Origin: a virus
DNA length: 64,000 nucleotides
IMG/VR virus record: IMGVR_UViG_3300021963_000100
Location: 1 to 64,000 of that record
Reading direction: 5' to 3' (one strand)
Shown here: in pieces, positions 1 through 64,000 of the stretch
How positions within the stretch are numbered: the stretch's first letter is position 1
How the letters are laid out: every line of letters starts with the position of its first letter
Notes under the pieces: generated by a model
The model's input: only the letters and a program-made list of their open reading frames with translations
What the model was told of the DNA's origin: nothing
Databases searched by the model: none
Position numbers and translations under genes: made by a program

Positions 1-306
1 GGTTCATTGTTCACCAAGGAAGATGTACTCAAATTAATTTTGAGCATCGAGGAGACCAAAACCAATATTGACCTTAATGAGTTGACAGAGCGTATTGAGG
101 CCATTATCGATGAGGCTGATGATAGCGAAATCGAGGTTAACTCAAGACGATGTGAGTTCCGTATCGAGAATGGAAACGAAATCTATTTAGATGAGGTTAG
201 TTTCGAAACTGATAGTTGGAAAGATGGCATCAAGCACGAAATCACCCAATTGATCGAGGCTACTGAAAGAGGTGAGGCTTGTCAGTTGGAAGAAGAAGTT
301 GCATAA
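1..306 (+). CDS. Hypothetical protein, 5' end cut by window edge
   Basis: The frame is open from base 1 and stops at TAA 304-306, so the true start lies upstream; a TTG at 7 is only a nominal start. The visible 100 or so residues are acidic and mostly helical, rich in Glu and Asp (for example NELTERIEAIIDEADD), with a more beta-like middle. No family is recognised. It is the first of the run of small plus-strand genes and is followed at once by a hairpin terminator. Confidence 0.75.
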   Translation, partial: GSLFTKEDVLKLILSIEETKTNIDLNELTERIEAIIDEADDSEIEVNSRRCEFRIENGNEIYLDEVSFETDSWKDGIKHEITQLIEATERGEACQLEEEVA

Positions 307-309
307 AGA

Positions 310-337
310 GTGGGGGAAATTTCCCCCATTTTTTTTC
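310..337 (+). terminator. Rho-independent terminator
   Basis: Inverted repeat TGGGGGAAA/TTTCCCCCA at 311-328 followed by a run of T. Confidence 0.85.
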
Positions 338-344
338 ATTAAAA

Positions 345-376
345 TTTGCGAGTTAAATTTATTACACTTACCTTTG
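345..376 (+). promoter_or_regulatory. Bacteroidota-type promoter
   Basis: -33 TTTG at 345-348 and -7 TACCTTTG at 369-376, exactly 20 bp apart; the ATG is at 397 after an A-rich leader without a Shine-Dalgarno site. Confidence 0.9.
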
Positions 377-396
377 TATAGTTAAATCAAAACACA

Positions 397-915
397 ATGA
401 TAAAATCACTTTTCACACAAGAATGTTTATCGGTATCAGTAAACCGATTAAGCCAAGACAACAAATTGCGTTTATGTATCAGTTCGGACTTTTCGGGTTC
501 GGATAGAAAATCGCAGTTGTATGTAAATGAAAATCGTATCGCAGAGAATGTTGAAAGTTTTTGGAAATCTATTAAGACCAAGAACCTATTAGCGATGTCA
601 GTATCGTTCAGCGAAATTGATTGGTACGATGATATGACTGATGTGTACGAAACACCAATTATCCGTATGGAGAGAGGCTTAAAAAAGGCTCGTATTGGTC
701 ACCAAGACCATGGCTCAATACCAAAGGATTGGTCGGTTGATGCGTACTTTACATTCAGCGACACCACAAAGAATACACCGATACTTGAAGTAGTTAAGAG
801 TGCGTTGGGTTCTTACTTTAATAGTGATGCTGAAAAGAAGTTTACCAAAGACCTTAAAGCGTTGCTACAAAAGAAAACGCAGAGGGTGAGTTGGGAAGTT
901 GAGTATGAGTATTAA
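397..915 (+). CDS. Hypothetical protein, 172 aa
   Basis: ATG at 397 lies 20 bp after the -7 box, the standard cassette spacing here. The product is 172 residues, mixed alpha/beta, with no signal peptide or membrane segment and a C-terminal Lys-rich helix (about residues 145-160). No family or catalytic motif is recognised. It is a monocistronic cassette with its own promoter and terminator. The context suggests an early host-interaction gene, which is inference only. Confidence 0.85.
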   Translation: MIKSLFTQECLSVSVNRLSQDNKLRLCISSDFSGSDRKSQLYVNENRIAENVESFWKSIKTKNLLAMSVSFSEIDWYDDMTDVYETPIIRMERGLKKARIGHQDHGSIPKDWSVDAYFTFSDTTKNTPILEVVKSALGSYFNSDAEKKFTKDLKALLQKKTQRVSWEVEYEY

Positions 916-920
916 AATAG

Positions 921-947
921 TGGGGAAAGAAATTTCCCCATTTTTTT
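921..947 (+). terminator. Rho-independent terminator
   Basis: TGGGGAAA/TTTCCCCA stem at 921-940 followed by T7. Confidence 0.85.
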
Positions 948-956
948 GTAATAAAA

Positions 957-988
957 TTTGGTGGTTAAATAAATTATACTTACCTTTG
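957..988 (+). promoter_or_regulatory. Bacteroidota-type promoter
   Basis: TTTG 957-960, 20 bp, TACCTTTG 981-988; serves the ATG at 1008. Confidence 0.9.
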
Positions 989-1007
989 TATCATAAATCA
1001 AAACAAT

Positions 1008-1694
1008 ATGGCAAAAATAGTAATCAGTAATGTAGATTTCCCATTTGACTTGGGATGTCGTGTTCTCAAATTAAAGTACAAAGATGAATGTCCAATGGCT
1101 CAATTAGAGGACTTTTGGAATGACATTGTTCCAGCTTCGTTTAGCGATATTGCATTGTTACCTAACTTGGAACAACGCAGAATTGGTATCGTTCATTTGG
1201 GGATTGATACCATTGTTAAATCGGTTAATCCAAAATTGCTATCAAAGAAAACAATTAAAAAGCAAACCTCTTGGATTAACGAACAAGGTGAATTGGTTGA
1301 GCATAAGTTCAATGACACCTATGAGTTGTACGAAGTTGATGGCGAAGTGTTCAGTCAAGGGATAGAAAATTCTTGGCGTAAAATGGATAATTGCCACTAT
1401 ATTCGTTGCAAGGACACAAGTACGGATAGAGAGTATCTTATTTGGGTTGATTTGCAGTCAGTATATCGTACAAACGAATTGGGTGATATGTGGAATTGGG
1501 ATAAGAGTAAGATTAACGCTACCCAATGTATTGCTTGGACTATTCAAACCAATGTACCAATCGGTAAGATTGACAAAATCATTCGTCAAGGTGATTGCGT
1601 TATGATTAAACCAAAAGGTAAGTATGAGCCTTTGAGTACGGCAAGACACCTAACCGAAAAAGAATATCTTAATTTACTTGTTGCAGAAAGTTAA
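1008..1694 (+). CDS. Hypothetical phage protein, 228 aa
   Basis: Start ATG 1008 lies 19 bp past the -7 box. The 228-residue product is soluble with no signal peptide. The stretch LGIDTIVKSVNPKLLSKKT (about residues 65-83) and the following DTYELYEVDGEVF resemble conserved hypothetical phage proteins I have seen, but I cannot name a family. It is the largest gene of the first 6 kb. No terminator follows; the next promoter starts within 10 bp of the stop. Confidence 0.85.
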   Translation: MAKIVISNVDFPFDLGCRVLKLKYKDECPMAQLEDFWNDIVPASFSDIALLPNLEQRRIGIVHLGIDTIVKSVNPKLLSKKTIKKQTSWINEQGELVEHKFNDTYELYEVDGEVFSQGIENSWRKMDNCHYIRCKDTSTDREYLIWVDLQSVYRTNELGDMWNWDKSKINATQCIAWTIQTNVPIGKIDKIIRQGDCVMIKPKGKYEPLSTARHLTEKEYLNLLVAES

Positions 1695-1701
1695 GATAAA
1701 A

Positions 1702-1733
1702 TTTGCAAGTTAAATTTATTACACTTATCTTTG
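1702..1733 (+). promoter_or_regulatory. Bacteroidota-type promoter
   Basis: TTTG 1702-1705, 20 bp, TATCTTTG 1726-1733; serves the ATG at 1754. Confidence 0.9.
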
Positions 1734-1753
1734 TATCATAAAATCATTACACA

Positions 1754-2020
1754 ATGAAAAAATCGTTAAAAAAGCACACATTGTTGGTTGGTGAGGGTAT
1801 CAATCAGCACACACTCTACGGAAGTTTCTCTATGGATACTGATGTAGTAGATTTCCACGAAATAACTATCAAAGAAGATAGTGAGTTGAAACACGAAAAG
1901 CCGAATGGTGCGTGGAGTAACGAACACAAAACTTTGAAAGTTGATAAAGGTGATTGGGTTATGGGTAAGCAAGTTGAGTACAACCCATTCAACCAACAAG
2001 TAACACGAATTTGGGATTAG
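1754..2020 (+). CDS. Hypothetical protein, 88 aa
   Basis: An 88-residue soluble protein with a basic N-terminus (MKKSLKKHTLL) and predicted beta-rich body. No family is recognised. It occupies a single-gene cassette with promoter upstream and hairpin terminator downstream. Confidence 0.8.
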   Translation: MKKSLKKHTLLVGEGINQHTLYGSFSMDTDVVDFHEITIKEDSELKHEKPNGAWSNEHKTLKVDKGDWVMGKQVEYNPFNQQVTRIWD

Positions 2021-2022
2021 TT

Positions 2023-2050
2023 AAAGGGGAAAGAAATTTCCCCTTTTTTA
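2023..2050 (+). terminator. Rho-independent terminator
   Basis: AAAGGGGAAA/TTTCCCCTTT inverted repeat with trailing T-run. Confidence 0.85.
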
Positions 2051-2058
2051 TAGTAAAA

Positions 2059-2090
2059 TTTGCAGGTTAAATTTATTGTATGTACATTTG
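2059..2090 (+). promoter_or_regulatory. Bacteroidota-type promoter
   Basis: TTTG 2059-2062, 20 bp, TACATTTG 2083-2090; serves the ATG at 2111. An in-frame ATG at 2060 lies inside the promoter and is not used. Confidence 0.9.
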
Positions 2091-2110
2091 TACTATCAAA
2101 ACAAAACACA

Positions 2111-2530
2111 ATGGCAAATCCTTTAATTCATTCAAAAAGTTCAGTTAAGCGTTGGGGTGGTAAAGTAGAAGATTACTTGGCAATCCACGAACTGATTGAT
2201 AGTCCGAAAGCGACTATGAACAACAATTCAGCGAGGTTATTAACACATAACACTTGGTTCGCTTACACTATTGTTCCAAAGATATTCGGTTACAATATAA
2301 CCAATTCGGATGGAAAAAGTGTTGATGTGGTTGATATTGCTATGTTGCACATATTGGAAGATTTCCGTATGAAGTTCGTACCAACGCCACAAGATTATCT
2401 TAAACACTTGGAAGTGCAAGAGTGGATGTGCAACGGAGTTAAATTAGTTGAAAACCCCGAAGCGATTGAAACTGCAAATCTTTTCTTGGAAAAATTAAGA
2501 AAAGAAAATGAAGAAAAGTTTGCGAGTTAA
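2111..2530 (+). CDS. DUF6915-like protein, 139 aa
   Basis: The start was moved to ATG 2111 because the longer frame begins inside the promoter. The N-terminus NPLIHSKSSVKRWGGKVEDY followed by IHELIDSPKA, then NSDGKSVDV and a proline-containing C-terminal segment, matches from memory a family of small phage and bacterial proteins with the pattern 'HPLIHAkSS...GGkpeDYl.IH.wfDesKa', which I believe is catalogued as DUF6915. Function is unknown. The last codons (encoding FAS and the stop) double as the -33 box of the next promoter. Confidence 0.75.
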   Translation: MANPLIHSKSSVKRWGGKVEDYLAIHELIDSPKATMNNNSARLLTHNTWFAYTIVPKIFGYNITNSDGKSVDVVDIAMLHILEDFRMKFVPTPQDYLKHLEVQEWMCNGVKLVENPEAIETANLFLEKLRKENEEKFAS

Positions 2531-2550
2531 ATTTATTACACTTATCTTTG
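2519..2550 (+). promoter_or_regulatory. Bacteroidota-type promoter overlapping a coding end
   Basis: TTTG 2519-2522 lies inside the last codons of the upstream gene; 20 bp later TATCTTTG 2543-2550. The ATG follows at 2570. Confidence 0.88.
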
Positions 2551-2569
2551 TATCATAAATCAAAACAAT

Positions 2570-3211
2570 ATGCAAGAAATAATTAAAAAATGGAACGAGG
2601 CTAACATTTCATACGCTGAATTTCAGTTCAGTTGTGGTGGTGATAGTATGAACGACACCTCACTATCATTCTATGATGTAGATGGTAATGTCGTTGATGA
2701 AAGTGGTAACTTGGAAAGTTACTTTGAAGATGAGGTGTATAAAAATGTTCAGTTCTACGAAGCATCCGATGGACACTATATTGGTGAAAGTGGTTGTGTT
2801 CGTATTGAATTGTCTGATGAGGGTGATGAGTTTTATTACACCAAATCAGCAGAAGCTGAATGGTCGGAAAACAAAAGTGGTGAAGTTTTAGTACCAATTA
2901 CTGATGAGGAATTTAAGATACTTGATGAATACATTTTGGGTATGGCTAATTCAAGTTGGAATGGTGCGAGTGTTGATTACAAAAAAGATTTTATCTTAAC
3001 TGATGAACTTGAAGTTGCTATCAAAGATTTGCAAGATAAATTTGAAAACCACTCATACGATTTCCAACCCGAAACAAGAGGTGAGGTTGAAGATGAGAGC
3101 CACCGATTTAACACAACAAACGAAATGGAGTTTGTTTATGTTGATGGTGTGCGACACTTGAAACTATTTGTTGAGTGTAATTGTATTGAATACACCGATA
3201 GTGAAGATTGA
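2570..3211 (+). CDS. Acidic hypothetical protein, 213 aa
   Basis: A strongly acidic 213-residue protein (many DE-rich stretches such as ELSDEGDEF) with no signal peptide or membrane segment. No family is recognised. The acidity could indicate DNA mimicry or binding to a basic partner, but nothing in the sequence shows this directly. It is a single-gene cassette with its own promoter and terminator. Confidence 0.82.
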   Translation: MQEIIKKWNEANISYAEFQFSCGGDSMNDTSLSFYDVDGNVVDESGNLESYFEDEVYKNVQFYEASDGHYIGESGCVRIELSDEGDEFYYTKSAEAEWSENKSGEVLVPITDEEFKILDEYILGMANSSWNGASVDYKKDFILTDELEVAIKDLQDKFENHSYDFQPETRGEVEDESHRFNTTNEMEFVYVDGVRHLKLFVECNCIEYTDSED

Positions 3212-3236
3212 TTTGTGATTTGATTTTGATAAACAA

Positions 3237-3261
3237 GAGGGGAACGAAAGTTCCCTTTTTT
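3237..3261 (+). terminator. Rho-independent terminator
   Basis: GGGAAC-gaaa-GTTCCC hairpin with a GNRA-type loop and T6 tail. Confidence 0.82.
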
Positions 3262-3270
3262 GTTAATAAT

Positions 3271-3282
3271 TTTCGATCAAAA
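3271..3282 (+). promoter_or_regulatory. Imperfect TTTCGATCGAAA palindrome
   Basis: TTTCGATCAAAA directly abuts the -33 box of the next promoter; one mismatch to the perfect palindrome found at four other places in this region. Confidence 0.55.
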
Positions 3283-3283
3283 A

Positions 3284-3315
3284 TTTGCGAGTTAAATTTA
3301 TTATAAGTATCTTTG
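3284..3315 (+). promoter_or_regulatory. Bacteroidota-type promoter
   Basis: TTTG 3284-3287, 20 bp, TATCTTTG 3308-3315; serves the ATG at 3337. Confidence 0.9.
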
Positions 3316-3336
3316 CACTATCAAAAACAAAACAAC

Positions 3337-3588
3337 ATGGCTAAGTTACCAAAACCAAAATTCTACCAATCGGTACTAAAAGAAATTAAAGGGAATGTAC
3401 TTGATGAGGTATATCCGTTTCATAAAGGGCAAATCACTATGACCGAACGAATGGGTGGTGAGGAAGCCAAATGTCCAGAATGTAGCAACAATGAATGGTA
3501 TCTATTACCAGAAGATAGTGTTGCAGTTAGAGAGGGTGGGAAACCTTATATTGAATGTCTAAATTGTGGATATCAAACACACTTATAA
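3337..3588 (+). CDS. Small zinc-ribbon protein, 83 aa
   Basis: Start set at ATG 3337, because an upstream in-frame ATG lies in the promoter's transcript-start region. The C-terminal half holds CPEC, about 30 residues, then CLNC: two CxxC knuckles typical of a zinc ribbon. The product may bind nucleic acid or a protein partner; no specific family is recognised. It is followed after 2 bp by the next ORF, so the two are co-transcribed. Confidence 0.8.
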   Translation: MAKLPKPKFYQSVLKEIKGNVLDEVYPFHKGQITMTERMGGEEAKCPECSNNEWYLLPEDSVAVREGGKPYIECLNCGYQTHL

Positions 3589-3590
3589 TT

Positions 3591-3824
3591 ATGGCAAAAG
3601 CATTTAAACCTTATGTTCGTTATACGGACGAGAACGGAAAGCAAAAAGGAATAGAGGTATCAACATACGCTGAAGTTAAACGGAGAATGAATTCGTTTAT
3701 GAAAGACAGTTTTGATGAGAATGTTGCGGTCTACCGACACAGACGAGGTGAGTGGGGTGAGTGGTTTGAGTTTTGGTCTAAGGTTGGCAAAACACCTAAG
3801 ATATATAAACAAGGGTGGATGTAA
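3591..3824 (+). CDS. Hypothetical basic protein, 77 aa
   Basis: Start set at ATG 3591, 2 bp after the stop of the zinc-ribbon gene; an upstream in-frame start would overlap that gene. The product is basic and rich in Trp and Tyr near its C-terminus (WGEWFEFWSKVG). Function unknown. It forms a two-gene operon with the zinc-ribbon protein, suggesting a shared job. Confidence 0.75.
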   Translation: MAKAFKPYVRYTDENGKQKGIEVSTYAEVKRRMNSFMKDSFDENVAVYRHRRGEWGEWFEFWSKVGKTPKIYKQGWM

Positions 3825-3841
3825 AAAAAATTGTAATAAAA

Positions 3842-3873
3842 TTTGGTGGTTAAATTTATTGTACTTATCTTTG
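3842..3873 (+). promoter_or_regulatory. Bacteroidota-type promoter
   Basis: TTTG 3842-3845, 20 bp, TATCTTTG 3866-3873; serves the ATG at 3893. Confidence 0.9.
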
Positions 3874-3892
3874 TACCATAAATCAAAACACT

Positions 3893-4258
3893 ATGAACAT
3901 TTATAGAAAAGAAGGTACTTACCTTGTTAGAGAAAAGAAAACCAACACATTTGTTCGTTGGACTGACGGAAAGATATTCTTTGCAGGTAGCAGGGAAGAC
4001 GCTTTACTTGGATTAACTGAAGATGAGTTCGAGGCGTTACGAGTTTGTGATTGTCCCGATGATATCCAAAAGGAATACGAGGAAAGAATCATTGAGTGCA
4101 TTCATAGTGGGGAACTTGAGGTTGAAGACATCTTACCAAAGGAAATTAAGGTTGGGGTTTATTATTACATTGATGATGAGGGTAAACCACAATTTGATAC
4201 TGATGAGATGAGAAATGAATTCGAGGCGTATATAACTGAATTAGAAAAACTATCATAA
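3893..4258 (+). CDS. Acidic hypothetical protein, 121 aa
   Basis: A 121-residue acidic soluble protein starting at ATG 3893, 19 bp after the -7 box. No family is recognised. It is the first gene of a two-gene unit; the next ATG follows the stop by 1 bp, so translational coupling is likely. Confidence 0.8.
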   Translation: MNIYRKEGTYLVREKKTNTFVRWTDGKIFFAGSREDALLGLTEDEFEALRVCDCPDDIQKEYEERIIECIHSGELEVEDILPKEIKVGVYYYIDDEGKPQFDTDEMRNEFEAYITELEKLS

Positions 4259-4259
4259 T

Positions 4260-4469
4260 ATGAACGAGTTAGAACAATTAAAACACCGACTAGCCATGGT
4301 TGAGGACGATCTAAAGGTTATTCGTGCATTCATCTATGAGAATGGATTGGATGAGACATTTCAAAAGCCGACAGGTATGGCAGATGAGTGTTGGACACAC
4401 TTAAATAACATTGAGATTGCTTGTGATTTGTCTAGTGATGAATCATTAACTTGGAAACATTTTTCATAA
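4260..4469 (+). CDS. Hypothetical helical protein, 69 aa
   Basis: Starts 1 bp after the stop of the upstream gene. The N-terminal 25 residues form a likely coiled-coil helix (LEQLKHRLAMVEDDLKVIRA). Function unknown; probably acts with its operon partner. Confidence 0.75.
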   Translation: MNELEQLKHRLAMVEDDLKVIRAFIYENGLDETFQKPTGMADECWTHLNNIEIACDLSSDESLTWKHFS

Positions 4470-4474
4470 TAAAA

Positions 4475-4506
4475 TTTGGTAGTTAAATTTATTATACTTA
4501 CCTTTG
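4475..4506 (+). promoter_or_regulatory. Bacteroidota-type promoter, leaderless transcript
   Basis: TTTG 4475-4478, 20 bp, TACCTTTG 4499-4506. The ATG at 4511 is only 4 bp beyond the -7 box, so the mRNA is probably leaderless. Confidence 0.88.
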
Positions 4507-4510
4507 TAGT

Positions 4511-4726
4511 ATGAAAGAAACAATAAGACAAAAACTAATCAACGCCATCTTTGATATGGCGGGTGATGAGATAGAAACCATTGAGGATGCAAAGAAATTT
4601 GCGAAGATGTCCGATGAGCAATTGGTTGATGAGATTATCAACATAGCTGAATACTATCGCACACAATCAAATAGTGTGGGTGACGATTTTAGAACCTTTA
4701 ATGAGGCACCATATGGAAACGATTAA
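4511..4726 (+). CDS. Hypothetical helical protein, 71 aa
   Basis: A 71-residue, mostly helical protein. ATG 4511 sits 4 bp after the -7 box, unlike the usual 20 bp, so translation probably starts at the mRNA's first bases. The 3' end overlaps the next ORF by 14 bp. No family is recognised. Confidence 0.78.
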   Translation: MKETIRQKLINAIFDMAGDEIETIEDAKKFAKMSDEQLVDEIINIAEYYRTQSNSVGDDFRTFNEAPYGND

Positions 4727-4925
4727 AAGACAAGACGCCATTAATAAATTGGTTGATGATGATATCGATTCATTTGTGACGGGTCATTATGACGGGGATG
4801 ATTCATACGCAGCATCTTTATTAGAGTACGGGCATAAAGGTTATGCTGAATACACTAATGAAGAACTGGCAAGTGAATTATTTGAGCGATTTGATTTCAA
4901 CAAATTTAATGTTATTGAAGATTAA
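4713..4925 (+). CDS. Acidic hypothetical protein, 70 aa
   Basis: I chose ATG 4713 over an earlier in-frame ATG to minimise overlap (14 bp) with the upstream gene. The product is acidic and helical, with no recognised family. It is likely translationally coupled to the preceding leaderless gene. Confidence 0.7.
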   Translation: METIKRQDAINKLVDDDIDSFVTGHYDGDDSYAASLLEYGHKGYAEYTNEELASELFERFDFNKFNVIED

Positions 4926-4937
4926 TTTGTAAAAAAG

Positions 4938-4969
4938 TTTGCAGGTTAAAAAAATTATACTTACCTTTG
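4938..4969 (+). promoter_or_regulatory. Bacteroidota-type promoter
   Basis: TTTG 4938-4941, 20 bp, TACCTTTG 4962-4969; serves the ATG at 4991. Confidence 0.9.
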
Positions 4970-4990
4970 TATTCATAAATCAAAAACAAT

Positions 4991-5554
4991 ATGGGACAGT
5001 ATTACAAACCCGCAATTTTGGGTGAAAACAAAAAAACAGTTAAAGCGTGGGTTTATTCACACGACATTGAGGAAGAATGGACACGTGAAGACGGGTCTGT
5101 ATTCAAATGTGGTTCAGGCCTTAAACTAATGGAACATTCTCGGTTAAAGAATGGTTTTGTTAGGGCGTTCGAAACATTAATCGCTGATAATCCTAAAAGG
5201 GTTGTTTGGGCGGGAGATTATGCAGATGAATGCAAAGGTCGTAAAAGCAATGTATATAGTCGTTGCAAAGATACCGAAAAGGTTATCCCAAACGTACCAA
5301 AAGAAGACGAAGATTATCGTTTCGTAATTAACCACACAAAGAAATGTTATGTGGATAAAACCGAAGTGCCAGATAATGACGGTTGGAGAATTCACCCTTT
5401 ACCACTATTAACTTGCGAGGGCAATGGTCGTGGCGGTGGAGATTACAGAGGTGAAAGTTCCTTAATTGGATTGTGGGCGAGAGATGTAGTTTCTGTTAGT
5501 AACACAGAACCGAAAGAGTTTGAAAAGTTTGAATTCGATTTAGTCGAAGATTAA
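4991..5554 (+). CDS. Conserved hypothetical phage protein (MGQYYKP family), 187 aa
   Basis: The 187-residue product begins MGQYYKPAILGENKKTVKAW and contains YSHD, GLKLMEHS and VVWAGDYADE. This arrangement is familiar from conserved hypothetical proteins of phages and bacteria, but no function is assigned. There is no signal peptide. It carries several Cys and His residues (CKGRK, SRCKD, KKCYVD) that could bind metal, though no clean zinc motif is visible. It sits in a single-gene cassette. Confidence 0.82.
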   Translation: MGQYYKPAILGENKKTVKAWVYSHDIEEEWTREDGSVFKCGSGLKLMEHSRLKNGFVRAFETLIADNPKRVVWAGDYADECKGRKSNVYSRCKDTEKVIPNVPKEDEDYRFVINHTKKCYVDKTEVPDNDGWRIHPLPLLTCEGNGRGGGDYRGESSLIGLWARDVVSVSNTEPKEFEKFEFDLVED

Positions 5555-5583
5555 GAGAATGTACTTGTGTTTTGATTAGGTTA

Positions 5584-5602
5584 GGGGGCGAAAGCCCCTT
5601 TT
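5584..5602 (+). terminator. Rho-independent terminator
   Basis: GGGGC-gaaa-GCCCC hairpin followed by T4. Confidence 0.8.
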
Positions 5603-5614
5603 CCTTTGCATTCA

Positions 5615-5628
5615 TTTTCGATCGAAAA
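5615..5628 (+). promoter_or_regulatory. TTTTCGATCGAAAA palindrome
   Basis: Perfect 14-bp palindrome about 16 bp upstream of the -33 box of the promoter at 5644; candidate operator. Confidence 0.6.
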
Positions 5629-5643
5629 AAAAGTGAATTAAAA

Positions 5644-5675
5644 TTTGCACATTAAATTTATTATACTTACATTTG
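5644..5675 (+). promoter_or_regulatory. Bacteroidota-type promoter
   Basis: TTTG 5644-5647, 20 bp, TACATTTG 5668-5675; serves the ATG at 5697. Confidence 0.9.
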
Positions 5676-5696
5676 TATTCATAAATCAAAAGCAAT

Positions 5697-5891
5697 ATGG
5701 CAACAATTTACAACCAAAGAAAAGTAAGACATTTCGCTATGGAGAAAGTCGATATGGAACGACTTGAAAGAGCAGCGAAGAAATTGCAAGTGCATCCATC
5801 GTGGTTAATTAACCAAGCGGTAAACCTTGCTATTGACAATCCCGAGGCATTGTTCGATAATATGAAAAGAAAATATCGTAACGGCTTGTAG
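5697..5891 (+). CDS. Small RHH-like protein, 64 aa
   Basis: A 64-residue basic protein. The segment MEKVDMERLERAAKKLQVHP, then SWLINQAVNLAID, has the strand-helix-helix layout of ribbon-helix-helix DNA-binding proteins, so it is a candidate small regulator of the cassette promoters (inference). The last codons GGC TTG TAG contain the -33 box of the next promoter, so stop codon and promoter overlap. Confidence 0.75.
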   Translation: MATIYNQRKVRHFAMEKVDMERLERAAKKLQVHPSWLINQAVNLAIDNPEALFDNMKRKYRNGL

Positions 5892-5916
5892 GTTAAATTT
5901 ATTACATCTATCTTTG
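5885..5916 (+). promoter_or_regulatory. Bacteroidota-type promoter overlapping a stop codon
   Basis: CTTG 5885-5888 (inside the upstream gene's last codons), 20 bp, TATCTTTG 5909-5916; serves the ATG at 5935. Confidence 0.85.
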
Positions 5917-5934
5917 TATTCAAATCAAAACACT

Positions 5935-6195
5935 ATGAATATGCTATCTGAATTCGGACACCATTATGAGAATGAGAAGTCAAAAGTATTCAAAACACTA
6001 TGGAGTTGTAGGAATGAACCACAACTAAAAGTGGCTGAAAACTTTTTCATCGTTCTTAAAAACAAGTGGAAAAATGTTATTGATAACAACCAAACCATTA
6101 AGATATTGGTTGATATTGATGAGTTGAAGTTTTACAAAGATATGCAACTACTATTAAGAGAGATGCAATCTAATCACAATTATTTGTTTGTTTGA
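5935..6195 (+). CDS. Hypothetical protein, 86 aa
   Basis: Start set at ATG 5935, 18 bp past the -7 box; the longer frame starts inside the promoter. The product is 86 residues, soluble and mixed alpha/beta. No family is recognised. A hairpin terminator follows. Confidence 0.78.
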   Translation: MNMLSEFGHHYENEKSKVFKTLWSCRNEPQLKVAENFFIVLKNKWKNVIDNNQTIKILVDIDELKFYKDMQLLLREMQSNHNYLFV

Positions 6196-6205
6196 TGAGA
6201 GAAGA

Positions 6206-6232
6206 GGGGGTCTAATTATAGATCCCCTTTTT
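6206..6232 (+). terminator. Rho-independent terminator
   Basis: GGGGTCTA/TAGATCCCC stem with T5. Confidence 0.85.
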
Positions 6233-6242
6233 GTTAATAACT

Positions 6243-6251
6243 TGTGGATAA
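6243..6251 (-). other. DnaA-box-like nonamer
   Basis: TGTGGATAA, the reverse complement of the DnaA-box consensus TTATCCACA, lies between a terminator and the next promoter. Confidence 0.45.
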
Positions 6252-6266
6252 CTCAAGTGGTCAAAA

Positions 6267-6298
6267 TTTGCAGGTTAAATTTAATACACCGACATTTG
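6267..6298 (+). promoter_or_regulatory. Bacteroidota-type promoter, variant -7
   Basis: TTTG 6267-6270, 20 bp, GACATTTG 6291-6298 (G in place of the first T); serves the ATG at 6319. Confidence 0.75.
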
Positions 6299-6318
6299 CA
6301 TTATTAAATCAAAAGACA

Positions 6319-6591
6319 ATGATAAAAGAAACCGCAATTAGAAAGCAAGAATTGCTTCGCAAACTAAACGCTATCAACGACAAAATGAAAGAGTTGTTGG
6401 GTGAGAAGACTACTCTTATATTTAAAGTTGAGAATGGGGCTATACATCCAGGATTAGCAATACTGAAGGAACAAGCGATTGACTTTGAGGCAATGTTAAT
6501 GAGAGATGAGGTTGATGTAATTAAAAAGGAATACGACTTTATCGCAATGATTGAAGATGCGGGTCTTGACTTTGAAAAAGAAAATTTTTAA
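6319..6591 (+). CDS. Hypothetical helical protein, 90 aa
   Basis: Start set at ATG 6319 because the longer reading frame starts upstream of the promoter. The first 40 residues are a likely coiled-coil helix. No family is recognised. The promoter's -7 box deviates at the first base, as does that of the next gene, so these two may be weaker or differently timed. Confidence 0.78.
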   Translation: MIKETAIRKQELLRKLNAINDKMKELLGEKTTLIFKVENGAIHPGLAILKEQAIDFEAMLMRDEVDVIKKEYDFIAMIEDAGLDFEKENF

Positions 6592-6608
6592 AAATAATTG
6601 TCTTAAAA

Positions 6609-6640
6609 TTTGCAGGTTAAAAAAATTATAGCGACCTTTG
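6609..6640 (+). promoter_or_regulatory. Bacteroidota-type promoter, variant -7
   Basis: TTTG 6609-6612, 20 bp, GACCTTTG 6633-6640; serves the ATG at 6665. Confidence 0.75.
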
Positions 6641-6664
6641 TCTTCTAATCAAAAACAAATAGAT

Positions 6665-7186
6665 ATGCAAAACAAAAAATCTCAAATCATCGCAACTTTA
6701 ATCAAAGATGGCGGTAGTGCTACATTCGCACAAGTTGTAGCGGTAGTTGAACAAAAGATGTTGAAAACCAACAATCCTTTGCGTAACGCAACAATTACCA
6801 AATTGGTAAACTACAATATGTTGCTCAATGCTAACTATCAAAATATGGTAAACAATGCTCGTGTTCGTGAGGGCAAAGAAGCAGATTTTCAAGCAAAAGA
6901 AAATTGGTTTACACCTGTAAATGATAGTTTCAATGGCTCAATCGTTGCAAAGAAAAGTGATATGTCTTGCGAATACCTTAAATTCGCTTGTAACAATGCA
7001 CAAACCGAGAAATACTTTGTAAACGGAATTGAAGCGACTGAAAGCGAATTGGAAACAATCAAGCAGTTCAAACAAAAACCGAGCAAAGCAGTTAATCAAG
7101 GTCTTGAAAATGATGTGGTAATTCGCACAATCAAGATTGAAGGAATTGAAGAAATCAAATGTGGTGAGAAACTTATCTTCGGATAA
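6665..7186 (+). CDS. Conserved phage protein, first paralogue, 173 aa
   Basis: Start set at ATG 6665 (MQNKKSQIIATLIKDGGSAT). The product is a soluble basic 173-residue protein. It is a clear paralogue of the product of 13923-14450: most residues match over the whole length, including NKKSQI, EQKMLK, NPLRNA, NYQNMVNNA, KENWFTPVND and the C-terminus KCGE.LIFG. The helical N-terminal half, rich in Asn and Lys, could bind nucleic acid, but no family is recognised. The DNA has diverged at synonymous sites while the downstream hairpin is identical in both copies. Confidence 0.85.
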   Translation: MQNKKSQIIATLIKDGGSATFAQVVAVVEQKMLKTNNPLRNATITKLVNYNMLLNANYQNMVNNARVREGKEADFQAKENWFTPVNDSFNGSIVAKKSDMSCEYLKFACNNAQTEKYFVNGIEATESELETIKQFKQKPSKAVNQGLENDVVIRTIKIEGIEEIKCGEKLIFG

Positions 7187-7216
7187 GTTTTTCATACACA
7201 AATAATTTAACAAGAA

Positions 7217-7251
7217 GTTATCCACACTAACAATGTGGGTAACTTTTTTTG
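7217..7251 (+). terminator. Terminator hairpin containing a DnaA-box nonamer
   Basis: GTTATCCACA, loop, TGTGGGTAAC, then T8. The left arm contains TTATCCACA at 7218-7226. The same hairpin recurs at 14482-14514 after the paralogous gene. Confidence 0.85.
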
Positions 7252-7261
7252 TTTATAGCCA

Positions 7262-7332
7262 GAAAAGTTTGGGACAACCTACCTCTGATCCCTTCGCACT
7301 CTTAGGAGCCGCCCTTCATTGTTTCTCAATGA
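7262..7332 (-). ncRNA. Candidate small RNA A
   Basis: A perfect host-type promoter on the minus strand (7338-7369) drives this stretch, which has no substantial ORF (at most a 16-codon TTG-started frame). Its sequence aligns over about 75 bases with the plus-strand RNA candidate at 13749-13821. Shared blocks include ATTGTCA, TGAGAAA, GGGCGG, TAAGA, CGAAG, ATCAGA and GTTG. The 3' end is uncertain; I end it at a T-rich stretch. Function unknown: a trans-acting RNA or a leader-peptide transcript are both possible. Confidence 0.6.
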
Positions 7333-7337
7333 CAATA

Positions 7338-7369
7338 CAAAGGTACATATAATAAATTTAACCGCCAAA
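7338..7369 (-). promoter_or_regulatory. Bacteroidota-type promoter (minus strand)
   Basis: Read on the minus strand: TTTG 7369-7366, 20 bp, TACCTTTG 7345-7338. It is the only minus-strand member of the cassette family in the first 14 kb, and no gene lies downstream. Confidence 0.85.
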
Positions 7370-7409
7370 CTTTATTGTAACTTTTTTTATTTATTTTTTT
7401 ATCTTAAAA

Positions 7410-7441
7410 TTTGAGCATTAAAAATATTATGTCTAACTTTG
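7410..7441 (+). promoter_or_regulatory. Bacteroidota-type promoter
   Basis: TTTG 7410-7413, 20 bp, TAACTTTG 7434-7441; serves the ATG at 7462. Confidence 0.85.
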
Positions 7442-7461
7442 CACTATCAAAACTAAACAAA

Positions 7462-7602
7462 ATGAAACAACTTATCACTTACTTTCTAATCTACGTCCTT
7501 GCAGTTTTATTTATTGCTATGTTACTAGCATCTTGCAGTACTGAAAGCCACAATTGTAAACAATGGAGAACAAACTATCAGACTTGTGGCCCTGTGCATT
7601 AA
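7462..7602 (+). CDS. Small lipoprotein, 46 aa
   Basis: Start set at ATG 7462 (MKQLITYFLI). A hydrophobic N-terminal stretch runs to residue 22 and ends in LLASC, a classical lipobox with the lipidated Cys followed by Ser-Thr, which favours export. The mature part is only about 24 residues with two further Cys. It is probably anchored in the host envelope after infection, possibly for superinfection exclusion (inference). Confidence 0.78.
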   Translation: MKQLITYFLIYVLAVLFIAMLLASCSTESHNCKQWRTNYQTCGPVH

Positions 7603-7620
7603 AAAATAATTAAAATAAAA

Positions 7621-7652
7621 TTTGCAAGTTAAATTTAATCCAATTATCTTTG
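7621..7652 (+). promoter_or_regulatory. Bacteroidota-type promoter
   Basis: TTTG 7621-7624, 20 bp, TATCTTTG 7645-7652; serves the ATG at 7673. Confidence 0.9.
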
Positions 7653-7672
7653 TATCATAAAATCAAAACACA

Positions 7673-7888
7673 ATGAAAGAATTAAAAATGTTTCCGTTTA
7701 TCCTATCAATTTTAGGACTTGTAGGTTCAGGGTTTAGCTTGGGTGCTACCTTAACTGAAAAAGACAATCCAATGACTACTGAAATCGTTTGGGTAGTTTG
7801 TTTTATGATTATTACCTTTACGTTTATTCTAGTTATGTCTATTGGGTTGTTTCCTTACAATAAGGAAGAAACGAAGATAGTACTTTAA
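7673..7888 (+). CDS. Small membrane protein, 71 aa
   Basis: Two predicted transmembrane segments: about residues 7-27 (FPFILSILGLVGSGFSLGAT) and about 38-60 (IVWVVCFMIITFTFILVMSI). The termini are short and charged. No family is recognised. It follows the lipoprotein gene in its own cassette, so this part of the array encodes envelope proteins. Confidence 0.8.
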   Translation: MKELKMFPFILSILGLVGSGFSLGATLTEKDNPMTTEIVWVVCFMIITFTFILVMSIGLFPYNKEETKIVL

Positions 7889-7892
7889 TTAA

Positions 7893-7918
7893 AGGGGGAG
7901 AAATCCCCCATTTTTTTT
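7893..7918 (+). terminator. Rho-independent terminator
   Basis: GGGGGA-gaaa-TCCCCC hairpin and T8. Confidence 0.85.
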
Positions 7919-7927
7919 GCTCAAAAA

Positions 7928-7959
7928 TTTGTAGGTTAAATTTATTATACTTACCTTTG
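7928..7959 (+). promoter_or_regulatory. Bacteroidota-type promoter
   Basis: TTTG 7928-7931, 20 bp, TACCTTTG 7952-7959; serves the ATG at 7981. Confidence 0.9.
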
Positions 7960-7980
7960 TCCTATCAAAATCAAAAAACA

Positions 7981-8379
7981 ATGGACACACTAATCAAAGA
8001 AAACAAAAGAATTTTAGCGGGTTATCACTTACCCGAAGTTGAAGATGAAATGGAAGCACAAATGTATTGGGAAGACTTTGTGTATGAAGTTAAATCAATG
8101 ATGAAGAAAATGCGTACAAAGAAATTCTTTTGTTACGGGTTATCTTTAACTTGGAGAAATGTTGCAGGTTATACTAAATTTGAAACGGAGAGCGCAGAAA
8201 CTTTAATCCGTAGACTTGCACCGAATAGCGACTTTACAATGTTGTTTCATCCAACGGACAACAAAGGTATTATTGAAGTTGTTATATCGCACCACGACAA
8301 ACCAACGGGAGAAACAATGTACCTTATGAGCCAATCAATGGCAGCGAAGCAAGGTATAATGGAGAAATACTTTAACTAA
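7981..8379 (+). CDS. Hypothetical protein, 132 aa
   Basis: Start set at ATG 7981, 21 bp past the -7 box. A soluble 132-residue protein with a charged helical N-terminus, a basic KKMRTKKFF segment and a beta-rich middle. No family is recognised. Single-gene cassette. Confidence 0.8.
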   Translation: MDTLIKENKRILAGYHLPEVEDEMEAQMYWEDFVYEVKSMMKKMRTKKFFCYGLSLTWRNVAGYTKFETESAETLIRRLAPNSDFTMLFHPTDNKGIIEVVISHHDKPTGETMYLMSQSMAAKQGIMEKYFN

Positions 8380-8381
8380 TA

Positions 8382-8408
8382 GAACGGGGAGAAATCCCCG
8401 TTTTTTTT
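8382..8408 (+). terminator. Rho-independent terminator
   Basis: AACGGGGA-gaaa-TCCCCGTT type hairpin with T8. Confidence 0.85.
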
Positions 8409-8417
8409 GCTCAAAAA

Positions 8418-8449
8418 TTTGCGAGTTAAATTTATTATAAGTACATTTG
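8418..8449 (+). promoter_or_regulatory. Bacteroidota-type promoter
   Basis: TTTG 8418-8421, 20 bp, TACATTTG 8442-8449; serves the ATG at 8475. Confidence 0.9.
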
Positions 8450-8474
8450 TATCATAATCAAAAAACAAATAAAA

Positions 8475-8795
8475 ATGGAAAACTTTAATCAGTTATGCGT
8501 TTGGGAAGGCACAGTTGTTGGAGCAGACGAAGTAGAAAACTTTGAGAATTGGTTGCAATCCGAGTTCGGAGTTCGTGGAAAGTATTGTGAGGAAGTATTA
8601 ACTTTACCAACGGAAGGAGAACCAGGAACGGGAGGAAGAAACGACTTGTTATTTAGAGTACACGATGAAGATGTTATGAAGTTTGCAGTACCACGATTAA
8701 TGGTTGGTATTAAATGGTGGGAAGATGTTTTAGGGAACGGGAACGGAGTTCTTTACACCGAAGAAATCTTAAACAAATATCCAAAAACTTGGTAA
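8475..8795 (+). CDS. Acidic hypothetical protein, 106 aa
   Basis: A 106-residue acidic soluble protein with several Trp residues and a Gly-rich loop (GEPGTGGRND). No family is recognised. Single-gene cassette with promoter and terminator. Confidence 0.8.
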   Translation: MENFNQLCVWEGTVVGADEVENFENWLQSEFGVRGKYCEEVLTLPTEGEPGTGGRNDLLFRVHDEDVMKFAVPRLMVGIKWWEDVLGNGNGVLYTEEILNKYPKTW

Positions 8796-8800
8796 TTAGA

Positions 8801-8822
8801 ACGGGGAGAAATCCCCGTTTTT
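8801..8822 (+). terminator. Rho-independent terminator
   Basis: ACGGGGA-gaaa-TCCCCGT hairpin with T5. Confidence 0.82.
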
Positions 8823-8845
8823 GTTGTTTAAAACTTTGTTGAAAA

Positions 8846-8877
8846 CTTGTGGGTTAAATTTATTATATATACCTTTG
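8846..8877 (+). promoter_or_regulatory. Bacteroidota-type promoter
   Basis: CTTG 8846-8849, 20 bp, TACCTTTG 8870-8877; serves the ATG at 8904. Confidence 0.85.
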
Positions 8878-8903
8878 CATCATAAAACAAAGACAAAAAC
8901 AAA

Positions 8904-9107
8904 ATGAGAAACGAAAAAACTTGGTACGAAGTATTTAAACGAAACGAAGACGAAAGCACCGAAACTATTTTTGCTGATGCTGACTTGGAGACTTGCGTTA
9001 AAGTGTATCGTAAGGAAAAAATTAAAGACCGCTCAGTTAAAATAGATAAGTGGTTAGATGCGTCTTATTTAGACTTTCCAATCCCTATTAAATCAATCCT
9101 AAATTAA
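8904..9107 (+). CDS. Hypothetical protein, 67 aa
   Basis: A 67-residue charged protein with no recognised family. Its stop overlaps the start of the next gene (TAATG), a tight translational coupling. First gene of a two-gene unit. Confidence 0.78.
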   Translation: MRNEKTWYEVFKRNEDESTETIFADADLETCVKVYRKEKIKDRSVKIDKWLDASYLDFPIPIKSILN

Positions 9108-9286
9108 TGGACAAAGAAACATTAATAATTAAACGGATATTACTCGAGGAACGATATAGAACCCTTTCGGATCTATGGGAGCCTAAAAGTAAACACCACA
9201 CCCACTTAAATATATCAAAGAAAATGGATGATGTTATACGAGAGTTAGATGAGGTAAAAAAACTTATGGGAAAATTTGGAGGTTAA
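9107..9286 (+). CDS. Hypothetical helical protein, 59 aa
   Basis: Short ORF starting MDKETLIIKRILLEERYR and ending KKLMGKFGG. The TAATG overlap with the upstream stop supports it. Helical and basic, with no recognised family. Its final codons (AAA TTT GGA GGT TAA) contain the -33 box of the next promoter. Confidence 0.72.
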   Translation: MDKETLIIKRILLEERYRTLSDLWEPKSKHHTHLNISKKMDDVIRELDEVKKLMGKFGG

Positions 9287-9306
9287 ATTTATTGTACTTA
9301 TCTTTG
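9275..9306 (+). promoter_or_regulatory. Bacteroidota-type promoter overlapping a coding end
   Basis: TTTG 9275-9278 inside the preceding gene, 20 bp, TATCTTTG 9299-9306; serves the ATG at 9327. Confidence 0.88.
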
Positions 9307-9326
9307 TATCATAAAATCAAAAAACA

Positions 9327-9677
9327 ATGAAGGCTTTTAAAATTAATTCAGCAGAACGCAAGGTTGAGGAAATCGAAATCAACTCTTGGGAAGACATTGC
9401 ACCAGCAATCGGAAACGAGTGTACAACATTTGCTTGTCCCGTAACATTCGAAAATGAGGACACAATCTATGTAGATGATGAAGGGTTGTATCATCCATTT
9501 GAAGGTGGCTTTATGATGGAAAATTGGAACTACCCTTGCGTTGGAAATGGTATCTTACAAGGTACAGATGATGAGGGGGAAAGCACCGAGCCATTAACCA
9601 CAAAGGAAGAATTGGAAGCAATGATTATTTGGGTTGACAAGGTGAAGTGTTCAATTTGGGCATCACAATTTAATTAA
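9327..9677 (+). CDS. DUF3846-like protein, 116 aa
   Basis: The N-terminus (MKAFKINSAERKVEEIEINS), then YVDDEGLYH, a conserved P..GNGIL and GTDDEGES, follows the layout of small phage and plasmid proteins I associate with DUF3846 (VDeEGL ... G.G...GtDeEGe). Function unknown. I cannot confirm the family without a profile search. Single-gene cassette. Confidence 0.7.
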   Translation: MKAFKINSAERKVEEIEINSWEDIAPAIGNECTTFACPVTFENEDTIYVDDEGLYHPFEGGFMMENWNYPCVGNGILQGTDDEGESTEPLTTKEELEAMIIWVDKVKCSIWASQFN

Positions 9678-9680
9678 CGG

Positions 9681-9707
9681 AACGGGGAGAAATCCCCGTT
9701 TTTTTTT
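9681..9707 (+). terminator. Rho-independent terminator
   Basis: AACGGGGA-gaaa-TCCCCGTT hairpin with a long T-run. Confidence 0.85.
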
Positions 9708-9716
9708 GCAATAAAA

Positions 9717-9748
9717 TTTGGTGGTTAAATAAATTATACATATCTTTG
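9717..9748 (+). promoter_or_regulatory. Bacteroidota-type promoter
   Basis: TTTG 9717-9720, 20 bp, TATCTTTG 9741-9748; serves the ATG at 9772. Confidence 0.9.
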
Positions 9749-9771
9749 TACTATCAAAATCAAAACAAACA

Positions 9772-9975
9772 ATGGCAAAGAAAAAACAATTTGATGTAAT
9801 CAGCCCCGATGGGTTTAGCATCCACCACAGCAACACCTACAACACCAAAGAAGAGGCAATGAACGCTTTCTTTGAGTGGAAGAAACGCTACGAGCAACAA
9901 GGGTATTATTCATCTAATAGAGGTAGAATCCCTTTGGATGAGTTGGAGAATCATTGTAGAATCGTTGAGGTATAA
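9772..9975 (+). CDS. Hypothetical protein, 67 aa
   Basis: A 67-residue protein with layout FDVISPDGFSI ... YNTKEEAMNAFFEWKKRYE. The strand-turn-helix pattern is often seen in small phage proteins. No function is known. Single-gene cassette. Confidence 0.78.
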   Translation: MAKKKQFDVISPDGFSIHHSNTYNTKEEAMNAFFEWKKRYEQQGYYSSNRGRIPLDELENHCRIVEV

Positions 9976-9979
9976 TTAA

Positions 9980-10006
9980 AGGGGAACAAATGTTCCCTTT
10001 TTTTTT
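9980..10006 (+). terminator. Rho-independent terminator
   Basis: GGGAACA/TGTTCCC stem followed by a T-run. Confidence 0.85.
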
Positions 10007-10013
10007 GTTAAAA

Positions 10014-10045
10014 TTTGCGAGTTAAATTTATTACACTTACCTTTG
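10014..10045 (+). promoter_or_regulatory. Bacteroidota-type promoter
   Basis: TTTG 10014-10017, 20 bp, TACCTTTG 10038-10045; serves the ATG at 10068. Confidence 0.9.
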
Positions 10046-10067
10046 TATCATAATCAAAACAAACAAA

Positions 10068-10412
10068 ATGAAAAAGTTATTTATTATTTCAGCAGTGCTA
10101 TTAGCCACAACAAGTTTAAAAGCACAAACCGTAATTGGCGACACATTAAAGACCAATTCACAATGGGTTAAAACCAAAGCAGTTTTACCAAAAGATGTTA
10201 GCGATGTTATGACAATCGTTAGGAACAACGAGGAGAACACATTGGTAGTTGAATTCGCCAAACATTTAACACAAGATGAGTTGGAGTTGGTTAAAAACTA
10301 TGTTCGTTTTTATTACGATTGGGGTAACGAGCAAGGGGGTTATAATTGTAACGCACCAGATGTTTACAACCAAAAGAAAACTTGCAAACTGATATTCTAT
10401 AAAAGGGGTTAA
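10068..10412 (+). CDS. Secreted protein, 114 aa
   Basis: MKKLFIISAVLLATTSLKAQ is a typical Bacteroidota type I signal peptide, with likely cleavage after LKA. The mature part of about 95 residues is soluble with two Cys near the C-terminus (YNCNAP, KTCKL). No family is recognised. Secretion to the periplasm suggests action on the host envelope (inference). Confidence 0.8.
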   Translation: MKKLFIISAVLLATTSLKAQTVIGDTLKTNSQWVKTKAVLPKDVSDVMTIVRNNEENTLVVEFAKHLTQDELELVKNYVRFYYDWGNEQGGYNCNAPDVYNQKKTCKLIFYKRG

Positions 10413-10417
10413 AAGAG

Positions 10418-10440
10418 AGGGGAGAAATCCCCTTTTTTTT
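10418..10440 (+). terminator. Rho-independent terminator
   Basis: AGGGGA-gaaa-TCCCCT hairpin with T7. Confidence 0.85.
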
Positions 10441-10449
10441 GTTAATAAC

Positions 10450-10461
10450 TTTCGATCGAAA
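10450..10461 (+). promoter_or_regulatory. TTTCGATCGAAA palindrome
   Basis: Perfect 12-bp palindrome abutting the -33 box at 10463; candidate operator. Confidence 0.6.
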
Positions 10462-10462
10462 A

Positions 10463-10494
10463 TTTGCGAGTTAAATTTATTATAAGTACATTTG
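10463..10494 (+). promoter_or_regulatory. Bacteroidota-type promoter
   Basis: TTTG 10463-10466, 20 bp, TACATTTG 10487-10494; serves the ATG at 10521. Confidence 0.9.
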
Positions 10495-10520
10495 TATCAT
10501 AAATCAAAAAACAAAGTATT

Positions 10521-10895
10521 ATGAACAATCCATTTCCAAGACCACAAGCTGGGGCTTACAAATCTTACTTAGTTGAGGCTCTTAACAAAATCGGTAGAAC
10601 AACCGAAGCAAGTGAATTCGCAAACGGCAATATGAAACTTGCCATTGTATCAAGTATTACGGGTGGGGTTAGATTATTCCCCGAGTTGAATTCGGTGTGT
10701 GCTAATTCATTAAATGAGTTAGAGCCAAACGATACAATCCGTTATTACTTTTGGGGTTTATCAAACGGGCAGTTCGCAGTTGCATCAAGTAACGGAGCTT
10801 ATGTTTATGACCCAACCGACAAGAAAGCCGTTGAGTATGTGAAAGAGCAAGTTGAGAAAAGCGACAATGAAATCATTCAACCATATTTCAGTTAA
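10521..10895 (+). CDS. Hypothetical protein, 124 aa
   Basis: A 124-residue soluble protein beginning MNNPFPRPQAGAYKSYLVEA, with a beta-rich centre and a helical, acidic C-terminus. No family is recognised. Its promoter carries the CGATCG palindrome, so it may share a regulator with 5697, 12641 and the RNA at 13749. Confidence 0.8.
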   Translation: MNNPFPRPQAGAYKSYLVEALNKIGRTTEASEFANGNMKLAIVSSITGGVRLFPELNSVCANSLNELEPNDTIRYYFWGLSNGQFAVASSNGAYVYDPTDKKAVEYVKEQVEKSDNEIIQPYFS

Positions 10896-10899
10896 TTAA

Positions 10900-10924
10900 A
10901 GGGGGAGAAATCCCCTTTTTTTTT
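10900..10924 (+). terminator. Rho-independent terminator
   Basis: GGGGA-gaaa-TCCCC hairpin with T9. Confidence 0.85.
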
Positions 10925-10933
10925 GCAATAAAA

Positions 10934-10965
10934 TTTGCACATTAAATTTATTATACTTACCTTTG
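10934..10965 (+). promoter_or_regulatory. Bacteroidota-type promoter
   Basis: TTTG 10934-10937, 20 bp, TACCTTTG 10958-10965; serves the ATG at 10991. Confidence 0.9.
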
Positions 10966-10990
10966 TATCATAATCAAAAACAAATAAAGT

Positions 10991-11185
10991 ATGGCGACTT
11001 ATTATGTAACAATCATGTCAATCGACCCCGATGACCACTATGGAAGAGAGCAAGGGGATGACCACCAAAAGTACGGGTTTGATGTTCAAGCGAACAACAA
11101 ACGAGATGCCGAAGAAAAGGGTGCAGAAGAATTTAAAAGACGATACCCAGGTTTACCAATCTATTGGGTTAAGGCTGAAATTTAA
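10991..11185 (+). CDS. Hypothetical protein, 64 aa
   Basis: A 64-residue protein with an N-terminal beta strand (MATYYVTIMSIDPDDHYG) and a charged helix (NKRDAEEKGAEEFKRRYPG). No family is recognised. Single-gene cassette. Confidence 0.78.
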   Translation: MATYYVTIMSIDPDDHYGREQGDDHQKYGFDVQANNKRDAEEKGAEEFKRRYPGLPIYWVKAEI

Positions 11186-11189
11186 TTAA

Positions 11190-11217
11190 AGGGGGGGACA
11201 AAAAAGTCCCCTTTTTA
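11190..11217 (+). terminator. Rho-independent terminator
   Basis: GGGGAC-aaaaaa-GTCCCC hairpin with T5. Confidence 0.82.
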
Positions 11218-11249
11218 TTTGCATATTAAATAAATTACACTTACCTTTG
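11218..11249 (+). promoter_or_regulatory. Bacteroidota-type promoter
   Basis: TTTG 11218-11221, 20 bp, TACCTTTG 11242-11249; serves the ATG at 11271. The -33 box directly abuts the upstream terminator. Confidence 0.9.
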
Positions 11250-11270
11250 TACTATCAAAATCAAAAAACA

Positions 11271-11501
11271 ATGTATAAAGTAGAATCAAATCAGTACATC
11301 CCTTACAAACCAAAGAGTTTGCCAAGTGGAATGCCAGCTTGTAGCACTTACTATTATGTAACAAACGAGCAGGGTAAGGTAATAAGCCACAAGACCTTAA
11401 AACCTTATAGAGGTAAAGATATGGCTAACTACAAATTTAATAGCCAAGAGGGTGCAGAAAGTTTTGCAAAAAAGTTGAATGAAAGTTTGGTAGTTAAATA
11501 A
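11271..11501 (+). CDS. Hypothetical protein, 76 aa
   Basis: Start set at ATG 11271. A basic Tyr-rich 76-residue protein, unrecognised. The final codons AGT TTG GTA GTT AAA TAA are at once the C-terminus (SLVVK, stop) and the start of the next promoter. Confidence 0.78.
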   Translation: MYKVESNQYIPYKPKSLPSGMPACSTYYYVTNEQGKVISHKTLKPYRGKDMANYKFNSQEGAESFAKKLNESLVVK

Positions 11502-11517
11502 ATTATACTTACCTTTG
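11486..11517 (+). promoter_or_regulatory. Bacteroidota-type promoter overlapping a coding end
   Basis: TTTG 11486-11489 inside the upstream coding sequence, 20 bp, TACCTTTG 11510-11517; serves the ATG at 11544. Confidence 0.88.
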
Positions 11518-11543
11518 TATTCACAAATCAAAAAACAAACAAA

Positions 11544-11747
11544 ATGAAATCAACATTCTACTACATCACATTCATTGCATTCACTATCTTTGCATTTTGG
11601 GTTGCATTCACTTGGGATATCCCCGTTAACAATCAAATGGGTATGGCTTTTATGGGGGTTATGTGTTTCTCATTATTAGTTCTTTTAATCATTGAGGATA
11701 TAAAGGAATTTGTTAAAAAGAGAAAAAATAAACCCCAAACATTTTGA
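11544..11747 (+). CDS. Small membrane protein, 67 aa
   Basis: Two predicted transmembrane segments (about residues 5-24 and 34-52) followed by a basic tail KKRKNKPQTF. No family is recognised. The stop TGA overlaps the TTTTG -33 box of the next promoter. Confidence 0.78.
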   Translation: MKSTFYYITFIAFTIFAFWVAFTWDIPVNNQMGMAFMGVMCFSLLVLLIIEDIKEFVKKRKNKPQTF

Positions 11748-11773
11748 TATTAAATAAAATATTCATATATTTG
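11743..11773 (+). promoter_or_regulatory. Bacteroidota-type promoter, leaderless transcript
   Basis: TTTG 11743-11746, 19 bp, TATATTTG 11766-11773. The ATG at 11778 is 4 bp beyond the -7 box. Confidence 0.8.
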
Positions 11774-11777
11774 TAAT

Positions 11778-12137
11778 ATGAAAAAAATATTGACCTTAAT
11801 TGCATTCGCTTTGATTGTATTCAGTGCGAGTGCTAAAGAAACGGAACCGACATTGGTATTAGAATACTACTATACAAATAAAGCGGATAGCGTTTATATT
11901 AGTAATAGCATTAAGTCGGATGAAAGTTTGTGTTGCTCATTTGTGGTTGTATTAAAACCTTCAAAAACAAACGGGAGTGAAACGCAAATTAAACATAGGG
12001 AAACGGGGATTGTTCTTGGAACAATTTACGGAACACCAACAAAAGAGTTCTTGGTTTTTGTTCAGCAAAATTATTTAACCGAGCAATATATAAATGATAT
12101 TGTACCGAGAATAGTTGCGACAAAACCAAGTAATTAA
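11778..12137 (+). CDS. Secreted protein, 119 aa
   Basis: Signal peptide MKKILTLIAFALIVFSASA with likely cleavage after SASA. The mature part is about 100 residues, beta-rich with two adjacent Cys (CC at about residue 52). No family is recognised. The mRNA is probably leaderless. Confidence 0.8.
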   Translation: MKKILTLIAFALIVFSASAKETEPTLVLEYYYTNKADSVYISNSIKSDESLCCSFVVVLKPSKTNGSETQIKHRETGIVLGTIYGTPTKEFLVFVQQNYLTEQYINDIVPRIVATKPSN

Positions 12138-12165
12138 AGAGTGTTTTTTTGATTAGATGAGGAAT

Positions 12166-12199
12166 GGGGGTTAAACGAAAGTTTGCCCCTTTTCTTTTT
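12166..12199 (+). terminator. Rho-independent terminator
   Basis: GGGG..AAAC-gaaa-GTTT.CCCC hairpin and T-rich tail. Confidence 0.78.
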
Positions 12200-12223
12200 A
12201 ATTAAAAAAAAATTACATTAAAA

Positions 12224-12255
12224 TTTGCAAGTTAAATTTATTACACTTACCTTTG
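12224..12255 (+). promoter_or_regulatory. Bacteroidota-type promoter
   Basis: TTTG 12224-12227, 20 bp, TACCTTTG 12248-12255; serves the ATG at 12283. Confidence 0.9.
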
Positions 12256-12282
12256 TATCATAAATCAAAAAACAAAAACAAA

Positions 12283-12537
12283 ATGAAAAAACAAGTTAAC
12301 AAATTAGAAAAGAACTTTGATAAATTTTTTGCGGTGTATTATATCTTATTCGGTGTAATGCTTTTAACAACTTTAGTAAATGTAGCAAATGATTGTTTCA
12401 TTTTCAAAGTTACTGAATTGGTTATGGGGGTTACTTTTATGGTAACAATGTTTGCCCCTGTATTGCTTTATGGTTTATTATATTGGGTATATGAAAACCA
12501 AAAGAAACAAATACAAACTGGCAACATAGCAGGTTAA
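12283..12537 (+). CDS. Small membrane protein, 84 aa
   Basis: Start set at ATG 12283 (MKKQVNKLEKNFDKFF). There are two predicted transmembrane segments, about residues 16-35 and 47-70, with a charged N-terminus. No family is recognised. Confidence 0.78.
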   Translation: MKKQVNKLEKNFDKFFAVYYILFGVMLLTTLVNVANDCFIFKVTELVMGVTFMVTMFAPVLLYGLLYWVYENQKKQIQTGNIAG

Positions 12538-12541
12538 TTAA

Positions 12542-12564
12542 AGGGGGCGAAAGCCCCTTTTTTA
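12542..12564 (+). terminator. Rho-independent terminator
   Basis: GGGGC-gaaa-GCCCC hairpin with T6. Confidence 0.85.
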
Positions 12565-12573
12565 TTTAATCAA

Positions 12574-12585
12574 TTTCGATCGAAA
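12574..12585 (+). promoter_or_regulatory. TTTCGATCGAAA palindrome
   Basis: Perfect 12-bp palindrome 1 bp before the -33 box at 12587; candidate operator. Confidence 0.6.
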
Positions 12586-12586
12586 A

Positions 12587-12618
12587 TTTGTAGGTTAAAT
12601 TTATTATACTTACCTTTG
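12587..12618 (+). promoter_or_regulatory. Bacteroidota-type promoter
   Basis: TTTG 12587-12590, 20 bp, TACCTTTG 12611-12618; serves the ATG at 12641. Confidence 0.9.
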
Positions 12619-12640
12619 TCCTATCAAAATCAAAAAAACA

Positions 12641-12886
12641 ATGGCAACAAAAACATTCAAGTCCGAGTATCATTCAGGGGGTATTATTAAAGTAACCACC
12701 GATGAAAAGAAAAAGAAAGTAACCTTTGTAGTTTGCGACCACGAGTATTCATTTGATACTAATGATAGCAGAGCAGAAACACAAATGGATAATTTCTTAT
12801 TTGAGAATACAAGTTCATATTATGCAGAGCAAATACTAAATTGGGTTAAGAGTAAAATAAAAATTGAAACACCTTCATTTTGGTAA
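12641..12886 (+). CDS. Hypothetical protein, 81 aa
   Basis: An 81-residue soluble protein with a beta-rich N-terminal half and helical C-terminal half. No family is recognised. Promoter with CGATCG palindrome. Confidence 0.78.
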   Translation: MATKTFKSEYHSGGIIKVTTDEKKKKVTFVVCDHEYSFDTNDSRAETQMDNFLFENTSSYYAEQILNWVKSKIKIETPSFW

Positions 12887-12891
12887 TTATT

Positions 12892-12919
12892 AAAGGGGAC
12901 AAAAAAGTCCCCTTTTTTT
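12892..12919 (+). terminator. Rho-independent terminator
   Basis: AGGGGAC-aaaaaa-GTCCCCT hairpin with T6. Confidence 0.85.
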
Positions 12920-12928
12920 ATATTAAAA

Positions 12929-12960
12929 TTTGCATATTAAATATATTACATATATCTTTG
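12929..12960 (+). promoter_or_regulatory. Bacteroidota-type promoter
   Basis: TTTG 12929-12932, 20 bp, TATCTTTG 12953-12960; serves the ATG at 12983. Confidence 0.9.
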
Positions 12961-12982
12961 TATCATCAAATCAGAAAACACT

Positions 12983-13378
12983 ATGAAAAAATCCCTAATC
13001 GTAATGGTTGCAATGTTGGGAGTAACATTGACCACAAAAGCACAAGTAATTGTAAGCGGTAAATTTGTAGACGCTAAAGCGACCTTTAGAGTTTACGAGA
13101 TGCAAGAGGATAGTACCTTTGCTGAAATATCCGCAAATCTAACTAACAATGCAAAGCCAAAGCACCGCTATGCTATTGAATTGGAAGATAACAAAGTTTA
13201 TATTGTTAATTTTACCAACGAAGACAATAAAACTAAATCAATGAAGTTTATATCTTATCAGTCGGGAGATATTGACTTAGACGTAAACTTTAAGACAACC
13301 AAAGATGCTTATGTTACAATTAAAAATAACAAGGCATACGTCAAACGAACAAACGAAAAACTTTTAGCAGTAAATTAA
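12983..13378 (+). CDS. Secreted beta-rich protein, 131 aa
   Basis: Signal peptide MKKSLIVMVAMLGVTLTTKA with cleavage likely before QVIVSG. The mature part, about 110 residues, is predicted beta-rich. It resembles no family I can name. Third secreted product of the array. Confidence 0.8.
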   Translation: MKKSLIVMVAMLGVTLTTKAQVIVSGKFVDAKATFRVYEMQEDSTFAEISANLTNNAKPKHRYAIELEDNKVYIVNFTNEDNKTKSMKFISYQSGDIDLDVNFKTTKDAYVTIKNNKAYVKRTNEKLLAVN

Positions 13379-13382
13379 TTAA

Positions 13383-13406
13383 AGGGGAGAAATCCCCTTT
13401 TTTTTA
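13383..13406 (+). terminator. Rho-independent terminator
   Basis: AGGGGA-gaaa-TCCCCT hairpin with T8. Confidence 0.85.
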
Positions 13407-13414
13407 TGCTCAAA

Positions 13415-13446
13415 TTTGTGAGTTAAATTTATTATATATACCTTTA
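13415..13446 (+). promoter_or_regulatory. Bacteroidota-type promoter, variant -7
   Basis: TTTG 13415-13418, 20 bp, TACCTTTA 13439-13446; serves the ATG at 13474. Confidence 0.78.
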
Positions 13447-13473
13447 CATTATAAATCAAAAAACATATTTGTT

Positions 13474-13662
13474 ATGAAAAAATTAGTTCTTTTAGTAATG
13501 GTTTCAGTGATGGCGATTGGAACAAGTTTTGCAAACGATGGAGTTAAGAAGTTGAAAAAGCACAAGAGAGTTAAATATCATCAGTGCGATGCTTATAAGA
13601 CACACTACGCACCGATTAAGCCCGAAAGACACAAACACCACACTTGCGATGCTTATAATTAA
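13474..13662 (+). CDS. Secreted His/Cys-rich small protein, 62 aa
   Basis: Signal peptide MKKLVLLVMVSVMAIGTSFA. The mature part, about 42 residues, is very basic and His-rich with two copies of a CDAY unit (YHQCDAYKTH and HHTCDAYN). The His/Cys content suggests metal binding (inference). No family is recognised. Confidence 0.75.
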   Translation: MKKLVLLVMVSVMAIGTSFANDGVKKLKKHKRVKYHQCDAYKTHYAPIKPERHKHHTCDAYN

Positions 13663-13666
13663 TTAA

Positions 13667-13689
13667 AGGGGACGAAAGTCCCTTTTTTA
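13667..13689 (+). terminator. Rho-independent terminator
   Basis: GGGAC-gaaa-GTCCC hairpin with T6. Confidence 0.85.
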
Positions 13690-13699
13690 TTTAATTAAT

Positions 13700-13711
13700 T
13701 TTCGATCGAAA
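13700..13711 (+). promoter_or_regulatory. TTTCGATCGAAA palindrome
   Basis: Perfect 12-bp palindrome directly abutting the -33 box at 13712. Confidence 0.6.
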
Positions 13712-13743
13712 TTTGCAGGTTAAATTTATTATACTTACCTTTA
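13712..13743 (+). promoter_or_regulatory. Bacteroidota-type promoter for RNA B
   Basis: TTTG 13712-13715, 20 bp, TACCTTTA 13736-13743. No gene starts at the usual distance. Confidence 0.8.
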
Positions 13744-13748
13744 CATTG

Positions 13749-13821
13749 TCAATGAGAAATCGAGACGGGCGGGGGTAAGACCACGAAGTAAATCAGAAGT
13801 ACGTTGCCCTATATTTTTTTT
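13749..13821 (+). ncRNA. Candidate small RNA B
   Basis: A standard cassette promoter is followed by about 73 bases that contain only an 8-codon ATG frame (13752-13778, including the stop), then a T-run at 13813-13821 that could end the transcript. GGGC near the 5' part can pair with GCCC before the T-run. The sequence is homologous to the minus-strand candidate at 7262-7332, and similarity outside the promoter argues for a functional RNA. Role unknown. Confidence 0.6.
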
Positions 13822-13822
13822 A

Positions 13823-13831
13823 TGTGGATAA
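13823..13831 (-). other. DnaA-box-like nonamer
   Basis: TGTGGATAA (reverse complement of TTATCCACA) immediately after the T-run of RNA B. Confidence 0.45.
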
Positions 13832-13869
13832 CTTGTTAATAACTATCATAAAAATAATTACCCCAAAAT

Positions 13870-13900
13870 TTTGCCATTAAAGGACAATACCATACCTTTG
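13870..13900 (+). promoter_or_regulatory. Bacteroidota-type promoter
   Basis: TTTG 13870-13873, 19 bp, TACCTTTG 13893-13900; serves the ATG at 13923. Its spacer differs from the common cassette spacer. Confidence 0.82.
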
Positions 13901-13922
13901 TACTATCAAAATCAAAAAACAT

Positions 13923-14450
13923 ATGTACAACAAAAAATCACAAATCGTAGCAAGTCTTATTAAAGACGGAGGTTCAGCAAAATTTGCACAAGTATTAGCA
14001 GAGGTTGAACAAAAAATGTTAAAGACGGGTAATCCTTTGCGTAATGCAGTTATTACCAAGTTAGTGGACTACAATATGCTATTGAACGCTAACTATCAAA
14101 ATATGGTTAATAACGCCCTAATTAGAGAGGGTAAAGACGCTAACTTTGTAGCCAAAGAAAATTGGTTCACACCCGTAAATGACGGCTTTAATGGTTCAGT
14201 AGTAGCAAAGAAGTCCGACCTTACTTGCGAGTACTTAAAGTTCTCTTGTAATAACGCTAAAACGCTTAATTACTTTGTGGACGGGGTTGAGGCTACACCC
14301 GAACAAATGGAGGTTATTAAGCAGTATAAACAAAGAAGTAACCGACCACTTAATCAAGGGTTAACCGAAGATAATGAGGTTATTATCCGTACTATTAAAA
14401 TGGAGGGTATTAAGAAAATCAAGTGTGGCGAGAACCTTATCTTCGGATAA
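13923..14450 (+). CDS. Conserved phage protein, second paralogue, 175 aa
   Basis: Full-length paralogue of the product of 6665-7186, with the same order of blocks and nearly the same length (175 against 173 aa). Notable blocks are LIKDGGSAKFAQV, NPLRNAVITKL and KENWFTPVNDGFNGS. Codon choices differ widely, so the duplication is old or one copy came from a related phage. Function unknown. It closes the small-gene array and is followed by the same DnaA-box-containing hairpin. Confidence 0.85.
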   Translation: MYNKKSQIVASLIKDGGSAKFAQVLAEVEQKMLKTGNPLRNAVITKLVDYNMLLNANYQNMVNNALIREGKDANFVAKENWFTPVNDGFNGSVVAKKSDLTCEYLKFSCNNAKTLNYFVDGVEATPEQMEVIKQYKQRSNRPLNQGLTEDNEVIIRTIKMEGIKKIKCGENLIFG

Positions 14451-14481
14451 GGTTTTTAATACACAAGTATTTTAACAGAAA

Positions 14482-14514
14482 GTTATCCACACTAACAATG
14501 TGGGTAACTTTTTT
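14482..14514 (+). terminator. Terminator hairpin containing a DnaA-box nonamer
   Basis: GTTATCCACA, loop, TGTGGGTAAC, then T6; identical to the hairpin at 7217. TTATCCACA lies at 14483-14491. Confidence 0.82.
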
Positions 14515-14518
14515 CATA

Positions 14519-14527
14519 TGTGGATAA
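14519..14527 (-). other. DnaA-box-like nonamer
   Basis: TGTGGATAA just upstream of the C-rich tract. Confidence 0.45.
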
Positions 14528-14530
14528 CTA

Positions 14531-14578
14531 CCCCCCGTATGGGGCCTCCCCTCCCGTATCCCCCTCCCTGGTCCCCCC
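14531..14578 (-). other. Potential G-quadruplex tract (minus strand)
   Basis: The plus strand is a run of C3-C6 tracts separated by 1-7 bases; the minus strand therefore has at least five G3+ runs that fit a G-quadruplex pattern. It is unique in the window. Confidence 0.6.
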
Positions 14579-14626
14579 GTTATATACCCCAATAGGGGGG
14601 TCAAACATCTAAATGAATTGTTTCTT

Positions 14627-14643
14627 AAAAAAATTTCTGGGAG
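14627..14643 (+). repeat. 17-bp direct repeat, copy 1
   Basis: AAAAAAATTTCTGGGAG, identical to 14692-14708; similarity continues imperfectly downstream (T-run, CCAAA, ATAT). Confidence 0.75.
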
Positions 14644-14691
14644 GTCCTTTTTTCCAAATATTGACCCCTTTCAGGATCCAAACGGATTTTC

Positions 14692-14708
14692 AAAAAAATT
14701 TCTGGGAG
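14692..14708 (+). repeat. 17-bp direct repeat, copy 2
   Basis: Identical to 14627-14643, 65 bp downstream. Confidence 0.75.
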
Positions 14709-14858
14709 TATTTTTTTTCCAAAATATCGGCTTTTTAAACGATAACCCAAATTATCGGTTAATTACACGATAAGGCCAGAACCTTATAATTTGTCAAATT
14801 ATGTATGGTAATTCGGAAATTATCCGATTAACCATGGTTTATTTTACATAAAACGAGG

Positions 14859-14866
14859 TATTTATA
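14859..14866 (+). promoter_or_regulatory. TATTTATA motif (candidate late promoter)
   Basis: Lies 14 bp before the ATG at 14881, in the direction of the gene. Confidence 0.55.
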
Positions 14867-14880
14867 ATAAAATTACCACT

Positions 14881-15411
14881 ATGTTTAAGTATATTTCCGA
14901 GATTATCTCCAAGATTTCAATGAAGCAGCGTTTATCTGCGCTTGCCATCGTTTTATTTGCCATTGTAACCATTTCCGTGGCTCCTAAGATCGTTTCTTCC
15001 TTTACACAGGATAATGAGGAGCTGGAACTAAAAGTCGAGCGTCAGAGGCTCCAAATCGAGCAATTATCCAATCAGGTGGATACACTCAACAGTAAAATAC
15101 TATCTGAGCAATCTAGTTGCACAAATAGATTTGTTGCCAGGGAAAAAGAAGTGCTTGATTTATTATTATCTCTGGAAACCGAAGCCAGAAATTCAAATGG
15201 TAAAATTTTATCTACCACAACAACTATGGAGAGAAAAGAAAGACCAAGATATGTGGAAGAATCAAATGATCCTAATGAGCCACGTGTTGCCAGAATGGAA
15301 ATGCCATCACCACCAACCGAAAAAACGGTTATTGTTAAAACTGATAATAGTAAACTGCTAAAGATGATCTCCAACGTTAAAAGCAACGTACAGAGTCATA
15401 TAGGTAATTAA
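14881..15411 (+). CDS. Membrane-anchored coiled-coil protein, 176 aa (spanin-like?)
   Basis: An N-terminal transmembrane helix at about residues 17-37 (RLSALAIVLFAIVTISVAPK) is followed by a coiled coil at about 44-75 (NEELELKVERQRLQIEQLSN) and a proline-rich linker; one Cys lies in the coiled-coil region. A single inner-membrane anchor plus periplasmic coiled coil is the layout of Rz-like i-spanins, so a lysis role is possible, but no o-spanin partner is recognised. It is convergent with the next gene. Confidence 0.75.
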   Translation: MFKYISEIISKISMKQRLSALAIVLFAIVTISVAPKIVSSFTQDNEELELKVERQRLQIEQLSNQVDTLNSKILSEQSSCTNRFVAREKEVLDLLLSLETEARNSNGKILSTTTTMERKERPRYVEESNDPNEPRVARMEMPSPPTEKTVIVKTDNSKLLKMISNVKSNVQSHIGN

Positions 15412-15435
15412 TGTCCGATATATCATACAAATATG

Positions 15436-16056
15436 TTATTCTTTTGTCTTACCCCACTTATCTCCTTTACCTGGAGTTCCACATGATGCGGGTGTGGGTC
15501 TACATGATGGATATTTAGCTCTGTCTTCACCTTTCTGTCTTCCACAGGCTTTGCATTTCTTTTTACCATCAGTTTTTCTGCATGTATTACAATCAACCCA
15601 ACCTTTGCTTCCACCACCACCTCTTCTTGAGAACCAACCGTGCAATCCGCTTTTCTTCTCTTTGGTGTAATCGGTTTTTTTGGCTTCATCCATACCTTCA
15701 GCTTCAGAATCAATATGTGCATCTATCCATGCTTGTATTTCATGAACGTCTGGCGCATAATCTTTTCCCTTTCTTCTGGTTATGGCATCGTGAGCTTTAT
15801 AGATTAGATCCATAATATCCTCAGGAGCTTCATTGATATCTTCTTCCTTTAGACCTTTCCAAATCTTTCCTCTTCTACATTGAACAATGGCACCAGACCT
15901 GTATGCGGATGGCTTGTCGTATTTTCGTCTTGCAATTCTAAGACAACGATCAGCTTTCTTTTCACCCTCATTAATGGCATCAAATGATTCGATAACCAAA
16001 TCATCGTTAATCTTTACCATTATCTCAACAAGTCTATTTAAGTCTTTTTGTTCCAT
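15436..16056 (-). CDS. Virion-type protein with DUF5872-like Cys-rich tail, 206 aa
   Basis: Two phage-typical modules are visible: CLRIARRKYDKPSAYRSGAI followed by CRRGKIWKGL at about residues 38-69, and a C-terminal module beginning GLHGWFSRRGGGGSKGW with CNTCRK, CKACGRQ and YPSCRPTPASC. The tail matches what I know as DUF5872-like sequences of marine and freshwater phages. The Cys spacing suggests zinc binding. TATTTATA lies just upstream. Probably a late or virion protein; function unknown. Confidence 0.78.
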   Translation of the reverse strand: MEQKDLNRLVEIMVKINDDLVIESFDAINEGEKKADRCLRIARRKYDKPSAYRSGAIVQCRRGKIWKGLKEEDINEAPEDIMDLIYKAHDAITRRKGKDYAPDVHEIQAWIDAHIDSEAEGMDEAKKTDYTKEKKSGLHGWFSRRGGGGSKGWVDCNTCRKTDGKKKCKACGRQKGEDRAKYPSCRPTPASCGTPGKGDKWGKTKE

Positions 16057-16062
16057 GTTATA

Positions 16063-16070
16063 TATAAATA
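16063..16070 (-). promoter_or_regulatory. TATTTATA motif (candidate late promoter)
   Basis: On the minus strand, 6 bp before the ATG at 16056, within AAACTATTTATATA. Confidence 0.55.
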
Positions 16071-16079
16071 GTTTTGGTG

Positions 16080-16283
16080 TTAGTTAAATTCGTATCTTGG
16101 TTCCGTTACACCAACAATATATTTTTTGATTGTATTTGCTGGCACATTTAAAAAAGAACCATTTGTTAACTTAAATGCAATATAAACTTCAGCGAATGGT
16201 GTTAGGTATGTTTGCACTGGGGTCATCTCTTCCCCATCAGTATTTGCAAACTTTACATTTTCAATTTTGATCGAGTCTTGCAT
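16080..16283 (-). CDS. Hypothetical protein, 67 aa
   Basis: A beta-rich 67-residue protein with no recognised family. It starts 4 bp after the stop of the upstream minus-strand gene (16288-16893), so it belongs to the same operon. Confidence 0.75.
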   Translation of the reverse strand: MQDSIKIENVKFANTDGEEMTPVQTYLTPFAEVYIAFKLTNGSFLNVPANTIKKYIVGVTEPRYEFN

Positions 16284-16287
16284 TTCA

Positions 16288-16893
16288 TTAAACTATGTCA
16301 GTTGATTCTAATAAAGTGTAACTAAATTTGTTTCCGTGTATCTTTGATGCTTTTTTGCATATCTTCATGAACTCATCGAAATCTTTCACTCTCTTAAATA
16401 CTTGACAACCTTCGCTCCAGTTTTCAACCCAAGTTGAATCTTGGCCAGCTTTGTGGATATTGATTCCAAACATACCAGTATCGGTAACCGATTCGCTAAA
16501 CATTAAATCTCTGTTCGCATCTCTATATACTGTTACATTACCATTTCTCTGACATAATGCATCATATTTGCCCTGGTGTTTATCAACTGACCAAACGCTT
16601 CTATATTGTCCTGGTACCAATCTGGCAACACCTTTGTTATTGTGAAATTCCATAACACCCTTTTTACCAGGATCCGTGGTTGCATTCCAGCAATAAAATT
16701 GTTCAACCCCCGCTTCATCCTTAAATGTAATGGTTAAATGATCATCAAATACATTGGTAACCTTATCCGCAACAGATGGGGCGTTATTTCTCACACCAAC
16801 GATATTAACATCATATCCTTTATTGGCGGCATCATCAAACCATTTATAGCCTTTGGCTAACACGGTGTCTTTAATTTGTTCTTTTGTATACAT
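16288..16893 (-). CDS. L,D-transpeptidase-like protein, 201 aa
   Basis: The C-terminal half contains GMFGINIHKAGQDS and WSEGCQVF: a conserved His and a Ser-x-Gly-Cys motif in the order and spacing expected of YkuD-type L,D-transpeptidase-like domains, with the Cys as candidate nucleophile. The N-terminal part (KWFDDAANKGYDVNIVGVRN) also resembles phage cell-wall enzymes from memory. No signal peptide. It could act on peptidoglycan at entry or lysis. Start TAATG overlaps the stop of the upstream gene by one base. Confidence 0.72.
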   Translation of the reverse strand: MYTKEQIKDTVLAKGYKWFDDAANKGYDVNIVGVRNNAPSVADKVTNVFDDHLTITFKDEAGVEQFYCWNATTDPGKKGVMEFHNNKGVARLVPGQYRSVWSVDKHQGKYDALCQRNGNVTVYRDANRDLMFSESVTDTGMFGINIHKAGQDSTWVENWSEGCQVFKRVKDFDEFMKICKKASKIHGNKFSYTLLESTDIV

Positions 16894-17750
16894 TATTTTT
16901 TGTTTTTAAAATAGTGAATCTGTTGCAATCTTTCTTTAGCCCCAGCTTCTGAATTATAAGTTCCTAGGTTTCCACCCTTTTCAGAGTATACCCTCCATTT
17001 ATCATCTCCAATCTTGCGGATGTATTCATCCAATGGTTGTTTGTTTGGATCGTTATCACATCCGCATTTATGACAGATGTACATATCATCCCCACCTTCA
17101 CTCTTTTTCCAACTCCAACCACAGTCATCACAGATAACCTTTGTTTTGGTCACCATCTCATCAACCGATGCAACTTCGTTATTTAATTTTGTAATATTTG
17201 TTATTGCACCATCACCCCAGATGCAACCAGATGCCACATCCCATCCATAATACCACATATGCTCATACCTGGCTTTGTAAATATAAGGTGCAATTTCTAT
17301 GCCCGCATAATCTTTGGCGACCAATGACCAATCGATTGATTTATATCTGCTGGCCATCATTGCTGAATAATTTCTTATGGTTCTGTCCTCTGGACGCATT
17401 GCGTTGTATTTCTCTTCAAACGCAACCAATTCTTTATAGTTGGTGATTTTTAGGATTCTATCCTCGTTGATATCGATTTTAAAAACGTTGTCAGCCTCCC
17501 AGTCGGGCATTTCAGATCTAACCCACCTTATCCAACTATCGCCAATACCATACCACAACCCTTTTGGTTTGAATGATATTTCCTGATTTGGTGTTGGTTT
17601 GAATTCGATGCTGTCTTTATCGGACATGATTAATCTGGCGCTGGAATAATCGGATAGAATTTTATTGTAAGTTTCATCTGAAACCTCGCCCATAACATTC
17701 ATCATGGTTTTCATTTTTGCGATTTCTTCCGTTAGTGTCCTCTTTTTCAT
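16893..17750 (-). CDS. Tagged phage protein with zinc ribbon, 285 aa
   Basis: The N-terminus TLTEEIAKMKTMMNV is a copy of the recurring LNEQInRMreIMgi peptide. The central domain has the pattern KPKGLWYGIGDSWIRWVR ... IDW ... GIEIAPY ... SGCIWGD, familiar from uncharacterised phage proteins. A zinc ribbon follows at about residues 205-230 (CDDCGW ... CHKCGCD), and a C-terminal WRVYSEKGGNLGTY segment closes it. Function unknown; the tag suggests it is packaged in the virion (inference). First gene of a minus-strand operon with 16288 and 16080. Confidence 0.75.
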   Translation of the reverse strand: MKKRTLTEEIAKMKTMMNVMGEVSDETYNKILSDYSSARLIMSDKDSIEFKPTPNQEISFKPKGLWYGIGDSWIRWVRSEMPDWEADNVFKIDINEDRILKITNYKELVAFEEKYNAMRPEDRTIRNYSAMMASRYKSIDWSLVAKDYAGIEIAPYIYKARYEHMWYYGWDVASGCIWGDGAITNITKLNNEVASVDEMVTKTKVICDDCGWSWKKSEGGDDMYICHKCGCDNDPNKQPLDEYIRKIGDDKWRVYSEKGGNLGTYNSEAGAKERLQQIHYFKNKK

Positions 17751-17771
17751 AAATCACTTATGCTGTCCGAA

Positions 17772-17788
17772 CTGGTGCTGCGCACCAG
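17772..17788. other. Perfect hairpin without T-run
   Basis: CTGGTGC-tgc-GCACCAG directly after the stop of the Nudix gene; a 7-bp stem with no U tract on either strand, possibly an RNA-stability or weak termination element. Confidence 0.5.
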
Positions 17789-17789
17789 A

Positions 17790-18227
17790 TTATAGTAAAC
17801 GTTTCATTTGGTTTAGGTGCTCTTGCAATTTGGCATCTTTTTTAGCAACCTCATTATAATCTTTGGCGAATTGAATATTGGTTTTGATTGTATTCTCCTC
17901 ATTCTCCAATTCCTCCAAAGTAAAATATTTGTATTCGGTATGTTCTTTGTTTAACTTAATGTTTTCATCGTCAAATGTATTTGTGTAGAATACATTCAAT
18001 TCAACATTACCATAACCATATTTTTTTAAATTGGTAAAGTTTTGCAAGAAAACCCCAGCTTCCTCTTTAACCTCTCTGGTCAATGCTTCTTCTGGTGTTT
18101 CACCCGCATCAACGCCACCGCCAATCATAGCCCATTTTCCTGGGTTTGATTCGTCAGTCTCACTTCTCTTGAAAAGCAAAATCTTGTTGTCCTTAACAAC
18201 CATTAATAGGGAAACTTGTTTTTTCAT
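17790..18227 (-). CDS. Nudix hydrolase with C-terminal tag, 145 aa
   Basis: It contains a complete Nudix box (G x5 E x7 REV x EE x G V: GGVDAGETPEEALTREVKEE, then AGV) at about residues 37-59, with a typical fold around it. Such enzymes hydrolyse nucleoside diphosphates linked to another moiety; the substrate is unknown. The extreme C-terminus HLNQMKRLL resembles the RMK half of the tag motif found in neighbouring proteins. A TATTTATA motif is upstream, so expression is probably late. Confidence 0.9.
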   Translation of the reverse strand: MKKQVSLLMVVKDNKILLFKRSETDESNPGKWAMIGGGVDAGETPEEALTREVKEEAGVFLQNFTNLKKYGYGNVELNVFYTNTFDDENIKLNKEHTEYKYFTLEELENEENTIKTNIQFAKDYNEVAKKDAKLQEHLNQMKRLL

Positions 18228-18232
18228 GTTTT

Positions 18233-18240
18233 TATAAATA
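18233..18240 (-). promoter_or_regulatory. TATTTATA motif (candidate late promoter)
   Basis: Minus strand, 5 bp before the ATG at 18227. Confidence 0.5.
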
Positions 18241-18254
18241 TATGGGAATTTGGT

Positions 18255-19277
18255 TTAAGGTATAATTTGTTCCCCTTTGGAGATTTTTTCCATATATTCG
18301 GATTCGGTTAAAACAGCTCTTACGTCCCAATGGTCAGCCATCATGGTTTCTTTTGCATGATCTGATCTTCTTTTGGCACCATACGCACATTTTCTAACCA
18401 GATAATCGTATGATAGGTGTTTGTAATGTAATACGTATAATTCGGTGTCAGAATTGTAAACCACGTTACCAGTTGGGTAAGATTGGTGGCTACCATATGA
18501 ATATCTCATATTAACCTCTTTTGGGTTGAATAGTACGTATTTATCTAAACCGCTACTCACCTCACCATTTTTTATAATATCTGGTAAATAAACTCCTGGT
18601 TGGAATTTTGGGAATTCAGTTGAGTACATTTCGTAACCATATGTAACTGGTATTGTAATCCCGTTTTTCTTATACTCAATAATTTTTTCTCTAATATTCG
18701 GGTGATATAAAAATTCATCAGCATCAACAATGATAAACCAGTCGTACTCGTCTTTGTATTTCTTCCAGATTTCATTTCTGGATTCCATCAAATTGTATTC
18801 ATTGTACTCTTTATGATCCTCAATGATTACCTCAACTTTACTACCAAAAGTTTTAAGGTACTCCACGGAACCGTCATCACTGTTTCCATCAGAAAAAATA
18901 ATCTTATCAACACCAACAAAATTGAAATAGTAATCGATAAAGAATGGTAAGATATCAATCTCATTTTTGATTGGACAAACCACGCATATTTTTTGTCTTG
19001 GTATTGATGTTGTTTTTTTGAAAATAGCACTCCTAAGAATCGAAGTACCCCAAGAGTCCCAAACCTCAACTTTAATATTATCAGCGTCAACTATTATATC
19101 ATTACCAAAAAAGTATTCATTACCTTTTTCCAACAATATAACATAGTCCATATAAGTTAAATGCTCGTACTCATACCCATTATACTTATGAACCTTTAAT
19201 TTTATCTCAATAGGGAATCCAGATTGTAGAAAAATCCTACCAATACTGGTGTCATACTTAATATCAACGTTAACCAT
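18255..19277 (-). CDS. GT2-type glycosyltransferase, 340 aa
   Basis: From about residue 95: CVVCPIKNEIDILPFFIDYY, then IIFSDGNSDDGS and DWFIIVDADEFLYHP. This is the nucleotide-sugar binding core of GT-A glycosyltransferases (GT2/GT92-like), including the DxD-type DAD. The N-terminal 95 residues are an extra domain. It may glycosylate virion or host surface components; the Thr/Ser-rich collagen fibres of this phage are a possible substrate (inference). A weak host-type -7 box lies upstream. Confidence 0.85.
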   Translation of the reverse strand: MVNVDIKYDTSIGRIFLQSGFPIEIKLKVHKYNGYEYEHLTYMDYVILLEKGNEYFFGNDIIVDADNIKVEVWDSWGTSILRSAIFKKTTSIPRQKICVVCPIKNEIDILPFFIDYYFNFVGVDKIIFSDGNSDDGSVEYLKTFGSKVEVIIEDHKEYNEYNLMESRNEIWKKYKDEYDWFIIVDADEFLYHPNIREKIIEYKKNGITIPVTYGYEMYSTEFPKFQPGVYLPDIIKNGEVSSGLDKYVLFNPKEVNMRYSYGSHQSYPTGNVVYNSDTELYVLHYKHLSYDYLVRKCAYGAKRRSDHAKETMMADHWDVRAVLTESEYMEKISKGEQIIP

Positions 19278-19289
19278 AATTTTTTTTTA

Positions 19290-19297
19290 CAAAAGTA
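19290..19297 (-). promoter_or_regulatory. Possible host-type -7 box
   Basis: TACTTTTG on the minus strand 12 bp before the ATG at 19277; the -33 position is not a TTTG. Confidence 0.35.
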
Positions 19298-19326
19298 CCT
19301 AAAGATTTTTATTTGTAAATAAACTA

Positions 19327-19488
19327 TTAGTTTTTTTTGATTTGGTGATAAGCCTTTTCAACTCTTTCGTGATGAGTCAATTTTGGGTGTGTAAATGCTA
19401 ATTCACGGATTAGATTGTTTAGTTCGCTAATAAAGCCTTCCGTATGGGCTTCATAGTAAATTTCTTCTACGATCTCTTCATTAGTCAT
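19327..19488 (-). CDS. Hypothetical helical protein, 53 aa
   Basis: Short ORF starting MTNEEIVEEIYYEAHTEGF and ending EKAYHQIKKN. It fills the gap between the glycosyltransferase and the next plus-strand operon, and a TATTTATC motif lies 15 bp upstream. All helical and charged; function unknown. Confidence 0.7.
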   Translation of the reverse strand: MTNEEIVEEIYYEAHTEGFISELNNLIRELAFTHPKLTHHERVEKAYHQIKKN

Positions 19489-19503
19489 GGTAAGTGGTTT
19501 TCA

Positions 19504-19511
19504 GATAAATA
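19504..19511 (-). promoter_or_regulatory. TATTTATC motif (candidate late promoter)
   Basis: Minus strand, upstream of the ATG at 19488. Confidence 0.45.
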
Positions 19512-19548
19512 TATACGTTTTAAATTAAATTTTTAAGCAAAATTAAAC

Positions 19549-19556
19549 TATTTATG
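19549..19556 (+). promoter_or_regulatory. AACTATTTATG motif (candidate late promoter)
   Basis: TATTTATG at 19549-19556, 16 bp before the ATG at 19573; the only promoter-like signal found ahead of the long operon 19573-26704. Confidence 0.55.
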
Positions 19557-19572
19557 TGAAAGTAATATTCCC

Positions 19573-20619
19573 ATGGAAAAAAATATATTAAACGAACAAA
19601 TTTTGAGGATGCGAGAAATTATGGGCATCAACGAAAGTGCGAAGGATCAATTTAAAAAAGATTTGCAAAACGATCCAGATTATAAAGAGTTTAAAGATAA
19701 AGCAATCGTACCTGGTAAAAACGGTGGAATTGATTATAGTTATGGTGTTGTTAACCCAGACAATGATCCGTTTATTAATAAAACCAGTCAAGATGACGAT
19801 ACCGATGAATTAGAAGAGGGTACGCTTTATAATATTAGCGGAGTTAGCTATGATGAAATGGCTAAAGCCGAAATAGGTTCAATTGTTGGTGATTTGAATA
19901 AAATTGCGCCATATGTTTTAGAAATTGGAGATAAAGTCAAAATGAGAGCTGATGGTGCTGTTGAGGTTTCGGATGAGGGTAGGATTGTTAGAATTTTTAA
20001 AAGCGCTGATAGTTTCTTAACTCAAATTGGATATAAAGCGATTTCAGTAAACGAGGATTTTGATGACACACTAACACATCATATTGAGGAGTCCGCTTAT
20101 GACCAATCACATGGTTCACCATATGATCGTGGACATGCTGATGCTTATTATGGTAGATCTAGAAATCCACATAAATGGCCTGAGGGTACTGGTCATGGCG
20201 AAAAAGTAACTGACTTAACACCAGAAGAAATTGAGGCTTATAACGCTGGTTATGATGATTGTGACGATAGAAAGGATTGGGGTATGGATGAAAATACAAA
20301 AATGGAAACTGGCTCTGTTGGGATTATATCTAGAAGAGGTAAGATGATGCCAGCTTATTTTCAAAACTTTGGTCTTTCTGTTGCTGGTGATTTAGTTGAG
20401 TTTGATAACAATGGTAAATTATTAAAAAAGGGTGGTGGTTATCCTGAAGGTGGTTTTAAAAAATATGAGACTGTTGATGAGTTAGAGAAAGACATCTGTG
20501 CTAATTACAATGAAATGTTAGAGATGTTTAAAACCATGGCACCTACAGAAGTTGAGCTTGGTGAAAATGAGAGTTCATATCAAATAATAAAAAATGCGGT
20601 TAACTGCGATTTATATTAA
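19573..20619 (+). CDS. Tagged virion-type protein, 348 aa
   Basis: The N-terminus ILNEQILRMREIMGI is the best copy of the tag motif. At about residues 180-236 the block SPYDRGHADAYYGRSRNPHK ... LTPEEIEAYNAGYDDC ... RKDWG recurs, from memory, in many uncharacterised phage proteins. The rest is acidic. Function unknown; probably virion-associated. It heads an operon of nine genes that includes the histidine kinase and response regulator. Confidence 0.78.
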   Translation: MEKNILNEQILRMREIMGINESAKDQFKKDLQNDPDYKEFKDKAIVPGKNGGIDYSYGVVNPDNDPFINKTSQDDDTDELEEGTLYNISGVSYDEMAKAEIGSIVGDLNKIAPYVLEIGDKVKMRADGAVEVSDEGRIVRIFKSADSFLTQIGYKAISVNEDFDDTLTHHIEESAYDQSHGSPYDRGHADAYYGRSRNPHKWPEGTGHGEKVTDLTPEEIEAYNAGYDDCDDRKDWGMDENTKMETGSVGIISRRGKMMPAYFQNFGLSVAGDLVEFDNNGKLLKKGGGYPEGGFKKYETVDELEKDICANYNEMLEMFKTMAPTEVELGENESSYQIIKNAVNCDLY

Positions 20620-20624
20620 ATAAA

Positions 20625-21023
20625 ATGACTAAAGAAACTAAAGTTATAGTTAGAGCTAATGGTGGTACTTGGAAAGTAACCGCTGATCATGCAAATTATA
20701 CCACCATATCTGGTAGTGACAAATTTGTTTGTCAAGGATCGGGGGATATCGATGTTGTGGGTGAATTTTATAACGATAGTATTGTTTTGCAATTTTTGGT
20801 TAACAATCCATGGATTGGTTCACCTTGGGCTGCTGTTGGACAATATTTGGGTGATATTGGTGGTTGGAAAAATGGTAGAACGTCTTTAAGTGAAGGTGAA
20901 GAACACATATTTGTACAAACAATATACACGGATGATGATCATTGGGATTTTAAAACTAGAGTGGTAAGGTTAGCTGATACAGACACAAAAAACTTTGAAA
21001 TCTGGCCAGGTTGGTGGGAGTAA
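20625..21023 (+). CDS. Beta-rich hypothetical protein, 132 aa
   Basis: Starts 5 bp after the upstream stop. The product is beta-rich and Trp-rich (NNPWIGSPWAAVGQYLGDIG, EIWPGWWE), like a small beta-sandwich. No signal peptide and no recognised family. Operon member. Confidence 0.75.
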   Translation: MTKETKVIVRANGGTWKVTADHANYTTISGSDKFVCQGSGDIDVVGEFYNDSIVLQFLVNNPWIGSPWAAVGQYLGDIGGWKNGRTSLSEGEEHIFVQTIYTDDDHWDFKTRVVRLADTDTKNFEIWPGWWE

Positions 21024-21033
21024 ATTAAATAAA

Positions 21034-21552
21034 ATGAAAAAAATATCATTAAACGAAGAGCTAAATAGAATGCTAGAAATTATGGGTGTTGAACCAAAAG
21101 ATGGTCAGCAGTTGGATTTGTTTGCTGGTACGGATGATGCGCTACAAACAAATGATGACGAAACCTATAAGGGTAAGCGGGTAATGGTATATTATAATTT
21201 ACACAAACACACGTTTTCAATACAATATAAAGGTTTAGTGGTAGCGCATGCTAACTACGTTAAATTAGGTAATGTTGAATTTAGGGTTAGGCAAGGCGGT
21301 CTTGAAAAAGTTCGTGACGAAAAAAAGAAAAATGTGCATGCTTTTGTTATTGGTGATTTGATTGACTACGTTGAATACCCATCAACTGATATACCAACGC
21401 CAACAAGTTCAAAAATAATAACATACGATCCTTATAAATACAGTTCATTTGTCTATAAAGATAATGAAAATCCTGTGTATAACGCCAATGAGGTAGAGAT
21501 GATTAATCAACCAGGTGGTAAAATTTTCCAAATCCATGAAATTAAAAACTAA
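21034..21552 (+). CDS. Tagged protein with NLHK...KNVHAF domain, 172 aa
   Basis: Start set at ATG 21034, directly giving the tag SLNEELNRMLEIMGV. The body (YYNLHKHTFSIQYKGLVVAH ... FRVRQGGLEKVRDEKKKNVH AF) matches a small uncharacterised family seen in bacteria and phages, NLH..fSi..kG.vvaHa...L.nv.FrV...g..kVr.ekrKNVHAFv.G. Function unknown. The 3' end overlaps the kinase gene by 17 bp. Confidence 0.78.
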   Translation: MKKISLNEELNRMLEIMGVEPKDGQQLDLFAGTDDALQTNDDETYKGKRVMVYYNLHKHTFSIQYKGLVVAHANYVKLGNVEFRVRQGGLEKVRDEKKKNVHAFVIGDLIDYVEYPSTDIPTPTSSKIITYDPYKYSSFVYKDNENPVYNANEVEMINQPGGKIFQIHEIKN

Positions 21553-23296
21553 AAAATGTCTGTATGCCGCTCTGGTAATCCTATTTGTGTTTTTCATAGT
21601 AGAAACTTTAGTTGTTTTGGATATATTAGACCACTCCAAAAATTTAATTTATTTTAATTACATATGTGTTATATTATTCTCGCCATTGTTTTATGCTGTT
21701 GTTAAAGAATATATTTCAAACTCAAAAGAAATTAATAGGATTAATAAATATACTGAACGTTTAAGTGCAACTTTAATATCACAATCAAATAACACTTTAT
21801 TCTACGAGGGTAAGGTTACTGAGGGTGCTAAATTATTAACAAGTGAGGTTACCAAAACTATGGATGTTGATAGATGTTCAATTTGGTTATATGATGAAAA
21901 TAAAACTTCAATTACTTGTGAACAATTATATATCAAATCAACGGATTCCTGGCAAGAAGATATGATTCTTAGAAAACAGGATTTTGAACCTTATTTTAGG
22001 GCACTAATCGATGATCCAATAATAATAGCTAATGAAGCTGACCTACACCCAGCAACAAAATGTTTTACGGATAGTTATCTAAAACCGATTGGTATTAAAT
22101 CAATGTTAGATGTGCCGATAATATATAAAGGTGATATTATTGGGGTTATTTGTATTGAAAATTTAACCAAACGAGATTGGTTAGATGTTGAAGTAAATTT
22201 TGCTAGAACGTTATCATCGTTGTACGCTTTTGCTTATTCGATAAAAGAGAATAACACAATTAACAATAGTTTTGAGGAGTTTGAAAGTTTTGTTGATTCA
22301 TCTGTGTTGGTAAGCTATGCTGATGCTAAAGGTAAGATTACTTATGTAAATAAAAAATTTGAAAAAGTTTCTGGTTACAAATACAAAGAATTAATTGGTA
22401 AGGATCATAGTATTGTAAATTCAAAAGAACACCCAAAGGAGTTCTGGAACGATATGTATAAAACGGTCGTTAAAGATAAAAAAATTTGGAATGGTATCGT
22501 AACCAATAAAAAGAAAAATGGTGAACTGTATTGGGTTAACTCGTACATTAAAGCTGAATTTAATGAGGATAAAGAATTAACTGGTTTTGTATCGATAAGA
22601 TATGAGGTTACGGATGTTGTTAGGGGTTCATTAGAGATACAAAAGAAAAACACATATTTAGAACACGCAGCAAAAATACTCAGACATGATATGCATTCAG
22701 GTATTAACACTTACATACCTAGGGGTATCTCATCGCTTGAAAGACGTTTAACCCCAGAATTAATAGCTGAGTTAAAATTGGAGTCTCCATTAAAAATGCT
22801 TAAAGAGGGTTTAGCTCACGCACAAAAAGTTTATAAGGGTGTTTATGAATTTACGAATCTGGTTAAAAACGATTCTAAATTAGAGACACAACCATCTGAT
22901 TTAACTAAATTATTAACAGAATATTTATCAAGCACGGCTTATTCAAAACAAGTAGCAATAGATGCATTACCAACTGTTAATGTTAACCCACCGTTATTTT
23001 GTACAGCAGTTGACAATTTAATTCGTAATGGTTTAAAATATAACGATAGCGACTTTAAAATGGTTGCCGTATTTATGTTAAATGAAAATACAATTGGTGT
23101 GCAGGATAATGGGCGTGGCATGACGCAAGAAGAATTTGAACACTTATCAAAACCATATACAAGAAAACCAAATCAAAACGAACAAGGTACTGGTTTGGGT
23201 TTAAATATTTGTTTGGCCATATTAAAAGAACACGGTTTCAGTGTTTCGTGTGAAAAAAACGAAGCTGGAACTTTAATGAAAATTAAATTAACATGA
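21536..23296 (+). CDS. Sensor histidine kinase (2 TM, GAF, PAS, HK), 586 aa
   Basis: Two N-terminal transmembrane helices (about residues 8-28 and 36-54) are followed by a GAF domain (about 85-225; ending DVPIIYKGDIIGVICIENL), a PAS domain (about 240-350; FEKVSGYKYKELIGKDHSIV), and the phosphoacceptor helix with His384 in ILRHDMHSGI. The ATPase domain has NLIRNGLKYND (N box), DNGRGM (G1) and GTGLGLNI (G2), so all catalytic motifs are intact. I set the start at ATG 21536 to limit overlap. Such kinases phosphorylate a response regulator; a receiver gene lies two genes downstream. Confidence 0.92.
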   Translation: MKLKTKKCLYAALVILFVFFIVETLVVLDILDHSKNLIYFNYICVILFSPLFYAVVKEYISNSKEINRINKYTERLSATLISQSNNTLFYEGKVTEGAKLLTSEVTKTMDVDRCSIWLYDENKTSITCEQLYIKSTDSWQEDMILRKQDFEPYFRALIDDPIIIANEADLHPATKCFTDSYLKPIGIKSMLDVPIIYKGDIIGVICIENLTKRDWLDVEVNFARTLSSLYAFAYSIKENNTINNSFEEFESFVDSSVLVSYADAKGKITYVNKKFEKVSGYKYKELIGKDHSIVNSKEHPKEFWNDMYKTVVKDKKIWNGIVTNKKKNGELYWVNSYIKAEFNEDKELTGFVSIRYEVTDVVRGSLEIQKKNTYLEHAAKILRHDMHSGINTYIPRGISSLERRLTPELIAELKLESPLKMLKEGLAHAQKVYKGVYEFTNLVKNDSKLETQPSDLTKLLTEYLSSTAYSKQVAIDALPTVNVNPPLFCTAVDNLIRNGLKYNDSDFKMVAVFMLNENTIGVQDNGRGMTQEEFEHLSKPYTRKPNQNEQGTGLGLNICLAILKEHGFSVSCEKNEAGTLMKIKLT

Positions 23297-23820
23297 GAAA
23301 TTTTAAAATAGATCCATTACATTCATACGTTGGCTTTAGAGTCAAGCATATGATGATTACCAATGTAAATGGTAGTTTTAAACAATTTGACGCTAAAATG
23401 GGTGCTAAATCTGATGATTTTTCGGATGCGCAGATACATTTTGAGTGTGCTGTTGAATCCATAACAACAAATATACAAGATAGAGATGATCATTTAAAAT
23501 CACCAGATTTTTTTGATTATGAACAATACCCAGTGATTACGTTTAAATCGAGTGGTTTTATAAAAATTAATGATAGTGATTATAAAGTAACTGGTGATTT
23601 AACAATAAAAAATACTACATTACCGATTGAGCTTGAAGGTAAATATAATGGTAACGACATTGATATGCATGGTAATGTTAAGCACGGTTTTGAAATGTTT
23701 GCAAAAATCAACAGGAGTGATTTTGGGTTAACGTGTAATGCGTTAAGTGGTAAGGGTAATATGTTGATAAGTGAAGAAGTAAAAATAATAATTAATATAT
23801 TAATGATTGAAATTTTATAA
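23293..23820 (+). CDS. YceI-like protein, 175 aa
   Basis: The N-terminus FKIDPLHSYVGFRVKHMMIT, followed by VNGSFKQFDAKM, SITTNIQDRDDHLKSPDFFD and YPVITFKSSGF, reproduces the conserved core of the YceI (lipid/isoprenoid-binding lipocalin-like) family. There is no signal peptide, so this is a cytoplasmic form. ATGA overlap with the kinase stop implies tight coupling. A lipid-binding protein between a kinase and its regulator could supply or sense a ligand (inference). Confidence 0.88.
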   Translation: MRNFKIDPLHSYVGFRVKHMMITNVNGSFKQFDAKMGAKSDDFSDAQIHFECAVESITTNIQDRDDHLKSPDFFDYEQYPVITFKSSGFIKINDSDYKVTGDLTIKNTTLPIELEGKYNGNDIDMHGNVKHGFEMFAKINRSDFGLTCNALSGKGNMLISEEVKIIINILMIEIL

Positions 23821-23822
23821 AA

Positions 23823-24263
23823 ATGAAGGATATTATTGAATCAATACTATTGGTGGATGATGAGGATTTGTTCCACTTAGTGTTTGAGGATGCGTGCAGT
23901 TTGCTTGACATCACATTAACATTAGAATCAATTAACAGCGCTGAAGACGCTGAAAATTTATTTAAAACAAAATACAGGGATATTAATTCAAGACCCACAT
24001 GTGTTTTTGTTGATCTTAATATTATTGGGTCATCATTTGACGGTATTGAATTAGTCAGAAGAATAAATTTTGTTCATGGTAATAATGTCGTAATTGGTAT
24101 TATATCATCAAGTAATGAACAAGAGGAGCAAACTAAAGCCGTTAAAGCTGGGGCTCAGTTTTGGATTATTAAATCAGATGAGATTGAACCTAGGTTAGAG
24201 GAATTTAAAAAAGATTTTCCATTATATAAGGAAAGATTGGCTCCGTTTAAAATATATAAATAA
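23823..24263 (+). CDS. Single-domain response regulator, 146 aa
   Basis: Receiver domain with the acidic pocket ILLVDDEDLF (Asp12, Asp13), phosphoacceptor Asp64 in CVFVDLNI, Ser in GIISSS (95-97) and Lys117 in FWIIKSD. There is no output domain, as in CheY/Spo0F-type proteins. It starts 2 bp after the YceI gene. Likely partner of the upstream kinase; the output must be through protein contact. Confidence 0.9.
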   Translation: MKDIIESILLVDDEDLFHLVFEDACSLLDITLTLESINSAEDAENLFKTKYRDINSRPTCVFVDLNIIGSSFDGIELVRRINFVHGNNVVIGIISSSNEQEEQTKAVKAGAQFWIIKSDEIEPRLEEFKKDFPLYKERLAPFKIYK

Positions 24264-24268
24264 AAGTA

Positions 24269-24862
24269 ATGTTTAAATTAACTAAAGAAACTAAAAAATG
24301 TCTAATTGAGATATATAAAAACAAAAATATATCTCTAGAAGGTAATATATTGAAGTTAATAGATGTGGATGGTGAGGAAGATGCGGAATTTAACGAATAT
24401 ATTAAAAATGCTATTACTTTAGATAAAGATGTGAGGAGAAAACGTTTAGATATTACAAAACAAATACAATCGCAAAACAAACAATTATTAGCAGCACAAA
24501 AAGAAAATGAAAAACTAATGACCGAATTAAAATCAGCGTTAGATGAAGCTAAAGATGCAAAATTAGAAGCTGAAAAATTACGTGATGCTGCCGTTGAGGA
24601 TTTAGATACATTACAGAAAAGGACGCAATTCGAATTGATTGGATTAATAGTCAAAAGCGCATTATATGTTATAATTGGAGTTGGTTTAATCACAACTGGG
24701 TTATACATTTTTGCGATGACTAATCATTATGATACAAAAATACTTGAGTCATCTTGGAGTAATATGTTTGGAATTTTATTAACAAATTCATTTAGTATCA
24801 TTGGTACAATAATGGGTGTTAAATATGCCACGGATAATAGTAAAAAAACAGAAAATAAATAA
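24269..24862 (+). CDS. Coiled-coil membrane protein, 197 aa
   Basis: A soluble N-terminal 60 residues, a long coiled coil at about 60-115 (KENEKLMTELKSALDEAKDA), then two transmembrane segments (about 121-146 and 165-186) and a short polar tail. No family is recognised. Directly after the response regulator; could be a membrane target or scaffold of the signalling genes, or a holin-like protein. Both are inference. Confidence 0.78.
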   Translation: MFKLTKETKKCLIEIYKNKNISLEGNILKLIDVDGEEDAEFNEYIKNAITLDKDVRRKRLDITKQIQSQNKQLLAAQKENEKLMTELKSALDEAKDAKLEAEKLRDAAVEDLDTLQKRTQFELIGLIVKSALYVIIGVGLITTGLYIFAMTNHYDTKILESSWSNMFGILLTNSFSIIGTIMGVKYATDNSKKTENK

Positions 24863-24867
24863 AAAAA

Positions 24868-25710
24868 ATGAAAGAATTTGCATATAACACAGGATCACCA
24901 ATATACGGAACAGATCAAATTGGTGATTTAGCCGTTGGTGCGGCCAATGGTAATTACGAGTACACAAATAATCCACAATTCTGGGGGGGTGCTGATGATA
25001 CCACGGGGTATATCATAGCAGCGCCAGTTCCAGATAACTCACAACCAACACCAATACCTGGTGTAACAGCATCGGTTTGTTTTTATGGTACAGGTAATAC
25101 AGAATCAGAGTTTATTTTTTTAGCAAATACATTAAGCGGCCAAGATTTCACAAGTGGTAATGAGGCTAGTGTATGGTTAAATAGTAATGGTTATTGGAGT
25201 AATTGGTCTGGTTTTGGTAGCTCTGGGTTCCAATGGATGACAATGACTGAGATTAACGAAAGTGATGCCCATGGGATAGGACAAAATAACATCACAATTA
25301 ATATTACACAATCGGGCGGTGGTATGGGTATTGAGCCTGGTATGTACAATGCCAATACATTCCCTGAAGAATACGGTGTGCCTCTTGTTGGTGACCAAAT
25401 TCAAAACAGCCAGGATGGTGTATTTACTGCAACATTTAGTCAACCTGTGACGGATCCTTTAGTTGCGTTTGCGAGTGTTGGTAATCCAAGTCTATATGTC
25501 CCAGTGATTGTTTCAGCACCGTTCACACCAATTTGGGGTCAAAATACAACATATCAAAACCAATCAGGATCACAATACACACAGTTTACTGGTAACGAAG
25601 GGTTTAATATTATCCGTATAGATGGTACTCACACGTCAATTACCTTTAACTACACCGTTGCTGAGTACTACAGTACAATTTGTTTCGGGTTTGTTGATCA
25701 AAACCCATAA
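24868..25710 (+). CDS. Virion surface protein, paralogue 1, 280 aa
   Basis: First of four related proteins (24868, 25724, 26744, 28604) that share an N-terminal module: a short strand segment, D..GYIIA, then a region ending in A.vWLN. The C-terminal half is a Gly/Ser/Thr/Asn-rich beta domain. No signal peptide. Probably a tail or fibre decoration protein; the clustering of paralogues supports a receptor-interaction role (inference). Confidence 0.75.
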   Translation: MKEFAYNTGSPIYGTDQIGDLAVGAANGNYEYTNNPQFWGGADDTTGYIIAAPVPDNSQPTPIPGVTASVCFYGTGNTESEFIFLANTLSGQDFTSGNEASVWLNSNGYWSNWSGFGSSGFQWMTMTEINESDAHGIGQNNITINITQSGGGMGIEPGMYNANTFPEEYGVPLVGDQIQNSQDGVFTATFSQPVTDPLVAFASVGNPSLYVPVIVSAPFTPIWGQNTTYQNQSGSQYTQFTGNEGFNIIRIDGTHTSITFNYTVAEYYSTICFGFVDQNP

Positions 25711-25723
25711 ATCATATTAGAAG

Positions 25724-26704
25724 ATGAGTAATAAAGTTGTAGCATATAACAGTGGTTCGGTAACAGCATACGGTACCAAATATGGTAATCTTGAGGTTGG
25801 TACTGTTGCCAACGATTATAGAAAAAATACAGGTGGGTTAACTTGGTATAACTCACCAAACTTTGGTAATGATTATGTGATGATCTCAAACACATATGAT
25901 TTAGGTTTATCCACACAAGGTAACGCTAAACCACTATTTTGGGTTGCAACAAATGATAATGATTTTTTAACCATTGTAAATAAATTACATGATAATCGTA
26001 ATGCGGCACCGTTAGGTACCGTAGCGGATGCGATAAATTGGGTTAACGCTAGTAATAAGTATTATTTAGTTAACACACCATCAGCTTTTGTTAGTGGTGG
26101 TTTGGTTCTTAATTTATTATCAGCACCAACATCAGGTTCTGTGTGGACTGATACACAAGGTTCTTATAATGGTACAATAACAAACGGAACATATACATCT
26201 GATCATGGTGGTGGTATTATTTTAAATAATGGAACTGTTGGATTAAATTATAATTTAGGTGCTAGATGGACTGTTGAAGTTATTGCTAAAGGCCAAGCGG
26301 TTCAAACATACTGGGCTTCATTATGGGGTGAAGAAGTTTGGGGTTCCAGAGGTTGGACGTGTTATGCCGCTTCTGCTGGAACGTGGACTGTTACCCCAGC
26401 TAGTTTTGGTTCTGTTGCTAATTTTTCGGCTACAATGACTAATATAAATCATTATGCAATAAGTTATGATGGTACAAATATTAGAATGTATGTAAACGGT
26501 ATCAAACTAGCAACATCAGCTTCGGCACCACCAACACCATCAGCTCAAGGGTTTTTATTTGGTGCTAGACACACAAATGGTGGTACTGGGGCAACAGATT
26601 ATTTTAAAGCCACATATTACCAAATGAGAATATACAACACAAATATTTCTGACGCAGATGTAACAACTAATTTCAATGCAATAAAAACAACCTATGGGTT
26701 ATAA
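25724..26704 (+). CDS. Virion surface protein, paralogue 2, with LamG-like domain, 326 aa
   Basis: The N-terminal module shared with its neighbours (VAYNSGSV ... DYVMISNTYDLG ... PLFWVATNDNDF ... DAINWVNAS) is followed from about residue 150 by a concanavalin-A/LamG-like domain (RWTVEVIAKG ... HYAISYDGTNIRMYVNGIKL ... YQMRIYNTNISDADVTTNF). LamG folds bind glycans or proteins, so this is a candidate receptor-binding protein. Last gene of the long operon. Confidence 0.82.
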   Translation: MSNKVVAYNSGSVTAYGTKYGNLEVGTVANDYRKNTGGLTWYNSPNFGNDYVMISNTYDLGLSTQGNAKPLFWVATNDNDFLTIVNKLHDNRNAAPLGTVADAINWVNASNKYYLVNTPSAFVSGGLVLNLLSAPTSGSVWTDTQGSYNGTITNGTYTSDHGGGIILNNGTVGLNYNLGARWTVEVIAKGQAVQTYWASLWGEEVWGSRGWTCYAASAGTWTVTPASFGSVANFSATMTNINHYAISYDGTNIRMYVNGIKLATSASAPPTPSAQGFLFGARHTNGGTGATDYFKATYYQMRIYNTNISDADVTTNFNAIKTTYGL

Positions 26705-26719
26705 TGATAATAATCAAAC

Positions 26720-26727
26720 TATTTATA
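26720..26727 (+). promoter_or_regulatory. TATTTATA motif (candidate late promoter)
   Basis: AAACTATTTATAGTTA, 16 bp before the ATG at 26744. Confidence 0.6.
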
Positions 26728-26743
26728 GTTAATATAAATTAAT

Positions 26744-27535
26744 ATGAGAAACGAAGTAAAATATGACCCAATTAATGGTAAAACAATACAGGTTAGTGAC
26801 ACTAACACTGATTATACAATTGGAGATTGGGTAGCTGGTATAGATGATACAGTTGGTTATGTGATTGTATCAGATACAACAACGCTTAATGCTGTTGGTT
26901 CTGGTACTGGGGGTGGTTTGGGTGATCCAGCTGGTGCTAATATGCCAGTTTTTTGGCAATCAACTGGTAGAACGGATAATGCGTTAATTGATTTATTAAA
27001 TAAAATACCAGGATCGCCAGGTATGTTTACTGATATTAACACGGCATTAATGTGGTTATCGACCTCACCAATGTCGCTTACTGGTTATAATAATAACCCA
27101 ACGGGTACGGCATTGGATGGTGATTATTTCTTATTTGCACAATATTCACCAGCTATGTCATCTGGTTCTATAACATTCCCAAATCACGAAATTGGCACTT
27201 ATGATTTAAACCCAAACCATGTTGGTCAATACAGTTTTGGTATGTATGATACACAATTATATATAAATAAGTTTGCATTTGGTGATGTGAGTAATGAAGC
27301 AATTTTTAATCAATTTGTTGGTAAATCTGGCACCTTAACTTTAACACAGGGGTCTAATAGTGTTACATATGCATTTACCAATCAAGCGTTTGAAAATAGC
27401 AGTTATGGTGGCACTAACTTATATGCCGATAATCACTTTGAAAATAGTGTTTCAGGTTCAATTACCGTTATATCTCCAGCGTCTGGTGAATTTAATACAA
27501 CACAACCAATAACTATTAGCTACACACTAAACTAA
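26744..27535 (+). CDS. Virion surface protein, paralogue 3, 263 aa
   Basis: The N-terminal module (DYTIGDWVAGIDDTVGYVIV, PVFWQSTGRTDNALIDLLNK, ALMWLS) matches the two preceding genes. The C-terminal half is a beta-rich domain unlike LamG. It has its own late motif and is followed by a small gene. Confidence 0.75.
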   Translation: MRNEVKYDPINGKTIQVSDTNTDYTIGDWVAGIDDTVGYVIVSDTTTLNAVGSGTGGGLGDPAGANMPVFWQSTGRTDNALIDLLNKIPGSPGMFTDINTALMWLSTSPMSLTGYNNNPTGTALDGDYFLFAQYSPAMSSGSITFPNHEIGTYDLNPNHVGQYSFGMYDTQLYINKFAFGDVSNEAIFNQFVGKSGTLTLTQGSNSVTYAFTNQAFENSSYGGTNLYADNHFENSVSGSITVISPASGEFNTTQPITISYTLN

Positions 27536-27543
27536 ATTAACTT

Positions 27544-27780
27544 ATGGAATATAGAATTAAATTTGAGGTTTATAATAGATTTAACCACCTAATAAAAGAA
27601 GAGTTAAAATCTGTGATAATTAATGAGCCAACTGTTGCCGAAATAAAAGATTTATTCCCAAAAGACCAGTATGGTAATATTGAATCTGAAATTTTTATTG
27701 GTAATGGTGGTAGACGTGATTTGGTTGATATTGATTTAGTTAATCAAGTTTGGGTTAAATATGTTATTAAATTAAACTAA
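27544..27780 (+). CDS. Hypothetical protein, 78 aa
   Basis: A small charged protein with strand-helix layout, starting 8 bp after the previous stop. Unrecognised; perhaps an assembly partner of the surface proteins. Its 3' end overlaps that of the convergent ADP-ribosyltransferase gene by 4 bp. Confidence 0.75.
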   Translation: MEYRIKFEVYNRFNHLIKEELKSVIINEPTVAEIKDLFPKDQYGNIESEIFIGNGGRRDLVDIDLVNQVWVKYVIKLN

Positions 27781-28514
27781 ACCTCATCATCACCAAAATC
27801 TGGATTGAATATTTTATATTCTTCGATATCCAATATTAAATAATATTCACCTTCGGGTGTGAATTTAATAACCTCATCTTCATCACGAATAACTTCTTGT
27901 TCATACCCTAAGTCGCCTTGGGTATGTTTAAATATAATATTCATAACTTGTGGATTCATAATAAATGTATCATCCACCTTTGTTTCAAATATAACTGGGA
28001 CATTTATAATATTTTCCCATTCTTTACCCCTAAACCCACTAGAGAAAAATAAAGACGCTGTCCAACTAGTAACATCCCTGTTTGGTTTATATGGGAATGG
28101 TGTTTTAAATTTAAGGTAGGATCCATTATCGAACTCTTCAAATTCTGGATTTTGTTTTAACCAATTACTTAATACTGGTAATTTAACTGACGTACCCCTA
28201 TATACTAACTTACCGTATGGTGGATTTAAAATTTCTGGGAAATATTGTTTTAGTTTGGTTAAATCGGAAACTGTTGATATTATTTTAGCTGCGCTAGAAT
28301 CGGTAGATGATTGAGTCCAAGTCTTTAAATTTTTTAATATGTTGGTTTCTAAAGGAGTGTTTTTTTCTGGTTCTTTGTTTTGTATACCAGCTATTTGTGG
28401 GTTAGAACCAAATAAAACATTACCCACTTGTTGTTGGATGGCTTTTGGTATTGCCCTCTCATCCAAATTCAAGATGGTACGCATTCGATTTATTTGCTCA
28501 TTTAAATTACCCAT
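27777..28514 (-). CDS. ADP-ribosyltransferase with N-terminal tag, 245 aa
   Basis: The N-terminus MGNLNEQINRMRTILNLDE is the tag motif. The body shows the arginine-type ART signature in order: Arg106 in LVYRGTS, the Ser/Thr motif in DVTSWTAS (149-154), and E205-x-E207 in GYEQEVIRD. T4 Alt has the same layout (LYRSQT, VSTSLY, EMEVIL). T4 Alt is packaged in the head and injected to modify host RNA polymerase. By analogy this is a packaged effector (inference). A TATTTATT motif precedes it. Confidence 0.82.
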   Translation of the reverse strand: MGNLNEQINRMRTILNLDERAIPKAIQQQVGNVLFGSNPQIAGIQNKEPEKNTPLETNILKNLKTWTQSSTDSSAAKIISTVSDLTKLKQYFPEILNPPYGKLVYRGTSVKLPVLSNWLKQNPEFEEFDNGSYLKFKTPFPYKPNRDVTSWTASLFFSSGFRGKEWENIINVPVIFETKVDDTFIMNPQVMNIIFKHTQGDLGYEQEVIRDEDEVIKFTPEGEYYLILDIEEYKIFNPDFGDDEV

Positions 28515-28520
28515 ATCAGT

Positions 28521-28528
28521 AATAAATA
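28521..28528 (-). promoter_or_regulatory. TATTTATT motif (candidate late promoter)
   Basis: Minus strand, AACTATTTATT just before the ATG at 28514; divergent from the motif at 28575. Confidence 0.45.
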
Positions 28529-28574
28529 GTTAATAAATAAAGACAAGTTACCCAAGTTTTTAAAAAATATAAAC

Positions 28575-28582
28575 TATTTATA
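28575..28582 (+). promoter_or_regulatory. TATTTATA motif (candidate late promoter)
   Basis: AAACTATTTATAGTTA, 21 bp before the ATG at 28604. Confidence 0.6.
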
Positions 28583-28603
28583 GTTAGTAAAAAAAGAATT
28601 CTT

Positions 28604-29740
28604 ATGGCAACTGTAAATACAATGACAATTGGTAGTACCCTAACCCAAGATTGGTATGGTATGTACCCATCATCACATCTTTTCGGTATTGGTAATATCG
28701 ATTATAGTCTTAACCCTGGTGGGTATAATTGGTACCCATCTAACCAACAAGCTATCGATCCAAATGGTACGTTTATGGTTATCTCGGATACGGTAACTGA
28801 TGGTATAACACAATCTGGATCACCATACGTTGCCACATGGCATGTAGCATCTGGTACAACATCAGCGGATGCTGCGGCATTATATAACCGTTTACCATTC
28901 ACAACAAACCTGACACCAGTAACAAATTATGATGATGCTAGACGTCAAATTAAAATGCATAATCCACAAGTTTTAATGTATGAAACTAATTTTACGCCAT
29001 CGGAGTTTAATTACCCAAACCCACAAGAATTAAAATTAAATTATGATTTTGGTAATTTAAATTGCGATATTAAACATCCCATCGAAAATAGGGTTTGGAA
29101 TATATCGGCATTAACTGGTAGTACGTTAGGGCTTGGGTTAGGGTTCAATTACGCAACAACAACTAATGGGACATTAAATGGGTCGTATAGGGAGCTTGAT
29201 GGTTTTACCTATACTGGGTCTTTTCATGCTAGCACTGGTGCTCCACTTAGTAATTTTGCTATCGCTAATGATAAAGGATTTGCTATGAATCTTAGATTTA
29301 AAATGGAGGGTAATAATTCAATAAACCAAACAATATTCCAACTTGGTACTATAATGACTTTAGATACATTAGGTAGTGCAACAGGTTTAACATTAAAATG
29401 GGATGATTCAAATGGACACAATGGTAGTTTACTTAGCAATTCATACGATTTTCAGGCGACAAATGGTAGATGGTGCTCAATTTGGTTTGGTTATGATAGG
29501 TATTCGGATCAGATGTTCATGTGTGTTAACCACTCTGGGCTTAGTTCGCCAGATATACAAACATTTCAGTGTGCGTTCGGGCCTAGTCCAGTTAGTTGGG
29601 GTAATTTAGTTGGGGATTTTTTTAATATTAGAAATGCTAGAGTCAAATTAGGTGCTATACAATATTGGATTGGTAATACAATGCCTAAAGTGAGTAATTT
29701 TAATACTATAGATGCAATAAACGCATCTAGATGGATATAA
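28604..29740 (+). CDS. Virion surface protein, paralogue 4, with LamG-like domain, 378 aa
   Basis: The N-terminal module (GTFMVISDTVTDG ... YDDARRQIKMHNP) is related to paralogues 1-3. Residues from about 190 to the end form a LamG-like jelly roll (FAMNLRFKMEGNNSINQTIF ... WCSIWFGYDRYSDQMFMCVN ... KLGAIQYWIGN). Candidate glycan- or receptor-binding virion protein. Ends at a strong bidirectional terminator. Confidence 0.8.
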   Translation: MATVNTMTIGSTLTQDWYGMYPSSHLFGIGNIDYSLNPGGYNWYPSNQQAIDPNGTFMVISDTVTDGITQSGSPYVATWHVASGTTSADAAALYNRLPFTTNLTPVTNYDDARRQIKMHNPQVLMYETNFTPSEFNYPNPQELKLNYDFGNLNCDIKHPIENRVWNISALTGSTLGLGLGFNYATTTNGTLNGSYRELDGFTYTGSFHASTGAPLSNFAIANDKGFAMNLRFKMEGNNSINQTIFQLGTIMTLDTLGSATGLTLKWDDSNGHNGSLLSNSYDFQATNGRWCSIWFGYDRYSDQMFMCVNHSGLSSPDIQTFQCAFGPSPVSWGNLVGDFFNIRNARVKLGAIQYWIGNTMPKVSNFNTIDAINASRWI

Positions 29741-29741
29741 C

Positions 29742-29770
29742 AAAAACCCCGCAATAAGCGGGGTTTTTTA
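29742..29770. terminator. Bidirectional terminator
   Basis: AAAACCCCGC-aataa-GCGGGGTTTT between convergent genes. Confidence 0.9.
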
Positions 29771-29771
29771 T

Positions 29772-30317
29772 TTAATATAAAATCAATTTTTTCATTCTAT
29801 CTATTTGTTCATTTGTGGTAACTGGATTTGCTTTACCACGCACCATACCACTTTCCCATTCACCGTGATTTGAAATTGGGTTGGCTTTACCACGTTTAAC
29901 ACCAGTTTCCCATTTTTTACCAGTGGCTGTAGCGTTACCAGTTGATGTACTAGAGGTTGATTCACCTTCTTCATTAATTTCTTGTGTCTTAGGTAAACGG
30001 TACATATCTTCTTTATGTGAGAAATCACGATTACCACCTTTATTAAAAATAAACCCAAATCTTTGGTAGAAATCTTTTAATCTGTTAACATTACCACCGT
30101 AAGCATTTGAGGGTGTTAATGTTATCATATAACCAATCTCATCAGCCAATTTGGTTAATTTATCCATAAATTGACTACCTAAACCACTATTTCTTAATGT
30201 TGGGTTTACGATAAAACCAGTTAGAAATAAACTTTTTCTTTTATCATCTTGATATAAATCAAATCTAATTTGTTTTACATCTGGATAATCTTTATGTAGT
30301 ATTTCTGGTATATTCAT
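29772..30317 (-). CDS. GNAT acetyltransferase with repeat and C-terminal tag, 181 aa
   Basis: Start set at ATG 30317, just after a TATTTATA motif. The GNAT core is at about residues 25-100 (LFLTGFIVNPTLRNSGLGSQ for acetyl-CoA binding; LKDFYQRFGFIF). A Ser/Thr linker follows, then a twice-repeated unit W-E-(T/S)-G-x-x-RGKANP-(I/V), then the C-terminal tag TTNEQIDRMKKLILY. The substrate is unknown. The tag suggests packaging with the neighbouring ART (inference). Confidence 0.82.
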   Translation of the reverse strand: MNIPEILHKDYPDVKQIRFDLYQDDKRKSLFLTGFIVNPTLRNSGLGSQFMDKLTKLADEIGYMITLTPSNAYGGNVNRLKDFYQRFGFIFNKGGNRDFSHKEDMYRLPKTQEINEEGESTSSTSTGNATATGKKWETGVKRGKANPISNHGEWESGMVRGKANPVTTNEQIDRMKKLILY

Positions 30318-30333
30318 TATATTGGTGATATAG

Positions 30334-30341
30334 TATAAATA
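30334..30341 (-). promoter_or_regulatory. TATTTATA motif (candidate late promoter)
   Basis: Minus strand, ACTATTTATACTA, 16 bp before the ATG at 30317. Confidence 0.55.
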
Positions 30342-30354
30342 GTCCCATTTTAAA

Positions 30355-30383
30355 TAAAAAGGTCGGAGTAGCGAATTCCGACC
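30355..30383 (-). terminator. Terminator (minus strand)
   Basis: GGTCGGA, 9-base loop, TCCGACC, then TTTTTATTT read on the minus strand; ends the thioredoxin unit. A second hairpin CCACC/GGTGG lies at about 30421-30436 on the way. Confidence 0.75.
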
Positions 30384-30441
30384 TAGTTTGTCCACAACCA
30401 GTGAACGGTCCTAAAATACCACCTCTGAGGGTGGAATATCT

Positions 30442-30762
30442 TTAAAAAAAAGTTTGTATTTTTTCGTATAATTTATTTTTTGGTAAAGCCCCTATTTGAG
30501 AGCCAATAACCTGACCATTTCTAAAAAATAATATAGTTGGTAGCCCTCTAACACTGTATTTTGATGGTGTAATTGGATTCTCATCTATATTAATTTTACA
30601 TGATAATATACGATCATTAAAATCGTTTGAGGCTTCTTCGAATGCTGGGGCTAATTGTCTGCAAGGGCCGCACCATGAAGCCCAAAAATCAACCATAACC
30701 AATTCTTTGTCTGATTTGATAACAATATCATTAAAATTGCTATCCGTAATTTCTATAACCAT
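30442..30762 (-). CDS. trxA: Thioredoxin, 106 aa
   Basis: Full-length thioredoxin with the redox site WASWCGPC at about residues 28-35 and the conserved cis-Pro in GLPTILFF. It reduces disulphides in the cytoplasm. In phages thioredoxin can support ribonucleotide reductase or DNA polymerase, but neither is visible here. It starts 12 bp after the upstream minus-strand gene, so they form an operon. Confidence 0.95.
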   Translation of the reverse strand: MVIEITDSNFNDIVIKSDKELVMVDFWASWCGPCRQLAPAFEEASNDFNDRILSCKINIDENPITPSKYSVRGLPTILFFRNGQVIGSQIGALPKNKLYEKIQTFF

Positions 30763-30774
30763 ATTTAATAAATT

Positions 30775-31005
30775 TTAATATTCTTCATCGTCCTCCACAT
30801 CAATTTCGTAGGTACCGTTCTCGATGTCTTCGGTGATCATTTCAATTTGTTCAATCACTTCGTTTATTGAGTTAATAATATTTCTTTCGATATCATCCTG
30901 TAATTCATATGATTTTGTATCAAGAACTTTTTCTGAATGTGACTCTAATAAATTCTCTAACTCGTCTTTAATAATTGAAAGATGTTTAAGTGTTTTTGTA
31001 TACAT
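30775..31005 (-). CDS. Acidic coiled-coil protein, 76 aa
   Basis: A very acidic helical protein (ends EIDVEDDEEY) with no recognised family. It is the first gene of the two-gene unit with thioredoxin, downstream of a TATTTATG motif. Confidence 0.75.
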   Translation of the reverse strand: MYTKTLKHLSIIKDELENLLESHSEKVLDTKSYELQDDIERNIINSINEVIEQIEMITEDIENGTYEIDVEDDEEY

Positions 31006-31022
31006 ATCTGTACGCTATTTAG

Positions 31023-31030
31023 CATAAATA
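31023..31030 (-). promoter_or_regulatory. TATTTATG motif (candidate late promoter)
   Basis: Minus strand, 17 bp before the ATG at 31005. Confidence 0.5.
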
Positions 31031-31048
31031 TATTTTTTTTAAGTAAAG

Positions 31049-31078
31049 TTTGTTTTTTCGATTAAATCGTTATCTTTG
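31049..31078 (+). promoter_or_regulatory. Bacteroidota-type promoter
   Basis: TTTG 31049-31052, 18 bp, TATCTTTG 31071-31078; ATG at 31100. Divergent from the late motif at 31023. Confidence 0.75.
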
Positions 31079-31099
31079 TATGATAAAAAATAACTTTTT

Positions 31100-31237
31100 A
31101 TGAACCAATTAACTGAAAATGAAATCAAAGAATTGATTGAATTTAAAAATTTAATTATTAAATTAATTAATGACATTCCAAATGATATGGAATTGGGTGA
31201 AAAAATAAGGAGAAAAATAATTAAAGAAGAAAAATGA
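31100..31237 (+). CDS. Hypothetical helical protein, 45 aa
   Basis: Short ORF: MNQLTENEIKELIEFKNLII ... ending KIIKEEK. Supported by a host-type promoter at the right distance and an ATGA overlap with the next gene. Unrecognised. Confidence 0.72.
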   Translation: MNQLTENEIKELIEFKNLIIKLINDIPNDMELGEKIRRKIIKEEK

Positions 31238-31500
31238 TATACTTATTAAAATTTTTAGGGGTTATGCTAGCAATGGCGATAACCGATGTTTGTTGGGCTT
31301 TTTATTTTATAAAAGTTGATGAAAGAAGACCTGTTGGTGCTGGTTTGTGGGCTACAGCGTTATTTATCTGTGGGGCTACTGTTACAGCTAACTATGTTGA
31401 GGATAAATCATTAATGATTGCGGCAGCATTAGGTTCGTTTATAGGTACTTGGGCAACTATTGAATACAAAAAAAGGAAGGAATTGAGTAATAAAAAATAA
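31234..31500 (+). CDS. Three-TM membrane protein, 88 aa
   Basis: Three hydrophobic segments at about residues 3-25, 37-55 and 61-77, with a basic C-terminus. It resembles small phage membrane proteins of unknown function that I recall (DvcWA.y...v...R......W......g.....vn). Confidence 0.75.
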   Translation: MIYLLKFLGVMLAMAITDVCWAFYFIKVDERRPVGAGLWATALFICGATVTANYVEDKSLMIAAALGSFIGTWATIEYKKRKELSNKK

Positions 31501-31505
31501 AACCG

Positions 31506-31919
31506 ATGGAATACAGGATTTGGGATAAAGATCAAAAAAAATACATTAAAGATGCTGTAATAACACAAGATGGTGCCATACAAATTCTTAGGTGTAATGA
31601 AGAGTTAAATGAAATCATTAATAGGTACTATTCGGACAAGGGTGATATTTTGGGTGGGGATTATACTACTATCGATTATACTGACTGGTATGGTATTAAC
31701 AGTTGTGTTATTGAAAAATGTGTTGGTTCTTTGGATAAAAATGGTAAAAAGATTTTCGAAAATGACATCATACTTACGGATGAAGCTGGTTGGTGTGGTT
31801 TTGTTGTGTTTGAACATGGTTCATTTACCATTATAGATGGTAAGGGTGGTTATTCCTGGATGCCAAACTGGGAACGTTGTGAGGTAATAGGAAATAGAAA
31901 TAATAATCTTAGCGAATAA
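31506..31919 (+). CDS. YopX-family protein, 137 aa
   Basis: MEYRIWDKDQKKYI at the N-terminus, then SLDKNGKKIFENDIIL, GFVVFEHGSFTIID and CEVIGNRNNN: the canonical order of the phage YopX domain (riWDk..kky, l.DknGkeIyegDiv, cEviGN). Function unknown; common in phages of many hosts. Third gene of a unit with a host-type promoter, so probably early. Confidence 0.85.
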   Translation: MEYRIWDKDQKKYIKDAVITQDGAIQILRCNEELNEIINRYYSDKGDILGGDYTTIDYTDWYGINSCVIEKCVGSLDKNGKKIFENDIILTDEAGWCGFVVFEHGSFTIIDGKGGYSWMPNWERCEVIGNRNNNLSE

Positions 31920-32100
31920 GACACTCTATTTTACGATATTGACTATCAACAAATAGATCGAATATCATAGACGAAAAAGAATCTTCAAAAATATAAGCAT
32001 CGACTTTAGGTGTGAAGATACGATCAAGCGCTTTTACACCATTTTCCTTAACCATATTAACTATCGTCTCCTTTCTAACGTATCTTTTATTGAACCCCAT
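31909..32100 (-). CDS. Hypothetical protein, 63 aa
   Basis: Small basic protein on the minus strand; it overlaps the 3' end of the YopX gene by 11 bp (convergent). It starts within the 3' end of the upstream minus gene, so the two are coupled. Unrecognised. Confidence 0.65.
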   Translation of the reverse strand: MGFNKRYVRKETIVNMVKENGVKALDRIFTPKVDAYIFEDSFSSMIFDLFVDSQYRKIECLIR

Positions 32101-32302
32101 TACTATTCAACATATTTAGAATATTATTATGTTGTTCAACCGCATCACCATTTTTAACTTCATTAAAAATTAAAATGGATTGGAAATCTTCAAATAAATA
32201 ATATGACGGCTCATTTTTCAAAAAGTGATATAACAAAGGCATACCACCATTTGTGTGTAGCTCGCTTAGTTTATTTAAATTAACTTTAGGTAGATTACTC
32301 AT
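32087..32302 (-). CDS. Hypothetical protein, 71 aa
   Basis: Start set at ATG 32302 (MSNLPKVNLNKL), preceded by a TATTTATA motif. Contains YYLFEDFQSILIFNEV, vaguely similar to AYIFEDSFSSMIFDLF of the downstream small protein, so the pair may be paralogous. Function unknown. Confidence 0.68.
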   Translation of the reverse strand: MSNLPKVNLNKLSELHTNGGMPLLYHFLKNEPSYYLFEDFQSILIFNEVKNGDAVEQHNNILNMLNSNGVQ

Positions 32303-32308
32303 ATTTAA

Positions 32309-32316
32309 TATAAATA
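32309..32316 (-). promoter_or_regulatory. TATTTATA motif (candidate late promoter)
   Basis: Minus strand, 6 bp before the ATG at 32302. Confidence 0.5.
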
Positions 32317-32326
32317 CCAGCACTCA

Positions 32327-33301
32327 ATGGAAAAAAAATCAGTAACCAATTTATTTAATGCTGGGGTTGTTATCAACAGTAACCCATTTGAAAAAACAAT
32401 AAAACCAATTAAAAAATTAAATAAAGTAAAAAATATTACCGATTGGTTTGAAAATGATGATAAAAAATATGATGTTATTATAACAGGTGGTATTGGTGAT
32501 TTTGTTGCGATAGAGCCTTTTTTATTCAAAAAATATTATAATAAGATTGGTAATGTTATTTTAGCCACAAGGGGTTTTAAAGAAATAACAACTTTACTTA
32601 GATTATCATACCCAGAACTAAATATAATCAATCTATTTCCAGAGTTCCCAAATAATTTTTACGCTTTTATATTAGGTGATGATGTGTTAAATTATTTATA
32701 TGATAATAATTATTTTAATCGTGGTATATTAGAGTTTGATAGATCAGATAACGATGTGATTGATTTTAGCATATTCAAAATATTTCAATTGATAAAAAAT
32801 GGTTATTTAGATTTTAATGAATCGGTTTTCACAACAAAAATTTATACGGATATTAGTAGATTTAACTTACCAAATGAGTACATATCCGTTGTAACAACTA
32901 GTAACAGAGATCCAATACATAAGGCTAGAGGTAGGAATTTAACTGAGTTTGAAATCGAAAGGATTGTAGACTATTGTAACAAGATAGATATGGTTGGTGT
33001 CTGTGTGTATTGTAATTGTGCCAACCCAAATAAAAAACTAATACATTTACAAAACATAACACCAATTGAAAGCCTTGAGGTTGTAAAGAATTCAAATAAG
33101 TATTTGGGTATTGATTCTTGGTTATCCGTTATTGCTGGATATAAATTTGACTATGATGATATTAAGATTAAATGTTTTAACCCACACGGATTAAACAATA
33201 GGGGTTGTTATTACCCTTTAATTAAAAGCAAAAATTTATTCGAACCAAATTTTAAGACTTGTTTATTTGGAAACACCAAAGACACTCAAAAATTGCTTTA
33301 A
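32327..33301 (+). CDS. GT9-like glycosyltransferase, 324 aa
   Basis: ITGGIGDFVAIEPFLFKKYY near residue 52 resembles the glycine-rich start of ADP-heptose-type (GT9, GT-B) transferases. The C-terminal ESLEVVKNSNKYLGIDSWLS corresponds to the donor-binding segment (a..y.G.Ds...h.a). The central part is divergent. With 18255 it gives the phage two glycosyltransferases. Family assignment is tentative. Confidence 0.65.
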   Translation: MEKKSVTNLFNAGVVINSNPFEKTIKPIKKLNKVKNITDWFENDDKKYDVIITGGIGDFVAIEPFLFKKYYNKIGNVILATRGFKEITTLLRLSYPELNIINLFPEFPNNFYAFILGDDVLNYLYDNNYFNRGILEFDRSDNDVIDFSIFKIFQLIKNGYLDFNESVFTTKIYTDISRFNLPNEYISVVTTSNRDPIHKARGRNLTEFEIERIVDYCNKIDMVGVCVYCNCANPNKKLIHLQNITPIESLEVVKNSNKYLGIDSWLSVIAGYKFDYDDIKIKCFNPHGLNNRGCYYPLIKSKNLFEPNFKTCLFGNTKDTQKLL

Positions 33302-33415
33302 ACTCATTTTCTTTACTTCAGCAAAATATTTGGCAGCGTTAAGTCTAGACGTAGCAAAGTAAACTCTCTTTATAGCTTCACGACTACTATCATTTCGGTA
33401 ATAAAAATAATACAT
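33263..33415 (-). CDS. Hypothetical basic protein, 50 aa
   Basis: Short ORF: MYYFYYRNDSSREAIKRVYF, then SRLNAAKYFAEVKKMSLKQF and LSVFGVSK. The pattern EAI...s.leAAk.Fa..k.l.lk.FL.iy.Vsk recurs, from memory, in small phage proteins. A TATTTATG motif lies upstream. It overlaps the 3' end of the glycosyltransferase gene by 39 bp. Confidence 0.75.
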   Translation of the reverse strand: MYYFYYRNDSSREAIKRVYFATSRLNAAKYFAEVKKMSLKQFLSVFGVSK

Positions 33416-33434
33416 AAGATTTTTAATTTATATC

Positions 33435-33442
33435 CATAAATA
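33435..33442 (-). promoter_or_regulatory. TATTTATG motif (candidate late promoter)
   Basis: Minus strand, upstream of the ATG at 33415; divergent from 33469. Confidence 0.5.
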
Positions 33443-33468
33443 TAAGTGAATTTTATGAAAAAAGCAAC

Positions 33469-33476
33469 TATTTATC
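33469..33476 (+). promoter_or_regulatory. AACTATTTATC motif (candidate late promoter)
   Basis: TATTTATC, 18 bp before the ATG at 33495. Confidence 0.5.
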
Positions 33477-33494
33477 TTTATAATATCATTTAAA

Positions 33495-35282
33495 ATGCAA
33501 GTAGTTGAATATTATAAAGAATACAAAGGCGAAGAGCCTTTTATGATGAAAGGTCAAAAGTACGTATACTGTTGGGGTAAATACCCTGATGGTAAGGTAG
33601 ACATCGCTGTTTATTCATATGCTAATGATTTCGCATATGATTATAACGATTTTAGAGAAGCGATGGGGATAAATGAAAATACAAATAATTTACAAGAAAA
33701 TATGGAAAACTCAATTAAAGAAAAAGTAATGCAATTAAAAGAAATCCAAGGACAATTGGATCTTGCATTAACAGCTTATAAAGAATCGATCGCTGAATTA
33801 GAATCGATGAAAAGCCAATTAGCGCCAGAGGTTTTGGACGCTTTTAAAGGTCAAACAGAAGGGGCTGAAAAACTAAAAGTTTCAATTGAAGGGATTATGG
33901 TTGAAATCACCCAGGAATCAGAAAGATTAACAACTTCATATAAAGATGCGTTTGAAACTGCATTAACTAAAGTAAATGAAAACACAAGAAAAGTTTTAGA
34001 ACAAATCTTAGAAAACTCAAAAGTTTCATCAAAAGTCAAAGGACAAATTAAAGTTGATGGTACAAAAGTATTTGAGGGTGTACAGGATATGTTTAACGCT
34101 GTTAAAAACTGGTTGAGTAAGGCTTATAACAAACTTATGGGTTTTGTTAATAAGGCTGAAGAGGGTATCGATGAAATTGAGGGTATGATCAAAAATTACG
34201 ATGAAATGGAGGCGAATAAATACGCCACACCTAATATGGATGATGTTGAGTCTGGTGCGTTAACTGAAGCTGATGTTATCAAAAATGCCGCAACAAAACA
34301 TATTAATAATGGTTTAAGTGGTGATTCGTCAGTAACTAAAGCTGAGTCATTACCAACATCTGGCGGTCAAGTAATTAAAAATGCCGCAACTAAAGATATT
34401 AACAAAGGTAAAGGTGAGTCACTTAAAGGTGAGAAATCTTTGGAGGAACCTAAAAAAGAAAATAGTGTTATTAAAAACGCAGCAACTAAAGATGTTGAAG
34501 GTGGTAAAACCGAAGGACCTGCATCGCAAAACATTGAGAAGCAACCAACATCTGGCGGTCAATCAATTAAAAACGCTGCCACCAAAGATATGGCAAAAAG
34601 TACTGGTACAAAATTATCAGCAGCAAAACCTAAAGTTGTTTCTGAAGACTTAGATACAAATGATGGTATCAATAAAGCTGATGAAAATACAACCGATGAA
34701 TCATTTATGAAAATGAGAGCTGGTGCTAAAGGTAAGGTATATGAAAGTGAAATGGAAGAAGAGGGTTGGATGAAGGAAGAGGAAATTAATATCAATGAAG
34801 GTACTGAAGATCGTGTTGCAATTGAGATAGCTAAAAGATTAAAAGAAATGGGTATTGGCGGTGACGAAAACGCAATGGCCGCTGGATTGTCAGCTGCTAT
34901 GGCTAGCCCATCACCAGAAGCTGAAGCTAAGGCTAAAGAACTATTAGGTTTACCAGATGCCCCAGTTGATCAAAATCCGATTTTTGAGGATGATATCCCA
35001 ACAGTTACAGAATTATTAACTGGTTTAGCTGGTGTTATTACCCTTATGGGTGTGGCTTACGCTGTAACCGAAAAAGATAAAATTGTAGCAGCTTTAAAGA
35101 AAGTATTTGGTAAAGGTGATGATACCGTAAAAGAATATACGGACGAACACCCAATGCCAACAGATAAGGCAGTTGATATTATGGCTGCGTCAGCACCTAA
35201 AGAGGAGTCTTGGACAAACGAAGGAGCCGATGAAAAACTTAATGAAGCTGTTAATAGAATGAAACAAATTCTTAAATATTAA
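33495..35282 (+). CDS. Large repeat-containing tagged virion-type protein, 595 aa
   Basis: An N-terminal domain of about 60 residues is followed by long coiled-coil regions (about 65-210). Four copies of the unit (V/S)IKNAATK(D/H)(I/V/M) then lie in a low-complexity region (about 260-365), with one hydrophobic stretch near 510-530 (LLTGLAGVITLMGVAYAV). The C-terminal tag KLNEAVNRMKQILKY closes the protein. Probably an internal head or scaffold-associated protein (inference). Confidence 0.75.
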   Translation: MQVVEYYKEYKGEEPFMMKGQKYVYCWGKYPDGKVDIAVYSYANDFAYDYNDFREAMGINENTNNLQENMENSIKEKVMQLKEIQGQLDLALTAYKESIAELESMKSQLAPEVLDAFKGQTEGAEKLKVSIEGIMVEITQESERLTTSYKDAFETALTKVNENTRKVLEQILENSKVSSKVKGQIKVDGTKVFEGVQDMFNAVKNWLSKAYNKLMGFVNKAEEGIDEIEGMIKNYDEMEANKYATPNMDDVESGALTEADVIKNAATKHINNGLSGDSSVTKAESLPTSGGQVIKNAATKDINKGKGESLKGEKSLEEPKKENSVIKNAATKDVEGGKTEGPASQNIEKQPTSGGQSIKNAATKDMAKSTGTKLSAAKPKVVSEDLDTNDGINKADENTTDESFMKMRAGAKGKVYESEMEEEGWMKEEEININEGTEDRVAIEIAKRLKEMGIGGDENAMAAGLSAAMASPSPEAEAKAKELLGLPDAPVDQNPIFEDDIPTVTELLTGLAGVITLMGVAYAVTEKDKIVAALKKVFGKGDDTVKEYTDEHPMPTDKAVDIMAASAPKEESWTNEGADEKLNEAVNRMKQILKY

Positions 35283-35286
35283 AAAA

Positions 35287-35436
35287 ATGGCAGCGAAGAA
35301 AACATCAACACAGGCAGTTAAATCGTTCAGACGTAAAGTTAAAAAAAGAAGACCAGGTGTTCACTCAAAGAACAAAGCTGGTAGAAGAAAGGGTAGTAAA
35401 AATTACCTAAAGAAATATAGAGGGCAAGGTAGATAA
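35287..35436 (+). CDS. Small highly basic protein, 49 aa
   Basis: Short ORF starting MAAKKTSTQAVKSFRRKVKK and ending KNYLKKYRGQGR, 4 bp after the previous stop. Nearly half of the residues are Lys or Arg. The RRPGVHSKNK...SKNYkK.YRGQGR pattern recurs, from memory, in tiny phage proteins. Likely binds DNA or RNA; may be packaged with DNA. Confidence 0.8.
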   Translation: MAAKKTSTQAVKSFRRKVKKRRPGVHSKNKAGRRKGSKNYLKKYRGQGR

Positions 35437-35437
35437 A

Positions 35438-35463
35438 AAAAGGGGCTTATAGCCCCTTTTTTA
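35438..35463. terminator. Bidirectional terminator
   Basis: AAAAGGGGCT-tat-AGCCCCTTTT between convergent genes. Confidence 0.9.
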
Positions 35464-35464
35464 T

Positions 35465-36853
35465 TTAAAACTCATACAGTAAAAAATATAACTCTTCTTT
35501 CGGTCTAGTTACTGCAACGTAGTGTATGTTTCTAGCTTCAACATCCACATCCCCATCATCTTTAATAAAAGAAAATTTATTAACATCAGCAAATTCATCA
35601 TCCATTAATAATTCTGGATCTATGGAATTAACAACGACACACCTCGGGAATTCACGACCTTTACTTTTATGTATACTAGTCACAAAAACATCTGAATTTT
35701 TATTACCCTCAATAAAATCAATTAACCCGAATGTGTTTTTATGGTAAGGTGCGACAGACTCGAGTCTCTTTTTTAGTGATGGGTTTATCTTACCATCTCT
35801 AACGTTTTTAATATCTTGTTCTGTAATATAATTAAAATAACGCATTTTAATTTTTTCTTTTAAACAACGTTTTTCTATTTCTTTAATGACGTTATTTGTT
35901 CTGGCTAATATCGCTAAAGGTTTACCATCCTCCATCATATCGTATAGGGTGTCCTCATCAATTAATTTATCATGGACATAACCATCGTCTTCATTAAATG
36001 GTATGGCCTTTAAGTCGCTATATCTATTGGCATTTTCAACAATTTTTTTATTGGATCTAAAGTTCTTAGTCAATGTCATTTCAATTGTTTTATGACTACC
36101 CATTAAAAGATTCTCAATCGCTTCACAATTGGCACCAGAAAACCCATATATTGATTGATTTTTATCACCGATAAGATGGTATTGTTTAGCCTTTATCGTT
36201 AACAAAATTTTCATTTGTAGGGTTGATGTGTCTTGGTACTCGTCAACAAAAATATAATCATATGTGTTTTCAAAAAATTGTTTGTACTTGGGGTTTCTAC
36301 TGAATTTTTCAGTGTCTATTAACATATCTGAGAAATCTCGGCTTTTAGTTTCTTTTGTGAAAGCCATATATTCATCATAAAACTGTGGTTTTGGTACTTT
36401 TAACCCATCAGCATTTTGTAGTTTGTAAGCTGAGAAATTTGATGATATCATTGCACCCTCCTCGTAAAATCTATCAACATTAGCAGCGTATTGCTGTTTA
36501 ATCTTCATTGGGTCTTTAACATGTGGTTTATATTTGTCTTTATACCAATTAGTGAACTCATAAAAAGTAACAATAGGTTTAAATAAACCCATTTTTCCTA
36601 ATAGGCTACTGGTAAAACTATGTATTGTTGTTATCTTAACATCGTGTTTGATTCTGGATCTTAATTCATTTACCGCATCATTGGTGAAGCTAAAGAATAT
36701 AATTCTGGATGGATCAACACCATCTTCAATCATTTTATTTAATCTACCAACAGTGGAATGTGTCTTACCAGAACCAGCTGTTGCTGATAGTATAATTGAC
36801 TCATTACCAGTGTAATTAATGAATTTTAGTTGTTCATCTGTGTACTTATTCAT
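35465..36853 (-). CDS. SF1 (UvrD/Rep-like) DNA helicase, 462 aa
   Basis: The motifs occur in order: Walker A ATAGSGKT (about 24-31), Ia FFSFTNDAV, II FVDEYQDT, III HLIGDKNQSIYGFSGA, IV LTKNFRSN, V VTSIHKSKGREF and VI YVAVTRPKEEL. This is a compact 3'-5' type superfamily 1A helicase. It likely works in phage DNA replication or recombination. Transcribed from a host-type promoter, unlike the surrounding late-type genes. Confidence 0.92.
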   Translation of the reverse strand: MNKYTDEQLKFINYTGNESIILSATAGSGKTHSTVGRLNKMIEDGVDPSRIIFFSFTNDAVNELRSRIKHDVKITTIHSFTSSLLGKMGLFKPIVTFYEFTNWYKDKYKPHVKDPMKIKQQYAANVDRFYEEGAMISSNFSAYKLQNADGLKVPKPQFYDEYMAFTKETKSRDFSDMLIDTEKFSRNPKYKQFFENTYDYIFVDEYQDTSTLQMKILLTIKAKQYHLIGDKNQSIYGFSGANCEAIENLLMGSHKTIEMTLTKNFRSNKKIVENANRYSDLKAIPFNEDDGYVHDKLIDEDTLYDMMEDGKPLAILARTNNVIKEIEKRCLKEKIKMRYFNYITEQDIKNVRDGKINPSLKKRLESVAPYHKNTFGLIDFIEGNKNSDVFVTSIHKSKGREFPRCVVVNSIDPELLMDDEFADVNKFSFIKDDGDVDVEARNIHYVAVTRPKEELYFLLYEF

Positions 36854-36876
36854 CTTTATATGTCTTTATTTTTGCA

Positions 36877-36908
36877 CAAAACTAATCAATAATTTGGATA
36901 TTAACAAA
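36877..36908 (-). promoter_or_regulatory. Bacteroidota-type promoter (minus strand)
   Basis: Read on the minus strand: TTTG 36908-36905, 20 bp, TAGTTTTG 36884-36877; serves the helicase. Overlaps the divergent promoter below. Confidence 0.82.
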
Positions 36909-36924
36909 CAATTTTTTATTTTTG
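36893..36924 (+). promoter_or_regulatory. Bacteroidota-type promoter, leaderless transcript
   Basis: TTTG 36893-36896, 20 bp, TATTTTTG 36917-36924; the ATG at 36929 is 4 bp further. It overlaps the helicase promoter on the other strand. Confidence 0.82.
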
Positions 36925-36928
36925 TGGT

Positions 36929-37501
36929 ATGGAAAAAATACTAACATTCAGCGAATGCTTTGATCCTTACATCAGCAAATTTACTAAAATAACTTTAGAT
37001 AAGGAGCATGAAAGTAAATTAGCTGGGGCGATAAGCGCAAAATACAACAAGAGAAAAGTCAAAACCCCCCCAATGACCGAAATAGAGCGGAACAGTTATA
37101 GAAAATTGTTTTTGAATATAGCTGGTGATGTGGTTATGGAACAATATTTGGACTTGGATTTTGTTGACTACGATAAGATTTCTTTTGGTATTAAAGAACC
37201 ATTTATAAACAAAATCATAACGAATAAAAAGATTGACATTGTGACATTCAACTATGGCAACTTTCCGCTTGTATATGATAAAACATATAAAAAGACTATC
37301 TTCATATGTGCGTCACCAGAAAATAAACGAGATTATTACATTTGTGGATTGGGTACACCGAAAATGATCGATGGTTATTCAAAAAAAGAATTAGTACAGT
37401 CTGAATATTACAGAAACATGGGTAAATCAGCGTTTTATGCTTTTTATAATTTACAACCCATACCAAATTTTATGTATGACTTTAATGCACTTATTGGATA
37501 A
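36929..37501 (+). CDS. Hypothetical protein, 190 aa
   Basis: A soluble, basic 190-residue protein of mixed alpha/beta type (DIVTFNYGNFPLVYDKTYKK, TIFICASPENKRDYYICGLG). A nuclease-like fold is conceivable, but no catalytic motif is clear. It has a host-type promoter divergent from the helicase and probably a leaderless mRNA, suggesting co-regulation with the helicase. Confidence 0.8.
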   Translation: MEKILTFSECFDPYISKFTKITLDKEHESKLAGAISAKYNKRKVKTPPMTEIERNSYRKLFLNIAGDVVMEQYLDLDFVDYDKISFGIKEPFINKIITNKKIDIVTFNYGNFPLVYDKTYKKTIFICASPENKRDYYICGLGTPKMIDGYSKKELVQSEYYRNMGKSAFYAFYNLQPIPNFMYDFNALIG

Positions 37502-37507
37502 ACAAAC

Positions 37508-37515
37508 TATTTATA
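37508..37515 (+). promoter_or_regulatory. TATTTATA motif (candidate late promoter)
   Basis: AAACTATTTATAATTA, 14 bp before the ATG at 37530. Confidence 0.6.
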
Positions 37516-37529
37516 ATTAAATAAATTAT

Positions 37530-38108
37530 ATGGGTAATAAATTATACAGAGTTAGCGAAACACAATTTAAAGATGTGTTAGAGACTCTAAAAAAAGAGAG
37601 GGAAGTTGTTGAATCCACCGAACAAATTAATGAAGCTGGTGTTGATGATAACATATTTGAGGCCGAGCTTGGTTATATGGAAATTGACGTCACCGATATG
37701 GGTGAATTTAAAGAAACTATATTTAAAATGGTTCCAAGTAATTATGATGTTGATTTGAGATATGGTAAAGCTAAAGTGAAATACGGTATTAGTCTTGAGT
37801 ATCGTAGTTATGGTATTAAAAATATATACCTATCCCCGCAAAGCGTATATCTATCAGGTGAATTAACAATTGACAGTGAAAATGATAGCACGGTAAAAGA
37901 CTTTGAAATTGAATATACACGTGACGGATTAAAAATGAATACTTTGAGTGGTAATATGGAAATTGAGGGTAATAATACCCAAATAGGTGATTTACCACAA
38001 AAAGTTGAATTCGATTCAAAGGAAATGCATTCAAATGACGGTGTTTGGGTTAGCGCTTTAGCTATCGAGCAATCGCCAAATCTAATAAAATTTATATTTG
38101 AATATTAA
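37530..38108 (+). CDS. Virion-type protein with YRVSE N-terminus, 192 aa
   Basis: The N-terminus KLYRVSETQFKDVLETLKKE resembles that of the next gene (KYRVTEAQLQKIFEDL), suggesting a shared short targeting helix. An Asn-Glu-Ala-Gly linker (INEAGVDDN) leads to a beta-rich domain. Function unknown. Confidence 0.75.
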   Translation: MGNKLYRVSETQFKDVLETLKKEREVVESTEQINEAGVDDNIFEAELGYMEIDVTDMGEFKETIFKMVPSNYDVDLRYGKAKVKYGISLEYRSYGIKNIYLSPQSVYLSGELTIDSENDSTVKDFEIEYTRDGLKMNTLSGNMEIEGNNTQIGDLPQKVEFDSKEMHSNDGVWVSALAIEQSPNLIKFIFEY

Positions 38109-38113
38109 ACATT

Positions 38114-38707
38114 ATGGCTAAATATAGAGTAACAGAAGCCCAACTTCAAAAAATATTTGAGGACTTAGAAATGAAAAGATTATCAGAATACGATAACTAT
38201 AATTACCCGATGGGTGCGGATGCGGATCCTAATGCGCCATGGAATCAATCTGAGCCTAATTATAAAGATGCTAAAGATGTTAGTGGTAACTATGTAACAA
38301 TAGCGTCTGATCGTGGTGAATATCTTTTAAAGAATAAAGAAAATAATCAATTATTTTACACTATTGATGACGTGTTTGACGAATACACAGGTGGTAGGTA
38401 TTATGATATCAAGGATGCGTTATATGATTATTTAAACATTGAACAACAAGAGGAAGCGGATGAGGATGGTAAATATTTAACCGATGCTGATGATTGGAAG
38501 GATTATATCGATAGCGATGCTTTATTGTATGCATTGGAAAGTTATATGAATGATGCTGTAAAAAGTGGGGAAACTCTTGATGTTGTAGATGCTGATAAAT
38601 GGCAAGATGGTGAAGGTAAATTTCTTTTAGTGACACCAGAGTCTATTGGTGAAATTATGAGCGAAAAACTAAAAACTGAAGCTAATAAACAACTTGGTTT
38701 AAGCTAA
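38114..38707 (+). CDS. Virion-type acidic protein with YRVTE N-terminus, 197 aa
   Basis: The N-terminus KYRVTEAQLQKIFEDLEMKR is followed by YNYPMGADADPNAPWNQSEP, a segment typical, from memory, of uncharacterised proteins in similar phages. The rest is very acidic. Starts 5 bp after the previous gene. Function unknown; a packaged protein is plausible. Confidence 0.75.
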   Translation: MAKYRVTEAQLQKIFEDLEMKRLSEYDNYNYPMGADADPNAPWNQSEPNYKDAKDVSGNYVTIASDRGEYLLKNKENNQLFYTIDDVFDEYTGGRYYDIKDALYDYLNIEQQEEADEDGKYLTDADDWKDYIDSDALLYALESYMNDAVKSGETLDVVDADKWQDGEGKFLLVTPESIGEIMSEKLKTEANKQLGLS

Positions 38708-39097
38708 AATATTAAATAAATTTTTTTGATCTTGGGGTACTTCTATGAAAGCATGGGTGTACCCTAATTTTTTTAACGCAACTATGCGATGCCTTCCATT
38801 TCTAACACCTAATTTACCATTATAAAATCCAGCTTCTGTTGGCTCTAGCATTACATCATAATGCCATCTTTCACCTGTTTTAGGGTGAAATATTCTTGGA
38901 TCTTCACTGTAATTAGTTATATAATCCGTGGATTTTTTAATCCTTTCTAAACTAGATGGTGATTTAGTATCGGTACCGATATAAAAATCTGGATCATCTT
39001 TTTTTAATCTGTCCATAAATTTATCGATATTAACCAAAACCAACGTATCCTCATTTGGATACACCATAACGTATCTATCTTTTGGTATTAATTTCAT
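38699..39097 (-). CDS. ParB-N-like protein, 132 aa
   Basis: The C-terminal LGVRNGRHRIVALKKLGYTH, then AFIEVP, matches the GRHR box of ParB N-terminal/sulfiredoxin-like domains (nGRHRivAl...G.....v.V), which bind nucleotides. The N-terminal half is divergent. The 3' end overlaps the convergent gene by 9 bp, and a TATTTATA motif is upstream. Confidence 0.68.
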   Translation of the reverse strand: MKLIPKDRYVMVYPNEDTLVLVNIDKFMDRLKKDDPDFYIGTDTKSPSSLERIKKSTDYITNYSEDPRIFHPKTGERWHYDVMLEPTEAGFYNGKLGVRNGRHRIVALKKLGYTHAFIEVPQDQKNLFNILA

Positions 39098-39110
39098 TGG
39101 GCAAATTTAA

Positions 39111-39118
39111 TATAAATA
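39111..39118 (-). promoter_or_regulatory. TATTTATA motif (candidate late promoter)
   Basis: Minus strand, 13 bp before the ATG at 39097; divergent from 39143. Confidence 0.55.
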
Positions 39119-39142
39119 TCAGAACAAATGACATTATCGAGG

Positions 39143-39150
39143 TATTTATA
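39143..39150 (+). promoter_or_regulatory. TATTTATA motif (candidate late promoter)
   Basis: Plus strand, 13 bp before the ATG at 39164. Confidence 0.55.
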
Positions 39151-39163
39151 AATAAAAGATATT

Positions 39164-39820
39164 ATGGTTATCACAAAAAAAGATATCACTGAAATGGTTA
39201 TGAGTCAGAATGAAACTGATTCACCGATAACATCTGGTCAAGGCACTGGTTACGGCCAGGAAATTAAAAACGGGGTTAGTAAAATGAAAACTGGTGCCAA
39301 AGAAATTGGTGGGTCTATTGTTAATGGTATTATGAATGTGTTATCAAAAGAAGAAAAGGGTCATTTCACAAATAAAAATGTTTTTGCTTTAATTGATGAG
39401 ATAATTACAATGGAGACAGGTGAGGCGGTAATAGATGATTTATCTTTTACCGATAAAAGATTATGTGAGGGTATTATCACGCCAGAAATACTTGAAAATG
39501 TGGTAAACGATGCTTTATATGAATACTACAGTATGACCGAATCAAATATAAATGAAGCTGAGTATCGTGGTAAAAAAGTTAGTTTAGGTAAAATATCACG
39601 TGGTGACGTTAAAAAATATAAAGTATTTGTTAAGAACTCAAAAGGTAACGTTGTTAAAGTTAATTTTGGTGATCCAAACATGGAAATTAGACGTGATAAT
39701 CCAGAAAGAAGAAAAAACTTTAGGGCTAGACATCATTGTGATAACCCAGGCCCTCGCTGGAAGGCGAGATACTGGGCGTGTAGAACCTGGTCAAGAAAGC
39801 CAGTATCAAAAATGGTTTAA
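39164..39820 (+). CDS. Virion or prohead-associated protein, 218 aa
   Basis: The C-terminal module (VFVKNSKGNVVKVNFGDPNM, RKNFRARHHCDNPGPRWKAR, YWACRTW) is a signature seen, from memory, in head-assembly-associated proteins of cyano- and pelagiphages. The N-terminal 140 residues are helical with an INEAEYRGKK junction before the module. Role in head assembly is an inference. Confidence 0.75.
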   Translation: MVITKKDITEMVMSQNETDSPITSGQGTGYGQEIKNGVSKMKTGAKEIGGSIVNGIMNVLSKEEKGHFTNKNVFALIDEIITMETGEAVIDDLSFTDKRLCEGIITPEILENVVNDALYEYYSMTESNINEAEYRGKKVSLGKISRGDVKKYKVFVKNSKGNVVKVNFGDPNMEIRRDNPERRKNFRARHHCDNPGPRWKARYWACRTWSRKPVSKMV

Positions 39821-39822
39821 TT

Positions 39823-40089
39823 ATGAGTAGTTATATTTTAACAAAGGAAGCTATAGAACATATAGTTAAGGAGTATTCCTTCGATGGTAAATACGAAGGT
39901 GATAAAATATTTGTTGGATCGTTTAGAAGGAGAAATTTACCAAAAGCGATTTTAAGCAACGTATTAAAGGCCATACAAGCCACAACGGGTCAACGTGCCA
40001 CCGCATTAAAATATGCAAATGGCGCTTACGATAACGTTGAAATTAGACTATTCGGACAGCTATTAACTTACTTATCTGGTAGGTGGTAA
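39823..40089 (+). CDS. Hypothetical protein, 88 aa
   Basis: Starts 2 bp after the previous stop. The N-terminus YILTKEAIEHIVKEYSF has the short-helix style of its neighbours. Basic and helical, with no recognised family. Convergent with the next minus gene (1-bp gap). Confidence 0.75.
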   Translation: MSSYILTKEAIEHIVKEYSFDGKYEGDKIFVGSFRRRNLPKAILSNVLKAIQATTGQRATALKYANGAYDNVEIRLFGQLLTYLSGRW

Positions 40090-40090
40090 T

Positions 40091-40486
40091 CTAAAATGTT
40101 AGTTTACACATACCAGCATATTTTTCCATATTCGTGGAAGTCCTTTCATCTTCATCATACCACTCCAAACCAACATCAGCGGATGATGAAAAAACCCAAT
40201 TAGAATACTTATCCATAAATTTATCTTCACCACCAATAGGTATTGAAATCTCAATCCCATTTAGTTTTATAAATTTATAATCATTATTACTGTCACCTAT
40301 AGGTTTACTGAAGATATATGATATGTTTTCCTTATGGGTTATGAACTCTTTGAATAGTGTGTAATTTATTTTTTTATTGCATACGATTAAATCTCTAAAG
40401 GCAAAACAAAAATATTCCGCAACCGAAAACGGTAGTTTGTAATCGTATAGACTTAAAATACTATCAGCGGTATCAACCTTCAACAT
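40091..40486 (-). CDS. Hypothetical protein, 131 aa
   Basis: Start set at ATG 40486, which overlaps the dNMP kinase 3' end by 14 bp; a TTG further upstream is less likely. A soluble mixed protein of unknown family. Operon partner of the kinase. Confidence 0.75.
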   Translation of the reverse strand: MLKVDTADSILSLYDYKLPFSVAEYFCFAFRDLIVCNKKINYTLFKEFITHKENISYIFSKPIGDSNNDYKFIKLNGIEISIPIGGEDKFMDKYSNWVFSSSADVGLEWYDEDERTSTNMEKYAGMCKLTF

Positions 40487-41036
40487 GTTCAACAACCAAA
40501 GAGTCTATCTTATTATATAGATCCTCTAGTGTTCCATCATTTTGAAGTATATTAGTAACACCAGTTATTAAATCCATTTCCATTTCAGATGCGTGCTCAT
40601 CAACAGATACTAAACTAGGTCTTTGTACTTTCCATACCTGACCGCCCATTTTTAAAATAGCGTCAGCCTCGTGTTGGAAACGAACATCGCAAATAACAAC
40701 ATCTAGCTCTCTATTCTGATTATACCATTGTTCAAAACGTTTAACCCAAAACCCACGACCAAATGCTTGTAATTCTGGTATATACTTTGGCATGTCGTAT
40801 TGAAAAACCTCAGTACCCATTATTTGTAAAACTAATCTTGGTGTTATACCCCAAGTTGGGTCAATCTCATCTTTTAAGTCCCCAAAAACTTGTTCTTCTG
40901 TAAAACCAAATAATTCCATCGCACCACGTTTAATTGGGTTTGCAAAACTATATTTTGTGAAATTTTTGTTAGATACGAGATAATCACCAGATGTATCTTT
41001 ACCTGATCTTTTTTTACCGATAATTCCTATTAACAT
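40473..41036 (-). CDS. Deoxynucleoside monophosphate kinase, 187 aa
   Basis: Start set at ATG 41036. The P-loop GKKRSGKDT is at about residues 7-15, followed by YSFANPIKRGAMELFGFTEE, the GTEVFQ...P motif and DVVICDVRFQHEA (Walker B-like). This is the T4 gene-1-like dNMP kinase family, which makes dNDPs for phage DNA synthesis. It is expressed from a perfect host-type promoter. Confidence 0.88.
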   Translation of the reverse strand: MLIGIIGKKRSGKDTSGDYLVSNKNFTKYSFANPIKRGAMELFGFTEEQVFGDLKDEIDPTWGITPRLVLQIMGTEVFQYDMPKYIPELQAFGRGFWVKRFEQWYNQNRELDVVICDVRFQHEADAILKMGGQVWKVQRPSLVSVDEHASEMEMDLITGVTNILQNDGTLEDLYNKIDSLVVEHVEG

Positions 41037-41056
41037 TGTAATATATTTTATTGTTA

Positions 41057-41088
41057 CAAACATAATAAAAAAAATCGATACAACCAAA
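41057..41088 (-). promoter_or_regulatory. Bacteroidota-type promoter (minus strand)
   Basis: Read on the minus strand: TTTG 41088-41085, 20 bp, TATGTTTG 41064-41057; serves the dNMP kinase. Confidence 0.85.
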
Positions 41089-41091
41089 TAA

Positions 41092-41118
41092 AAAAAGCCA
41101 GAAAATTTTCTGGCTTTA
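41092..41118 (-). terminator. Terminator (minus strand)
   Basis: AAAGCCAGAAAA/TTTTCTGGCTTT perfect inverted repeat followed by a T-run on the minus strand; ends the 41138-44332 gene. Confidence 0.85.
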
Positions 41119-41137
41119 ATTATAAATTGTTTTGGTT

Positions 41138-44100
41138 TTATGCTTTAACCAATGGTATTTGCTTGTCTTTGTTACCAAGTTTATTGATATCATCAATCAA
41201 TTGCTTCATAACTTCTAGAACGTTTTCAGTATTTTGCTCCAAATCATTGTTTCTGCTAATAATTTGTGCGGATTTTTGTACTAAAGCAATTCTAGCTGCT
41301 TGGTTTATACCACTTAAATCATAATTACCAACTTTTTCTGGTAAGAATTTTTCTGGGTTACCTGGGTTGTATTGCATACCAGTTTCGGTTTTAGCGTCAT
41401 CAGCCGATTGTTTTGCCGCATCATCCATTGCATCTTCTTCAGCGCTCATAACATCCTTTAACATTCGTTTATATGCGGTTACATCCATATCAGCACGACT
41501 AATCATTGAAACCATTTTAGGTGCTGGTACTTTAGCTAATGAACCCAACACAACAGATAGGAAATCAGCTAATTTAATTCTGTTAAGTTTTTTATTGTGT
41601 TTTTTCATATAACTAACAACAATCTTACTACTCAAATCTGGTATAATTGTAGCTAACTCTTGGAAAATTAGTCCAGCTGTACCGTTCATAATAGCATCTT
41701 CCTTACTTTGCTTCATTTCTGGTTGATTATCACCAAATTCATCTAATGTTGTTATATTTTCTAAAATAACATCAATTAAATTATTATGGGTTTCCATTAA
41801 ATTGTGTAACTCAACACCCTCATAAAACTCACTACCATAGAAATTACCACCCCTTTTACTTGGTTTACCAGCATCGGCATCTTGATTGTTTTGATTATCT
41901 TGGTTGTCAGTCGGTGTGTTTTGGTTATTATTAGATGAATTTTGATTGTTAGAGTTACCTTGGTTACCATTTGATGACCCTTGGTTGTTAGAGTTACCTT
42001 GGTTACCATTTGATGATCCTTGGTTGTTGGTGTTTGTTTTATTAGTACCATCTTTCACATTAGGGTTACCTGTGTTTAAAGACATTTCGCCACTTTTAAC
42101 TTTATCTATTAAAGTTGAGAAAACAGCATACATTGATTTAAGGTAATTTGGTAAATTTTTCAAAAATTCACGTCTATCATTGTAAACTTTATTCATTTCA
42201 CCTTTACCTGGAACTCTCTCAGCTCTTTCATTTAATTTATTGATACCAATTGATTTTAATTGATCCATGATATTGTTACCATTTTTAAATTGAACTGAGT
42301 AGATAGCTTTATTAAAATCACTGATAAATATTTTTAAACTTTTTTCATCTGAAATTAATAAACTATTAATATCCATTCTAGCTATAGGATTACCTTTAGC
42401 TTGATCTAATAAATTTTGTAATTTTTTATCTTGTGTGCCAAATCTATTAAGGGTTTTAACAATATTAGATAATCTATTTACATTGGTTTTGAACAACTTT
42501 AATTGATTTTGGCTTAAACCAATATCACCAATACCCTTATCGTTGGTATTTTTTTCTGAAGCCGCTTGACCTTTAGAGCTAATCGATCTCATCAAGCTAT
42601 CATCAGCCTCAACCAAAATATCTAAACTGTTTAATAAATTAATTAACTGGATATCACCCTCCATTAATTTGTATATATCATTAACATCATTAGGTTGTGT
42701 TATTTTCTTTTCAACCTTACCACCACCGCTATATTGTTTAGTTGGGTTAGAAGAACCTCCTTTACCATAGGTATCGGAATTAACTTGAGATTTAAAATTA
42801 AAAACATCTTGGAAATATTTTTTCAAGTCTCTATAAAGTTGTTGGTCTTGACCACCACCAGTTTGTTTGTTTTTATTGTTACCTTGTTCGTCACCACCTT
42901 GTGGGTTTTTATCGTCACCTTCGCCATTACCAATAACAATTGGGTTTTCTTTGGTGCTTTCAATTGGTCTGATTGACTGTAATAAATCATTTAATAATTG
43001 TGCTCTTGATGATTTTTTACCTTTCATTCTAGCCAATTTAACAGCTAAAGCACCAAGTCCCAATGCAATACCAAGAGGGCCTAAAATTTTTGCCGCTATA
43101 CCCCATTTAGCATACGCACCAGTACTTACAGCAACTTTAGTTGTCACATATGTGGTGTAAATTGCTTTACCTAAAAATGCGGCTTGTGCGCTAATACCAA
43201 ATAAAGCTAAACCAGGTTTCATACTACCATATGTTTTAGCCGCCTTTGTGAATATCTCACTAACTTTTGATGACGAGTTTTGGGTACACAATTCATGTAG
43301 CATTTGTGCTTGTTTCTCTGGTGAAATAATATTACCAGCGACATCTCTAGCACCATTACGCAAAAACATGCCTGAAACCGCTTTTTCACCACCATGATTT
43401 TCGATAAACCAATTCACATCAGCACCAGTTGCCATCTTTCTACCACTAATTTCTTGCATCCAGTGCAACATACCTTGAGAATCTGGCTTACCACCACTAA
43501 TTAATTTTTCAATTTGTTGTGGGCTTGTAATGGTTTTTATCGTTTGAGGGTCAACCAAATTTTTAAACCAGTCTGTTTGAAACATCCAAGATAAACCCTT
43601 TAAAACACCACCACCAATAGCTAATAAAGCTGGTAGTTTATTCGAATCTAAAGTTTTCATTCTGGTGCTATCATAAGCAGCCACATCACCTTTTTTAATC
43701 GCTGATTTGGTTGACGCAAATCTATTATCGGCATCAGCTTTAGCTTGATCTAAATCATCGTAGGCTTCCATTAGTTCAGTTAATACTTGATCGGTATCTG
43801 TTTCCTCACCTTCATTAAACACACTAAATGCTGCGGTTAAATCATAATCCAAATATTTCTGAGTGTATTCTTTTAAATCATTAATAATTTCATTTGCAGC
43901 GTCAACAGGTAAAAACCCTTTTTGATCTGGGTTTAACTTAGTTGCCTTCACCAATGAATCATATACGGTTGCAATTTCAATGACGGTGTTAACGAAATCT
44001 AACTGACTTTTGTTATTTGGGAATTCTGGGTTTTTTTCTCTAATTGATTTATCCAAATCTTTAATTACTTGGTTAGCTTGTTTCTCCAATAAATCTTTAA

Positions 44101-44332
44101 TTTTATTGTTAGCAACAGCTGTGGCTTGGGTTTTACCTAATATTTTCCCGCCAGCTTTATATTTACCTAATTTGGATAATGCATATTTCGCATTTTCCCA
44201 CCAACCCTCATTAAGTGGGCTTAAATTAATTTGGTTAAGCTCAAATTCCAACAATTCAGCTTCATTTAACATGGGAAGACCCATTTGTCTTCTCATTGTG
44301 TTAACTTCATTTAAAATGTTCGCACTAGTCAT
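41138..44332 (-). CDS. Large tagged virion-type protein, 1064 aa
   Basis: The N-terminus ILNEVNTMRRQMGL is a variant of the tag motif, followed by a second LNE element (PLNEGWWENAKYALSKL). Mainly helical domains follow (about 60-400), with two hydrophobic stretches near 370-430 (GLALFGISAQAAFLGKAIYT, LGPLGIALGLGALAVKLA). Two Asn/Gln/Gly-rich linkers lie at about 470-500 and 765-830. Probably a large internal or head protein (inference). Starts 2 bp after the upstream ORF. Confidence 0.8.
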   Translation of the reverse strand: MTSANILNEVNTMRRQMGLPMLNEAELLEFELNQINLSPLNEGWWENAKYALSKLGKYKAGGKILGKTQATAVANNKIKDLLEKQANQVIKDLDKSIREKNPEFPNNKSQLDFVNTVIEIATVYDSLVKATKLNPDQKGFLPVDAANEIINDLKEYTQKYLDYDLTAAFSVFNEGEETDTDQVLTELMEAYDDLDQAKADADNRFASTKSAIKKGDVAAYDSTRMKTLDSNKLPALLAIGGGVLKGLSWMFQTDWFKNLVDPQTIKTITSPQQIEKLISGGKPDSQGMLHWMQEISGRKMATGADVNWFIENHGGEKAVSGMFLRNGARDVAGNIISPEKQAQMLHELCTQNSSSKVSEIFTKAAKTYGSMKPGLALFGISAQAAFLGKAIYTTYVTTKVAVSTGAYAKWGIAAKILGPLGIALGLGALAVKLARMKGKKSSRAQLLNDLLQSIRPIESTKENPIVIGNGEGDDKNPQGGDEQGNNKNKQTGGGQDQQLYRDLKKYFQDVFNFKSQVNSDTYGKGGSSNPTKQYSGGGKVEKKITQPNDVNDIYKLMEGDIQLINLLNSLDILVEADDSLMRSISSKGQAASEKNTNDKGIGDIGLSQNQLKLFKTNVNRLSNIVKTLNRFGTQDKKLQNLLDQAKGNPIARMDINSLLISDEKSLKIFISDFNKAIYSVQFKNGNNIMDQLKSIGINKLNERAERVPGKGEMNKVYNDRREFLKNLPNYLKSMYAVFSTLIDKVKSGEMSLNTGNPNVKDGTNKTNTNNQGSSNGNQGNSNNQGSSNGNQGNSNNQNSSNNNQNTPTDNQDNQNNQDADAGKPSKRGGNFYGSEFYEGVELHNLMETHNNLIDVILENITTLDEFGDNQPEMKQSKEDAIMNGTAGLIFQELATIIPDLSSKIVVSYMKKHNKKLNRIKLADFLSVVLGSLAKVPAPKMVSMISRADMDVTAYKRMLKDVMSAEEDAMDDAAKQSADDAKTETGMQYNPGNPEKFLPEKVGNYDLSGINQAARIALVQKSAQIISRNNDLEQNTENVLEVMKQLIDDINKLGNKDKQIPLVKA
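41949..42030 (-). repeat. 39-bp tandem repeat in coding sequence
   Basis: Encodes a 13-residue unit NQGSSNGNQGNSN repeated about twice with almost identical DNA, inside the Asn-rich linker of the 1064-aa protein. Confidence 0.75.
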
Positions 44333-44334
44333 TT

Positions 44335-44979
44335 TTATTGATTTATATTTTTATTTAATTTATTTTTAACGTTTAATCTAGCCTGTTCCAATATAGCCTC
44401 AACTTTAATTTTAGTTGACTCACCAATTGTCTGTCCACCACTAGCGGTATAAAATGATGCAATAGGGGCACCAATTTCATTAACCTCATCACCAGATTCA
44501 TCACCTTTATCCTCTAATTTATTTGTGATGTCAGTTTTATCTTCATCGTTTAATTTATTGACATCGGCTGCGGATATAACTGAATTTAATATATATTTTA
44601 TATCATCAGATTCCAATTTATCATTAATATCACGCATTTTTTGAGACAACTTACCAGTTAATTTTTGAATTGCTTTTATCGGATCTTCATCATCAACTGG
44701 TTCGTCAGTTGGTTCGGTTGTTGTATCTGTTGTTTCGGTACCGTCAACTGGTTCAGTTGATGTTCCATCGTCAACAGTTGTATCATTACCACCCAATAAA
44801 CCGCTTTCCAAATCTGCGGTTTCAGTATCTGTAGAAACAGAAGAACCATCTGGTGTTTCTCCAGATGGCTCAGAAATGTTTGTATCCGTAAAATCTTGGG
44901 CAGGTTGTTCAGTTGCCGTTGACGTTTTATTTTTTAATTTTAAAACGTACTTTTCATTTAAACTTTTTTTTTTAAAACA
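44335..44979 (-). CDS. Downstream part of a frameshifted acidic protein
   Basis: The frame is open from 44979 but contains no ATG before residue 55; a TTG at 44811 would be an arbitrary start. Reading from the A10 run it encodes KKKSLNEKYVLKLKNK, then a long Thr/Glu/Asp-rich region, then a helical C-terminus. It is best read as the -1 continuation of the ORF 44958-45326, giving a 330-residue fusion. Confidence 0.7.
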   Translation of the reverse strand, partial: CFKKKSLNEKYVLKLKNKTSTATEQPAQDFTDTNISEPSGETPDGSSVSTDTETADLESGLLGGNDTTVDDGTSTEPVDGTETTDTTTEPTDEPVDDEDPIKAIQKLTGKLSQKMRDINDKLESDDIKYILNSVISAADVNKLNDEDKTDITNKLEDKGDESGDEVNEIGAPIASFYTASGGQTIGESTKIKVEAILEQARLNVKNKLNKNINQ

Positions 44980-45326
44980 TCAATGTTTTCATCGTAACCA
45001 ACTTGTTCATTGATTTCTTTAAACATTAAATTAAGATGTTTTAAAGCATCAGCATATGATCTATAAGAATGTTCGTTAATATTTTGAACACCGCTAATGT
45101 AATCATAATTTTCACCATTTTTAGTTTTAATGTAAACATGCTTTTCTTCCTGAACAATAGCATATTCAGTACCGTTTGATGCAACAGCCTCATGTAAAAC
45201 GTTGGCTAATTTACCAACTAATGGTTTAGACTCATTAACAGCCTCTTTTTTGATCCCAGCAATTTCTAGGATTCTCTCCAGTTTTTTATCTGGATCTTGT
45301 ATTTTCTCTGAACCTATAGGTCTCAT
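44958..45326 (-). CDS. Upstream part of a frameshifted protein, 122 aa in frame 0
   Basis: The N-terminal KKLERILEIAGIKKEAVNES resembles the tag motif. A compact domain of about 70 residues follows (YAIVQEEKHVYIKTKNGENY, SYADALKHLNLMFKEI). Frame 0 ends at TAA 44958-44960, immediately after the A10 run. A -1 slip there adds 209 residues. A TATTTATA motif lies 33 bp upstream of the ATG. Confidence 0.78.
   Translation of the reverse strand: MRPIGSEKIQDPDKKLERILEIAGIKKEAVNESKPLVGKLANVLHEAVASNGTEYAIVQEEKHVYIKTKNGENYDYISGVQNINEHSYRSYADALKHLNLMFKEINEQVGYDENIDVLKKKV
44964..44973 (-). other. A10 slippery run, candidate -1 frameshift site
   Basis: Coding strand TTTTAAAAAAAAAAGTTTAA: the heptamer A-AAA-AAA in frame 0 followed by GTT TAA. 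A shift of -1 enters the downstream frame exactly. Ribosomal or transcriptional slippage are both possible; an assembly homopolymer error is the alternative. Confidence 0.6.
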
Positions 45327-45359
45327 AATTCAAAATATTTGTTGAAAAGTTATTCTTAG

Positions 45360-45367
45360 TATAAATA
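45360..45367 (-). promoter_or_regulatory. TATTTATA motif (candidate late promoter)
   Basis: Minus strand, 33 bp before the ATG at 45326. Confidence 0.5.
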
Positions 45368-45371
45368 TCTG

Positions 45372-46118
45372 TTATTTTGGTAAAAGTTCCGCATTTTCTA
45401 AAGATAGAATGGAATCGGTTGTATTTGTTTTCAAATCCGATAGTTTCTCCATGAATCCTGAACGTCTAAGGTATTTAAAGACTAAATTTTCATTGCTTAA
45501 TTCACCACCACCCATCAAACCATTTTTACGATACTTTCTAATTTTTTCTTTAAATGCGTCAATTTTATCTAGTTTTTCTTTAGTGTTTTCCATTTTTTCT
45601 AAAGATGTTAAAGTTTTATTGAATTCTTTAACTTTTTTAATTACCGAATTTTTATCTAACTCAAAATCACTAATAGATGGTGTTTCAACCCATTTATTAA
45701 ATAAAACACTATACTTTCCTTTAGAATCTAATGTTTCATTCACGTCTTGGGCGTATAGTTCAACATCATAACCTTTTATCTTAATATCGTGCTTTAAATT
45801 GAAATTTTGTTTTTTAGCATCGAAAAATTCATCAGCAACGATTGGTTCGGTACCTAATTTGCTTTTATCGATAACAACATGTAGATCAACGTCAGAATAA
45901 TTTGACCAATTATAATTTGTTAAACTACCAACAAATAAAATATCCTCAATTTCAAGGTCAACACCCATTGAATCAATAAAATCTTTAGCAATATCCAATA
46001 AATGTTTACGAATATCAGATTTTAATCGAATGGTGTTGAAATCATTCGACTCAGCATTGTCCCATATTTCAGGGCTTAATGTTTTTTGCAATTTGAAGCT
46101 GCTTATAATTGAGTTCAT
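45372..46118 (-). CDS. Predicted nucleotidyltransferase, 248 aa
   Basis: At about residues 63-85, VGSLTNYNWSNYSDVDLHVV holds the GS and DxD motif of the pol-beta nucleotidyltransferase fold; a third acidic residue is likely in DVELYAQD (about 117-124). The C-terminal 100 residues are helical. Similar predicted nucleotidyltransferases occur in phages; the substrate is unknown. It is preceded by a TATTTATA motif. Confidence 0.82.
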   Translation of the reverse strand: MNSIISSFKLQKTLSPEIWDNAESNDFNTIRLKSDIRKHLLDIAKDFIDSMGVDLEIEDILFVGSLTNYNWSNYSDVDLHVVIDKSKLGTEPIVADEFFDAKKQNFNLKHDIKIKGYDVELYAQDVNETLDSKGKYSVLFNKWVETPSISDFELDKNSVIKKVKEFNKTLTSLEKMENTKEKLDKIDAFKEKIRKYRKNGLMGGGELSNENLVFKYLRRSGFMEKLSDLKTNTTDSILSLENAELLPK

Positions 46119-46132
46119 TAAATTTATTTACC

Positions 46133-46140
46133 TATAAATA
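46133..46140 (-). promoter_or_regulatory. TATTTATA motif (candidate late promoter)
   Basis: Minus strand, 14 bp before the ATG at 46118. Confidence 0.55.
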
Positions 46141-46164
46141 TCACTAAAACGCAAATAATACCTT

Positions 46165-46410
46165 TTAAGATTCAATCTTTTTATATGTATACGTTTTAGC
46201 TATTTTTTGGTTGAAGTATTTACCCTGACTTTCCGCTAAATTTAACTCAGCGAATATTTCATGCGGGACATCATTATATTCATATTGTGTGCCATTTCCA
46301 AAAGTCACAACTAATTTTTTTGTTGTTGTTTCGTAATTAGCCCCTTTTAGATTTGAGCTGTCATATTCACAAATGATGTTGTTACCGATATAGTTTTTAC
46401 TTTTTACCAT
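46165..46410 (-). CDS. KTSC-domain protein, 81 aa
   Basis: YDSSNLKGANYETTTKKLVV, then FGNGTQYEYNDVPHEIF and AESQGKYFNQKI: a complete KTSC domain (SSnl..i.Yd....L.v.F.nG..Y.Y.dVp...f..l..A.S.GkyFn..I). The family is common in phages and plasmids; function unknown. Operon with the upstream small gene. Confidence 0.88.
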   Translation of the reverse strand: MVKSKNYIGNNIICEYDSSNLKGANYETTTKKLVVTFGNGTQYEYNDVPHEIFAELNLAESQGKYFNQKIAKTYTYKKIES

Positions 46411-46420
46411 AATTTTATCT

Positions 46421-46654
46421 TTATTGTTCTTGTGGGTATTTTTTTGTCTTCGTCTTAACGGTATAGTTAAGAACGGTGTTCAAATCAAAAATCTCATTTA
46501 TTGTTAATAAATACGCCTCGCCCTCAGGATCATCAGCATTAATTTCAGATTGTTTATAGATGACTACTAAGTAGTTACCGCTTATAATCGTTGTTCTTAC
46601 GTTGTCAAAAGTTTTGACTTGTCCGTTTTTAAAGTTTATTAGTACAGTTTCCAT
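46421..46654 (-). CDS. Hypothetical protein, 77 aa
   Basis: Start set at ATG 46654 (METVLINFKNGQVKTFDNVR), downstream of a host-type -7 box. Small beta-rich protein, unrecognised. Ten bp before the KTSC gene. Confidence 0.75.
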   Translation of the reverse strand: METVLINFKNGQVKTFDNVRTTIISGNYLVVIYKQSEINADDPEGEAYLLTINEIFDLNTVLNYTVKTKTKKYPQEQ

Positions 46655-46670
46655 GATATTTATTTTTAAA

Positions 46671-46678
46671 CAAAAATA
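46671..46678 (-). promoter_or_regulatory. Possible host-type -7 box (minus strand)
   Basis: TATTTTTG on the minus strand 16 bp before the ATG at 46654; the -33 position reads CTTT rather than TTTG. Confidence 0.5.
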
Positions 46679-46686
46679 AGAAAACA

Positions 46687-46718
46687 TTTGGATTTTGTAA
46701 AGTTTAAATGTATCTTCG
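46687..46718 (+). promoter_or_regulatory. Bacteroidota-type promoter
   Basis: TTTG 46687-46690, 20 bp, TATCTTCG 46711-46718; serves the ClpC-like gene at 46737. Divergent and overlapping the minus-strand signal. Confidence 0.72.
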
Positions 46719-46736
46719 CAGAAAATAAATCATACG

Positions 46737-49202
46737 ATGAAAGAAAAAATGTCAAATGAGTTGAGACAGGCCTTTACAATTGGTCGTGAGTCTGCTGTCC
46801 GTTATCACGATAGTAAATTAAGATTAGAACATGTACTATATGGTATAATGACATCAAAGAACATAATCCATGAAATTTTAAAAGAGAAGGTATCGGATTA
46901 TGATTTATTAATAAATGATGTTGAAAACTACATCAAGCGCCAATCGGATAATGATTCAGAGGTTAACTCTGAAAGTATATTAAAATTTGAAATGTCTTTG
47001 CAAGATGTGTTAAAATCATGTGCAAAAAGTAAAAGGGTTGATGAGTACATTAGCGCTGAATTATTTTTTACCGTTTCTTTTGACTTAAATATTGCTATTA
47101 TTAAGATAATAAAAGATTACGGTATTTCTAAAACTTTTATTAAACAAAAATTAAAGCAATTAAATGTATCGGCTATGTATTTCTCTGATGAAGATAATAA
47201 CAAAAAAAACTTTCAAAACGAAAACCAAACAAATAAAACAAAAAGCAAAACACCAATCTTAGACAATTTTGGTAGGGATTTAACGGCATTGGCTAATGAT
47301 GATAAATTAGATCCTATTATTGGTAGAGATAGTGAGGTTGAGCGTGTGGCTCAAATATTAACAAGACGTAAGAAAAACAACCCAGTTTTAATCGGTGATC
47401 CTGGTGTTGGTAAAACAGCAATCGCTGAAGGTCTAGCAATTAAAATCGCAAAAAATGAATGCCCTAGACCTTTACAAGGTAAGCGATTGGTTACATTAGA
47501 TTTAACATCAATGGTGGCTGGAACTAAATACCGTGGTCAATTTGAGGAAAGAATTAAAGGTTTATTAGATGAGGTTAGGGATAACCCAAATATTATTTTA
47601 TTTGTTGACGAATTACATACGTTAGTTGGTGCTGGTAACTCTTCTGGTTCATTAGATGCCGCAAACGTATTTAAACCAGCTTTGGCACGTGGTGAAGTTC
47701 AATGTATTGGTGCTACAACTTTAGATGAATATCGTGAGCATATTGAAAAAGACGGTGCTTTAGATAGGAGATTTCAAAAAGTAATAGTTAACCCACCTAC
47801 ATTGGAACAAACAAAAGAAATCTTAATGAATATACGTGAAAAGTATCAAGATTTCCATAAAGTGGAATATACTGATGATGCTATTGATGAGATCATTAGA
47901 TTATCTGATAGGTACATCACAAATCGTGAATTCCCAGATAAAGCCATTGATATTTTGGATGAGGCTGGTTCTAGAACTCAAGTTAGCATAAAGCCACCGC
48001 AAAAAATTAAGGAGCTTGAGGATTCAATAAAAGAAATTAAAAAGCAAAAAAGTGAGGTTGTTAAGAGTCAAAATTATGAAAAAGCAGCCGATTTGCGTGA
48101 TTTAGAGAAAAAAACAACCACTGAATTAGAAAAAGAAACTAAAATTTGGAAGGACACCATTAACACAAAAAGAATGGTTGTTACAGATGAAATGATTTGC
48201 GAAGTTGTTTCAATGATGACTGGTATCCCTATTAGTAAAATATCACAAAACGAGATTAAAAAATTAATTAATATTGATAAAGAAATCTCAAATACAGTAA
48301 TTGGTCAGGATGAGGCTATACAGAAGGTGGCTTCAGCTATTAAGAGAAATAGAACGGGTATCCGTAGACAAAATAGACCAATTGGTTCATTCTTGTTTAT
48401 TGGGCCTACAGGTGTGGGTAAAACCGAATTAGCTAAAGTATTAGCTGAAAAGATTTTTGGTAGTGAGGATGCTATGATTCGAATTGATATGTCGGAATAT
48501 GGTGAAAAATTCAACACATCTAAATTGATTGGTTCACCTCCAGGTTATATTGGTTATAATGAAGGTGGGCAATTAACTGAAAAGGTTAAGAATAAACCAT
48601 ACTCATTAGTGTTATTTGATGAAATTGAAAAGGCTCACCCAGATGTGTTTAACGTTTTATTACAATTATTGGATGAGGGTCATTTAACGGATGGATCTGG
48701 TAGAAAAATTAATTTTAAAAACACCATAATAATTATGACATCAAATATTGGTTTAAAAGATGTGCAGGATTTTGGTGTAAAAATTGGGTTCTCAACTGAC
48801 GAAGATTCATTAAAATCCTCACAAGATATTATAGAAAAAAGTCTAAAAAAAGCATTCAAACCAGAATTTTTAAATCGCTTGGATGAGATTGTATATTTTA
48901 ACTATTTGGGTCAAGGGGAAATTTTAAAAATCATTGACTTACAATTGAATGAGTTATCAGATAGATTAAAAGAATCTAATTATTCTTTCAAAATCTCAAA
49001 AACAGCAAAGGAAAAATTAGCTGAACTTGGTTTTAATAAAAATTATGGTGCTAGAGAATTACAAAGAACAATTCAAAAGTATATCGAGGATCCAATGTCA
49101 GATGAGTTGCTTAAAAGTGGTATGCCTAAAGAATGTCAATTTAATATTAGTTACGATAGCAAAAAGAATAAAATCGTTTTAGATATACAGCAAAAACAAT
49201 AA
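46737..49202 (+). CDS. clpC: ClpC-like AAA+ unfoldase, 821 aa
   Basis: Full-length class I Clp ATPase. A divergent Clp N-domain (about 1-150; RLEHVLYGIM) is followed by AAA1 with Walker A GDPGVGKT (about 221) and FVDELHTLVGAG, a UVR-like middle segment (QNYEKAADLRDLEKK, about 445), and AAA2 with GPTGVGKT (about 557) and VLFDEIEKAHPDVF. An IGF tripeptide in VKIGFSTD sits where ClpP-docking loops lie, so it may use host ClpP. Host-type promoter. It could redirect host proteolysis or act in assembly (inference). Confidence 0.93.
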   Translation: MKEKMSNELRQAFTIGRESAVRYHDSKLRLEHVLYGIMTSKNIIHEILKEKVSDYDLLINDVENYIKRQSDNDSEVNSESILKFEMSLQDVLKSCAKSKRVDEYISAELFFTVSFDLNIAIIKIIKDYGISKTFIKQKLKQLNVSAMYFSDEDNNKKNFQNENQTNKTKSKTPILDNFGRDLTALANDDKLDPIIGRDSEVERVAQILTRRKKNNPVLIGDPGVGKTAIAEGLAIKIAKNECPRPLQGKRLVTLDLTSMVAGTKYRGQFEERIKGLLDEVRDNPNIILFVDELHTLVGAGNSSGSLDAANVFKPALARGEVQCIGATTLDEYREHIEKDGALDRRFQKVIVNPPTLEQTKEILMNIREKYQDFHKVEYTDDAIDEIIRLSDRYITNREFPDKAIDILDEAGSRTQVSIKPPQKIKELEDSIKEIKKQKSEVVKSQNYEKAADLRDLEKKTTTELEKETKIWKDTINTKRMVVTDEMICEVVSMMTGIPISKISQNEIKKLINIDKEISNTVIGQDEAIQKVASAIKRNRTGIRRQNRPIGSFLFIGPTGVGKTELAKVLAEKIFGSEDAMIRIDMSEYGEKFNTSKLIGSPPGYIGYNEGGQLTEKVKNKPYSLVLFDEIEKAHPDVFNVLLQLLDEGHLTDGSGRKINFKNTIIIMTSNIGLKDVQDFGVKIGFSTDEDSLKSSQDIIEKSLKKAFKPEFLNRLDEIVYFNYLGQGEILKIIDLQLNELSDRLKESNYSFKISKTAKEKLAELGFNKNYGARELQRTIQKYIEDPMSDELLKSGMPKECQFNISYDSKKNKIVLDIQQKQ

Positions 49203-49243
49203 AATTATTTTAGATATTTCATTGACTTAATCGAAAATTAAAC

Positions 49244-49251
49244 TATTTATG
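49244..49251 (+). promoter_or_regulatory. AAACTATTTATG motif (candidate late promoter)
   Basis: TATTTATG, 22 bp before the ATG at 49274 of the giant fibre gene. Confidence 0.55.
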
Positions 49252-49273
49252 ATTAGTTTAATATCGATAATAA

Positions 49274-52200
49274 ATGGCTGTAATATATTTAAGGCATGTA
49301 CTGCAACGTCCGCTTACGTTTGGTGAGTTAGACGCAAACTTTGAAAATCTAAATAATGCAATACAAAATTTAGGTCTAGACGATCTAACTGATGTTGTAA
49401 TTTCTACTGGTGTAACCACTGGAGACTTTTTGGTCTTTGATGGTACCAATTGGGTTAATAAACACTTATCTCCAGCGGTAACGCCAGAGTATATTGTAAC
49501 GTATGACCCAGCTACTGGTGATTTTACATACACACAAATAAATCCAGGTGCAACAATTTCATCCACACCCCCAACAGGTTTAACTGCTGGGGCTTTGTGG
49601 TTTAATGATGCTGATGGTATATTATATATTCTATACGATGGTGTAAACTGGATACCCGCAACTTCGGTATTAAACGGAACATCAGGTACATCGGGTATCG
49701 CTGGCACATCAGGTATAGATGGTACTTCTGGTACATCGGGTGAGTCTGGTACGTCTGGAACAGCTGGTGAAAGCGGAACTTCTGGTTCTTCAGGTGAGTC
49801 TGGAACTTCTGGTTCTTCAGGTGAAAACGGTACATCGGGAACTAGCGGAACCTCAGCGAGTGGGGCTAATTATTATGGGTCATTTAGTGATTCAACAACA
49901 CAAGTGGTTTCTGGTGCTAACACACCAACAGTTGTTACATATGATACAACTGAAATATCTAATGAAATTAATGTAGTAGCTGGTTCACAAATAACATTTG
50001 TTAATACTGGTGTATATGAGGTAGGGTATTCAGCTCAAATTGAAAAAACTCAAGGTGGTGCTCAAGCTGATGTTGACATATGGCTTAGAAAAAATGGTAC
50101 TGACATTATTAGAACTGATTCCATATTAGGTTTAGTTTCAAATTCAGTTAAAAATTTACCATTCGTTTCAATTATTTCAGAATTTAATGCGGGTGATTAT
50201 ATTGAGATCTTATTTGCTTCTAGTTCTAATCATGTGCAATTAACAGCAGTACCAGCACAAGCAACACCGTACCCACACCCAGCAGCACCATCAATTATTG
50301 TTGTTGCTAAGCAAATTGGTATGATGTTGCAAGGTGATTCTGGATACTCAGGCACTAATGGTACTTCTGGAACTGCGGGTACATCTGGTACTTCTGGAAC
50401 TGCGGGTACATCGGGTGAATCTGGAACATACGGAACAAGTGGTGAAGATGGTACCTCAGGAACATCGGGTACAAGTGGTGAGTCTGGAACATCAGGTACA
50501 TCTGGTGAAGATGGAACTACAGGAACAAGTGGAACTTCGGGAGAATCTGGAACATCAGGTACATCTGGTGAAGATGGAACTACAGGAACAAGTGGAACTT
50601 CAGGTGAATCTGGTAGTACAGGAACAGCTGGAACTTCAGGTGAAGACGGTTCTACGGGAACGTCTGGAACATCTGGTGAAAGTGGAACTTCTGGTACTTA
50701 TGGGACATCTGGTGAAGATGGAACCACAGGAACAAGTGGTACTTCAGGTGAGTCTGGAACAAGTGGAACATACGGAACAAGCGGTGAGGATGGAACATCA
50801 GGCACATCAGGAACAAGTGGGACTTCTGGCTTAAATGGTATAAATGGTATTGACGGTACTTCTGGTATCTCTGGAACATCGGGTTCAAGTGGATCTAATG
50901 GTACTGCGGGCACATCTGGGGAAGATGGAACGACAGGTACCTCAGGAACATCAGGGGAATCGGGAACAACGGGTACAGCTGGAACAAGTGGTGAAGACGG
51001 TACAACAGGTACGGCTGGTACAAGTGGTGAGTCTGGAACAAGTGGGACATCTGGAACATCGGGTGAGGATGGGACAACTGGTACATCTGGAACTTCAGGT
51101 GAGTCTGGAACAAGTGGAACATACGGAACAAGCGGTGAAGATGGTACTTCAGGAACTTCTGGAACCTCAGGGGAATCTGGAACTTCAGGAACATACGGAA
51201 CAAGCGGTGAAGATGGTACAACTGGAACAAGTGGAACAAGTGGTGAGTCTGGTACGTCAGGAACGTCTGGAACAAGTGGTGAAGATGGTACGACTGGAAC
51301 AAGTGGAACAAGTGGTGAATCTGGAACAACGGGTACTAATGGTACATCAGGTGAAGATGGTACAACTGGAACAAGTGGAACAAGTGGTGAGTCTGGAACT
51401 TCTGGTACCTATGGAACTTCAGGGGAGGATGGTACAACGGGAACAAGTGGAACTTCGGGAGAATCTGGAACTTCAGGTACAAATGGTATTAGTGGTGTAA
51501 ATGGTGTTTCTGGAACTTCAGGAGAATCTGGAACAAGTGGTACAGCAGGGACAAATGGTACTTCAGGTGAGGATGGAACAAGTGGTACATCAGGAACATC
51601 AGGTGAATCTGGAACTTCAGGAACATACGGAACAAGTGGTGAAGATGGTACAACTGGAACAAGTGGAACTTCAGGTGAATCTGGTAGTACAGGAACAAGT
51701 GGAACATCTGGTGAAGATGGTACAACGGGAACATCAGGAACTTCTGGTGAGTCAGGAACTTCAGGAACATACGGAACAAGCGGTGAAGATGGTACAACTG
51801 GTACATCGGGTACATCTGGTGAAAGTGGAACAACTGGAACATCGGGTACATCTGGTGAAAGTGGAACTAGTGGTACTTACGGTACTTCGGGAGAAGACGG
51901 AACTACGGGTACATCTGGAACTTCAGGTGAATCTGGGTCTACTGGAACATCTGGAACTTCTGGTGAAGATGGTACAACTGGTACGTCAGGAACTTCAGGT
52001 GAATCTGGGTCTACTGGAACAGCTGGAACTTCAGGAGAGGATGGGACAAGTGGAACTTCTGGTACATCAGGGACAAGTGGGTTAAATGGTATAAATGGTA
52101 TTGACGGTACTTCTGGTATCTCTGGAACATCGGGTTCAAGTGGATCTAATGGAACATCTGGAACTTCAGGTGAGGACGGAACAAGTGGTACATCTGGTAC

Positions 52201-55200
52201 TAGTGGAGAATCTGGGACTTCAGGAACATACGGAACAAGTGGTGAAGACGGAACAAGTGGTACATCTGGTACTAGTGGTGAAAGTGGAACAAGTGGAACT
52301 TATGGTACTTCAGGTGAAGACGGAACTACGGGTACATCTGGAACATCAGGTGAAAGTGGAACTTCTGGTACTTATGGGACATCTGGTGAAGATGGTACAA
52401 CAGGAACATCTGGTACTAGTGGTGAAAGTGGAACTACAGGTACGTCTGGAACATCTGGTGAAAGTGGAACTTCTGGTACTTATGGGACATCTGGTGAAGA
52501 CGGAACCACGGGTACATCGGGTACAAGTGGTGAGTCTGGCACATCAGGAACATACGGAACAAGTGGTGAAGACGGAACAACTGGAACAAGTGGAACAAGT
52601 GGTGAGTCTGGAACTTCAGGTACTTATGGTACTTCTGGTGAAGACGGTACAACTGGTACGTCAGGTACTTCGGGAGAATCTGGGACTTCAGGTACAAATG
52701 GTATTAGTGGTGTAAATGGTGTTTCTGGAACTTCAGGTGAGTCTGGAACGAGTGGATCAAATGGAACAGCTGGAACTTCAGGTGAAGACGGTTCTACGGG
52801 AACGTCTGGAACAAGTGGTGAGTCTGGTACATCGGGAACATACGGAACTTCAGGTGAAGATGGTACAACTGGTACGTCAGGAACATCAGGTGAATCTGGA
52901 ACTAGTGGTACTTATGGAACATCTGGGGAAGATGGTACGACTGGAACAAGTGGGACTTCAGGTGAGTCAGGAACTTCGGGAACATACGGAACTTCAGGTG
53001 AAGACGGTACAACTGGTACGTCAGGAACTTCAGGTGAATCTGGGACTTCAGGAACAGCTGGAACATCGGGAGAAGATGGTACAACTGGTACATCGGGTAC
53101 TAGTGGAGAATCTGGGACTTCAGGAACATACGGAACAAGTGGTGAAGATGGTACAACTGGTACGTCTGGAACCTCAGGAGAATCTGGAACTTCTGGTACT
53201 TATGGAACATCTGGTGAAGACGGAACCACGGGAACATCGGGTACAAGTGGTGAATCTGGTTCTACTGGAACAGCTGGAACTTCAGGTGAAGATGGAACAT
53301 CGGGTACTTCAGGAACAAGTGGAACAAGTGGATTAAATGGTATAAATGGTATTGATGGTACTTCTGGTATCTCTGGTACTTCTGGTTCAAGTGGGTCAAA
53401 CGGAACCGCTGGAACAAGTGGGGAAGATGGTACATCTGGAACATCAGGTACGTCTGGTGAAAGTGGTACAACTGGAACAAGTGGAACTTCAGGTGAAGAT
53501 GGTACAACAGGAACATCTGGAACTTCGGGAGAATCTGGTTCTACTGGAACATCTGGAACTTCTGGTGAAGATGGAACCACAGGAACAAGTGGTACATCTG
53601 GTGAAAGTGGTACTACTGGAACAGCTGGGACTTCAGGTGAAGATGGTACGACTGGAACAAGTGGAACTTCAGGTGAAAGTGGAACAAGTGGAACTTATGG
53701 TACTTCAGGTGAAGATGGAACCACGGGTACATCGGGTACCTCAGGTGAGTCTGGTACTTCAGGAACATACGGAACAAGTGGTGAGGATGGTACAACTGGA
53801 ACAAGTGGAACAAGTGGCGAGTCTGGTACAACTGGAACAAGTGGAACAAGTGGCGAGTCTGGTAGTACAGGAACAGCTGGAACTTCAGGAGAAGATGGAA
53901 CCACGGGTACATCGGGTACTAGTGGCGAATCTGGAACTTCTGGTACCTATGGAACATCAGGTGAGGATGGTACAACTGGAACAAGTGGTACTTCGGGAGA
54001 ATCTGGCACATCAGGAACATACGGAACAAGTGGTGAAGACGGTACAACAGGTACGTCTGGAACATCTGGTGAATCTGGTACGAGTGGTACAAATGGTATT
54101 AGTGGTGTAAATGGTGTTTCTGGTACTTCGGGAGAATCTGGAACAAGTGGATCAAATGGAACATCGGGTACTAGTGGTGAGTCTGGTAGTACAGGAACAG
54201 CTGGAACTTCAGGTGAAAGTGGTACAACAGGTACGGCTGGTACAAGTGGTGAGTCTGGAACAAGTGGTACCTATGGAACATCAGGTGAGGACGGTACAAC
54301 TGGAACAAGTGGGACTTCAGGTGAGTCAGGAACTTCGGGAACATACGGAACTTCAGGTGAAGACGGTACAACTGGAACAAGTGGAACAAGTGGCGAATCT
54401 GGAACCACAGGTACATCTGGTACTAGTGGTGAGTCTGGAACAAGTGGTACTTATGGTACTTCAGGAGAAGATGGTACAACTGGTACATCGGGTACTAGTG
54501 GTGAGTCTGGTAGTACAGGAACAGCTGGAACTTCAGGTGAAAGTGGTACAACTGGAACAAATGGTACTTCGGGAGAATCTGGAACAAGTGGTACTTCAGG
54601 AACATCAGGTGAATCTGGTACTTCAGGAACATACGGAACATCAGGTGAGGATGGAACCACAGGAACAAGTGGAACAAGTGGTGAGTCTGGCACTTCAGGA
54701 ACATACGGAACATCAGGAGAAGATGGAACCACAGGAACAAGTGGAACTTCGGGAGAATCTGGAACTAGTGGTACTTATGGTACTTCAGGAGAAGATGGTA
54801 CAACTGGTACATCTGGAACATCTGGTGAATCAGGAACCACAGGAACAAGTGGAACTAGTGGCGAGTCTGGAACATCTGGAACATACGGAACTTCAGGTGA
54901 AGATGGTACAACTGGTACGTCAGGAACTTCGGGTGAGTCTGGAACAAGTGGAACATACGGAACAAGCGGTGAGGATGGTACAACTGGTACGTCTGGAACC
55001 TCAGGTGAGTCTGGAACAAGTGGTACTTATGGTACTTCTGGTGAGTCAGGAACTACGGGTACATCGGGAACAAGTGGTGAAAGCGGAACTTCTGGTTCTG
55101 CTGGAACATCTGGTGAGGATGGTACTTCTGGTACTTCTGGAACTAGTGGTACTAGTGGTACTTATGGTACTTCAGGTGAAGACGGTACTTCTGGAACATC

Positions 55201-58200
55201 AGGTACATCTGGTGAAAGTGGAACTTCTGGTACTTACGGTACTTCGGGAGAAGACGGAACCACGGGTACATCTGGAACATCAGGTGAATCTGGAACTTCA
55301 GGAACATACGGAACAAGCGGTGAAGATGGAACGTCTGGAACGTCTGGAACGTCTGGAACAAGTGGTGAGTCTGGTACTTCAGGAACAAGTGGGACAAACG
55401 GAACTTCAGGCTCTGCTGGTACATCTGGAACAAATGGTACTTCTGGAACAAGTGGTACATCGGGGTCAAACGGAACTTCAGGCTCTGCTGGTACATCTGG
55501 AACAAATGGTACTTCTGGTTCTGCTGGAACATCTGGAACAAACGGAACTTCTGGTTCTGCTGGAACAAGTGGAACAAATGGTACTTCTGGTATCTCAAGT
55601 ACATCGGGATCTAACGGAACATCGGGTTCTGCGGGAACTTCTGGTACGTCTGGTACATCTGGTTTATCAAGAACGTCTGGTACATCTGGTACATCGGGTA
55701 CTTCTGGTACTTCTGGTGTTGATGGTGCGGATGGTATTTCTGGTATTTCTGGTACGGGTGGTACGTCAGGTACAACTGGTGCTAACGGAACTTCAGGTTC
55801 TGCTGGGACATCAGGAACATCAGGTACAAATGGAACTAGCGGTGTAAGCTCGACCTCTGGAACTTCTGGTTCTGCTGGAACTAGTGGGTCAGCTGGTACA
55901 AATGGTACAAATGGTACTTCTGGTATAAGCTCAACTTCAGGTACATCTGGTTCTGCTGGTACTTCAGGAACAAATGGAACAAGTGGTTTATCGAATACAT
56001 CAGGATCTAGTGGTACAGCGGGAACATCGGGTGTTTCAAGTACGTCTGGAACTTCTGGTTCTGCGGGAACATCGGGTAGTGCGGGAACAAGTGGTGAAAG
56101 CTCAACTTCAGGTACATCAGGTTCTGCGGGAACTTCTGGAACAAATGGAACAAGTGGGGCGTCATCAACTTCAGGTTCTGCGGGAACTTCTGGTTCTGCG
56201 GGTACTTCAGGTACAGCTGGAACAAGTGGGATATCTAATACATCTGGTACATCTGGTTCTGCTGGTACTTCAGGTACAGCTGGAACAAGTGGTTTATCTA
56301 ATACATCAGGTTCAAATGGTACATCAGGTTCAGCTGGGACATCTGGAACAAATGGAACAAGTGGGGTATCTACAACTAGCGGTTCTGCGGGGACATCAGG
56401 TTCCGCTGGAACATCAGGAACTGCTGGAACAAGTGGTTTATCGAATACATCAGGAACAAGTGGTTCTGCGGGAACTTCTGGTACTAATGGTACATCTGGT
56501 TTATCATCAACATCAGGAACAAGTGGTACTTCAGGTACGTCAGGAACAAGTGGTAATTCAGGAACATCGGGTTCGAGTGGATCTAATGGTACTGCGGGAA
56601 CTTCAGGTATTTCATCGACTTCAGGAACATCTGGTTCCGCTGGAACAAGTGGAACAAATGGTACTTCAGGTATAAGCTCAACTTCAGGTACATCTGGTTC
56701 TGCGGGAACATCGGGTACATCTGGTACTAACGGTACTTCTGGTATTTCATCAACTTCAGGAACATCAGGAACAGCAGGTACATCGGGAATAAGTGCGACT
56801 TCAGGTACATCTGGTTCTGCTGGTACTTCAGGAACAAATGGAACAAGTGGTATTTCGTCAACCTCTGGTACGTCAGGATCTGCGGGAACGTCAGGAACAA
56901 ATGGTACATCTGGTATTTCTTCAACAAGTGGATCTAATGGCACATCTGGTTCTGCTGGTACTTCGGGAACTGCGGGAACAAGTGGAATATCTAATACATC
57001 TGGAACAAGTGGTACAGCGGGAACATCGGGTACAAATGGAACTAGCGGGATATCTAACACATCGGGAACTAGCGGGTCAGCTGGAACATCTGGTACAAAT
57101 GGAACAAGTGGTGTTTCTAACACATCAGGTACATCTGGCACATCGGGAACAAGTGGTAATTCAGGAACATCAGGTTCAAGTGGATCTAATGGTACTGCGG
57201 GAACATCGGGTATTTCATTAACTTCGGGTTCTGCGGGAACTTCTGGTTCTGCGGGAACATCTGGAACAAATGGAACATCTGGTATATCTTCAACATCAGG
57301 AACTAGTGGTTCTGCGGGAACATCGGGTACGTCTGGTACTAACGGTACTTCAGGTATTTCATCGACTTCAGGAACATCAGGTTCTGCTGGTACGTCTGGT
57401 ACTACAGGTACAGCGGGTACTTCGGGAATTTCTTCAACATCAGGGACATCTGGTTCTGCGGGAACGTCAGGTACAAATGGAACATCTGGTATATCTTCAA
57501 CATCAGGAACTAGTGGGTCAGCTGGAACGTCAGGAACATCTGGAACAAGTGGTAATTCAGGAACGTCAGGCTCTAATGGTACATCAGGTTCTGCTGGTAC
57601 GTCTGGTACATCGGGAACAAGTGGATCAGCTGGTACATCGGGAACAAATGGTACGTCTGGTGTTTCGTCAACTTCAGGTACATCTGGTTCTGTTGGAACT
57701 TCAGGTACAAACGGAACAAGTGGTGCATCATCAACTTCTGGATCATCAGGTACTTCAGGTACTTCTGGTACTTCAGGTATAAACGGTATTAGTGGTATAA
57801 ACGGAACAAATGGTACTTCGGGTACATCTGGTACAAGTGGTAATTCGGGAACATCGGGTTCGAGTGGATCTAATGGTACCGCTGGAACTTCGGGATTGAG
57901 TTCGACTTCAGGAACATCTGGTTCTGCTGGTACATCAGGTACTACAGGTACAGCGGGTACTTCGGGAATTTCTTCAACATCAGGAACAAGTGGATCAGCT
58001 GGTACATCTGGTACTCATGGAACTTCTGGTACTTCCTCAACTTCAGGTTCTGCTGGCACATCGGGTACTGCTGGAACAAGTGGAATATCTTCAACATCAG
58101 GAACTAGTGGTTCTGCGGGAACTGCTGGTACATCTGGTACTGCTGGAACAAGTGGATTAAGTTCGACTTCAGGTACATCTGGTTCTGCTGGAACTTCTGG

Positions 58201-60832
58201 AACAAACGGAACAAGTGGTACATCATCAACTTCTGGAACATCTGGAACAAGTGGTACATCTGGAACAAGTGGTATAAATGGTATCAGTGGTATAAACGGA
58301 ACAAATGGTACTTCAGGTACGTCAGGAACAAGTGGTAATTCGGGAACTTCAGGTTCTGCTGGTACTAACGGAACTGCGGGTACGTCTGGTTTATCATCAA
58401 CTTCAGGTACATCTGGTTCTGCGGGAACAAGTGGTACAGCTGGAACTTCTGGAACAAATGGTACATCAGGAATATCTTCAACTTCGGGAACATCGGGTTC
58501 TGCGGGAACATCGGGAACGCATGGAACTTCAGGTTCATCATCAACTTCAGGTTCTGCTGGTACTTCTGGTACCGCTGGAACTTCAGGTATAAGCTCAACT
58601 TCAGGAACATCAGGTTCTGCTGGTACGTCAGGTACAGCTGGAACTTCAGGTTCATCATCAACATCTGGTTCTGCGGGAACTTCAGGTACTGCGGGAACAT
58701 CTGGAGCATCTTCAACTTCTGGATCATCTGGAACAAGCGGTACTTCGGGAACATCAGGTATAAATGGTATTAGTGGTATAAATGGAACAAATGGTACTTC
58801 GGGTACATCTGGTACAAGTGGTGCAACTGGAACATCTGGTTCTTCGGGAACAAATGGTACTGCGGGAACCTCAGGGTTGAGTTCAACTTCAGGAACATCA
58901 GGTTCTGCTGGTACATCTGGTACTACAGGTACTGCGGGAACCTCAGGGTTGAGTTCGACTTCAGGAACATCAGGTTCTGCTGGTACATCTGGTACTCATG
59001 GAACTTCTGGCGCTTCTTCAACTTCAGGTACATCTGGTTCTGCGGGAACAAGTGGTACTGCGGGAACATCTGGTATCTCAGGTACATCTGGATCAGCGGG
59101 AACTTCTGGTTCTGCGGGAACATCTGGTATCTCAGGTACTGCTGGAACATCAGGTACATCAGGTTCTGCTGGAACTAACGGAACTGCTGGTACGTCTGGT
59201 ATCTCATTGACTTCAGGTACATCTGGAACAAGTGGTACTTCAGGTACTTCTGGTACTTCAGGTATAAACGGTATCAGTGGTATAAACGGAACAAATGGTA
59301 CTTCGGGTACATCTGGTACAAGTGGTGCAACTGGAACATCTGGTTCTTCGGGAACAAATGGTACTGCGGGAACTAGTGGTATATCATCAACTTCAGGAAC
59401 AAGTGGATCATCTGGCACTTCAGGTACTACAGGTACTGCGGGTACGTCTGGTATATCTTCAACTTCTGGAACTTCAGGTTCTGCTGGTACATCTGGTACT
59501 CATGGAACTTCTGGTACTTCTTCAACTTCAGGAACAAGTGGATCAGCTGGGACTTCTGGTACTCATGGAACTTCTGGTACTTCTTCAACTTCAGGAACAA
59601 GTGGATCAGCTGGGACTTCTGGTATCTCAGGTACTGCTGGAACATCAGGTACATCAGGTTCTGCTGGTACTAACGGAACAAATGGTACATCAGGAATATC
59701 TTCAACTTCGGGAACAAGTGGAACAAGTGGAACATCTGGTACAAGTGGTATAAACGGTATTAGTGGTATAAACGGAACAAATGGAACTAGTGGAACATCA
59801 GGAACAAGTGGTGCGACAGGTACATCTGGTTCATCTGGTACTAATGGTACTGCTGGTACTTCTGGTACCGCTGGAACTTCAGGTATAAGCTCAACTTCAG
59901 GTACATCTGGTTCTGCTGGTACATCGGGTACTACAGGTACAGCGGGTACTTCTGGTATATCTTCAACTTCGGGAACATCTGGTTCTGCGGGAACAAGTGG
60001 AACACATGGTACATCTGGCACTTCTTCAACATCAGGAACATCTGGCACTTCAGGTACTTCTGGTACTTCAGGTATAAACGGTATTAGTGGTATAAACGGA
60101 ACAAATGGTACTTCAGGTACGTCAGGAACAAGTGGTGCGACTGGTACTTCTGGAACATCTGGTAGAAATGGTACCTCAGGTACAACTGGTACTGCGGGTA
60201 CATCTGGTAACACTGGATCAAACGGTGTTGGTGGTGGTTCTGGTTCTTCGGGTACATCTGGTACTGCTGGTACGTCTGGAATATCTGGTAATGTTGGTAC
60301 ATCTGGTACGTATGTTAACGTTACCACAACAGCACCAATTCAAGGTGGTGGTTCTTTAGGTGGTGATATAAACATTAGTTTGGATATTAATGGTACAACT
60401 CAAAATGGTTTGGTTGTTTGGGATAACGCAAATAATGAGTTAGACGTATTAACTGATTTCCTATACAATTCTACACTTAAAGGTTTACATTTAGGTTTAG
60501 ATGCTGTGATGTTATCTGGTAATGATCAAAGTGTATCAAATGGTAATTTTGTTGTACAAGCATGGCCAACACCACCTGTTAGAGGTATGTTTGTTGATTA
60601 TACTGTATTTAACCAAAACACAAACGGTTTTAGAGCTGGTACGTTTAGATCTGTCAATGATCAAACTCCTGGTGGTGTTGTTTGGGATGATACATCAACT
60701 ACCGATTTGAATGGTGCAACAGGTGGATTTAGATTTATGACTAATGTTGTGGGTGGTAACTTCCAATTAATAGCGGTTGCCGATAATGACAGATACGACA
60801 TTTCATATTCAATAAAATTAATCCTAAAATAA
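49274..60832 (+). CDS. Giant collagen-like tail fibre protein, 3852 aa
   Basis: The N-terminal 135 residues form a fibre-attachment-type domain ([37 protein letters not shown]). A short Gly-X-Y block (about 136-195) is followed by a C1q/TNF-like domain (about 197-350; [40 protein letters not shown]). About 3,320 residues of Gly-X-Y triplets follow, without proline, and then a C-terminal domain of about 174 residues that probably trimerises or binds a receptor. If it is a collagen triple helix, the rod would be near 0.95 micrometre at 0.29 nm per residue. Late motif upstream; no terminator is seen. Confidence 0.9.
50341..55380 (+). repeat. Collagen array type A (72-bp/24-aa unit)
   Basis: Dominant 24-residue unit of eight triplets: [24 protein letters not shown]. 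Each unit carries one or two acidic triplets and often one GTY. A marker segment LNGINGIDG recurs with its TTA codon at 50831, 52082 and 53333, exactly 1,251 bp apart each time. Peptides are near-identical but codons vary. Confidence 0.85.
55381..60309 (+). repeat. Collagen array type B (Gly-interrupted, about 20-22-aa units)
   Basis: Acidic triplets disappear. The units are of the type [20 protein letters not shown], in which one Gly per unit is replaced by Ser or Asn (SSTSG, SNTSG). A marker [12 protein letters not shown] recurs at 57779, 58274, 58760, 59264, 59750 and 60074, mostly 486-504 bp apart. Confidence 0.82.
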
Positions 60833-60866
60833 TCGCAATTTACTTTAACAAAGCAGTAGTTAAAAG

Positions 60867-60874
60867 TATTTATA
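60867..60874 (+). promoter_or_regulatory. TATTTATA motif (candidate late promoter)
   Basis: 29 bp before the ATG at 60904. Confidence 0.5.
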
Positions 60875-60903
60875 TATACTAAGGAAAAGAGACATAAACT
60901 AAC

Positions 60904-63900
60904 ATGGCAAACGAACATATTTTACGACATGGGCTAACAGTATCGGGTGATACTGTTGTCGTTGGAACATTTAAAATTGATGGTGTGGCAAGCACCACAG
61001 GTAAAGGTAAATTTTTGGTCGTAGATGATAGTGGTAATGTCTCTTATCAACTTGGTACAACTTCAGGTTCAGCTGGTTCATCTGGAACTTCTGGTTCTGT
61101 TGGAACTTCTGGTACTAGTGGTGAATCGGGAACAGCTGGAACTTCTGGAACAAATTCAACTTCTGGAACAAGTGGTAGGTCTAATACATCTGGTACGTCA
61201 GGTACTGCTGGTACTAGTGGGGAATCGGGAACTAATGGTACTGCTGGTACAACTGGTACTGCTGGTACGTCAGGTAAAGATGGTGTATCTGGTACATCAG
61301 GTACATCGGGTACTTCTGGTACTTCTGGTAGATCGGGTGAGTCTGGTTCTGCTGGTACGTCTGGTTCTGCTGGTACGTCAGGTACTAATGGGACATCTGG
61401 TTTATCATCAACCTCTGGTTCTGCTGGTACTTCTGGTACCGCTGGTACGTCAGGTAAAGATGGTGTATCAGGTACATCAGGTACATCAGGTTCTGCGGGA
61501 ACTTCTGGAACAAACGGAACTTCTGGTTTATCTTCGACTTCAGGAACATCAGGATCTGCGGGAACAAGTGGAACAAATGGTACTAGTGGTATAGCTGGTA
61601 CTTCTGGTTCTAACGGAACAAGTGGTTCTGCTGGAACATCTGGAACAAACGGAACATCAGGAATATCATCAACTAGTGGATCAAATGGAACTTCTGGTTC
61701 GGCTGGTACTTCTGGAACGAATGGAACTTCTGGTACTTCTTCAACTTCTGGTTCAAACGGAACAAGTGGTTCGGCTGGTACTTCTGGAACAAGTGGTGTT
61801 GCTGGAACCTCTGGTTTATCTAATACATCAGGAACTAGTGGGTCAAATGGTACTTCGGGAACAAATGGTACATCAGGAATATCATCAACTAGTGGATCAA
61901 ATGGAACTTCTGGTTCTGCTGGTACTTCTGGTACCGCTGGAACTTCAGGTATAAGCTCAACTTCAGGAACATCAGGTTCTGCGGGAACTTCTGGAACAAA
62001 TGGTACATCAGGAGTATCTTCAACATCAGGTTCTGCGGGAACTTCTGGTTCATCTGGAACAAATGGTACATCTGGTTTATCATCAACTTCGGGTACATCA
62101 GGATCTGCGGGAACATCTGGAACAAATGGTACTTCGGGTAATTCATCAACTTCTGGTTCTGCGGGAACAAGTGGAACAAATGGTACTTCGGGTATTTCAA
62201 GTACATCAGGGTCTAATGGTACTTCTGGTTCTGCGGGAACAAGTGGAACAAATGGTACTAGTGGTATAGCTGGTACTTCAGGTACATCGGGTTCAAATGG
62301 AACATCAGGTTCTGCGGGAACGTCTGGAACAAATGGAACAAGTGGGGTATCTTCAACATCAGGTTCAAATGGTACATCTGGTTCTGCTGGTACTTCTGGA
62401 ACAAATGGAACTAGCGGTGTAAGCTCGACCTCTGGAACATCTGGTTCTGCTGGTACTTCTGGAACAAATGGAACATCAGGTGTATCCTCAACTTCAGGTA
62501 CATCAGGATCTGCGGGAACGTCAGGTACTCATGGAACATCAGGATTAAGTTCAACTTCGGGTACATCAGGATCTGCGGGAACGTCAGGTACTCATGGTAC
62601 TTCAGGAATAAGTTCAACTTCAGGATCTAATGGTACATCAGGTTCTGCGGGAACTTCTGGAACAAATGGAACAAGTGGGGTATCTAACACATCTGGAACT
62701 TCTGGTTCTGCTGGTACTTCAGGTACAGCGGGTACATCTGGTATATCTTCAACATCGGGATCAAATGGAACTTCAGGTTCTGCTGGTACTTCTGGTACAA
62801 ATGGTACTAGTGGTATAGCTGGTACTTCAGGTTTATCTAATACATCAGGAACTTCGGGATCAGCGGGAACAAGTGGAACAAATGGTACTTCAGGTTTATC
62901 TAATACATCAGGAACATCAGGTTCTGCTGGAACAAGTGGAACAAATGGTACTTCAGGAATAAGTTCAACAAGTGGATCAGCTGGAACATCGGGTTCTGCG
63001 GGAACTTCAGGAACAAACGGTACTTCTGGTGTTGCTGGAACTAGCGGGATATCTAATACATCTGGAACTTCGGGATCAGCGGGAACAAGTGGAACAAATG
63101 GTACTTCAGGTTTATCTAATACATCAGGAACATCAGGTTCTGCTGGAACAAGTGGTACGCATGGAACTTCAGGATTAAGTTCGACTTCAGGATCTAATGG
63201 AACATCGGGTAGTGCTGGTACTTCAGGTACAAACGGAACAAGTGGTATAGCTGGTACTTCAGGTTTGTCTAATACATCAGGAACATCAGGATCTGCGGGA
63301 ACATCTGGAACAAATGGTACATCAGGAATAAGTTCAACTTCAGGTTCAAATGGAACATCAGGTTCTGCTGGAACAAGTGGAACAAATGGAACTTCAGGAA
63401 TCTCATCAACTTCTGGTTCAAATGGAACTAGTGGATCAGCGGGTACTTCAGGAACAAACGGAACTTCAGGTGTAGCTGGAACAAGTGGAGTATCAAATAC
63501 ATCAGGAACATCTGGTTCTGCTGGTACTTCTGGTTCAAATGGAACTTCTGGTGTTGCTGGAACAAGTGGAGTATCAAATACATCAGGAACATCTGGTTCT
63601 GCTGGTACTTCTGGTACCGCTGGAACATCAGGATTAAGTTCAACTTCAGGTACATCTGGTTCAAATGGTACAAGTGGCTCTGCGGGAACAAGTGGAACAA
63701 ATGGTACTAGTGGTGTTTCTTCAACAAGTGGTTCAAACGGAACATCAGGTTCTGCTGGAACTTCAGGAACAAATGGAACTTCTGGTATAGCGGGAACTTC
63801 TGGTTTATCTAATACATCAGGAACAAGTGGTTCGGCTGGTACTTCTGGAACGAATGGAACTTCTGGTATTGCTGGAACAAGTGGTAATTCAAGTACATCG

Positions 63901-64000
63901 GGAACATCTGGATCAGCGGGAACTTCGGGAACACACGGAACAAGTGGTATTTCATCAACAAGTGGATCTAATGGTACTTCTGGTTCAGCGGGAACAAGTG
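60904..64000 (+). CDS. Second collagen-like fibre protein, 3' end beyond window
   Basis: The start MANEHILRHGLTVSGDTVVV and the following 50 residues (FKIDGVASTTGKGKFLVVDD) are a fibre-base-type domain. From about residue 52 the protein is Gly-X-Y repeats of type B only ([20 protein letters not shown]), open to the end of the window (more than 1,030 codons). It probably forms a second fibre or extends the first. It follows 49274-60832 by 71 bp with its own late motif. Confidence 0.88.
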   Translation, partial: MANEHILRHGLTVSGDTVVVGTFKIDGVASTTGKGKFLVVDDSGNVSYQLGTTSGSAGSSGTSGSVGTSGTSGESGTAGTSGTNSTSGTSGRSNTSGTSGTAGTSGESGTNGTAGTTGTAGTSGKDGVSGTSGTSGTSGTSGRSGESGSAGTSGSAGTSGTNGTSGLSSTSGSAGTSGTAGTSGKDGVSGTSGTSGSAGTSGTNGTSGLSSTSGTSGSAGTSGTNGTSGIAGTSGSNGTSGSAGTSGTNGTSGISSTSGSNGTSGSAGTSGTNGTSGTSSTSGSNGTSGSAGTSGTSGVAGTSGLSNTSGTSGSNGTSGTNGTSGISSTSGSNGTSGSAGTSGTAGTSGISSTSGTSGSAGTSGTNGTSGVSSTSGSAGTSGSSGTNGTSGLSSTSGTSGSAGTSGTNGTSGNSSTSGSAGTSGTNGTSGISSTSGSNGTSGSAGTSGTNGTSGIAGTSGTSGSNGTSGSAGTSGTNGTSGVSSTSGSNGTSGSAGTSGTNGTSGVSSTSGTSGSAGTSGTNGTSGVSSTSGTSGSAGTSGTHGTSGLSSTSGTSGSAGTSGTHGTSGISSTSGSNGTSGSAGTSGTNGTSGVSNTSGTSGSAGTSGTAGTSGISSTSGSNGTSGSAGTSGTNGTSGIAGTSGLSNTSGTSGSAGTSGTNGTSGLSNTSGTSGSAGTSGTNGTSGISSTSGSAGTSGSAGTSGTNGTSGVAGTSGISNTSGTSGSAGTSGTNGTSGLSNTSGTSGSAGTSGTHGTSGLSSTSGSNGTSGSAGTSGTNGTSGIAGTSGLSNTSGTSGSAGTSGTNGTSGISSTSGSNGTSGSAGTSGTNGTSGISSTSGSNGTSGSAGTSGTNGTSGVAGTSGVSNTSGTSGSAGTSGSNGTSGVAGTSGVSNTSGTSGSAGTSGTAGTSGLSSTSGTSGSNGTSGSAGTSGTNGTSGVSSTSGSNGTSGSAGTSGTNGTSGIAGTSGLSNTSGTSGSAGTSGTNGTSGIAGTSGNSSTSGTSGSAGTSGTHGTSGISSTSGSNGTSGSAGTS
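61060..64000 (+). repeat. Collagen array type B in the second fibre gene
   Basis: GlyXY triplets with regular SSTSG or SNTSG interruptions, continuing off the window. Similar to 55381-60309 at both peptide and partly DNA level. Confidence 0.82.

Follow-up and report, generated by a model that had tools for sequence, protein, structure and literature searches.

The window analyzed here, a 64,000-nucleotide stretch of a 71.7-kb viral record, probably derives from a T4-like jumbo phage that infects Bacteroidota. Between 0.3 and 14 kb it appears to hold terminator-promoter cassettes arrayed in an early region in the manner of PeSLs, with host-type strong promoters and a fixed A/T spacer. The promoters share one anatomy and are restricted to a single module; the same module was present in related phages, its genes have been shuffled, and a different box was found elsewhere. 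PeSLs (Arbiol 2010; Comeau 2014) are reportedly composite early-promoter and stem-loop cassettes of T4-like myoviruses.

The pattern TTTG-N19..21-TAnnTTTG was matched 30 times in the 64-kb window against 2.68 matches expected (SD, 1.76; max, 7; 100 shuffles), and 27 of the 30 matches fell within 345-13900. The spacing was N20 in 25 of these 27 and N19 in two (11743 and 13870). An iterated weight matrix identified 32 cassette promoters at 345-13712, 31 on the plus strand and 1 on the minus strand (7369), with both boxes exact (TTTG / TAnnTTTG, ∼20 bp apart) in 25 of the 32. The matrix found no site outside the module anywhere in the record, including its final 11.2 kb, and none with a score of >10 in 40 dinucleotide shuffles. 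The initial annotation, which had described about 30 near-identical promoter cassettes at 0.3 to 14 kb, was thus borne out. Escherichia coli-type sigma-70 promoters were rejected as the signal, with little excess (66 found versus 56.1 expected; SD, 8.3). Megablast of window positions 1-14000 against 50,697 phage records gave no match, and an Rfam search over 1-16000 gave none above threshold, two sub-threshold matches being taken as chance. The record represents only part of a jumbo phage genome, and a syntenic relative of 298.8 kb (G017) carries 61 such promoters within one 30-kb module.

Most small genes lie in units built from a host-type strong promoter, a short leader rich in A, a single ORF, and in many cases an intrinsic terminator; many intergenic gaps are therefore composite terminator-promoter cassettes. 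We counted 32 plus-strand units (31 weight-matrix promoters and the N19 promoter at 13870), with the minus-strand promoter at 7369 counted apart.

345-942, plus strand, unit 1: promoter 345-376, gene 397-915, terminator 919-942 (GAAA loop)
957-1694, plus strand, unit 2: promoter 957-988, gene 1008-1694, terminator not found
1702-2046, plus strand, unit 3: promoter 1702-1733, gene 1754-2020, terminator 2023-2046 (GAAA)
2059-2530, plus strand, unit 4: promoter 2059-2090, gene 2111-2530 (DUF6915), no terminator; gene end overlapped by next promoter
2519-3259, plus strand, unit 5: promoter 2519-2550, gene 2570-3211, terminator 3236-3259 (GAAA)
3284-3824, plus strand, unit 6: promoter 3284-3315, genes 3337-3588 and 3591-3824, terminator not found
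3842-4469, plus strand, unit 7: promoter 3842-3873, genes 3893-4258 and 4260-4469, terminator not found
4475-4925, plus strand, unit 8: promoter 4475-4506, genes 4511-4726 and 4701-4925; leaderless, ATG at the predicted start site
4938-5600, plus strand, unit 9: promoter 4938-4969, gene 4991-5554, terminator 5583-5600 (GAAA)
5644-5891, plus strand, unit 10: promoter 5644-5675, gene 5697-5891 (ribbon-helix-helix)
5885-6230, plus strand, unit 11: promoter 5885-5916, gene 5935-6195, terminator 6203-6230
6267-6591, plus strand, unit 12: promoter 6267-6298, gene 6319-6591
6609-7248, plus strand, unit 13: promoter 6609-6640, gene 6665-7186 (paralogue of 13923-14450), terminator 7212-7248
7265-7369, minus strand: promoter 7369-7338, not followed by an ORF; candidate small RNA with undefined 3' end
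7410-7602, plus strand, unit 14: promoter 7410-7441, gene 7462-7602
7621-7909, plus strand, unit 15: promoter 7621-7652, gene 7673-7888, terminator 7894-7909 (GAAA)
7928-8404, plus strand, unit 16: promoter 7928-7959, gene 7981-8379, terminator 8381-8404 (GAAA)
8418-8821, plus strand, unit 17: promoter 8418-8449, gene 8475-8795, terminator 8798-8821 (GAAA)
8846-9286, plus strand, unit 18: promoter 8846-8877, genes 8904-9107 and 9107-9286
9275-9702, plus strand, unit 19: promoter 9275-9306, gene 9327-9677, terminator 9679-9702 (GAAA)
9717-10001, plus strand, unit 20: promoter 9717-9748, gene 9772-9975, terminator 9978-10001
10014-10438, plus strand, unit 21: promoter 10014-10045, gene 10068-10412, terminator 10413-10438 (GAAA)
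10463-10919, plus strand, unit 22: promoter 10463-10494, gene 10521-10895, terminator 10898-10919
10934-11214, plus strand, unit 23: promoter 10934-10965, gene 10991-11185, terminator 11191-11214
11218-11501, plus strand, unit 24: promoter 11218-11249, gene 11271-11501; gene end overlapped by next promoter
11486-11747, plus strand, unit 25: promoter 11486-11517, gene 11544-11747
11742-12137, plus strand, unit 26: weakest promoter (11743-11773, N19), gene 11778-12137, leaderless; imperfect hairpin at ∼12166-12196 by eye only
12224-12561, plus strand, unit 27: promoter 12224-12255, gene 12283-12537, terminator 12540-12561 (GAAA)
12587-12915, plus strand, unit 28: promoter 12587-12618, gene 12641-12886, terminator 12892-12915
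12929-13400, plus strand, unit 29: promoter 12929-12960, gene 12983-13378, terminator 13381-13400 (GAAA)
13415-13686, plus strand, unit 30: promoter 13415-13446, gene 13474-13662, terminator 13665-13686 (GAAA)
13712-13821, plus strand, unit 31: promoter 13712-13743, ORF absent; candidate small RNA whose end lies close to a T run
13870-14511, plus strand, unit 32: promoter 13870-13900 (N19), gene 13923-14450, terminator 14479-14511

With one false second ORF (905-1030) taken out by hand, 27 of the 32 plus-strand units had one gene per promoter; the gene-by-gene layout proposed earlier therefore describes most units but not the four with two genes or the one without an ORF. Terminators were found in 19 of 32 units (18 by script plus the hairpin at 919-942 in the unit at 345), and most of them stand directly before the next promoter, as in a PeSL-type composite. 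The hairpin loop, described earlier as GAAA-type, was GAAA in 12 of the 19. As 13 of the 32 units had no found terminator, read-through of some groups is likely. We also considered whether RNAs from promoters lacking an ORF form one well-folded family and set this idea aside as no more than a lead; among five that were folded, one had a z-score below −2 (J, −2.31), and the others scored +0.42, +0.05, −0.42, and −0.08.

Mean pairwise identity was 0.73 in the spacer and 0.60 in the leader, versus 0.31 upstream and 0.27 inside ORFs. The spacer originally quoted, GTTAAATTTATTATACT, was present with at most 2 mismatches in 21 of 32 promoters, but only 4 of 32 had an exact copy; similarly, ATCAAAA was found in 25 of 32 leaders, but the full AAATCAAAACA in just 7 of 32. 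In module promoters TTAAA sits at −28 to −24 and ATT at −20 to −18, A/T motifs being expected at −28 and −18. An alignment of ∼230 promoters from four phage sets (W, 33; J, 63; N, 120, pooled from three related records; K, 17) allows the boxes, spacer tract, and leader to be told apart. TTAAA was present in 33/33 (W), 120/120 (N), and 17/17 (K) promoters and at 97 to 100% per position in J, for sites chosen by a core that included TTAAA with up to 2 mismatches allowed. Selection on the boxes alone still gave TTAAA in 44/45 (J) and 25/25 (W), the latter being the N20 module sites, all of which carried it at the same offset, 8 bases past the first T of TTTG. Palindromes (TTTCGATCGAAA) precede promoters by ∼10 nt. 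We considered a match between GACGGGCGG and the decoding region of 16S rRNA but dropped it as too short.

The module promoters fit the class of sigma-ABfr-dependent promoters, which have TTTG at −33, TAHHTTTG at −7, and a start 4 to 5 nt past the −7 box in the available part of the source (PMC6847099). They match in boxes, distances, A/T motif positions, and A-rich leader; the same text gives Flavobacterium johnsoniae promoters A/T motifs centered at −18 and −28 that are stronger than the −33 box and describes adenines upstream of the start codon in Bacteroidota (PMC6847099). Unlike the module spacer, host spacers are A/T-rich yet variable in sequence. Spacer conservation was 1.30 bits per position versus 0.21 in host promoters, which leaves the claim of unusual spacer conservation unrefuted against a host sample that is weak because N20 was no commoner than other spacings in the Lutibacter and Flavobacterium samples, so that the host "promoters" there are partly chance. 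All three host samples are genomes other than the phage's own host.

We supplemented this comparison with intergenic −7 sites and rRNA promoters, in which exact TTAAA was rare (3/199 and 2/25, respectively). The value of 3/199 errs high, because the host genomes were fetched by the same pattern and the Lutibacter and Flavobacterium stretches include the seed site; mixed 8-kb host loci (TTAAA in 19/66) were left out because they had been fetched with a TTAAA pattern. TTAAA-promoter matches were likewise few across 149 Bacteroidia genomes (37 matches). In viral contigs, stretches with at least two matches numbered 5 for TTAAA and 0 for the composition-matched AATTA among the 80 stretches listed for each (each scan gave at least 120 stretches, and the totals are not comparable). 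Host promoters were also A/T-rich where the phage spacer tract lies, without a fixed sequence, and rRNA promoters had an A-tract fixed at positions 12 to 15 from the −33 box (19 to 22 of 25 sites). Given this tract and the −18 and −28 motifs of F. johnsoniae, the premise that no sigma factor should hold the spacer sequence constant was too strong for this phylum. Since host promoters, too, have an A/T tract where the spacer lies, RNA polymerase or a phage sigma may read it, and a separate activator would be unneeded. However, A/T preference alone does not predict the exact TTAAA, which counts against our preferred explanation.

A dedicated reader of the spacer, either a phage or host DNA-binding protein or a phage sigma-ABfr-like sigma, would need TTAAA-N3-ATT and would make the phage promoters one regulon. 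Such an extra factor had been suggested at the outset and retains some probability because exact TTAAA is letter-perfect in the four phage sets and rare in hosts, but the conserved stretch falls where host promoters already favor A/T. Outside the G017 module, 7 of 22 promoters likewise had TTAAA at −28, versus 3 of 199 host sites (P = 4e-6); TTAAA is therefore not module-specific, as a phage-wide factor predicts. G017 encodes a full sigma-70 that is 45 to 47% identical to the host primary sigma, with region 3 shortened and the region 4.2 helix nearly host-like, although the 71.7-kb record, itself a fragment, contains no sigma or capsid gene. The module encodes a ribbon-helix-helix protein (5697-5891), but its gene has no match in G017. 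Further, positions −17 to −14 differ among phage lineages and −28 to −24 do not, which also speaks against a dedicated reader, and we regard one as rather unlikely. It is unlikely that the spacer is a true recognition element for which the phage-encoded sigma, diverged from the host primary sigma and shortened in region 3, needs both TTAAA and ATT. If it is, phage promoters would be marked by a spacer signal almost absent from host promoters, and polymerase could be drawn off host genes with the −33 and −7 boxes unchanged. A multi-subunit phage RNA polymerase was rejected as promoter reader, there being no beta-prime match in G000 (a fragment) or G017.

Compared with the relative, 16 of 25 module orthologues were colinear versus 25 of 26 in the neighboring core (P = 0.005), and despite this shuffling module proteins were more alike than core proteins (median, 72% versus 52%). 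Reciprocal matches to the relative were missing for 13 of 38 module ORF calls, a few of them overlapping or false ORFs. Unrelated genes are preceded by identical promoter-leader blocks as long as 55 bases, and a 55-base block is common to the units at 7928 and 12587. These results support gene-by-gene acquisition into a shared cassette, as first proposed. An alternative is that one promoter-leader cassette simply spread recently by duplication or gene conversion, with no selection on the spacer. Three identical 32-mer pairs and identical blocks of 41 to 55 nt between distant units would agree with this, as would orthologous promoters being closer than random pairs between J and N (0.723 versus 0.619; 0/5,000 permutations) and between W and J (0.628 versus 0.577; P = 0.017), but those of W and N were no closer (0.601 versus 0.586; P = 0.19). 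Recent copying alone is quite improbable, because spacer conservation is uneven: positions 4 to 7 and 19 to 23 vary, whereas TTAAA, A16, and T18 hardly do, and lineage K has the same invariant positions in an otherwise very different spacer.

The spacer tract might instead be an operator at which a repressor, bound between the boxes, silences the small genes during lysogeny or in a carrier state. An abundance of near-identical sites that overlap promoters is reminiscent of repressor arrays such as the stoperators of mycobacteriophage L5, and the palindromes upstream of the promoters could be read in the same way. However, no integrase or repressor was found (Pfam and PHROGs; 35 module ORFs and selected window ORFs), the conserved tract is non-palindromic by eye, and G017 carries a T4-type capsid gene, gp23 (1.2e-74), along with a baseplate-wedge protein and a sheath match below cut-off. 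Phages with T4-type capsids are known as a lytic group. We consider an operator highly improbable.

In the preferred explanation of PeSL-like cassettes with host-type promoters, host RNA polymerase with sigma-ABfr, or the phage's close sigma copy, would start all units in parallel on entry, and the small genes would probably all be switched on at once at the start of infection. Early timing and gene-by-gene expression are suggested by the sequence. The fixed spacer would be an A/T tract from −28 to −18, where this polymerase class already favors A/T, and would make the promoters unusually strong and uniform, and blocks copied between units would keep them alike. The repeated cassettes may supply recombination homology, so that genes could be gained, lost, and reordered with ready-made expression signals. 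The small early genes, nearly all without known function, are candidate host-takeover proteins, and the share of Bacteroidota promoter strength that lies in the spacer becomes directly testable.

The arrangement is already known from T4-like phages, in which it would allow gene swapping. As far as the partial accounts of PeSLs go, the likeness lies in repeated intergenic hairpin terminators with early promoters, clustered where small orphan genes form a plastic region; in gene shuffling that accompanies the cassettes, here seen in the colinearity of module and core; and possibly in membership of the T4-like superfamily, to which the gp23 capsid points for the relative G017. Unlike PeSLs, the module has Bacteroidota-type TTTG-N20-TAnnTTTG promoters with a letter-perfect spacer tract and an A-rich leader, and over 30 kb its promoters are almost as numerous as its genes. 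The cassette principle of T4-like phages would extend to Bacteroidota jumbo phages with a divergent sigma.

In the available text, T4 early promoters have a consensus beyond the sigma boxes and out-compete host promoters ("uber" promoters) (PMC2988021); module promoters also have an extra consensus, but for another sigma class and inside the spacer. RB69 has 57 putative early promoters, 13 of them before novel ORFs (PMC1524935). The accessible part of the report on Kayvirus vB_SauM-515A1 likewise gives many early host-type promoters (58) and separate late ones, but transcriptome sequencing there found 26 early-controlled transcription units, many multi-gene, and 23 predicted promoters that changed nothing (PMC7698491), a warning against equating promoters with transcripts. 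Moraphages are freshwater Bacteroidota jumbo phages (genomes up to 307 kb) with a shared sigma factor and T4-type structural genes; G017 carries genes of matching kinds, and the main text of that paper uses "promoter" once, about a homing endonuclease (PMC12619734). Among the titles and abstract beginnings searched, mostly of open-access papers, we found none describing such a promoter in phages.

Later genes would be read from a short box, AACTATTTATA / GATATTTATA, which was enriched upstream of late-region genes and differs from the module promoters. This short A/T box resembles but differs from the T4-type late promoter, TATAAATA. CTATTTAT occurred in 8 of 23 upstream regions in the window (0.1 expected) and in 13 of 124 in G017 (0.6 expected).

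We found a strong array of cassette promoters at the start of the window, bearing out the initial annotation, which had placed about 30 near-identical TTTG-N20-TAnnTTTG promoters in front of small genes at 345-13900. Searching the window with the pattern alone gave 30 matches where 2.68 were expected, and 27 fell in this interval. An iterated weight matrix built from the pattern matches identified 32 sites here; one, at 7369, is on the minus strand, and the other 31 are on the plus strand. It gave no further hit in the remainder of the window or in the final 11.2 kb of the 71,718-base source record, and none in 40 shuffles. Spacing was N20 in 25 of the 27 matches in this region (the module), and all 25 carried TTAAA at the identical place, although TTAAA was not part of the search pattern that picked them. 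Pairwise identity was 0.73 for spacers and 0.60 for leaders; for upstream sequence it was 0.31, and within ORFs it was 0.27. The leader quoted in the initial annotation is conserved but looser than claimed (ATCAAAA, 25/32; AAATCAAAACA, 7/32).

Scanning 2.9 million viral contigs for the pattern returned 38 stretches, and their records include G017, a syntenic relative of 298,833 bases that encodes a T4-type gp23 capsid protein, a baseplate-wedge protein, and an RNA ligase. The genes between 14.9 and 49 kb of the window have their counterparts in G017 at 155-184 kb, in reversed order. In G017, a single block at 186.4-215.8 kb holds 61 cassette promoters, which diverge from a point near 204.5 kb; given this block and the synteny, the window's module is probably cut by the contig end. 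Gene order was less conserved in the module than in the adjacent core: 16 of 25 reciprocal-best genes were colinear between the two genomes in the module, versus 25 of 26 in the core (Fisher P = 0.005), and 7 of 15 testable module neighbor pairs were kept in G017. Despite this reordering, module proteins were more alike (median identity, 72%) than core proteins (52%). Module genes change place, are gained, and are lost yet keep their similarity, a pattern that exchange of cassettes between phages would produce.

We counted 32 plus-strand units, namely, the 31 plus-strand matrix hits and an N19 promoter at 13870. An ORF was present in 31 of these and was the only one in 27, after one false second ORF in unit 345 was removed by hand from the counts. 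With the start site taken as 5 nt after the -7 box, leaders were mostly 13 to 22 nt, and two units were leaderless; several promoters overlapped the 3' end of the preceding gene. Terminators closed 19 of the 32 units (18 found by script, plus that of unit 345), 12 of them with a GAAA loop, and terminator-like sites in the region numbered 48 against 8.7 expected (both strands, nested sites included). The 35 ORFs included one member each of four PHROG families, with no function given, and of four Pfam families (three domains of unknown function and one ribbon-helix-helix), and against a defense library the sole hit, a weak one, was to a methyltransferase model. Two paralogous proteins of 173 to 175 aa, encoded at 6665-7186 and 13923-14450, had no Pfam match and are ∼80% identical to one G017 protein; a common TTATCCACA...TGTGGGTAA terminator follows both genes. 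Palindromes with the core CGATCG, located at 5619, 10453, 12577, and 13703 and, with one change, at 3270, lie shortly upstream of cassette promoters; CGATCG occurs five times in the window, four of them at these palindromes. At the end of the module, the interval 14505-14720 includes a stretch rich in C and a AAAAAAATTTCTGGGAG element that is repeated.

Some cassette promoters, in the window, G017, and another sequence (L106), precede no ORF.

Cassette promoters without an ORF
7369-7265, minus strand, window
13712-13821, plus strand, window
186534, minus strand, G017
196003, plus strand, G017
189958, minus strand, G017
871, minus strand, L106

Downstream of most of them lie GGGC-rich sequences, putative small RNAs that look related to one another, and several of these promoters adjoin the genes of the 173- to 175-aa paralogues or their orthologue. 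When five of the putative RNAs were folded, just one had a z score below -2 relative to shuffles.

Spacer conservation was higher in phage than in host promoters. For promoters with both boxes exact, mean spacer information was 1.30 bits per position in the window, 1.32 in G017, 1.38 in G005, G009, and G022 (three related phage records), and 1.51 in G028 (another phage lineage), versus 0.21 in 30 host sites, a weak sample. Because of that weakness we drew a second sample from three host genomes, consisting of TAHHTTTG sites that lie between genes and precede an ORF; TTAAA stood at -28 to -24 in 0/84, 2/70, and 1/45. Exact boxes with TTAAA occurred 37 times in 149 Bacteroidia genomes. In the G017 module, 44 of 45 sites picked by the boxes alone had TTAAA; among 22 host-type promoters outside it, 7 had TTAAA, 11 had TTWAA, and only 2 had ATT at -20. 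The initial annotation had held that a sigma factor should not fix the spacer, which is too strong for this phylum. In a set of 241 Flavobacterium johnsoniae promoters, A/T motifs centered at -18 and -28 stand out more clearly than the -33 element (PMC6847099); on that numbering, the phage TTAAA lies at -28 to -24 and ATT at -20 to -18. Moreover, among 25 distinct upstream promoters of host 16S genes (13 loci; N19 in 20), 19 to 22 had A at each of positions 12 to 15 from the -33 box, and only 2 had TTAAA. Strong host promoters therefore fix a spacer A-tract too, a few bases from the phage tract. Most simply, the polymerase itself would read this part of the spacer, probably via its shape, with phage promoters driven to the extreme, although such a preference would not by itself predict the exact letters.

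Copying of promoter and leader does happen, since identical blocks of 41 to 55 bases recur before unrelated genes. It does not by itself account for TTAAA, A16, and T18 staying constant while neighboring positions vary from one lineage to another (window, GTTAAATTTATTATACTTA; G017 and G005, G009, and G022, GTTAAATTTATTTCACTTA; G028, GTTAAAAAAAATATATATA). Promoters of orthologous genes were slightly more similar than random pairs between G017 and the G005 group and between the window and G017, but not between the window and the G005 group. A phage sigma factor demanding fixed spacer letters is possible. G017 encodes a sigma-70 of 265 aa (12235-13032, minus strand) that is 45 to 47% identical to its best match, a primary-type sigma, in each of four Bacteroidota genomes; its region 4.2 helix nearly matches that of host-type primary sigmas, and ∼16 residues are missing in region 3. 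A second, weak sigma-like protein of G017 matched nothing in Pfam or PHROG at an E value of 0.001, and no beta-prime subunit was found in this genome.

Before ORFs at 14.5-64 kb, the host-type -7 box was nearly absent (two sites, none with a -33 TTTG). Upstream regions at 14.5-49.2 kb were enriched in CTATTTAT (8/23 versus 0.1 expected) and TATTTATA (11/23 versus 0.6), as were those of G017 outside its module in CTATTTAT (13/124) and GATATTTA (15/124; 0.6 expected for each). A box of the form AACTATTTATA or GATATTTATA, which resembles but is not identical to the T4-type late box, precedes many genes at 14500-49200 and in G017 outside the module; this distinct box supports the inference that the module is the early region. 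The array is best described as terminator-promoter cassettes resembling PeSL (the early-promoter and stem-loop cassettes of T4-like phages), here in the probable early region of a jumbo phage of Bacteroidota that is apparently T4-like; the likeness is drawn in part from a passage in a citing paper. Giant ORFs occur in the window (49274-60832; 3,852 aa) and in the sequence L009 (405-11183; 3,592 aa); the latter consists mostly of Gly-Thr-Ser collagen-like repeats, and its C terminus resembles a tail-fiber chaperone domain.

Follow-up and report, generated by a model that had tools for sequence, protein, structure and literature searches.

A two-component cassette in a late-type gene run

The window, by which we mean the whole stretch of 64,000 nucleotides analysed here, is part of the 71,718-bp IMG/VR record IMGVR_UViG_3300021963_000100 and carries four plus-strand genes that were confirmed as intact open reading frames (ORFs) at the coordinates given in the preliminary description. 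The first encodes a membrane sensor histidine kinase (HK; 21536..23296), assigned from the ORFs, Pfam, the AlphaFold2 fold and the H-box of its relatives; an upstream GTG at 21515 is an alternative start that would add 7 amino acids. The HK stop codon overlaps, via ATGA, the start of a gene for a YceI-like protein (23293..23820), which is followed after 2 bp by a single-domain response regulator (RR; 23823..24263) and, after a further gap of 5 bp, by a coiled-coil membrane protein (TMcc; 24269..24862), the proposed membrane effector. The cassette lies inside a tightly packed plus-strand gene run (19573-27780) headed by the late-type motif AAACTATTTAT (19545..19555, plus strand), with CTATTTAT starting 25 nt upstream of 19573, and variants of the motif also precede spanin-like, tail-fibre-like and other genes of the window.

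An Rz-like spanin candidate (14881..15411, plus strand; phrog_739, lysis, 4.9e-4) with TATTTATA 22 nt upstream, and an endolysin-like gene (16288..16893, minus strand; phrog_33083, endolysin, 2.1e-11; phrog_3000, 3.7e-31) whose sequence cluster recurs in 17 related loci, are located 4.6-6.6 kb upstream of the cassette, the nearest lysis-like gene in the window being 4.6 kb off and on the opposite strand. Early genes at 1-14 kb carry TACCTTTG-type boxes. The Bacteroidota -7 element is TAnnTTTG, and the resemblance of these boxes to it suggests a Bacteroidota host for the phage. Some neighbouring genes share an N-terminal tag like LNEQIxRMRxIMG.

Pfam analysis of HK identified GAF (2.9e-17), PAS_9 (1.6e-11) and HATPase_c (1.9e-13) domains but no HisKA. 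The protein is laid out as two transmembrane (TM) helices (about 13-31 and 38-56) separated by a short loop, GAF (100-233), PAS (258-359), DHp with the H-box RHDMHSGIN (His384), and HATPase_c (489-585). An AlphaFold2 model of the HK core (pLDDT 92, pTM 0.84) matched the solved kinases CpxA, ZraS and HK853 at E 1e-10 and placed the conserved histidine on the first long helix, so that both the phospho-acceptor histidine on a DHp helix and the ATP-binding domain required of a two-component histidine kinase are present. RR is a receiver of 146 amino acids (PF00072, 1.6e-8), confirmed by alignment and by its IMG/VR relatives, in which the acidic pair D12/D13, the acceptor D64, S95 and K117, together with the C-terminal F142-K143-x-Y145, were invariant across 26 diverse aligned sequences. 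No DNA-binding output domain was found in RR by Pfam, which sets it apart from regulators of the LytSR type.

The AlphaFold2 model of TMcc, an assignment also based on alignment and relatives, comprises a small N-domain and two helices, a long one at 39-151 and another at 157-195; TM segments lie near 123-141 and 166-184. TM2 is the most conserved part of the protein in the alignment (WSNxFGILLTNxFSIxGTIxGxKY) and contains the conserved polar residues N165, T172, N173, S176 and T180. There was no match of TMcc to holin or antiholin families in Pfam, PHROGs or NCBIfam, so that we do not class it as a holin, and none to the PDB in a fold search; the only fold match in BFVD was one uncharacterised protein of an uncultured phage that is 48% identical. 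The YceI-like protein is a confident family member (PF04264, 5e-43; 147 bits, the cut-off being 23.7) with no evident signal peptide. Besides the window, 5 of the 107 distinct related loci have a YceI gene no more than 3 genes away from RR. YceI is thus an optional, accessory member of the cassette, whereas TMcc is a core part.

Conservation of the unit in a large uncultured phage lineage

One scan of IMG/VR recovered 556 relatives of RR, the best 80 of which share 73-88% identity, and one scan for TMcc recovered at least 485. The scan for HK returned 6 relatives; the kinase is more variable, and few were found because patterns built from a single sequence are strict. All three genes were present in 158 of the 170 loci that were fetched, most of the others ending at a contig edge, and the order HK-RR-TMcc was near-constant. 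RR and TMcc were almost always adjacent (mostly -4 to +8 bp), with one or two genes between them in a few loci, and TMcc had exactly two TM segments in 105/107 loci. Many carrier contigs are 100-430 kb in length. Capsid and sheath served as phage markers, and the T4-type capsid gene gp23 was found in 18 of the 27 carrier contigs searched; contig size and gp23 together indicate that the carriers are large tailed phages. There is no gp23 in the window record, which is a fragment.

Outside this lineage the unit was seldom seen. The 50,697 cultured-phage records contained no match to TMcc, one match to RR (30%) and only remote kinases, and RR patterns matched 2 contigs among 84,980 species genomes. 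HK matches in the phage collection, at 23-35% identity, were rejected as mostly bacterial-looking records or unrelated kinases. The description of such systems as rare in phages thus holds for cultured phages, but not for the large uncultured lineage, in which HK-RR-TMcc is a conserved module.

The H-box RHDMHSGIN was unchanged in 110/110 kinases, HATPase_c was found in all 85 of the kinases examined, and dN/dS was about 0.01-0.13 in pairs with measurable dS, indicating strong purifying selection. Taken together with the invariant catalytic site of RR, these values show that catalysis has been kept by selection. The claim that a late-type phage operon holds a complete two-component system, beyond chance, is accordingly borne out by ORFs, domains and recurrence, and we regard a genuine phage system maintained by selection as very likely. 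A chimeric contig, or host genes captured recently and serving no phage function, could be suspected from HK and RR belonging to typical cellular families, but is refuted by recurrence: the same cassette recurs at over 100 distinct loci, several of them on gp23 contigs, dN/dS is low, and a cellular homologue of the HK core was found in 1 of 395 sampled Bacteroidota genomes, leaving this explanation a negligible probability.

That single genome was the already-known carrier, and a search of 390 genomes of one order likewise gave no HK core match beyond it. The cellular copy (L090; contig CANIVF010000058.1 of a Bacteroidetes metagenome-assembled genome) has cellular neighbours and forms an HK-RR-HK triad, with 60% identity to the phage unit over the HK core and 67% in RR. 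Its third protein keeps 17 of the 19 TMcc-conserved positions in the first 80 residues and then ends in HisKA-HATPase, whereas phage TMcc ends in two TM helices. Since the TMcc N-domain is here fused to a kinase that follows HK-RR, it resembles a signal input acting after RR, and the N-domain with the coiled coil looks like a module that drives whichever output it carries: two TM helices in phages, a kinase in the cellular copy. This arrangement suggests, but does not prove, that RR signals into or binds TMcc. In an unrooted kinase tree the L090 copy falls among the phage copies, which is compatible with transfer in either direction. The other 17 matches of the TMcc alignment in Bacteroidota were weak coiled-coil matches and were rejected.

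Sensor domains are swapped freely among the kinases of related loci. The minimal form consists of two TM helices joined by a short loop and the core (294-308 aa); in other kinases a GAF or PAS domain is added; a second type carries a signal peptide and a periplasmic coiled-coil or TPR region. Two kinases lie upstream of one RR in 16 of the 94 loci with an intact HK. The combination of variable upstream kinases with a constant RR and TMcc indicates that different inputs feed one constant output. An alternative is that the phage proteins rewire host signalling, HK and RR supplying phosphate to host regulators or draining it from them, and TMcc doing no more than tether RR to the membrane. Bacteroidota hosts possess many two-component systems, and a response regulator that has no DNA-binding domain can work by protein contact, both of which would suit such a takeover. 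We nevertheless consider it unlikely, as the promoter is of the late and not the early type, RR is more conserved than expected of a decoy facing varied hosts, and TM2 of TMcc is conserved beyond the needs of an anchor.

Linkage of the cassette to lysis genes

Among the 107 distinct loci, and with nothing expected beforehand, endolysins and small membrane proteins proved to be the commonest clusters of neighbours. The neighbour families included a GH19 endolysin (phrog_181, 4e-68), Amidase_2, Peptidase_M15_3, GH24 lysozyme and an endolysin-like family, together with a holin (phrog_199, 5.5e-4; PF05105, 0.0019, below its cut-off). Lysis genes accounted for 17.7% of the coding sequence in the first 1.5 kb from the cassette, 2.3% at 1.5-3 kb and none beyond 4.5 kb, the clusters counted in this density test having been picked after the neighbours were seen. 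The phrog_181 endolysin, itself picked as common among the neighbours, was located within 10 kb of TMcc in 17 of 20 distinct records where 2.5 were expected (combined P 3e-10, a value made too small by shared ancestry). With capsid used as the distance control, the endolysin lay closer to TMcc than to gp23 in all 13 records that contain both phrog_181 and gp23 (median distances of 4.2 kb and 72 kb, respectively). A separate search turned up 5 M15 endolysins, none of them more than 2.4 kb from TMcc; this test and the record-level test are less exposed to selection of the clusters, yet not free of it.

The GH24 family (PF00959) was a mixed marker, with three endolysin-sized matches of which two were near the cassette (G025 and G030) and one was far (G002); longer GH24 matches look like tail lysozymes and were rejected as endolysins. 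A lysis gene was distant from the cassette in G018, G019 and G022, and the examined flank contained no recognised lysis gene in 41/107 loci. That endolysins of unrelated families flank one and the same cassette favours a functional link over a gene order passed down by descent, and the cassette likely belongs to the lysis programme. TMcc, with its two TM segments and lysis linkage, has the properties of a small membrane protein of a lysis region. Another small TM protein was located nearby in 62 of the 107 loci (with two or more TM segments in 32), and the pore may thus be a protein other than TMcc.

The same linkage bears on two further explanations. The preliminary description raised the possibility that the sensor responds to conditions after lysis, or is carried by the virion and delivered on infection, a reading that the tag on some neighbouring genes would favour. 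The four proteins of the cassette all lack the tag, both HK and TMcc are integral to the membrane, and the cassette is linked to lysis genes while the capsid gene gp23 lies a median of 86 kb away; the linkage points to lysis control, and delivery or sensing after lysis is highly improbable. In the second explanation, the cassette would govern superinfection exclusion or an altruistic shutdown: HK would detect attack by another phage, TMcc would seal or depolarise the membrane, and the lysis genes would lie alongside only because they share its timing. A two-TM coiled-coil effector beside a sensor, minimal sensors confined to the membrane with a short loop, and swapped sensor domains are all compatible with exclusion. 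Its probability is nonetheless low, given that PADLOC returned only chance coiled-coil matches, that the linkage to endolysins and holins is tight, and that the promoter motif is of the late type.

A proposed role in lysis timing and comparison with known systems

We propose, with a probability of roughly 0.58, that HK-RR-TMcc is a phage two-component system that times lysis via a two-helix membrane effector, a function that we infer from the observed gene content and linkage. Late in infection, HK would read the state of the membrane or cell (through the short-loop TM pair of the minimal form, to which other kinases add GAF, PAS or periplasmic domains) and phosphorylate the single-domain RR at D64. 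Phosphorylated RR would then dock on the cytoplasmic N-domain or coiled coil of TMcc and so gate its two-helix membrane domain, which could either work like a holin pore or regulate a holin, and lysis would be advanced or delayed. That TMcc is the direct, RR-controlled effector is moderately likely. The chances are about even that these loci represent a widespread class of lysis control, in which an HK-to-RR phosphorelay directly gates a two-helix effector and interchangeable sensors set the lysis time.

The choice of when to lyse is known at molecular detail for few phage systems. In T4 lysis inhibition the T holin acts with the antiholins RI and RIII (PMC6832632, PMC11413866) and secondary adsorption is the signal (PMC6832632), although the signal path is not fully worked out; TeaA/ArrA of ICP1 is a further comparison case for phage lysis timing (PMC7182436). 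In both, as in the unit proposed here, phage sensing sets the lysis time via a membrane protein, and many carriers of the unit share the T4-type capsid gp23 with T4. However, T4 works by antiholin binding, with neither a kinase nor a receiver, and neither Pfam nor PHROGs links TMcc to a holin or antiholin family. The LytSR-LrgAB system of Staphylococcus aureus is a two-component system tied to proposed holin/antiholin and murein hydrolase control, in which LytS is proposed to sense membrane potential (PMC8774646). LytSR activates transcription of lrgAB, whereas the phage RR has no output domain, TMcc was not recognised as a relative of LrgA, and the genes are carried by phages.

The minimal phage kinases resemble the intramembrane-sensing kinases SaeS, VraS, GraS and BraS (PMC8774646, PMC4388633), having two TM helices, a loop of under about 25 aa and a core, with the TM pair as the sole sensor; the window HK is short-looped but adds GAF and PAS, and its RR differs from the partners of those kinases in having no DNA-binding domain. 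The parts are of known kinds; the open-licence literature searched contained no description of their combination, a complete phage two-component system with a two-helix membrane protein in lysis regions, nor of any phage-encoded two-component system tied to lysis. If the proposal is true, it would provide the first known example of a complete two-component system working in phage lysis, and lytic viruses, among them hundreds of environmental phages, would use bacterial-style environmental sensing to time their burst. Large phages also encode the cREC of jumbo phages, likewise a receiver-like domain, which has been described as never occurring in histidine-kinase signalling systems (PMC7824862). 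Unlike cREC, RR is canonical and kinase-linked, and its gene provides a marker for the uncultured phage lineage.

Tagged genes of the window

An N-terminal tag resembling LNEQIxRMRxIMGxxE is common to otherwise unrelated proteins of the window, encoded at 16893-17750 (minus strand), 19573-20619, 21037-21552 (plus strand), 27777-28514 (minus strand) and 41138-44332 (minus strand), and by analogy with the internal proteins of T4 may possibly be a head-targeting propeptide. The tag is missing from the four cassette proteins of the window, namely the histidine kinase (HK, 21536-23296), YceI-like protein (23293-23820), response regulator (RR, 23823-24263) and coiled-coil membrane protein (TMcc, 24269-24862). 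The tagged gene at 21037-21552, located directly 5′ of HK, is a homologue of PF25735 (mycobacteriophage L5 gp82; 3e-31).

Additional genes in related loci

Directly 5′ of the kinase, 18 of the related cassette-carrying loci (e.g. L108) encode a 66-aa membrane protein (gene offset -2) with weak likeness to the YgaP transmembrane domain, and a holin-like gene often precedes it. A secreted coiled-coil protein of ~205 aa, perhaps a periplasmic partner of HK2, is encoded between HK1 and HK2 in 13 related loci (e.g. L071, L061), and in 12 (e.g. L018) a chaperone resembling DnaK is encoded at a distance of a few genes from the cassette. The Bacteroidetes contig L090 (CANIVF010000058.1) carries a rare cellular HK-RR-HK triad, the third gene of which, at 8041-9090, encodes a histidine kinase fused to the TMcc N-domain.

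Right-hand part of the window

An 821-aa ClpA/ClpB-like ATP-dependent protease subunit is encoded at 46737-49202 (plus strand; phrog_4871, 2e-254). The region 49274-64000, comprising a giant fibre-like ORF of 3852 aa followed by low-complexity sequence, has a GC content of 42-48% compared to ~33% elsewhere, and looks like collagen-type repeats.

Follow-up and report, generated by a model that had tools for sequence, protein, structure and literature searches.

A virus fragment assembled from environmental sequence (IMG/VR record IMGVR_UViG_3300021963_000100, 71,718 bases) encodes two neighbouring giant collagen-like fibre proteins, here termed fibre A and fibre B, which are free of proline in their collagen parts. 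Judged from the genes of this record and of its relatives, both would probably be homotrimeric fibres, encoded by a jumbo myophage of the T4 superfamily, with a helix that would be O-glycosylated by a phage-encoded set of GT4- and TibC-type enzymes. The window analysed here is the stretch of 64,000 nucleotides that spans positions 1 to 64,000 of the record.

Architecture of the fibres and their relatives

Fibre A is encoded by a single, real open reading frame with an ATG start, and its parts, fibre B and two further genes of the window are arranged as follows.

18255..19277, - strand: GT2-type glycosyltransferase by family match, 30 kb from the fibre, candidate link only
46737..49202, + strand: ClpA/B-type AAA+ ATPase directly upstream of fibre A, also adjoining the fibre in the related record G002, context only
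49274..60832, + strand: fibre A, putative collagen-like tail fibre of 3,852 aa, by open reading frame, triplet count and PF01391
49274..49675, + strand: fibre A N-terminal domain (aa 1-134), conserved among six related records; this end presumably attaches the fibre
49676..49855, + strand: fibre A short collagen segment (aa 135-194), 20 GXY triplets
49856..50332, + strand: fibre A predicted jelly-roll domain of the trimer-forming C1q/TNF-like type (aa 195-353), by tblastn and Foldseek
50333..55597, + strand: fibre A proximal collagen (aa 354-2108), 585 unbroken GXY triplets, acidic
55598..60313, + strand: fibre A distal collagen (aa 2109-3680), 524 triplets, nearly uncharged, 53 in-phase glycine replacements
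60314..60829, + strand: fibre A C-terminal non-collagen domain (aa 3681-3852), without recognised relative
60904..64000 in the window, on to record position 71682, + strand: fibre B, second giant proline-free collagen fibre of 3,592 aa, with C-terminal Peptidase_S74
60904..61065, + strand: fibre B N-terminal domain (aa 1-54)

A first-pass annotation of the window, which did not include the second fibre gene that starts at 60904 and extends beyond the window, had described a proline-free chain of about 1,100 triplets with glycine at every third position for about 3,320 residues. The absence of proline holds throughout aa 354-3680, where none of 2,268 non-glycine residues is proline and about 71 would be expected from the proline use in the other proteins of the window. 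Glycine heads 1,056 of the 1,109 triplets of this region, but the series is unbroken only in the 585 triplets of the proximal part; as another residue stands in the place of glycine in 53 of the 524 distal triplets, the description of glycine at every third position holds without exception in the proximal half only. The X position is mainly occupied by threonine (773/1109) and the Y position by serine (733/1109, with threonine at only 78/1109); from the proposed repertoire of T, S, E, D, N, A and Y, isoleucine (62 in X) had been missed. The proximal collagen is acidic through glutamate and aspartate, and lysine, arginine and proline are absent from its X and Y positions. Fibre A has glycine in a three-residue period across many triplets and matches PF01391 (Pfam Collagen) over cut-off; its aa 354-3680 are free of the imino acids (Pro/Hyp) whose presence in X or Y is a customary though not strictly defining feature of collagen.

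The glycine replacements of fibre A, typically spaced by 7-8 triplets, are STS (41), NTS (7) and others (5). Almost without exception they keep the triplet phase, with in-phase to off-phase counts of 53:0 in fibre A, 131:1 in fibre B and 153:1, 112:2 and 68:0 in the related fibres of G002, G005 and G001, respectively, and in all of these apart from G001 they mostly come after a triplet with isoleucine, leucine or valine in X. An origin of the replacements as fresh point mutations was rejected, with 33 of the 41 serine codons being TCA, which is not one step from a glycine codon. At full helical length, fibre A would extend over 969 nm (1,129 triplets x 3 x 0.286 nm), so that the arithmetic behind the previously suggested rod near 1 micrometre is right; one continuous stiff rod is, however, not established because the distal half is interrupted.

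That the protein is a collagen-type fibre, as already assumed in the first reading, is supported by several lines of evidence. PF01391 matches over cut-off extend along fibres A and B, and fibre A has tail-fibre matches in PHROGs, driven largely by its GXY part; likeness to annotated fibres is thereby combined with an S74 chaperone on fibre B. Within fibre A, the non-collagen parts comprise aa 1-134, aa 3681-3852 and an insert at aa 195-353, which in tblastn resembles phage proteins, some of them annotated as C1q-like. Foldseek of an AlphaFold2 model of this insert, built from five sequences and of modest pLDDT, returned top matches almost all from the C1q/TNF family, including BclA and C1QL (E 3e-5), and a sequence profile of the domain gave nothing significant against the PDB. 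By its modelled structure, the insert is therefore predicted to be a C1q/TNF jelly-roll. C1q/TNF and S74 domains are trimer-forming, and a collagen-like trimeric fibre is very probable. Relatives of the fibre A C-terminal domain and of the fibre B N-terminal domain were not found in viral contigs.

A search with the fibre A N-terminus retrieved six close virus records, with loci L015 and L016 being two places in one record. The fibre is complete in two relatives, G005 (4,627 aa) and G002 (5,316 aa), and cut by contig ends in G001, G003 and G004. The single fibre gene of G005 starts like A and ends in an S74 region resembling that of B (66% identity). In fibre A and the fibres of G001, G002 and G005, the proximal part is acidic with few interruptions, and the distal part that follows is interrupted and almost without charge. 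The 298.8-kb record G002 carries genes for Gp23 capsid, T4-type portal, tail sheath and baseplate wedge, which identifies it as a T4-superfamily jumbo myophage. As a hint at the host, two short contigs that share the gene set studied here are placed in genome bins of Flavobacteriales and Winogradskyella, binning being weak host evidence.

Glycosyltransferase genes beside related fibres

Glycosylation as the stabiliser of the chain had been put forward earlier on the basis of one and probably two glycosyltransferases of this phage. One of these (18255-19277) has a GT2 family match, while the open reading frame taken to be the second, 32327-33301, is without family or PDB match, and the GT2 gene, 30 kb away, lends the idea no support. 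It is the gene context in the relatives that does so. Directly 3' of the fibre gene, G002 and G005 encode a GT4-type enzyme, followed by a 233-aa open reading frame (partial in G005). GT4/TibC-type genes come after the fibre in G002 and at locus L159; in G005, where the record ends, GT4 only is seen. The third gene after the fibre in G002 encodes a protein of 713 aa that combines a GT4-like part with a TIGR04414 domain, scoring 304.9 bits against a curated cut-off of 200, and matches TibC in the PDB (4RAP) with an E value of 7e-59. Based on the active-site and iron-finger residues of TibC (PMC4358343), the catalytic base D110, K230, R286, W305 and the four iron-finger cysteines are aligned, with 8 of 9 tested positions identical and T226 conservatively replaced by serine. 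These nine positions are invariant across 80 phage proteins, the T226 position being serine in all. Judged by TIGR04414 and the conserved residues, the linked gene in the relatives is a predicted TibC-type (BAHT) protein serine O-heptosyltransferase. The order collagen - GT4 - GT4/TibC is seen at six further loci, with the tail sheath as the next module in five of the six.

Neither a TibC-type gene nor a GT4 gene adjoining the fibres is visible in the 71.7-kb record itself, which stops 36 bases past fibre B, so any copy of its own would lie unseen beyond that end; an exact-match search found no contig overlapping it. Production of ADP-heptose by the phages themselves was not supported, with a single rfaE domain-II match above cut-off among 15 records and none for gmhA. 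Since heptose genes are rare in these records, the donor sugar would probably be made by the host.

An upstream flank longer than 5 kb is available for 30 of the 80 TibC loci, and 28 of these carry an S/T-rich collagen with 0-3 prolines (in 3 of the 28 downstream on the other strand), although near-duplicates among the loci mean that the counts are not independent. The commonest Y residue is serine in every linked fibre. On the other hand, the link in its strictest form, with a collagen next to each TibC-type gene, was tested and rejected: at about 60 of 76 loci found by the GT4 gene, TibC is present and collagen absent within 10 kb. Such loci often adjoin sheath or FkbM genes, and at L160 the fibre is absent from the syntenic spot. 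When 16 records of loci of this kind were searched whole, a collagen was found elsewhere in 14; out of six of these collagens sampled, five are proline-free (three of them alike) and one contains proline. By comparison, 1 of 14 control phage records scanned has a collagen over cut-off, a proline-rich one (others of the 20 controls were already known to hold proline-containing collagens), and Fisher's p for 14/16 against 1/14 is 2e-5 with phylogeny ignored. Of 35 records picked only by a (GTS)4 DNA pattern, 12 exceed the TIGR04414 cut-off, against none of the 20 controls; many of the remaining 23 are short fragments.

Proposed stabilisation of the helix and alternative explanations

Fibres A and B are envisaged as collagen-like tail or tail-side fibres in which three identical chains would be brought into register, by the C1q/TNF-like domain in A and by the S74 chaperone in B, and then wind into a triple helix. 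With proline absent and Y filled by serine, O-glycosylation of Y-position serine, perhaps also of other serine and threonine residues, would most likely be the stabiliser, standing in for Pro/Hyp. The Y-position residue faces solvent in a triple helix, and the arrangement of threonine in X and serine in Y suits a serine-directed enzyme. Modification would take place in the infected cell by a phage set consisting of the GT4 enzyme and the TibC-type serine O-heptosyltransferase encoded in the relatives just after the fibre gene. The glycosyltransferase gene context in the relatives suggests sugars, in place of proline, as the stabiliser of these very long fibres. While glycosylation of the fibre by such enzymes may be considered reasonably probable, heptose on Y-position serine in particular is a possibility to which we would give slightly less than an even chance. 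Several findings count against the model: the known TibC substrates are beta-solenoid autotransporters and not collagens; the record shows no TibC or adjoining GT4 gene, and some 60 GT4+TibC loci are without a nearby collagen; for a triple helix, it is unusual to find glycine replaced 53 times (A) or 131 times (B); and heptose genes are not generally phage-borne. The phase-keeping replacements may serve as hinge, node or enzyme recognition site. More tentative still, and somewhat doubtful, is the generalization that many aquatic phages have swapped proline for TibC-type O-heptosylated Y-position serine and build micrometre-scale sugar-stabilised collagen fibres, with the glycine replacements (G-[ILV]-S-[SNA]-T-S-G) as regular nodes or hinges.

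Alternatively, the fibre might be a collagen-like trimer that is left unglycosylated. Its stability would then come from its length, from the trimer domains at its ends and from a low temperature in the environment, and the glycosyltransferases would modify polysaccharide on the host surface or a different virion protein, for example the sheath. This explanation fits with the GT4+TibC modules that adjoin sheath and FkbM genes and are not close to any collagen, with the many (GTS)4 records without TibC and with the view of the authors of PMC7029224, who assign glycosyltransferases of T4-like marine phages (pelagimyophage) to a change of the host O-chain. We nevertheless regard it as unlikely, as TIGR04414 is a family of protein serine transferases, the linkage extends to 28 of 30 loci and 14 of 16 apparent exceptions do possess a collagen at another place in the record.

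Less likely again is a GXY chain that forms no triple helix. It might then act as a hydrophilic tether that stays flexible and may carry sugars, or pack into polyglycine-II helix bundles like those of other Gly-X-X proteins. The absence of proline and the regular glycine replacements would be compatible with such a chain, as would the frequent threonine in X and serine or asparagine in Y, which in host-guest peptide work are poor triple-helix residues; AlphaFold2 gave the distal segment (aa 3500-3852) no fold at a pLDDT of 31, a result from single-sequence input that is uninformative. Against this reading stand the strict GXY phase over 585 triplets with selection on the amino acids, the trimer-forming C1q/TNF and S74 domains and the phase kept across the interruptions (53:0, 131:1 and 153:1), which a tether would not need. 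For a highly repetitive protein from an environmental assembly, an assembly artefact or a neutral, functionless repeat expansion also has to be considered. A 24-aa unit occurs in 21 identical copies, the DNA identity of which (0.782) is no higher than under random codon choice from the gene (0.771), indicating an amino-acid repeat under selection with saturated silent sites. Furthermore, the 21 kb of collagen-coding DNA contain no exact DNA repeats of at least 100 bp, which makes assembly collapse unlikely, and related records share the architecture; an artefact or neutral expansion is thus extremely improbable.

Relation to known collagens and glycosylation systems

Collagen is held to need proline or hydroxyproline, the worm collagen with glycosylated threonine being an exception, and in Riftia collagen the glycosylated threonine occupies the stabilising Y position. 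The analogy to vent worms drawn in the first-pass annotation can be retained as far as a sugar is proposed to replace hydroxyproline as helix stabiliser, but fibre A has serine in Y and threonine in X, not threonine in Y as in the Riftia cuticle collagen, the glycosylated threonine of which is cited in PMC11766948. With the E. coli prophage tail fibres EPclA and EPclB, which are proline-rich in X, charged and unglycosylated (PMC3368898), and with other phage PF01391 fibres, the present fibres share the GXY triple-helix motif and a modular build in which the end domains form trimers; unlike EPclA and EPclB, they are without proline, S/T-rich and several times longer.

The linked phage enzyme resembles the BAHT family members TibC and AAH in scoring over the TIGR04414 cut-off and in keeping the tested catalytic and iron-finger positions. 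It differs in its presumed substrate, a collagen-like fibre, in the serine at T226 and in the GT4 part that is often fused or adjoining; TibC itself heptosylates the autotransporter adhesins TibA and AIDA-I (PMC4358343). Virion glycosylation is known from mycobacteriophages, as cited in PMC12619734.

A C1q/TNF-like trimer domain, according to the fold match, is shared with BclA of the Bacillus anthracis exosporium. BclA has a glycosylated GXY stalk; its GPT triplets and C-terminal C1q domain are features that set it apart from fibre A.

No published report of such fibres was found in the open-access literature searched, with subscription journals and preprints outside the scope of the search. 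If the proposed glycosylation is true, widespread proline-free phage collagens linked to a well-understood protein glycosyltransferase would represent a genetically tractable second route to triple-helix stability, provide a virion target for many phage glycosyltransferases and possibly lead to new sugar-stabilised biomaterials. An isolated phage with a comparable arrangement is the Microcystis phage Mel-JY01 (PP395634), in which a (GTS)-rich collagen open reading frame lies close to a GT4-FkbM-TibC fusion protein; its collagen is shorter (185 triplets) with 12 prolines, and the TibC part is 44% identical to that of G002.

Overlapping frames and proline content of the repeat tracts

Tracts of four GTS triplets, (GTS)4, are common in viral_contigs (L256-L335), where a DNA pattern scan gave at least 120 matches, and among the matches listed the collagens with at least 30 triplets contain at most 3% proline in 60 of 65 cases. 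The antisense strand of the giant fibre gene of G002, a relative with the complete fibre, holds an open frame of 4,779 aa (L056 4413-18752, +); it is probably a side effect of which codons the GTS repeats use. The annotation of PP395634.1, Microcystis phage Mel-JY01, places a gene at 739-2298 on the minus strand that overlaps a collagen ORF on the plus strand:

L234 (PP395634.1) 2-3049, +, (GTS)-rich collagen ORF

Surroundings of the glycosyltransferase genes

FkbM-like methyltransferase genes adjoin, or are fused with, the GT4 and TibC-type glycosyltransferase genes in Mel-JY01 (L234 4750-8430) and in L167, L174 and L191, the neighbours in the latter three loci having been identified by eye; this gene arrangement hints that the sugar may be methylated. 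In the 320-kb relative L160 (7438-14117), the Clp gene and the GT4/TibC pair have no fibre gene between them; a small collagen frame of 535 aa is located at another place in the record.

Terminal motif and a histidine kinase gene group in the window

Many otherwise unrelated window proteins, as well as proteins of the relatives, carry at one end a motif resembling LNEQINRMRxIM, possibly a virion- or capsid-targeting signal.

Window proteins with the LNEQINRMRxIM-like motif
16893-17750, N-end
19573-20619, N-end
20995-21552, N-end
27777-28514, N-end
41138-44332, N-end
29772-30395, C-end
33495-35282, C-end

The window also encodes a grouping of genes that is unusual in a phage:

21515-24263, GAF-PAS histidine kinase, YceI-like protein and response-regulator-like ORF
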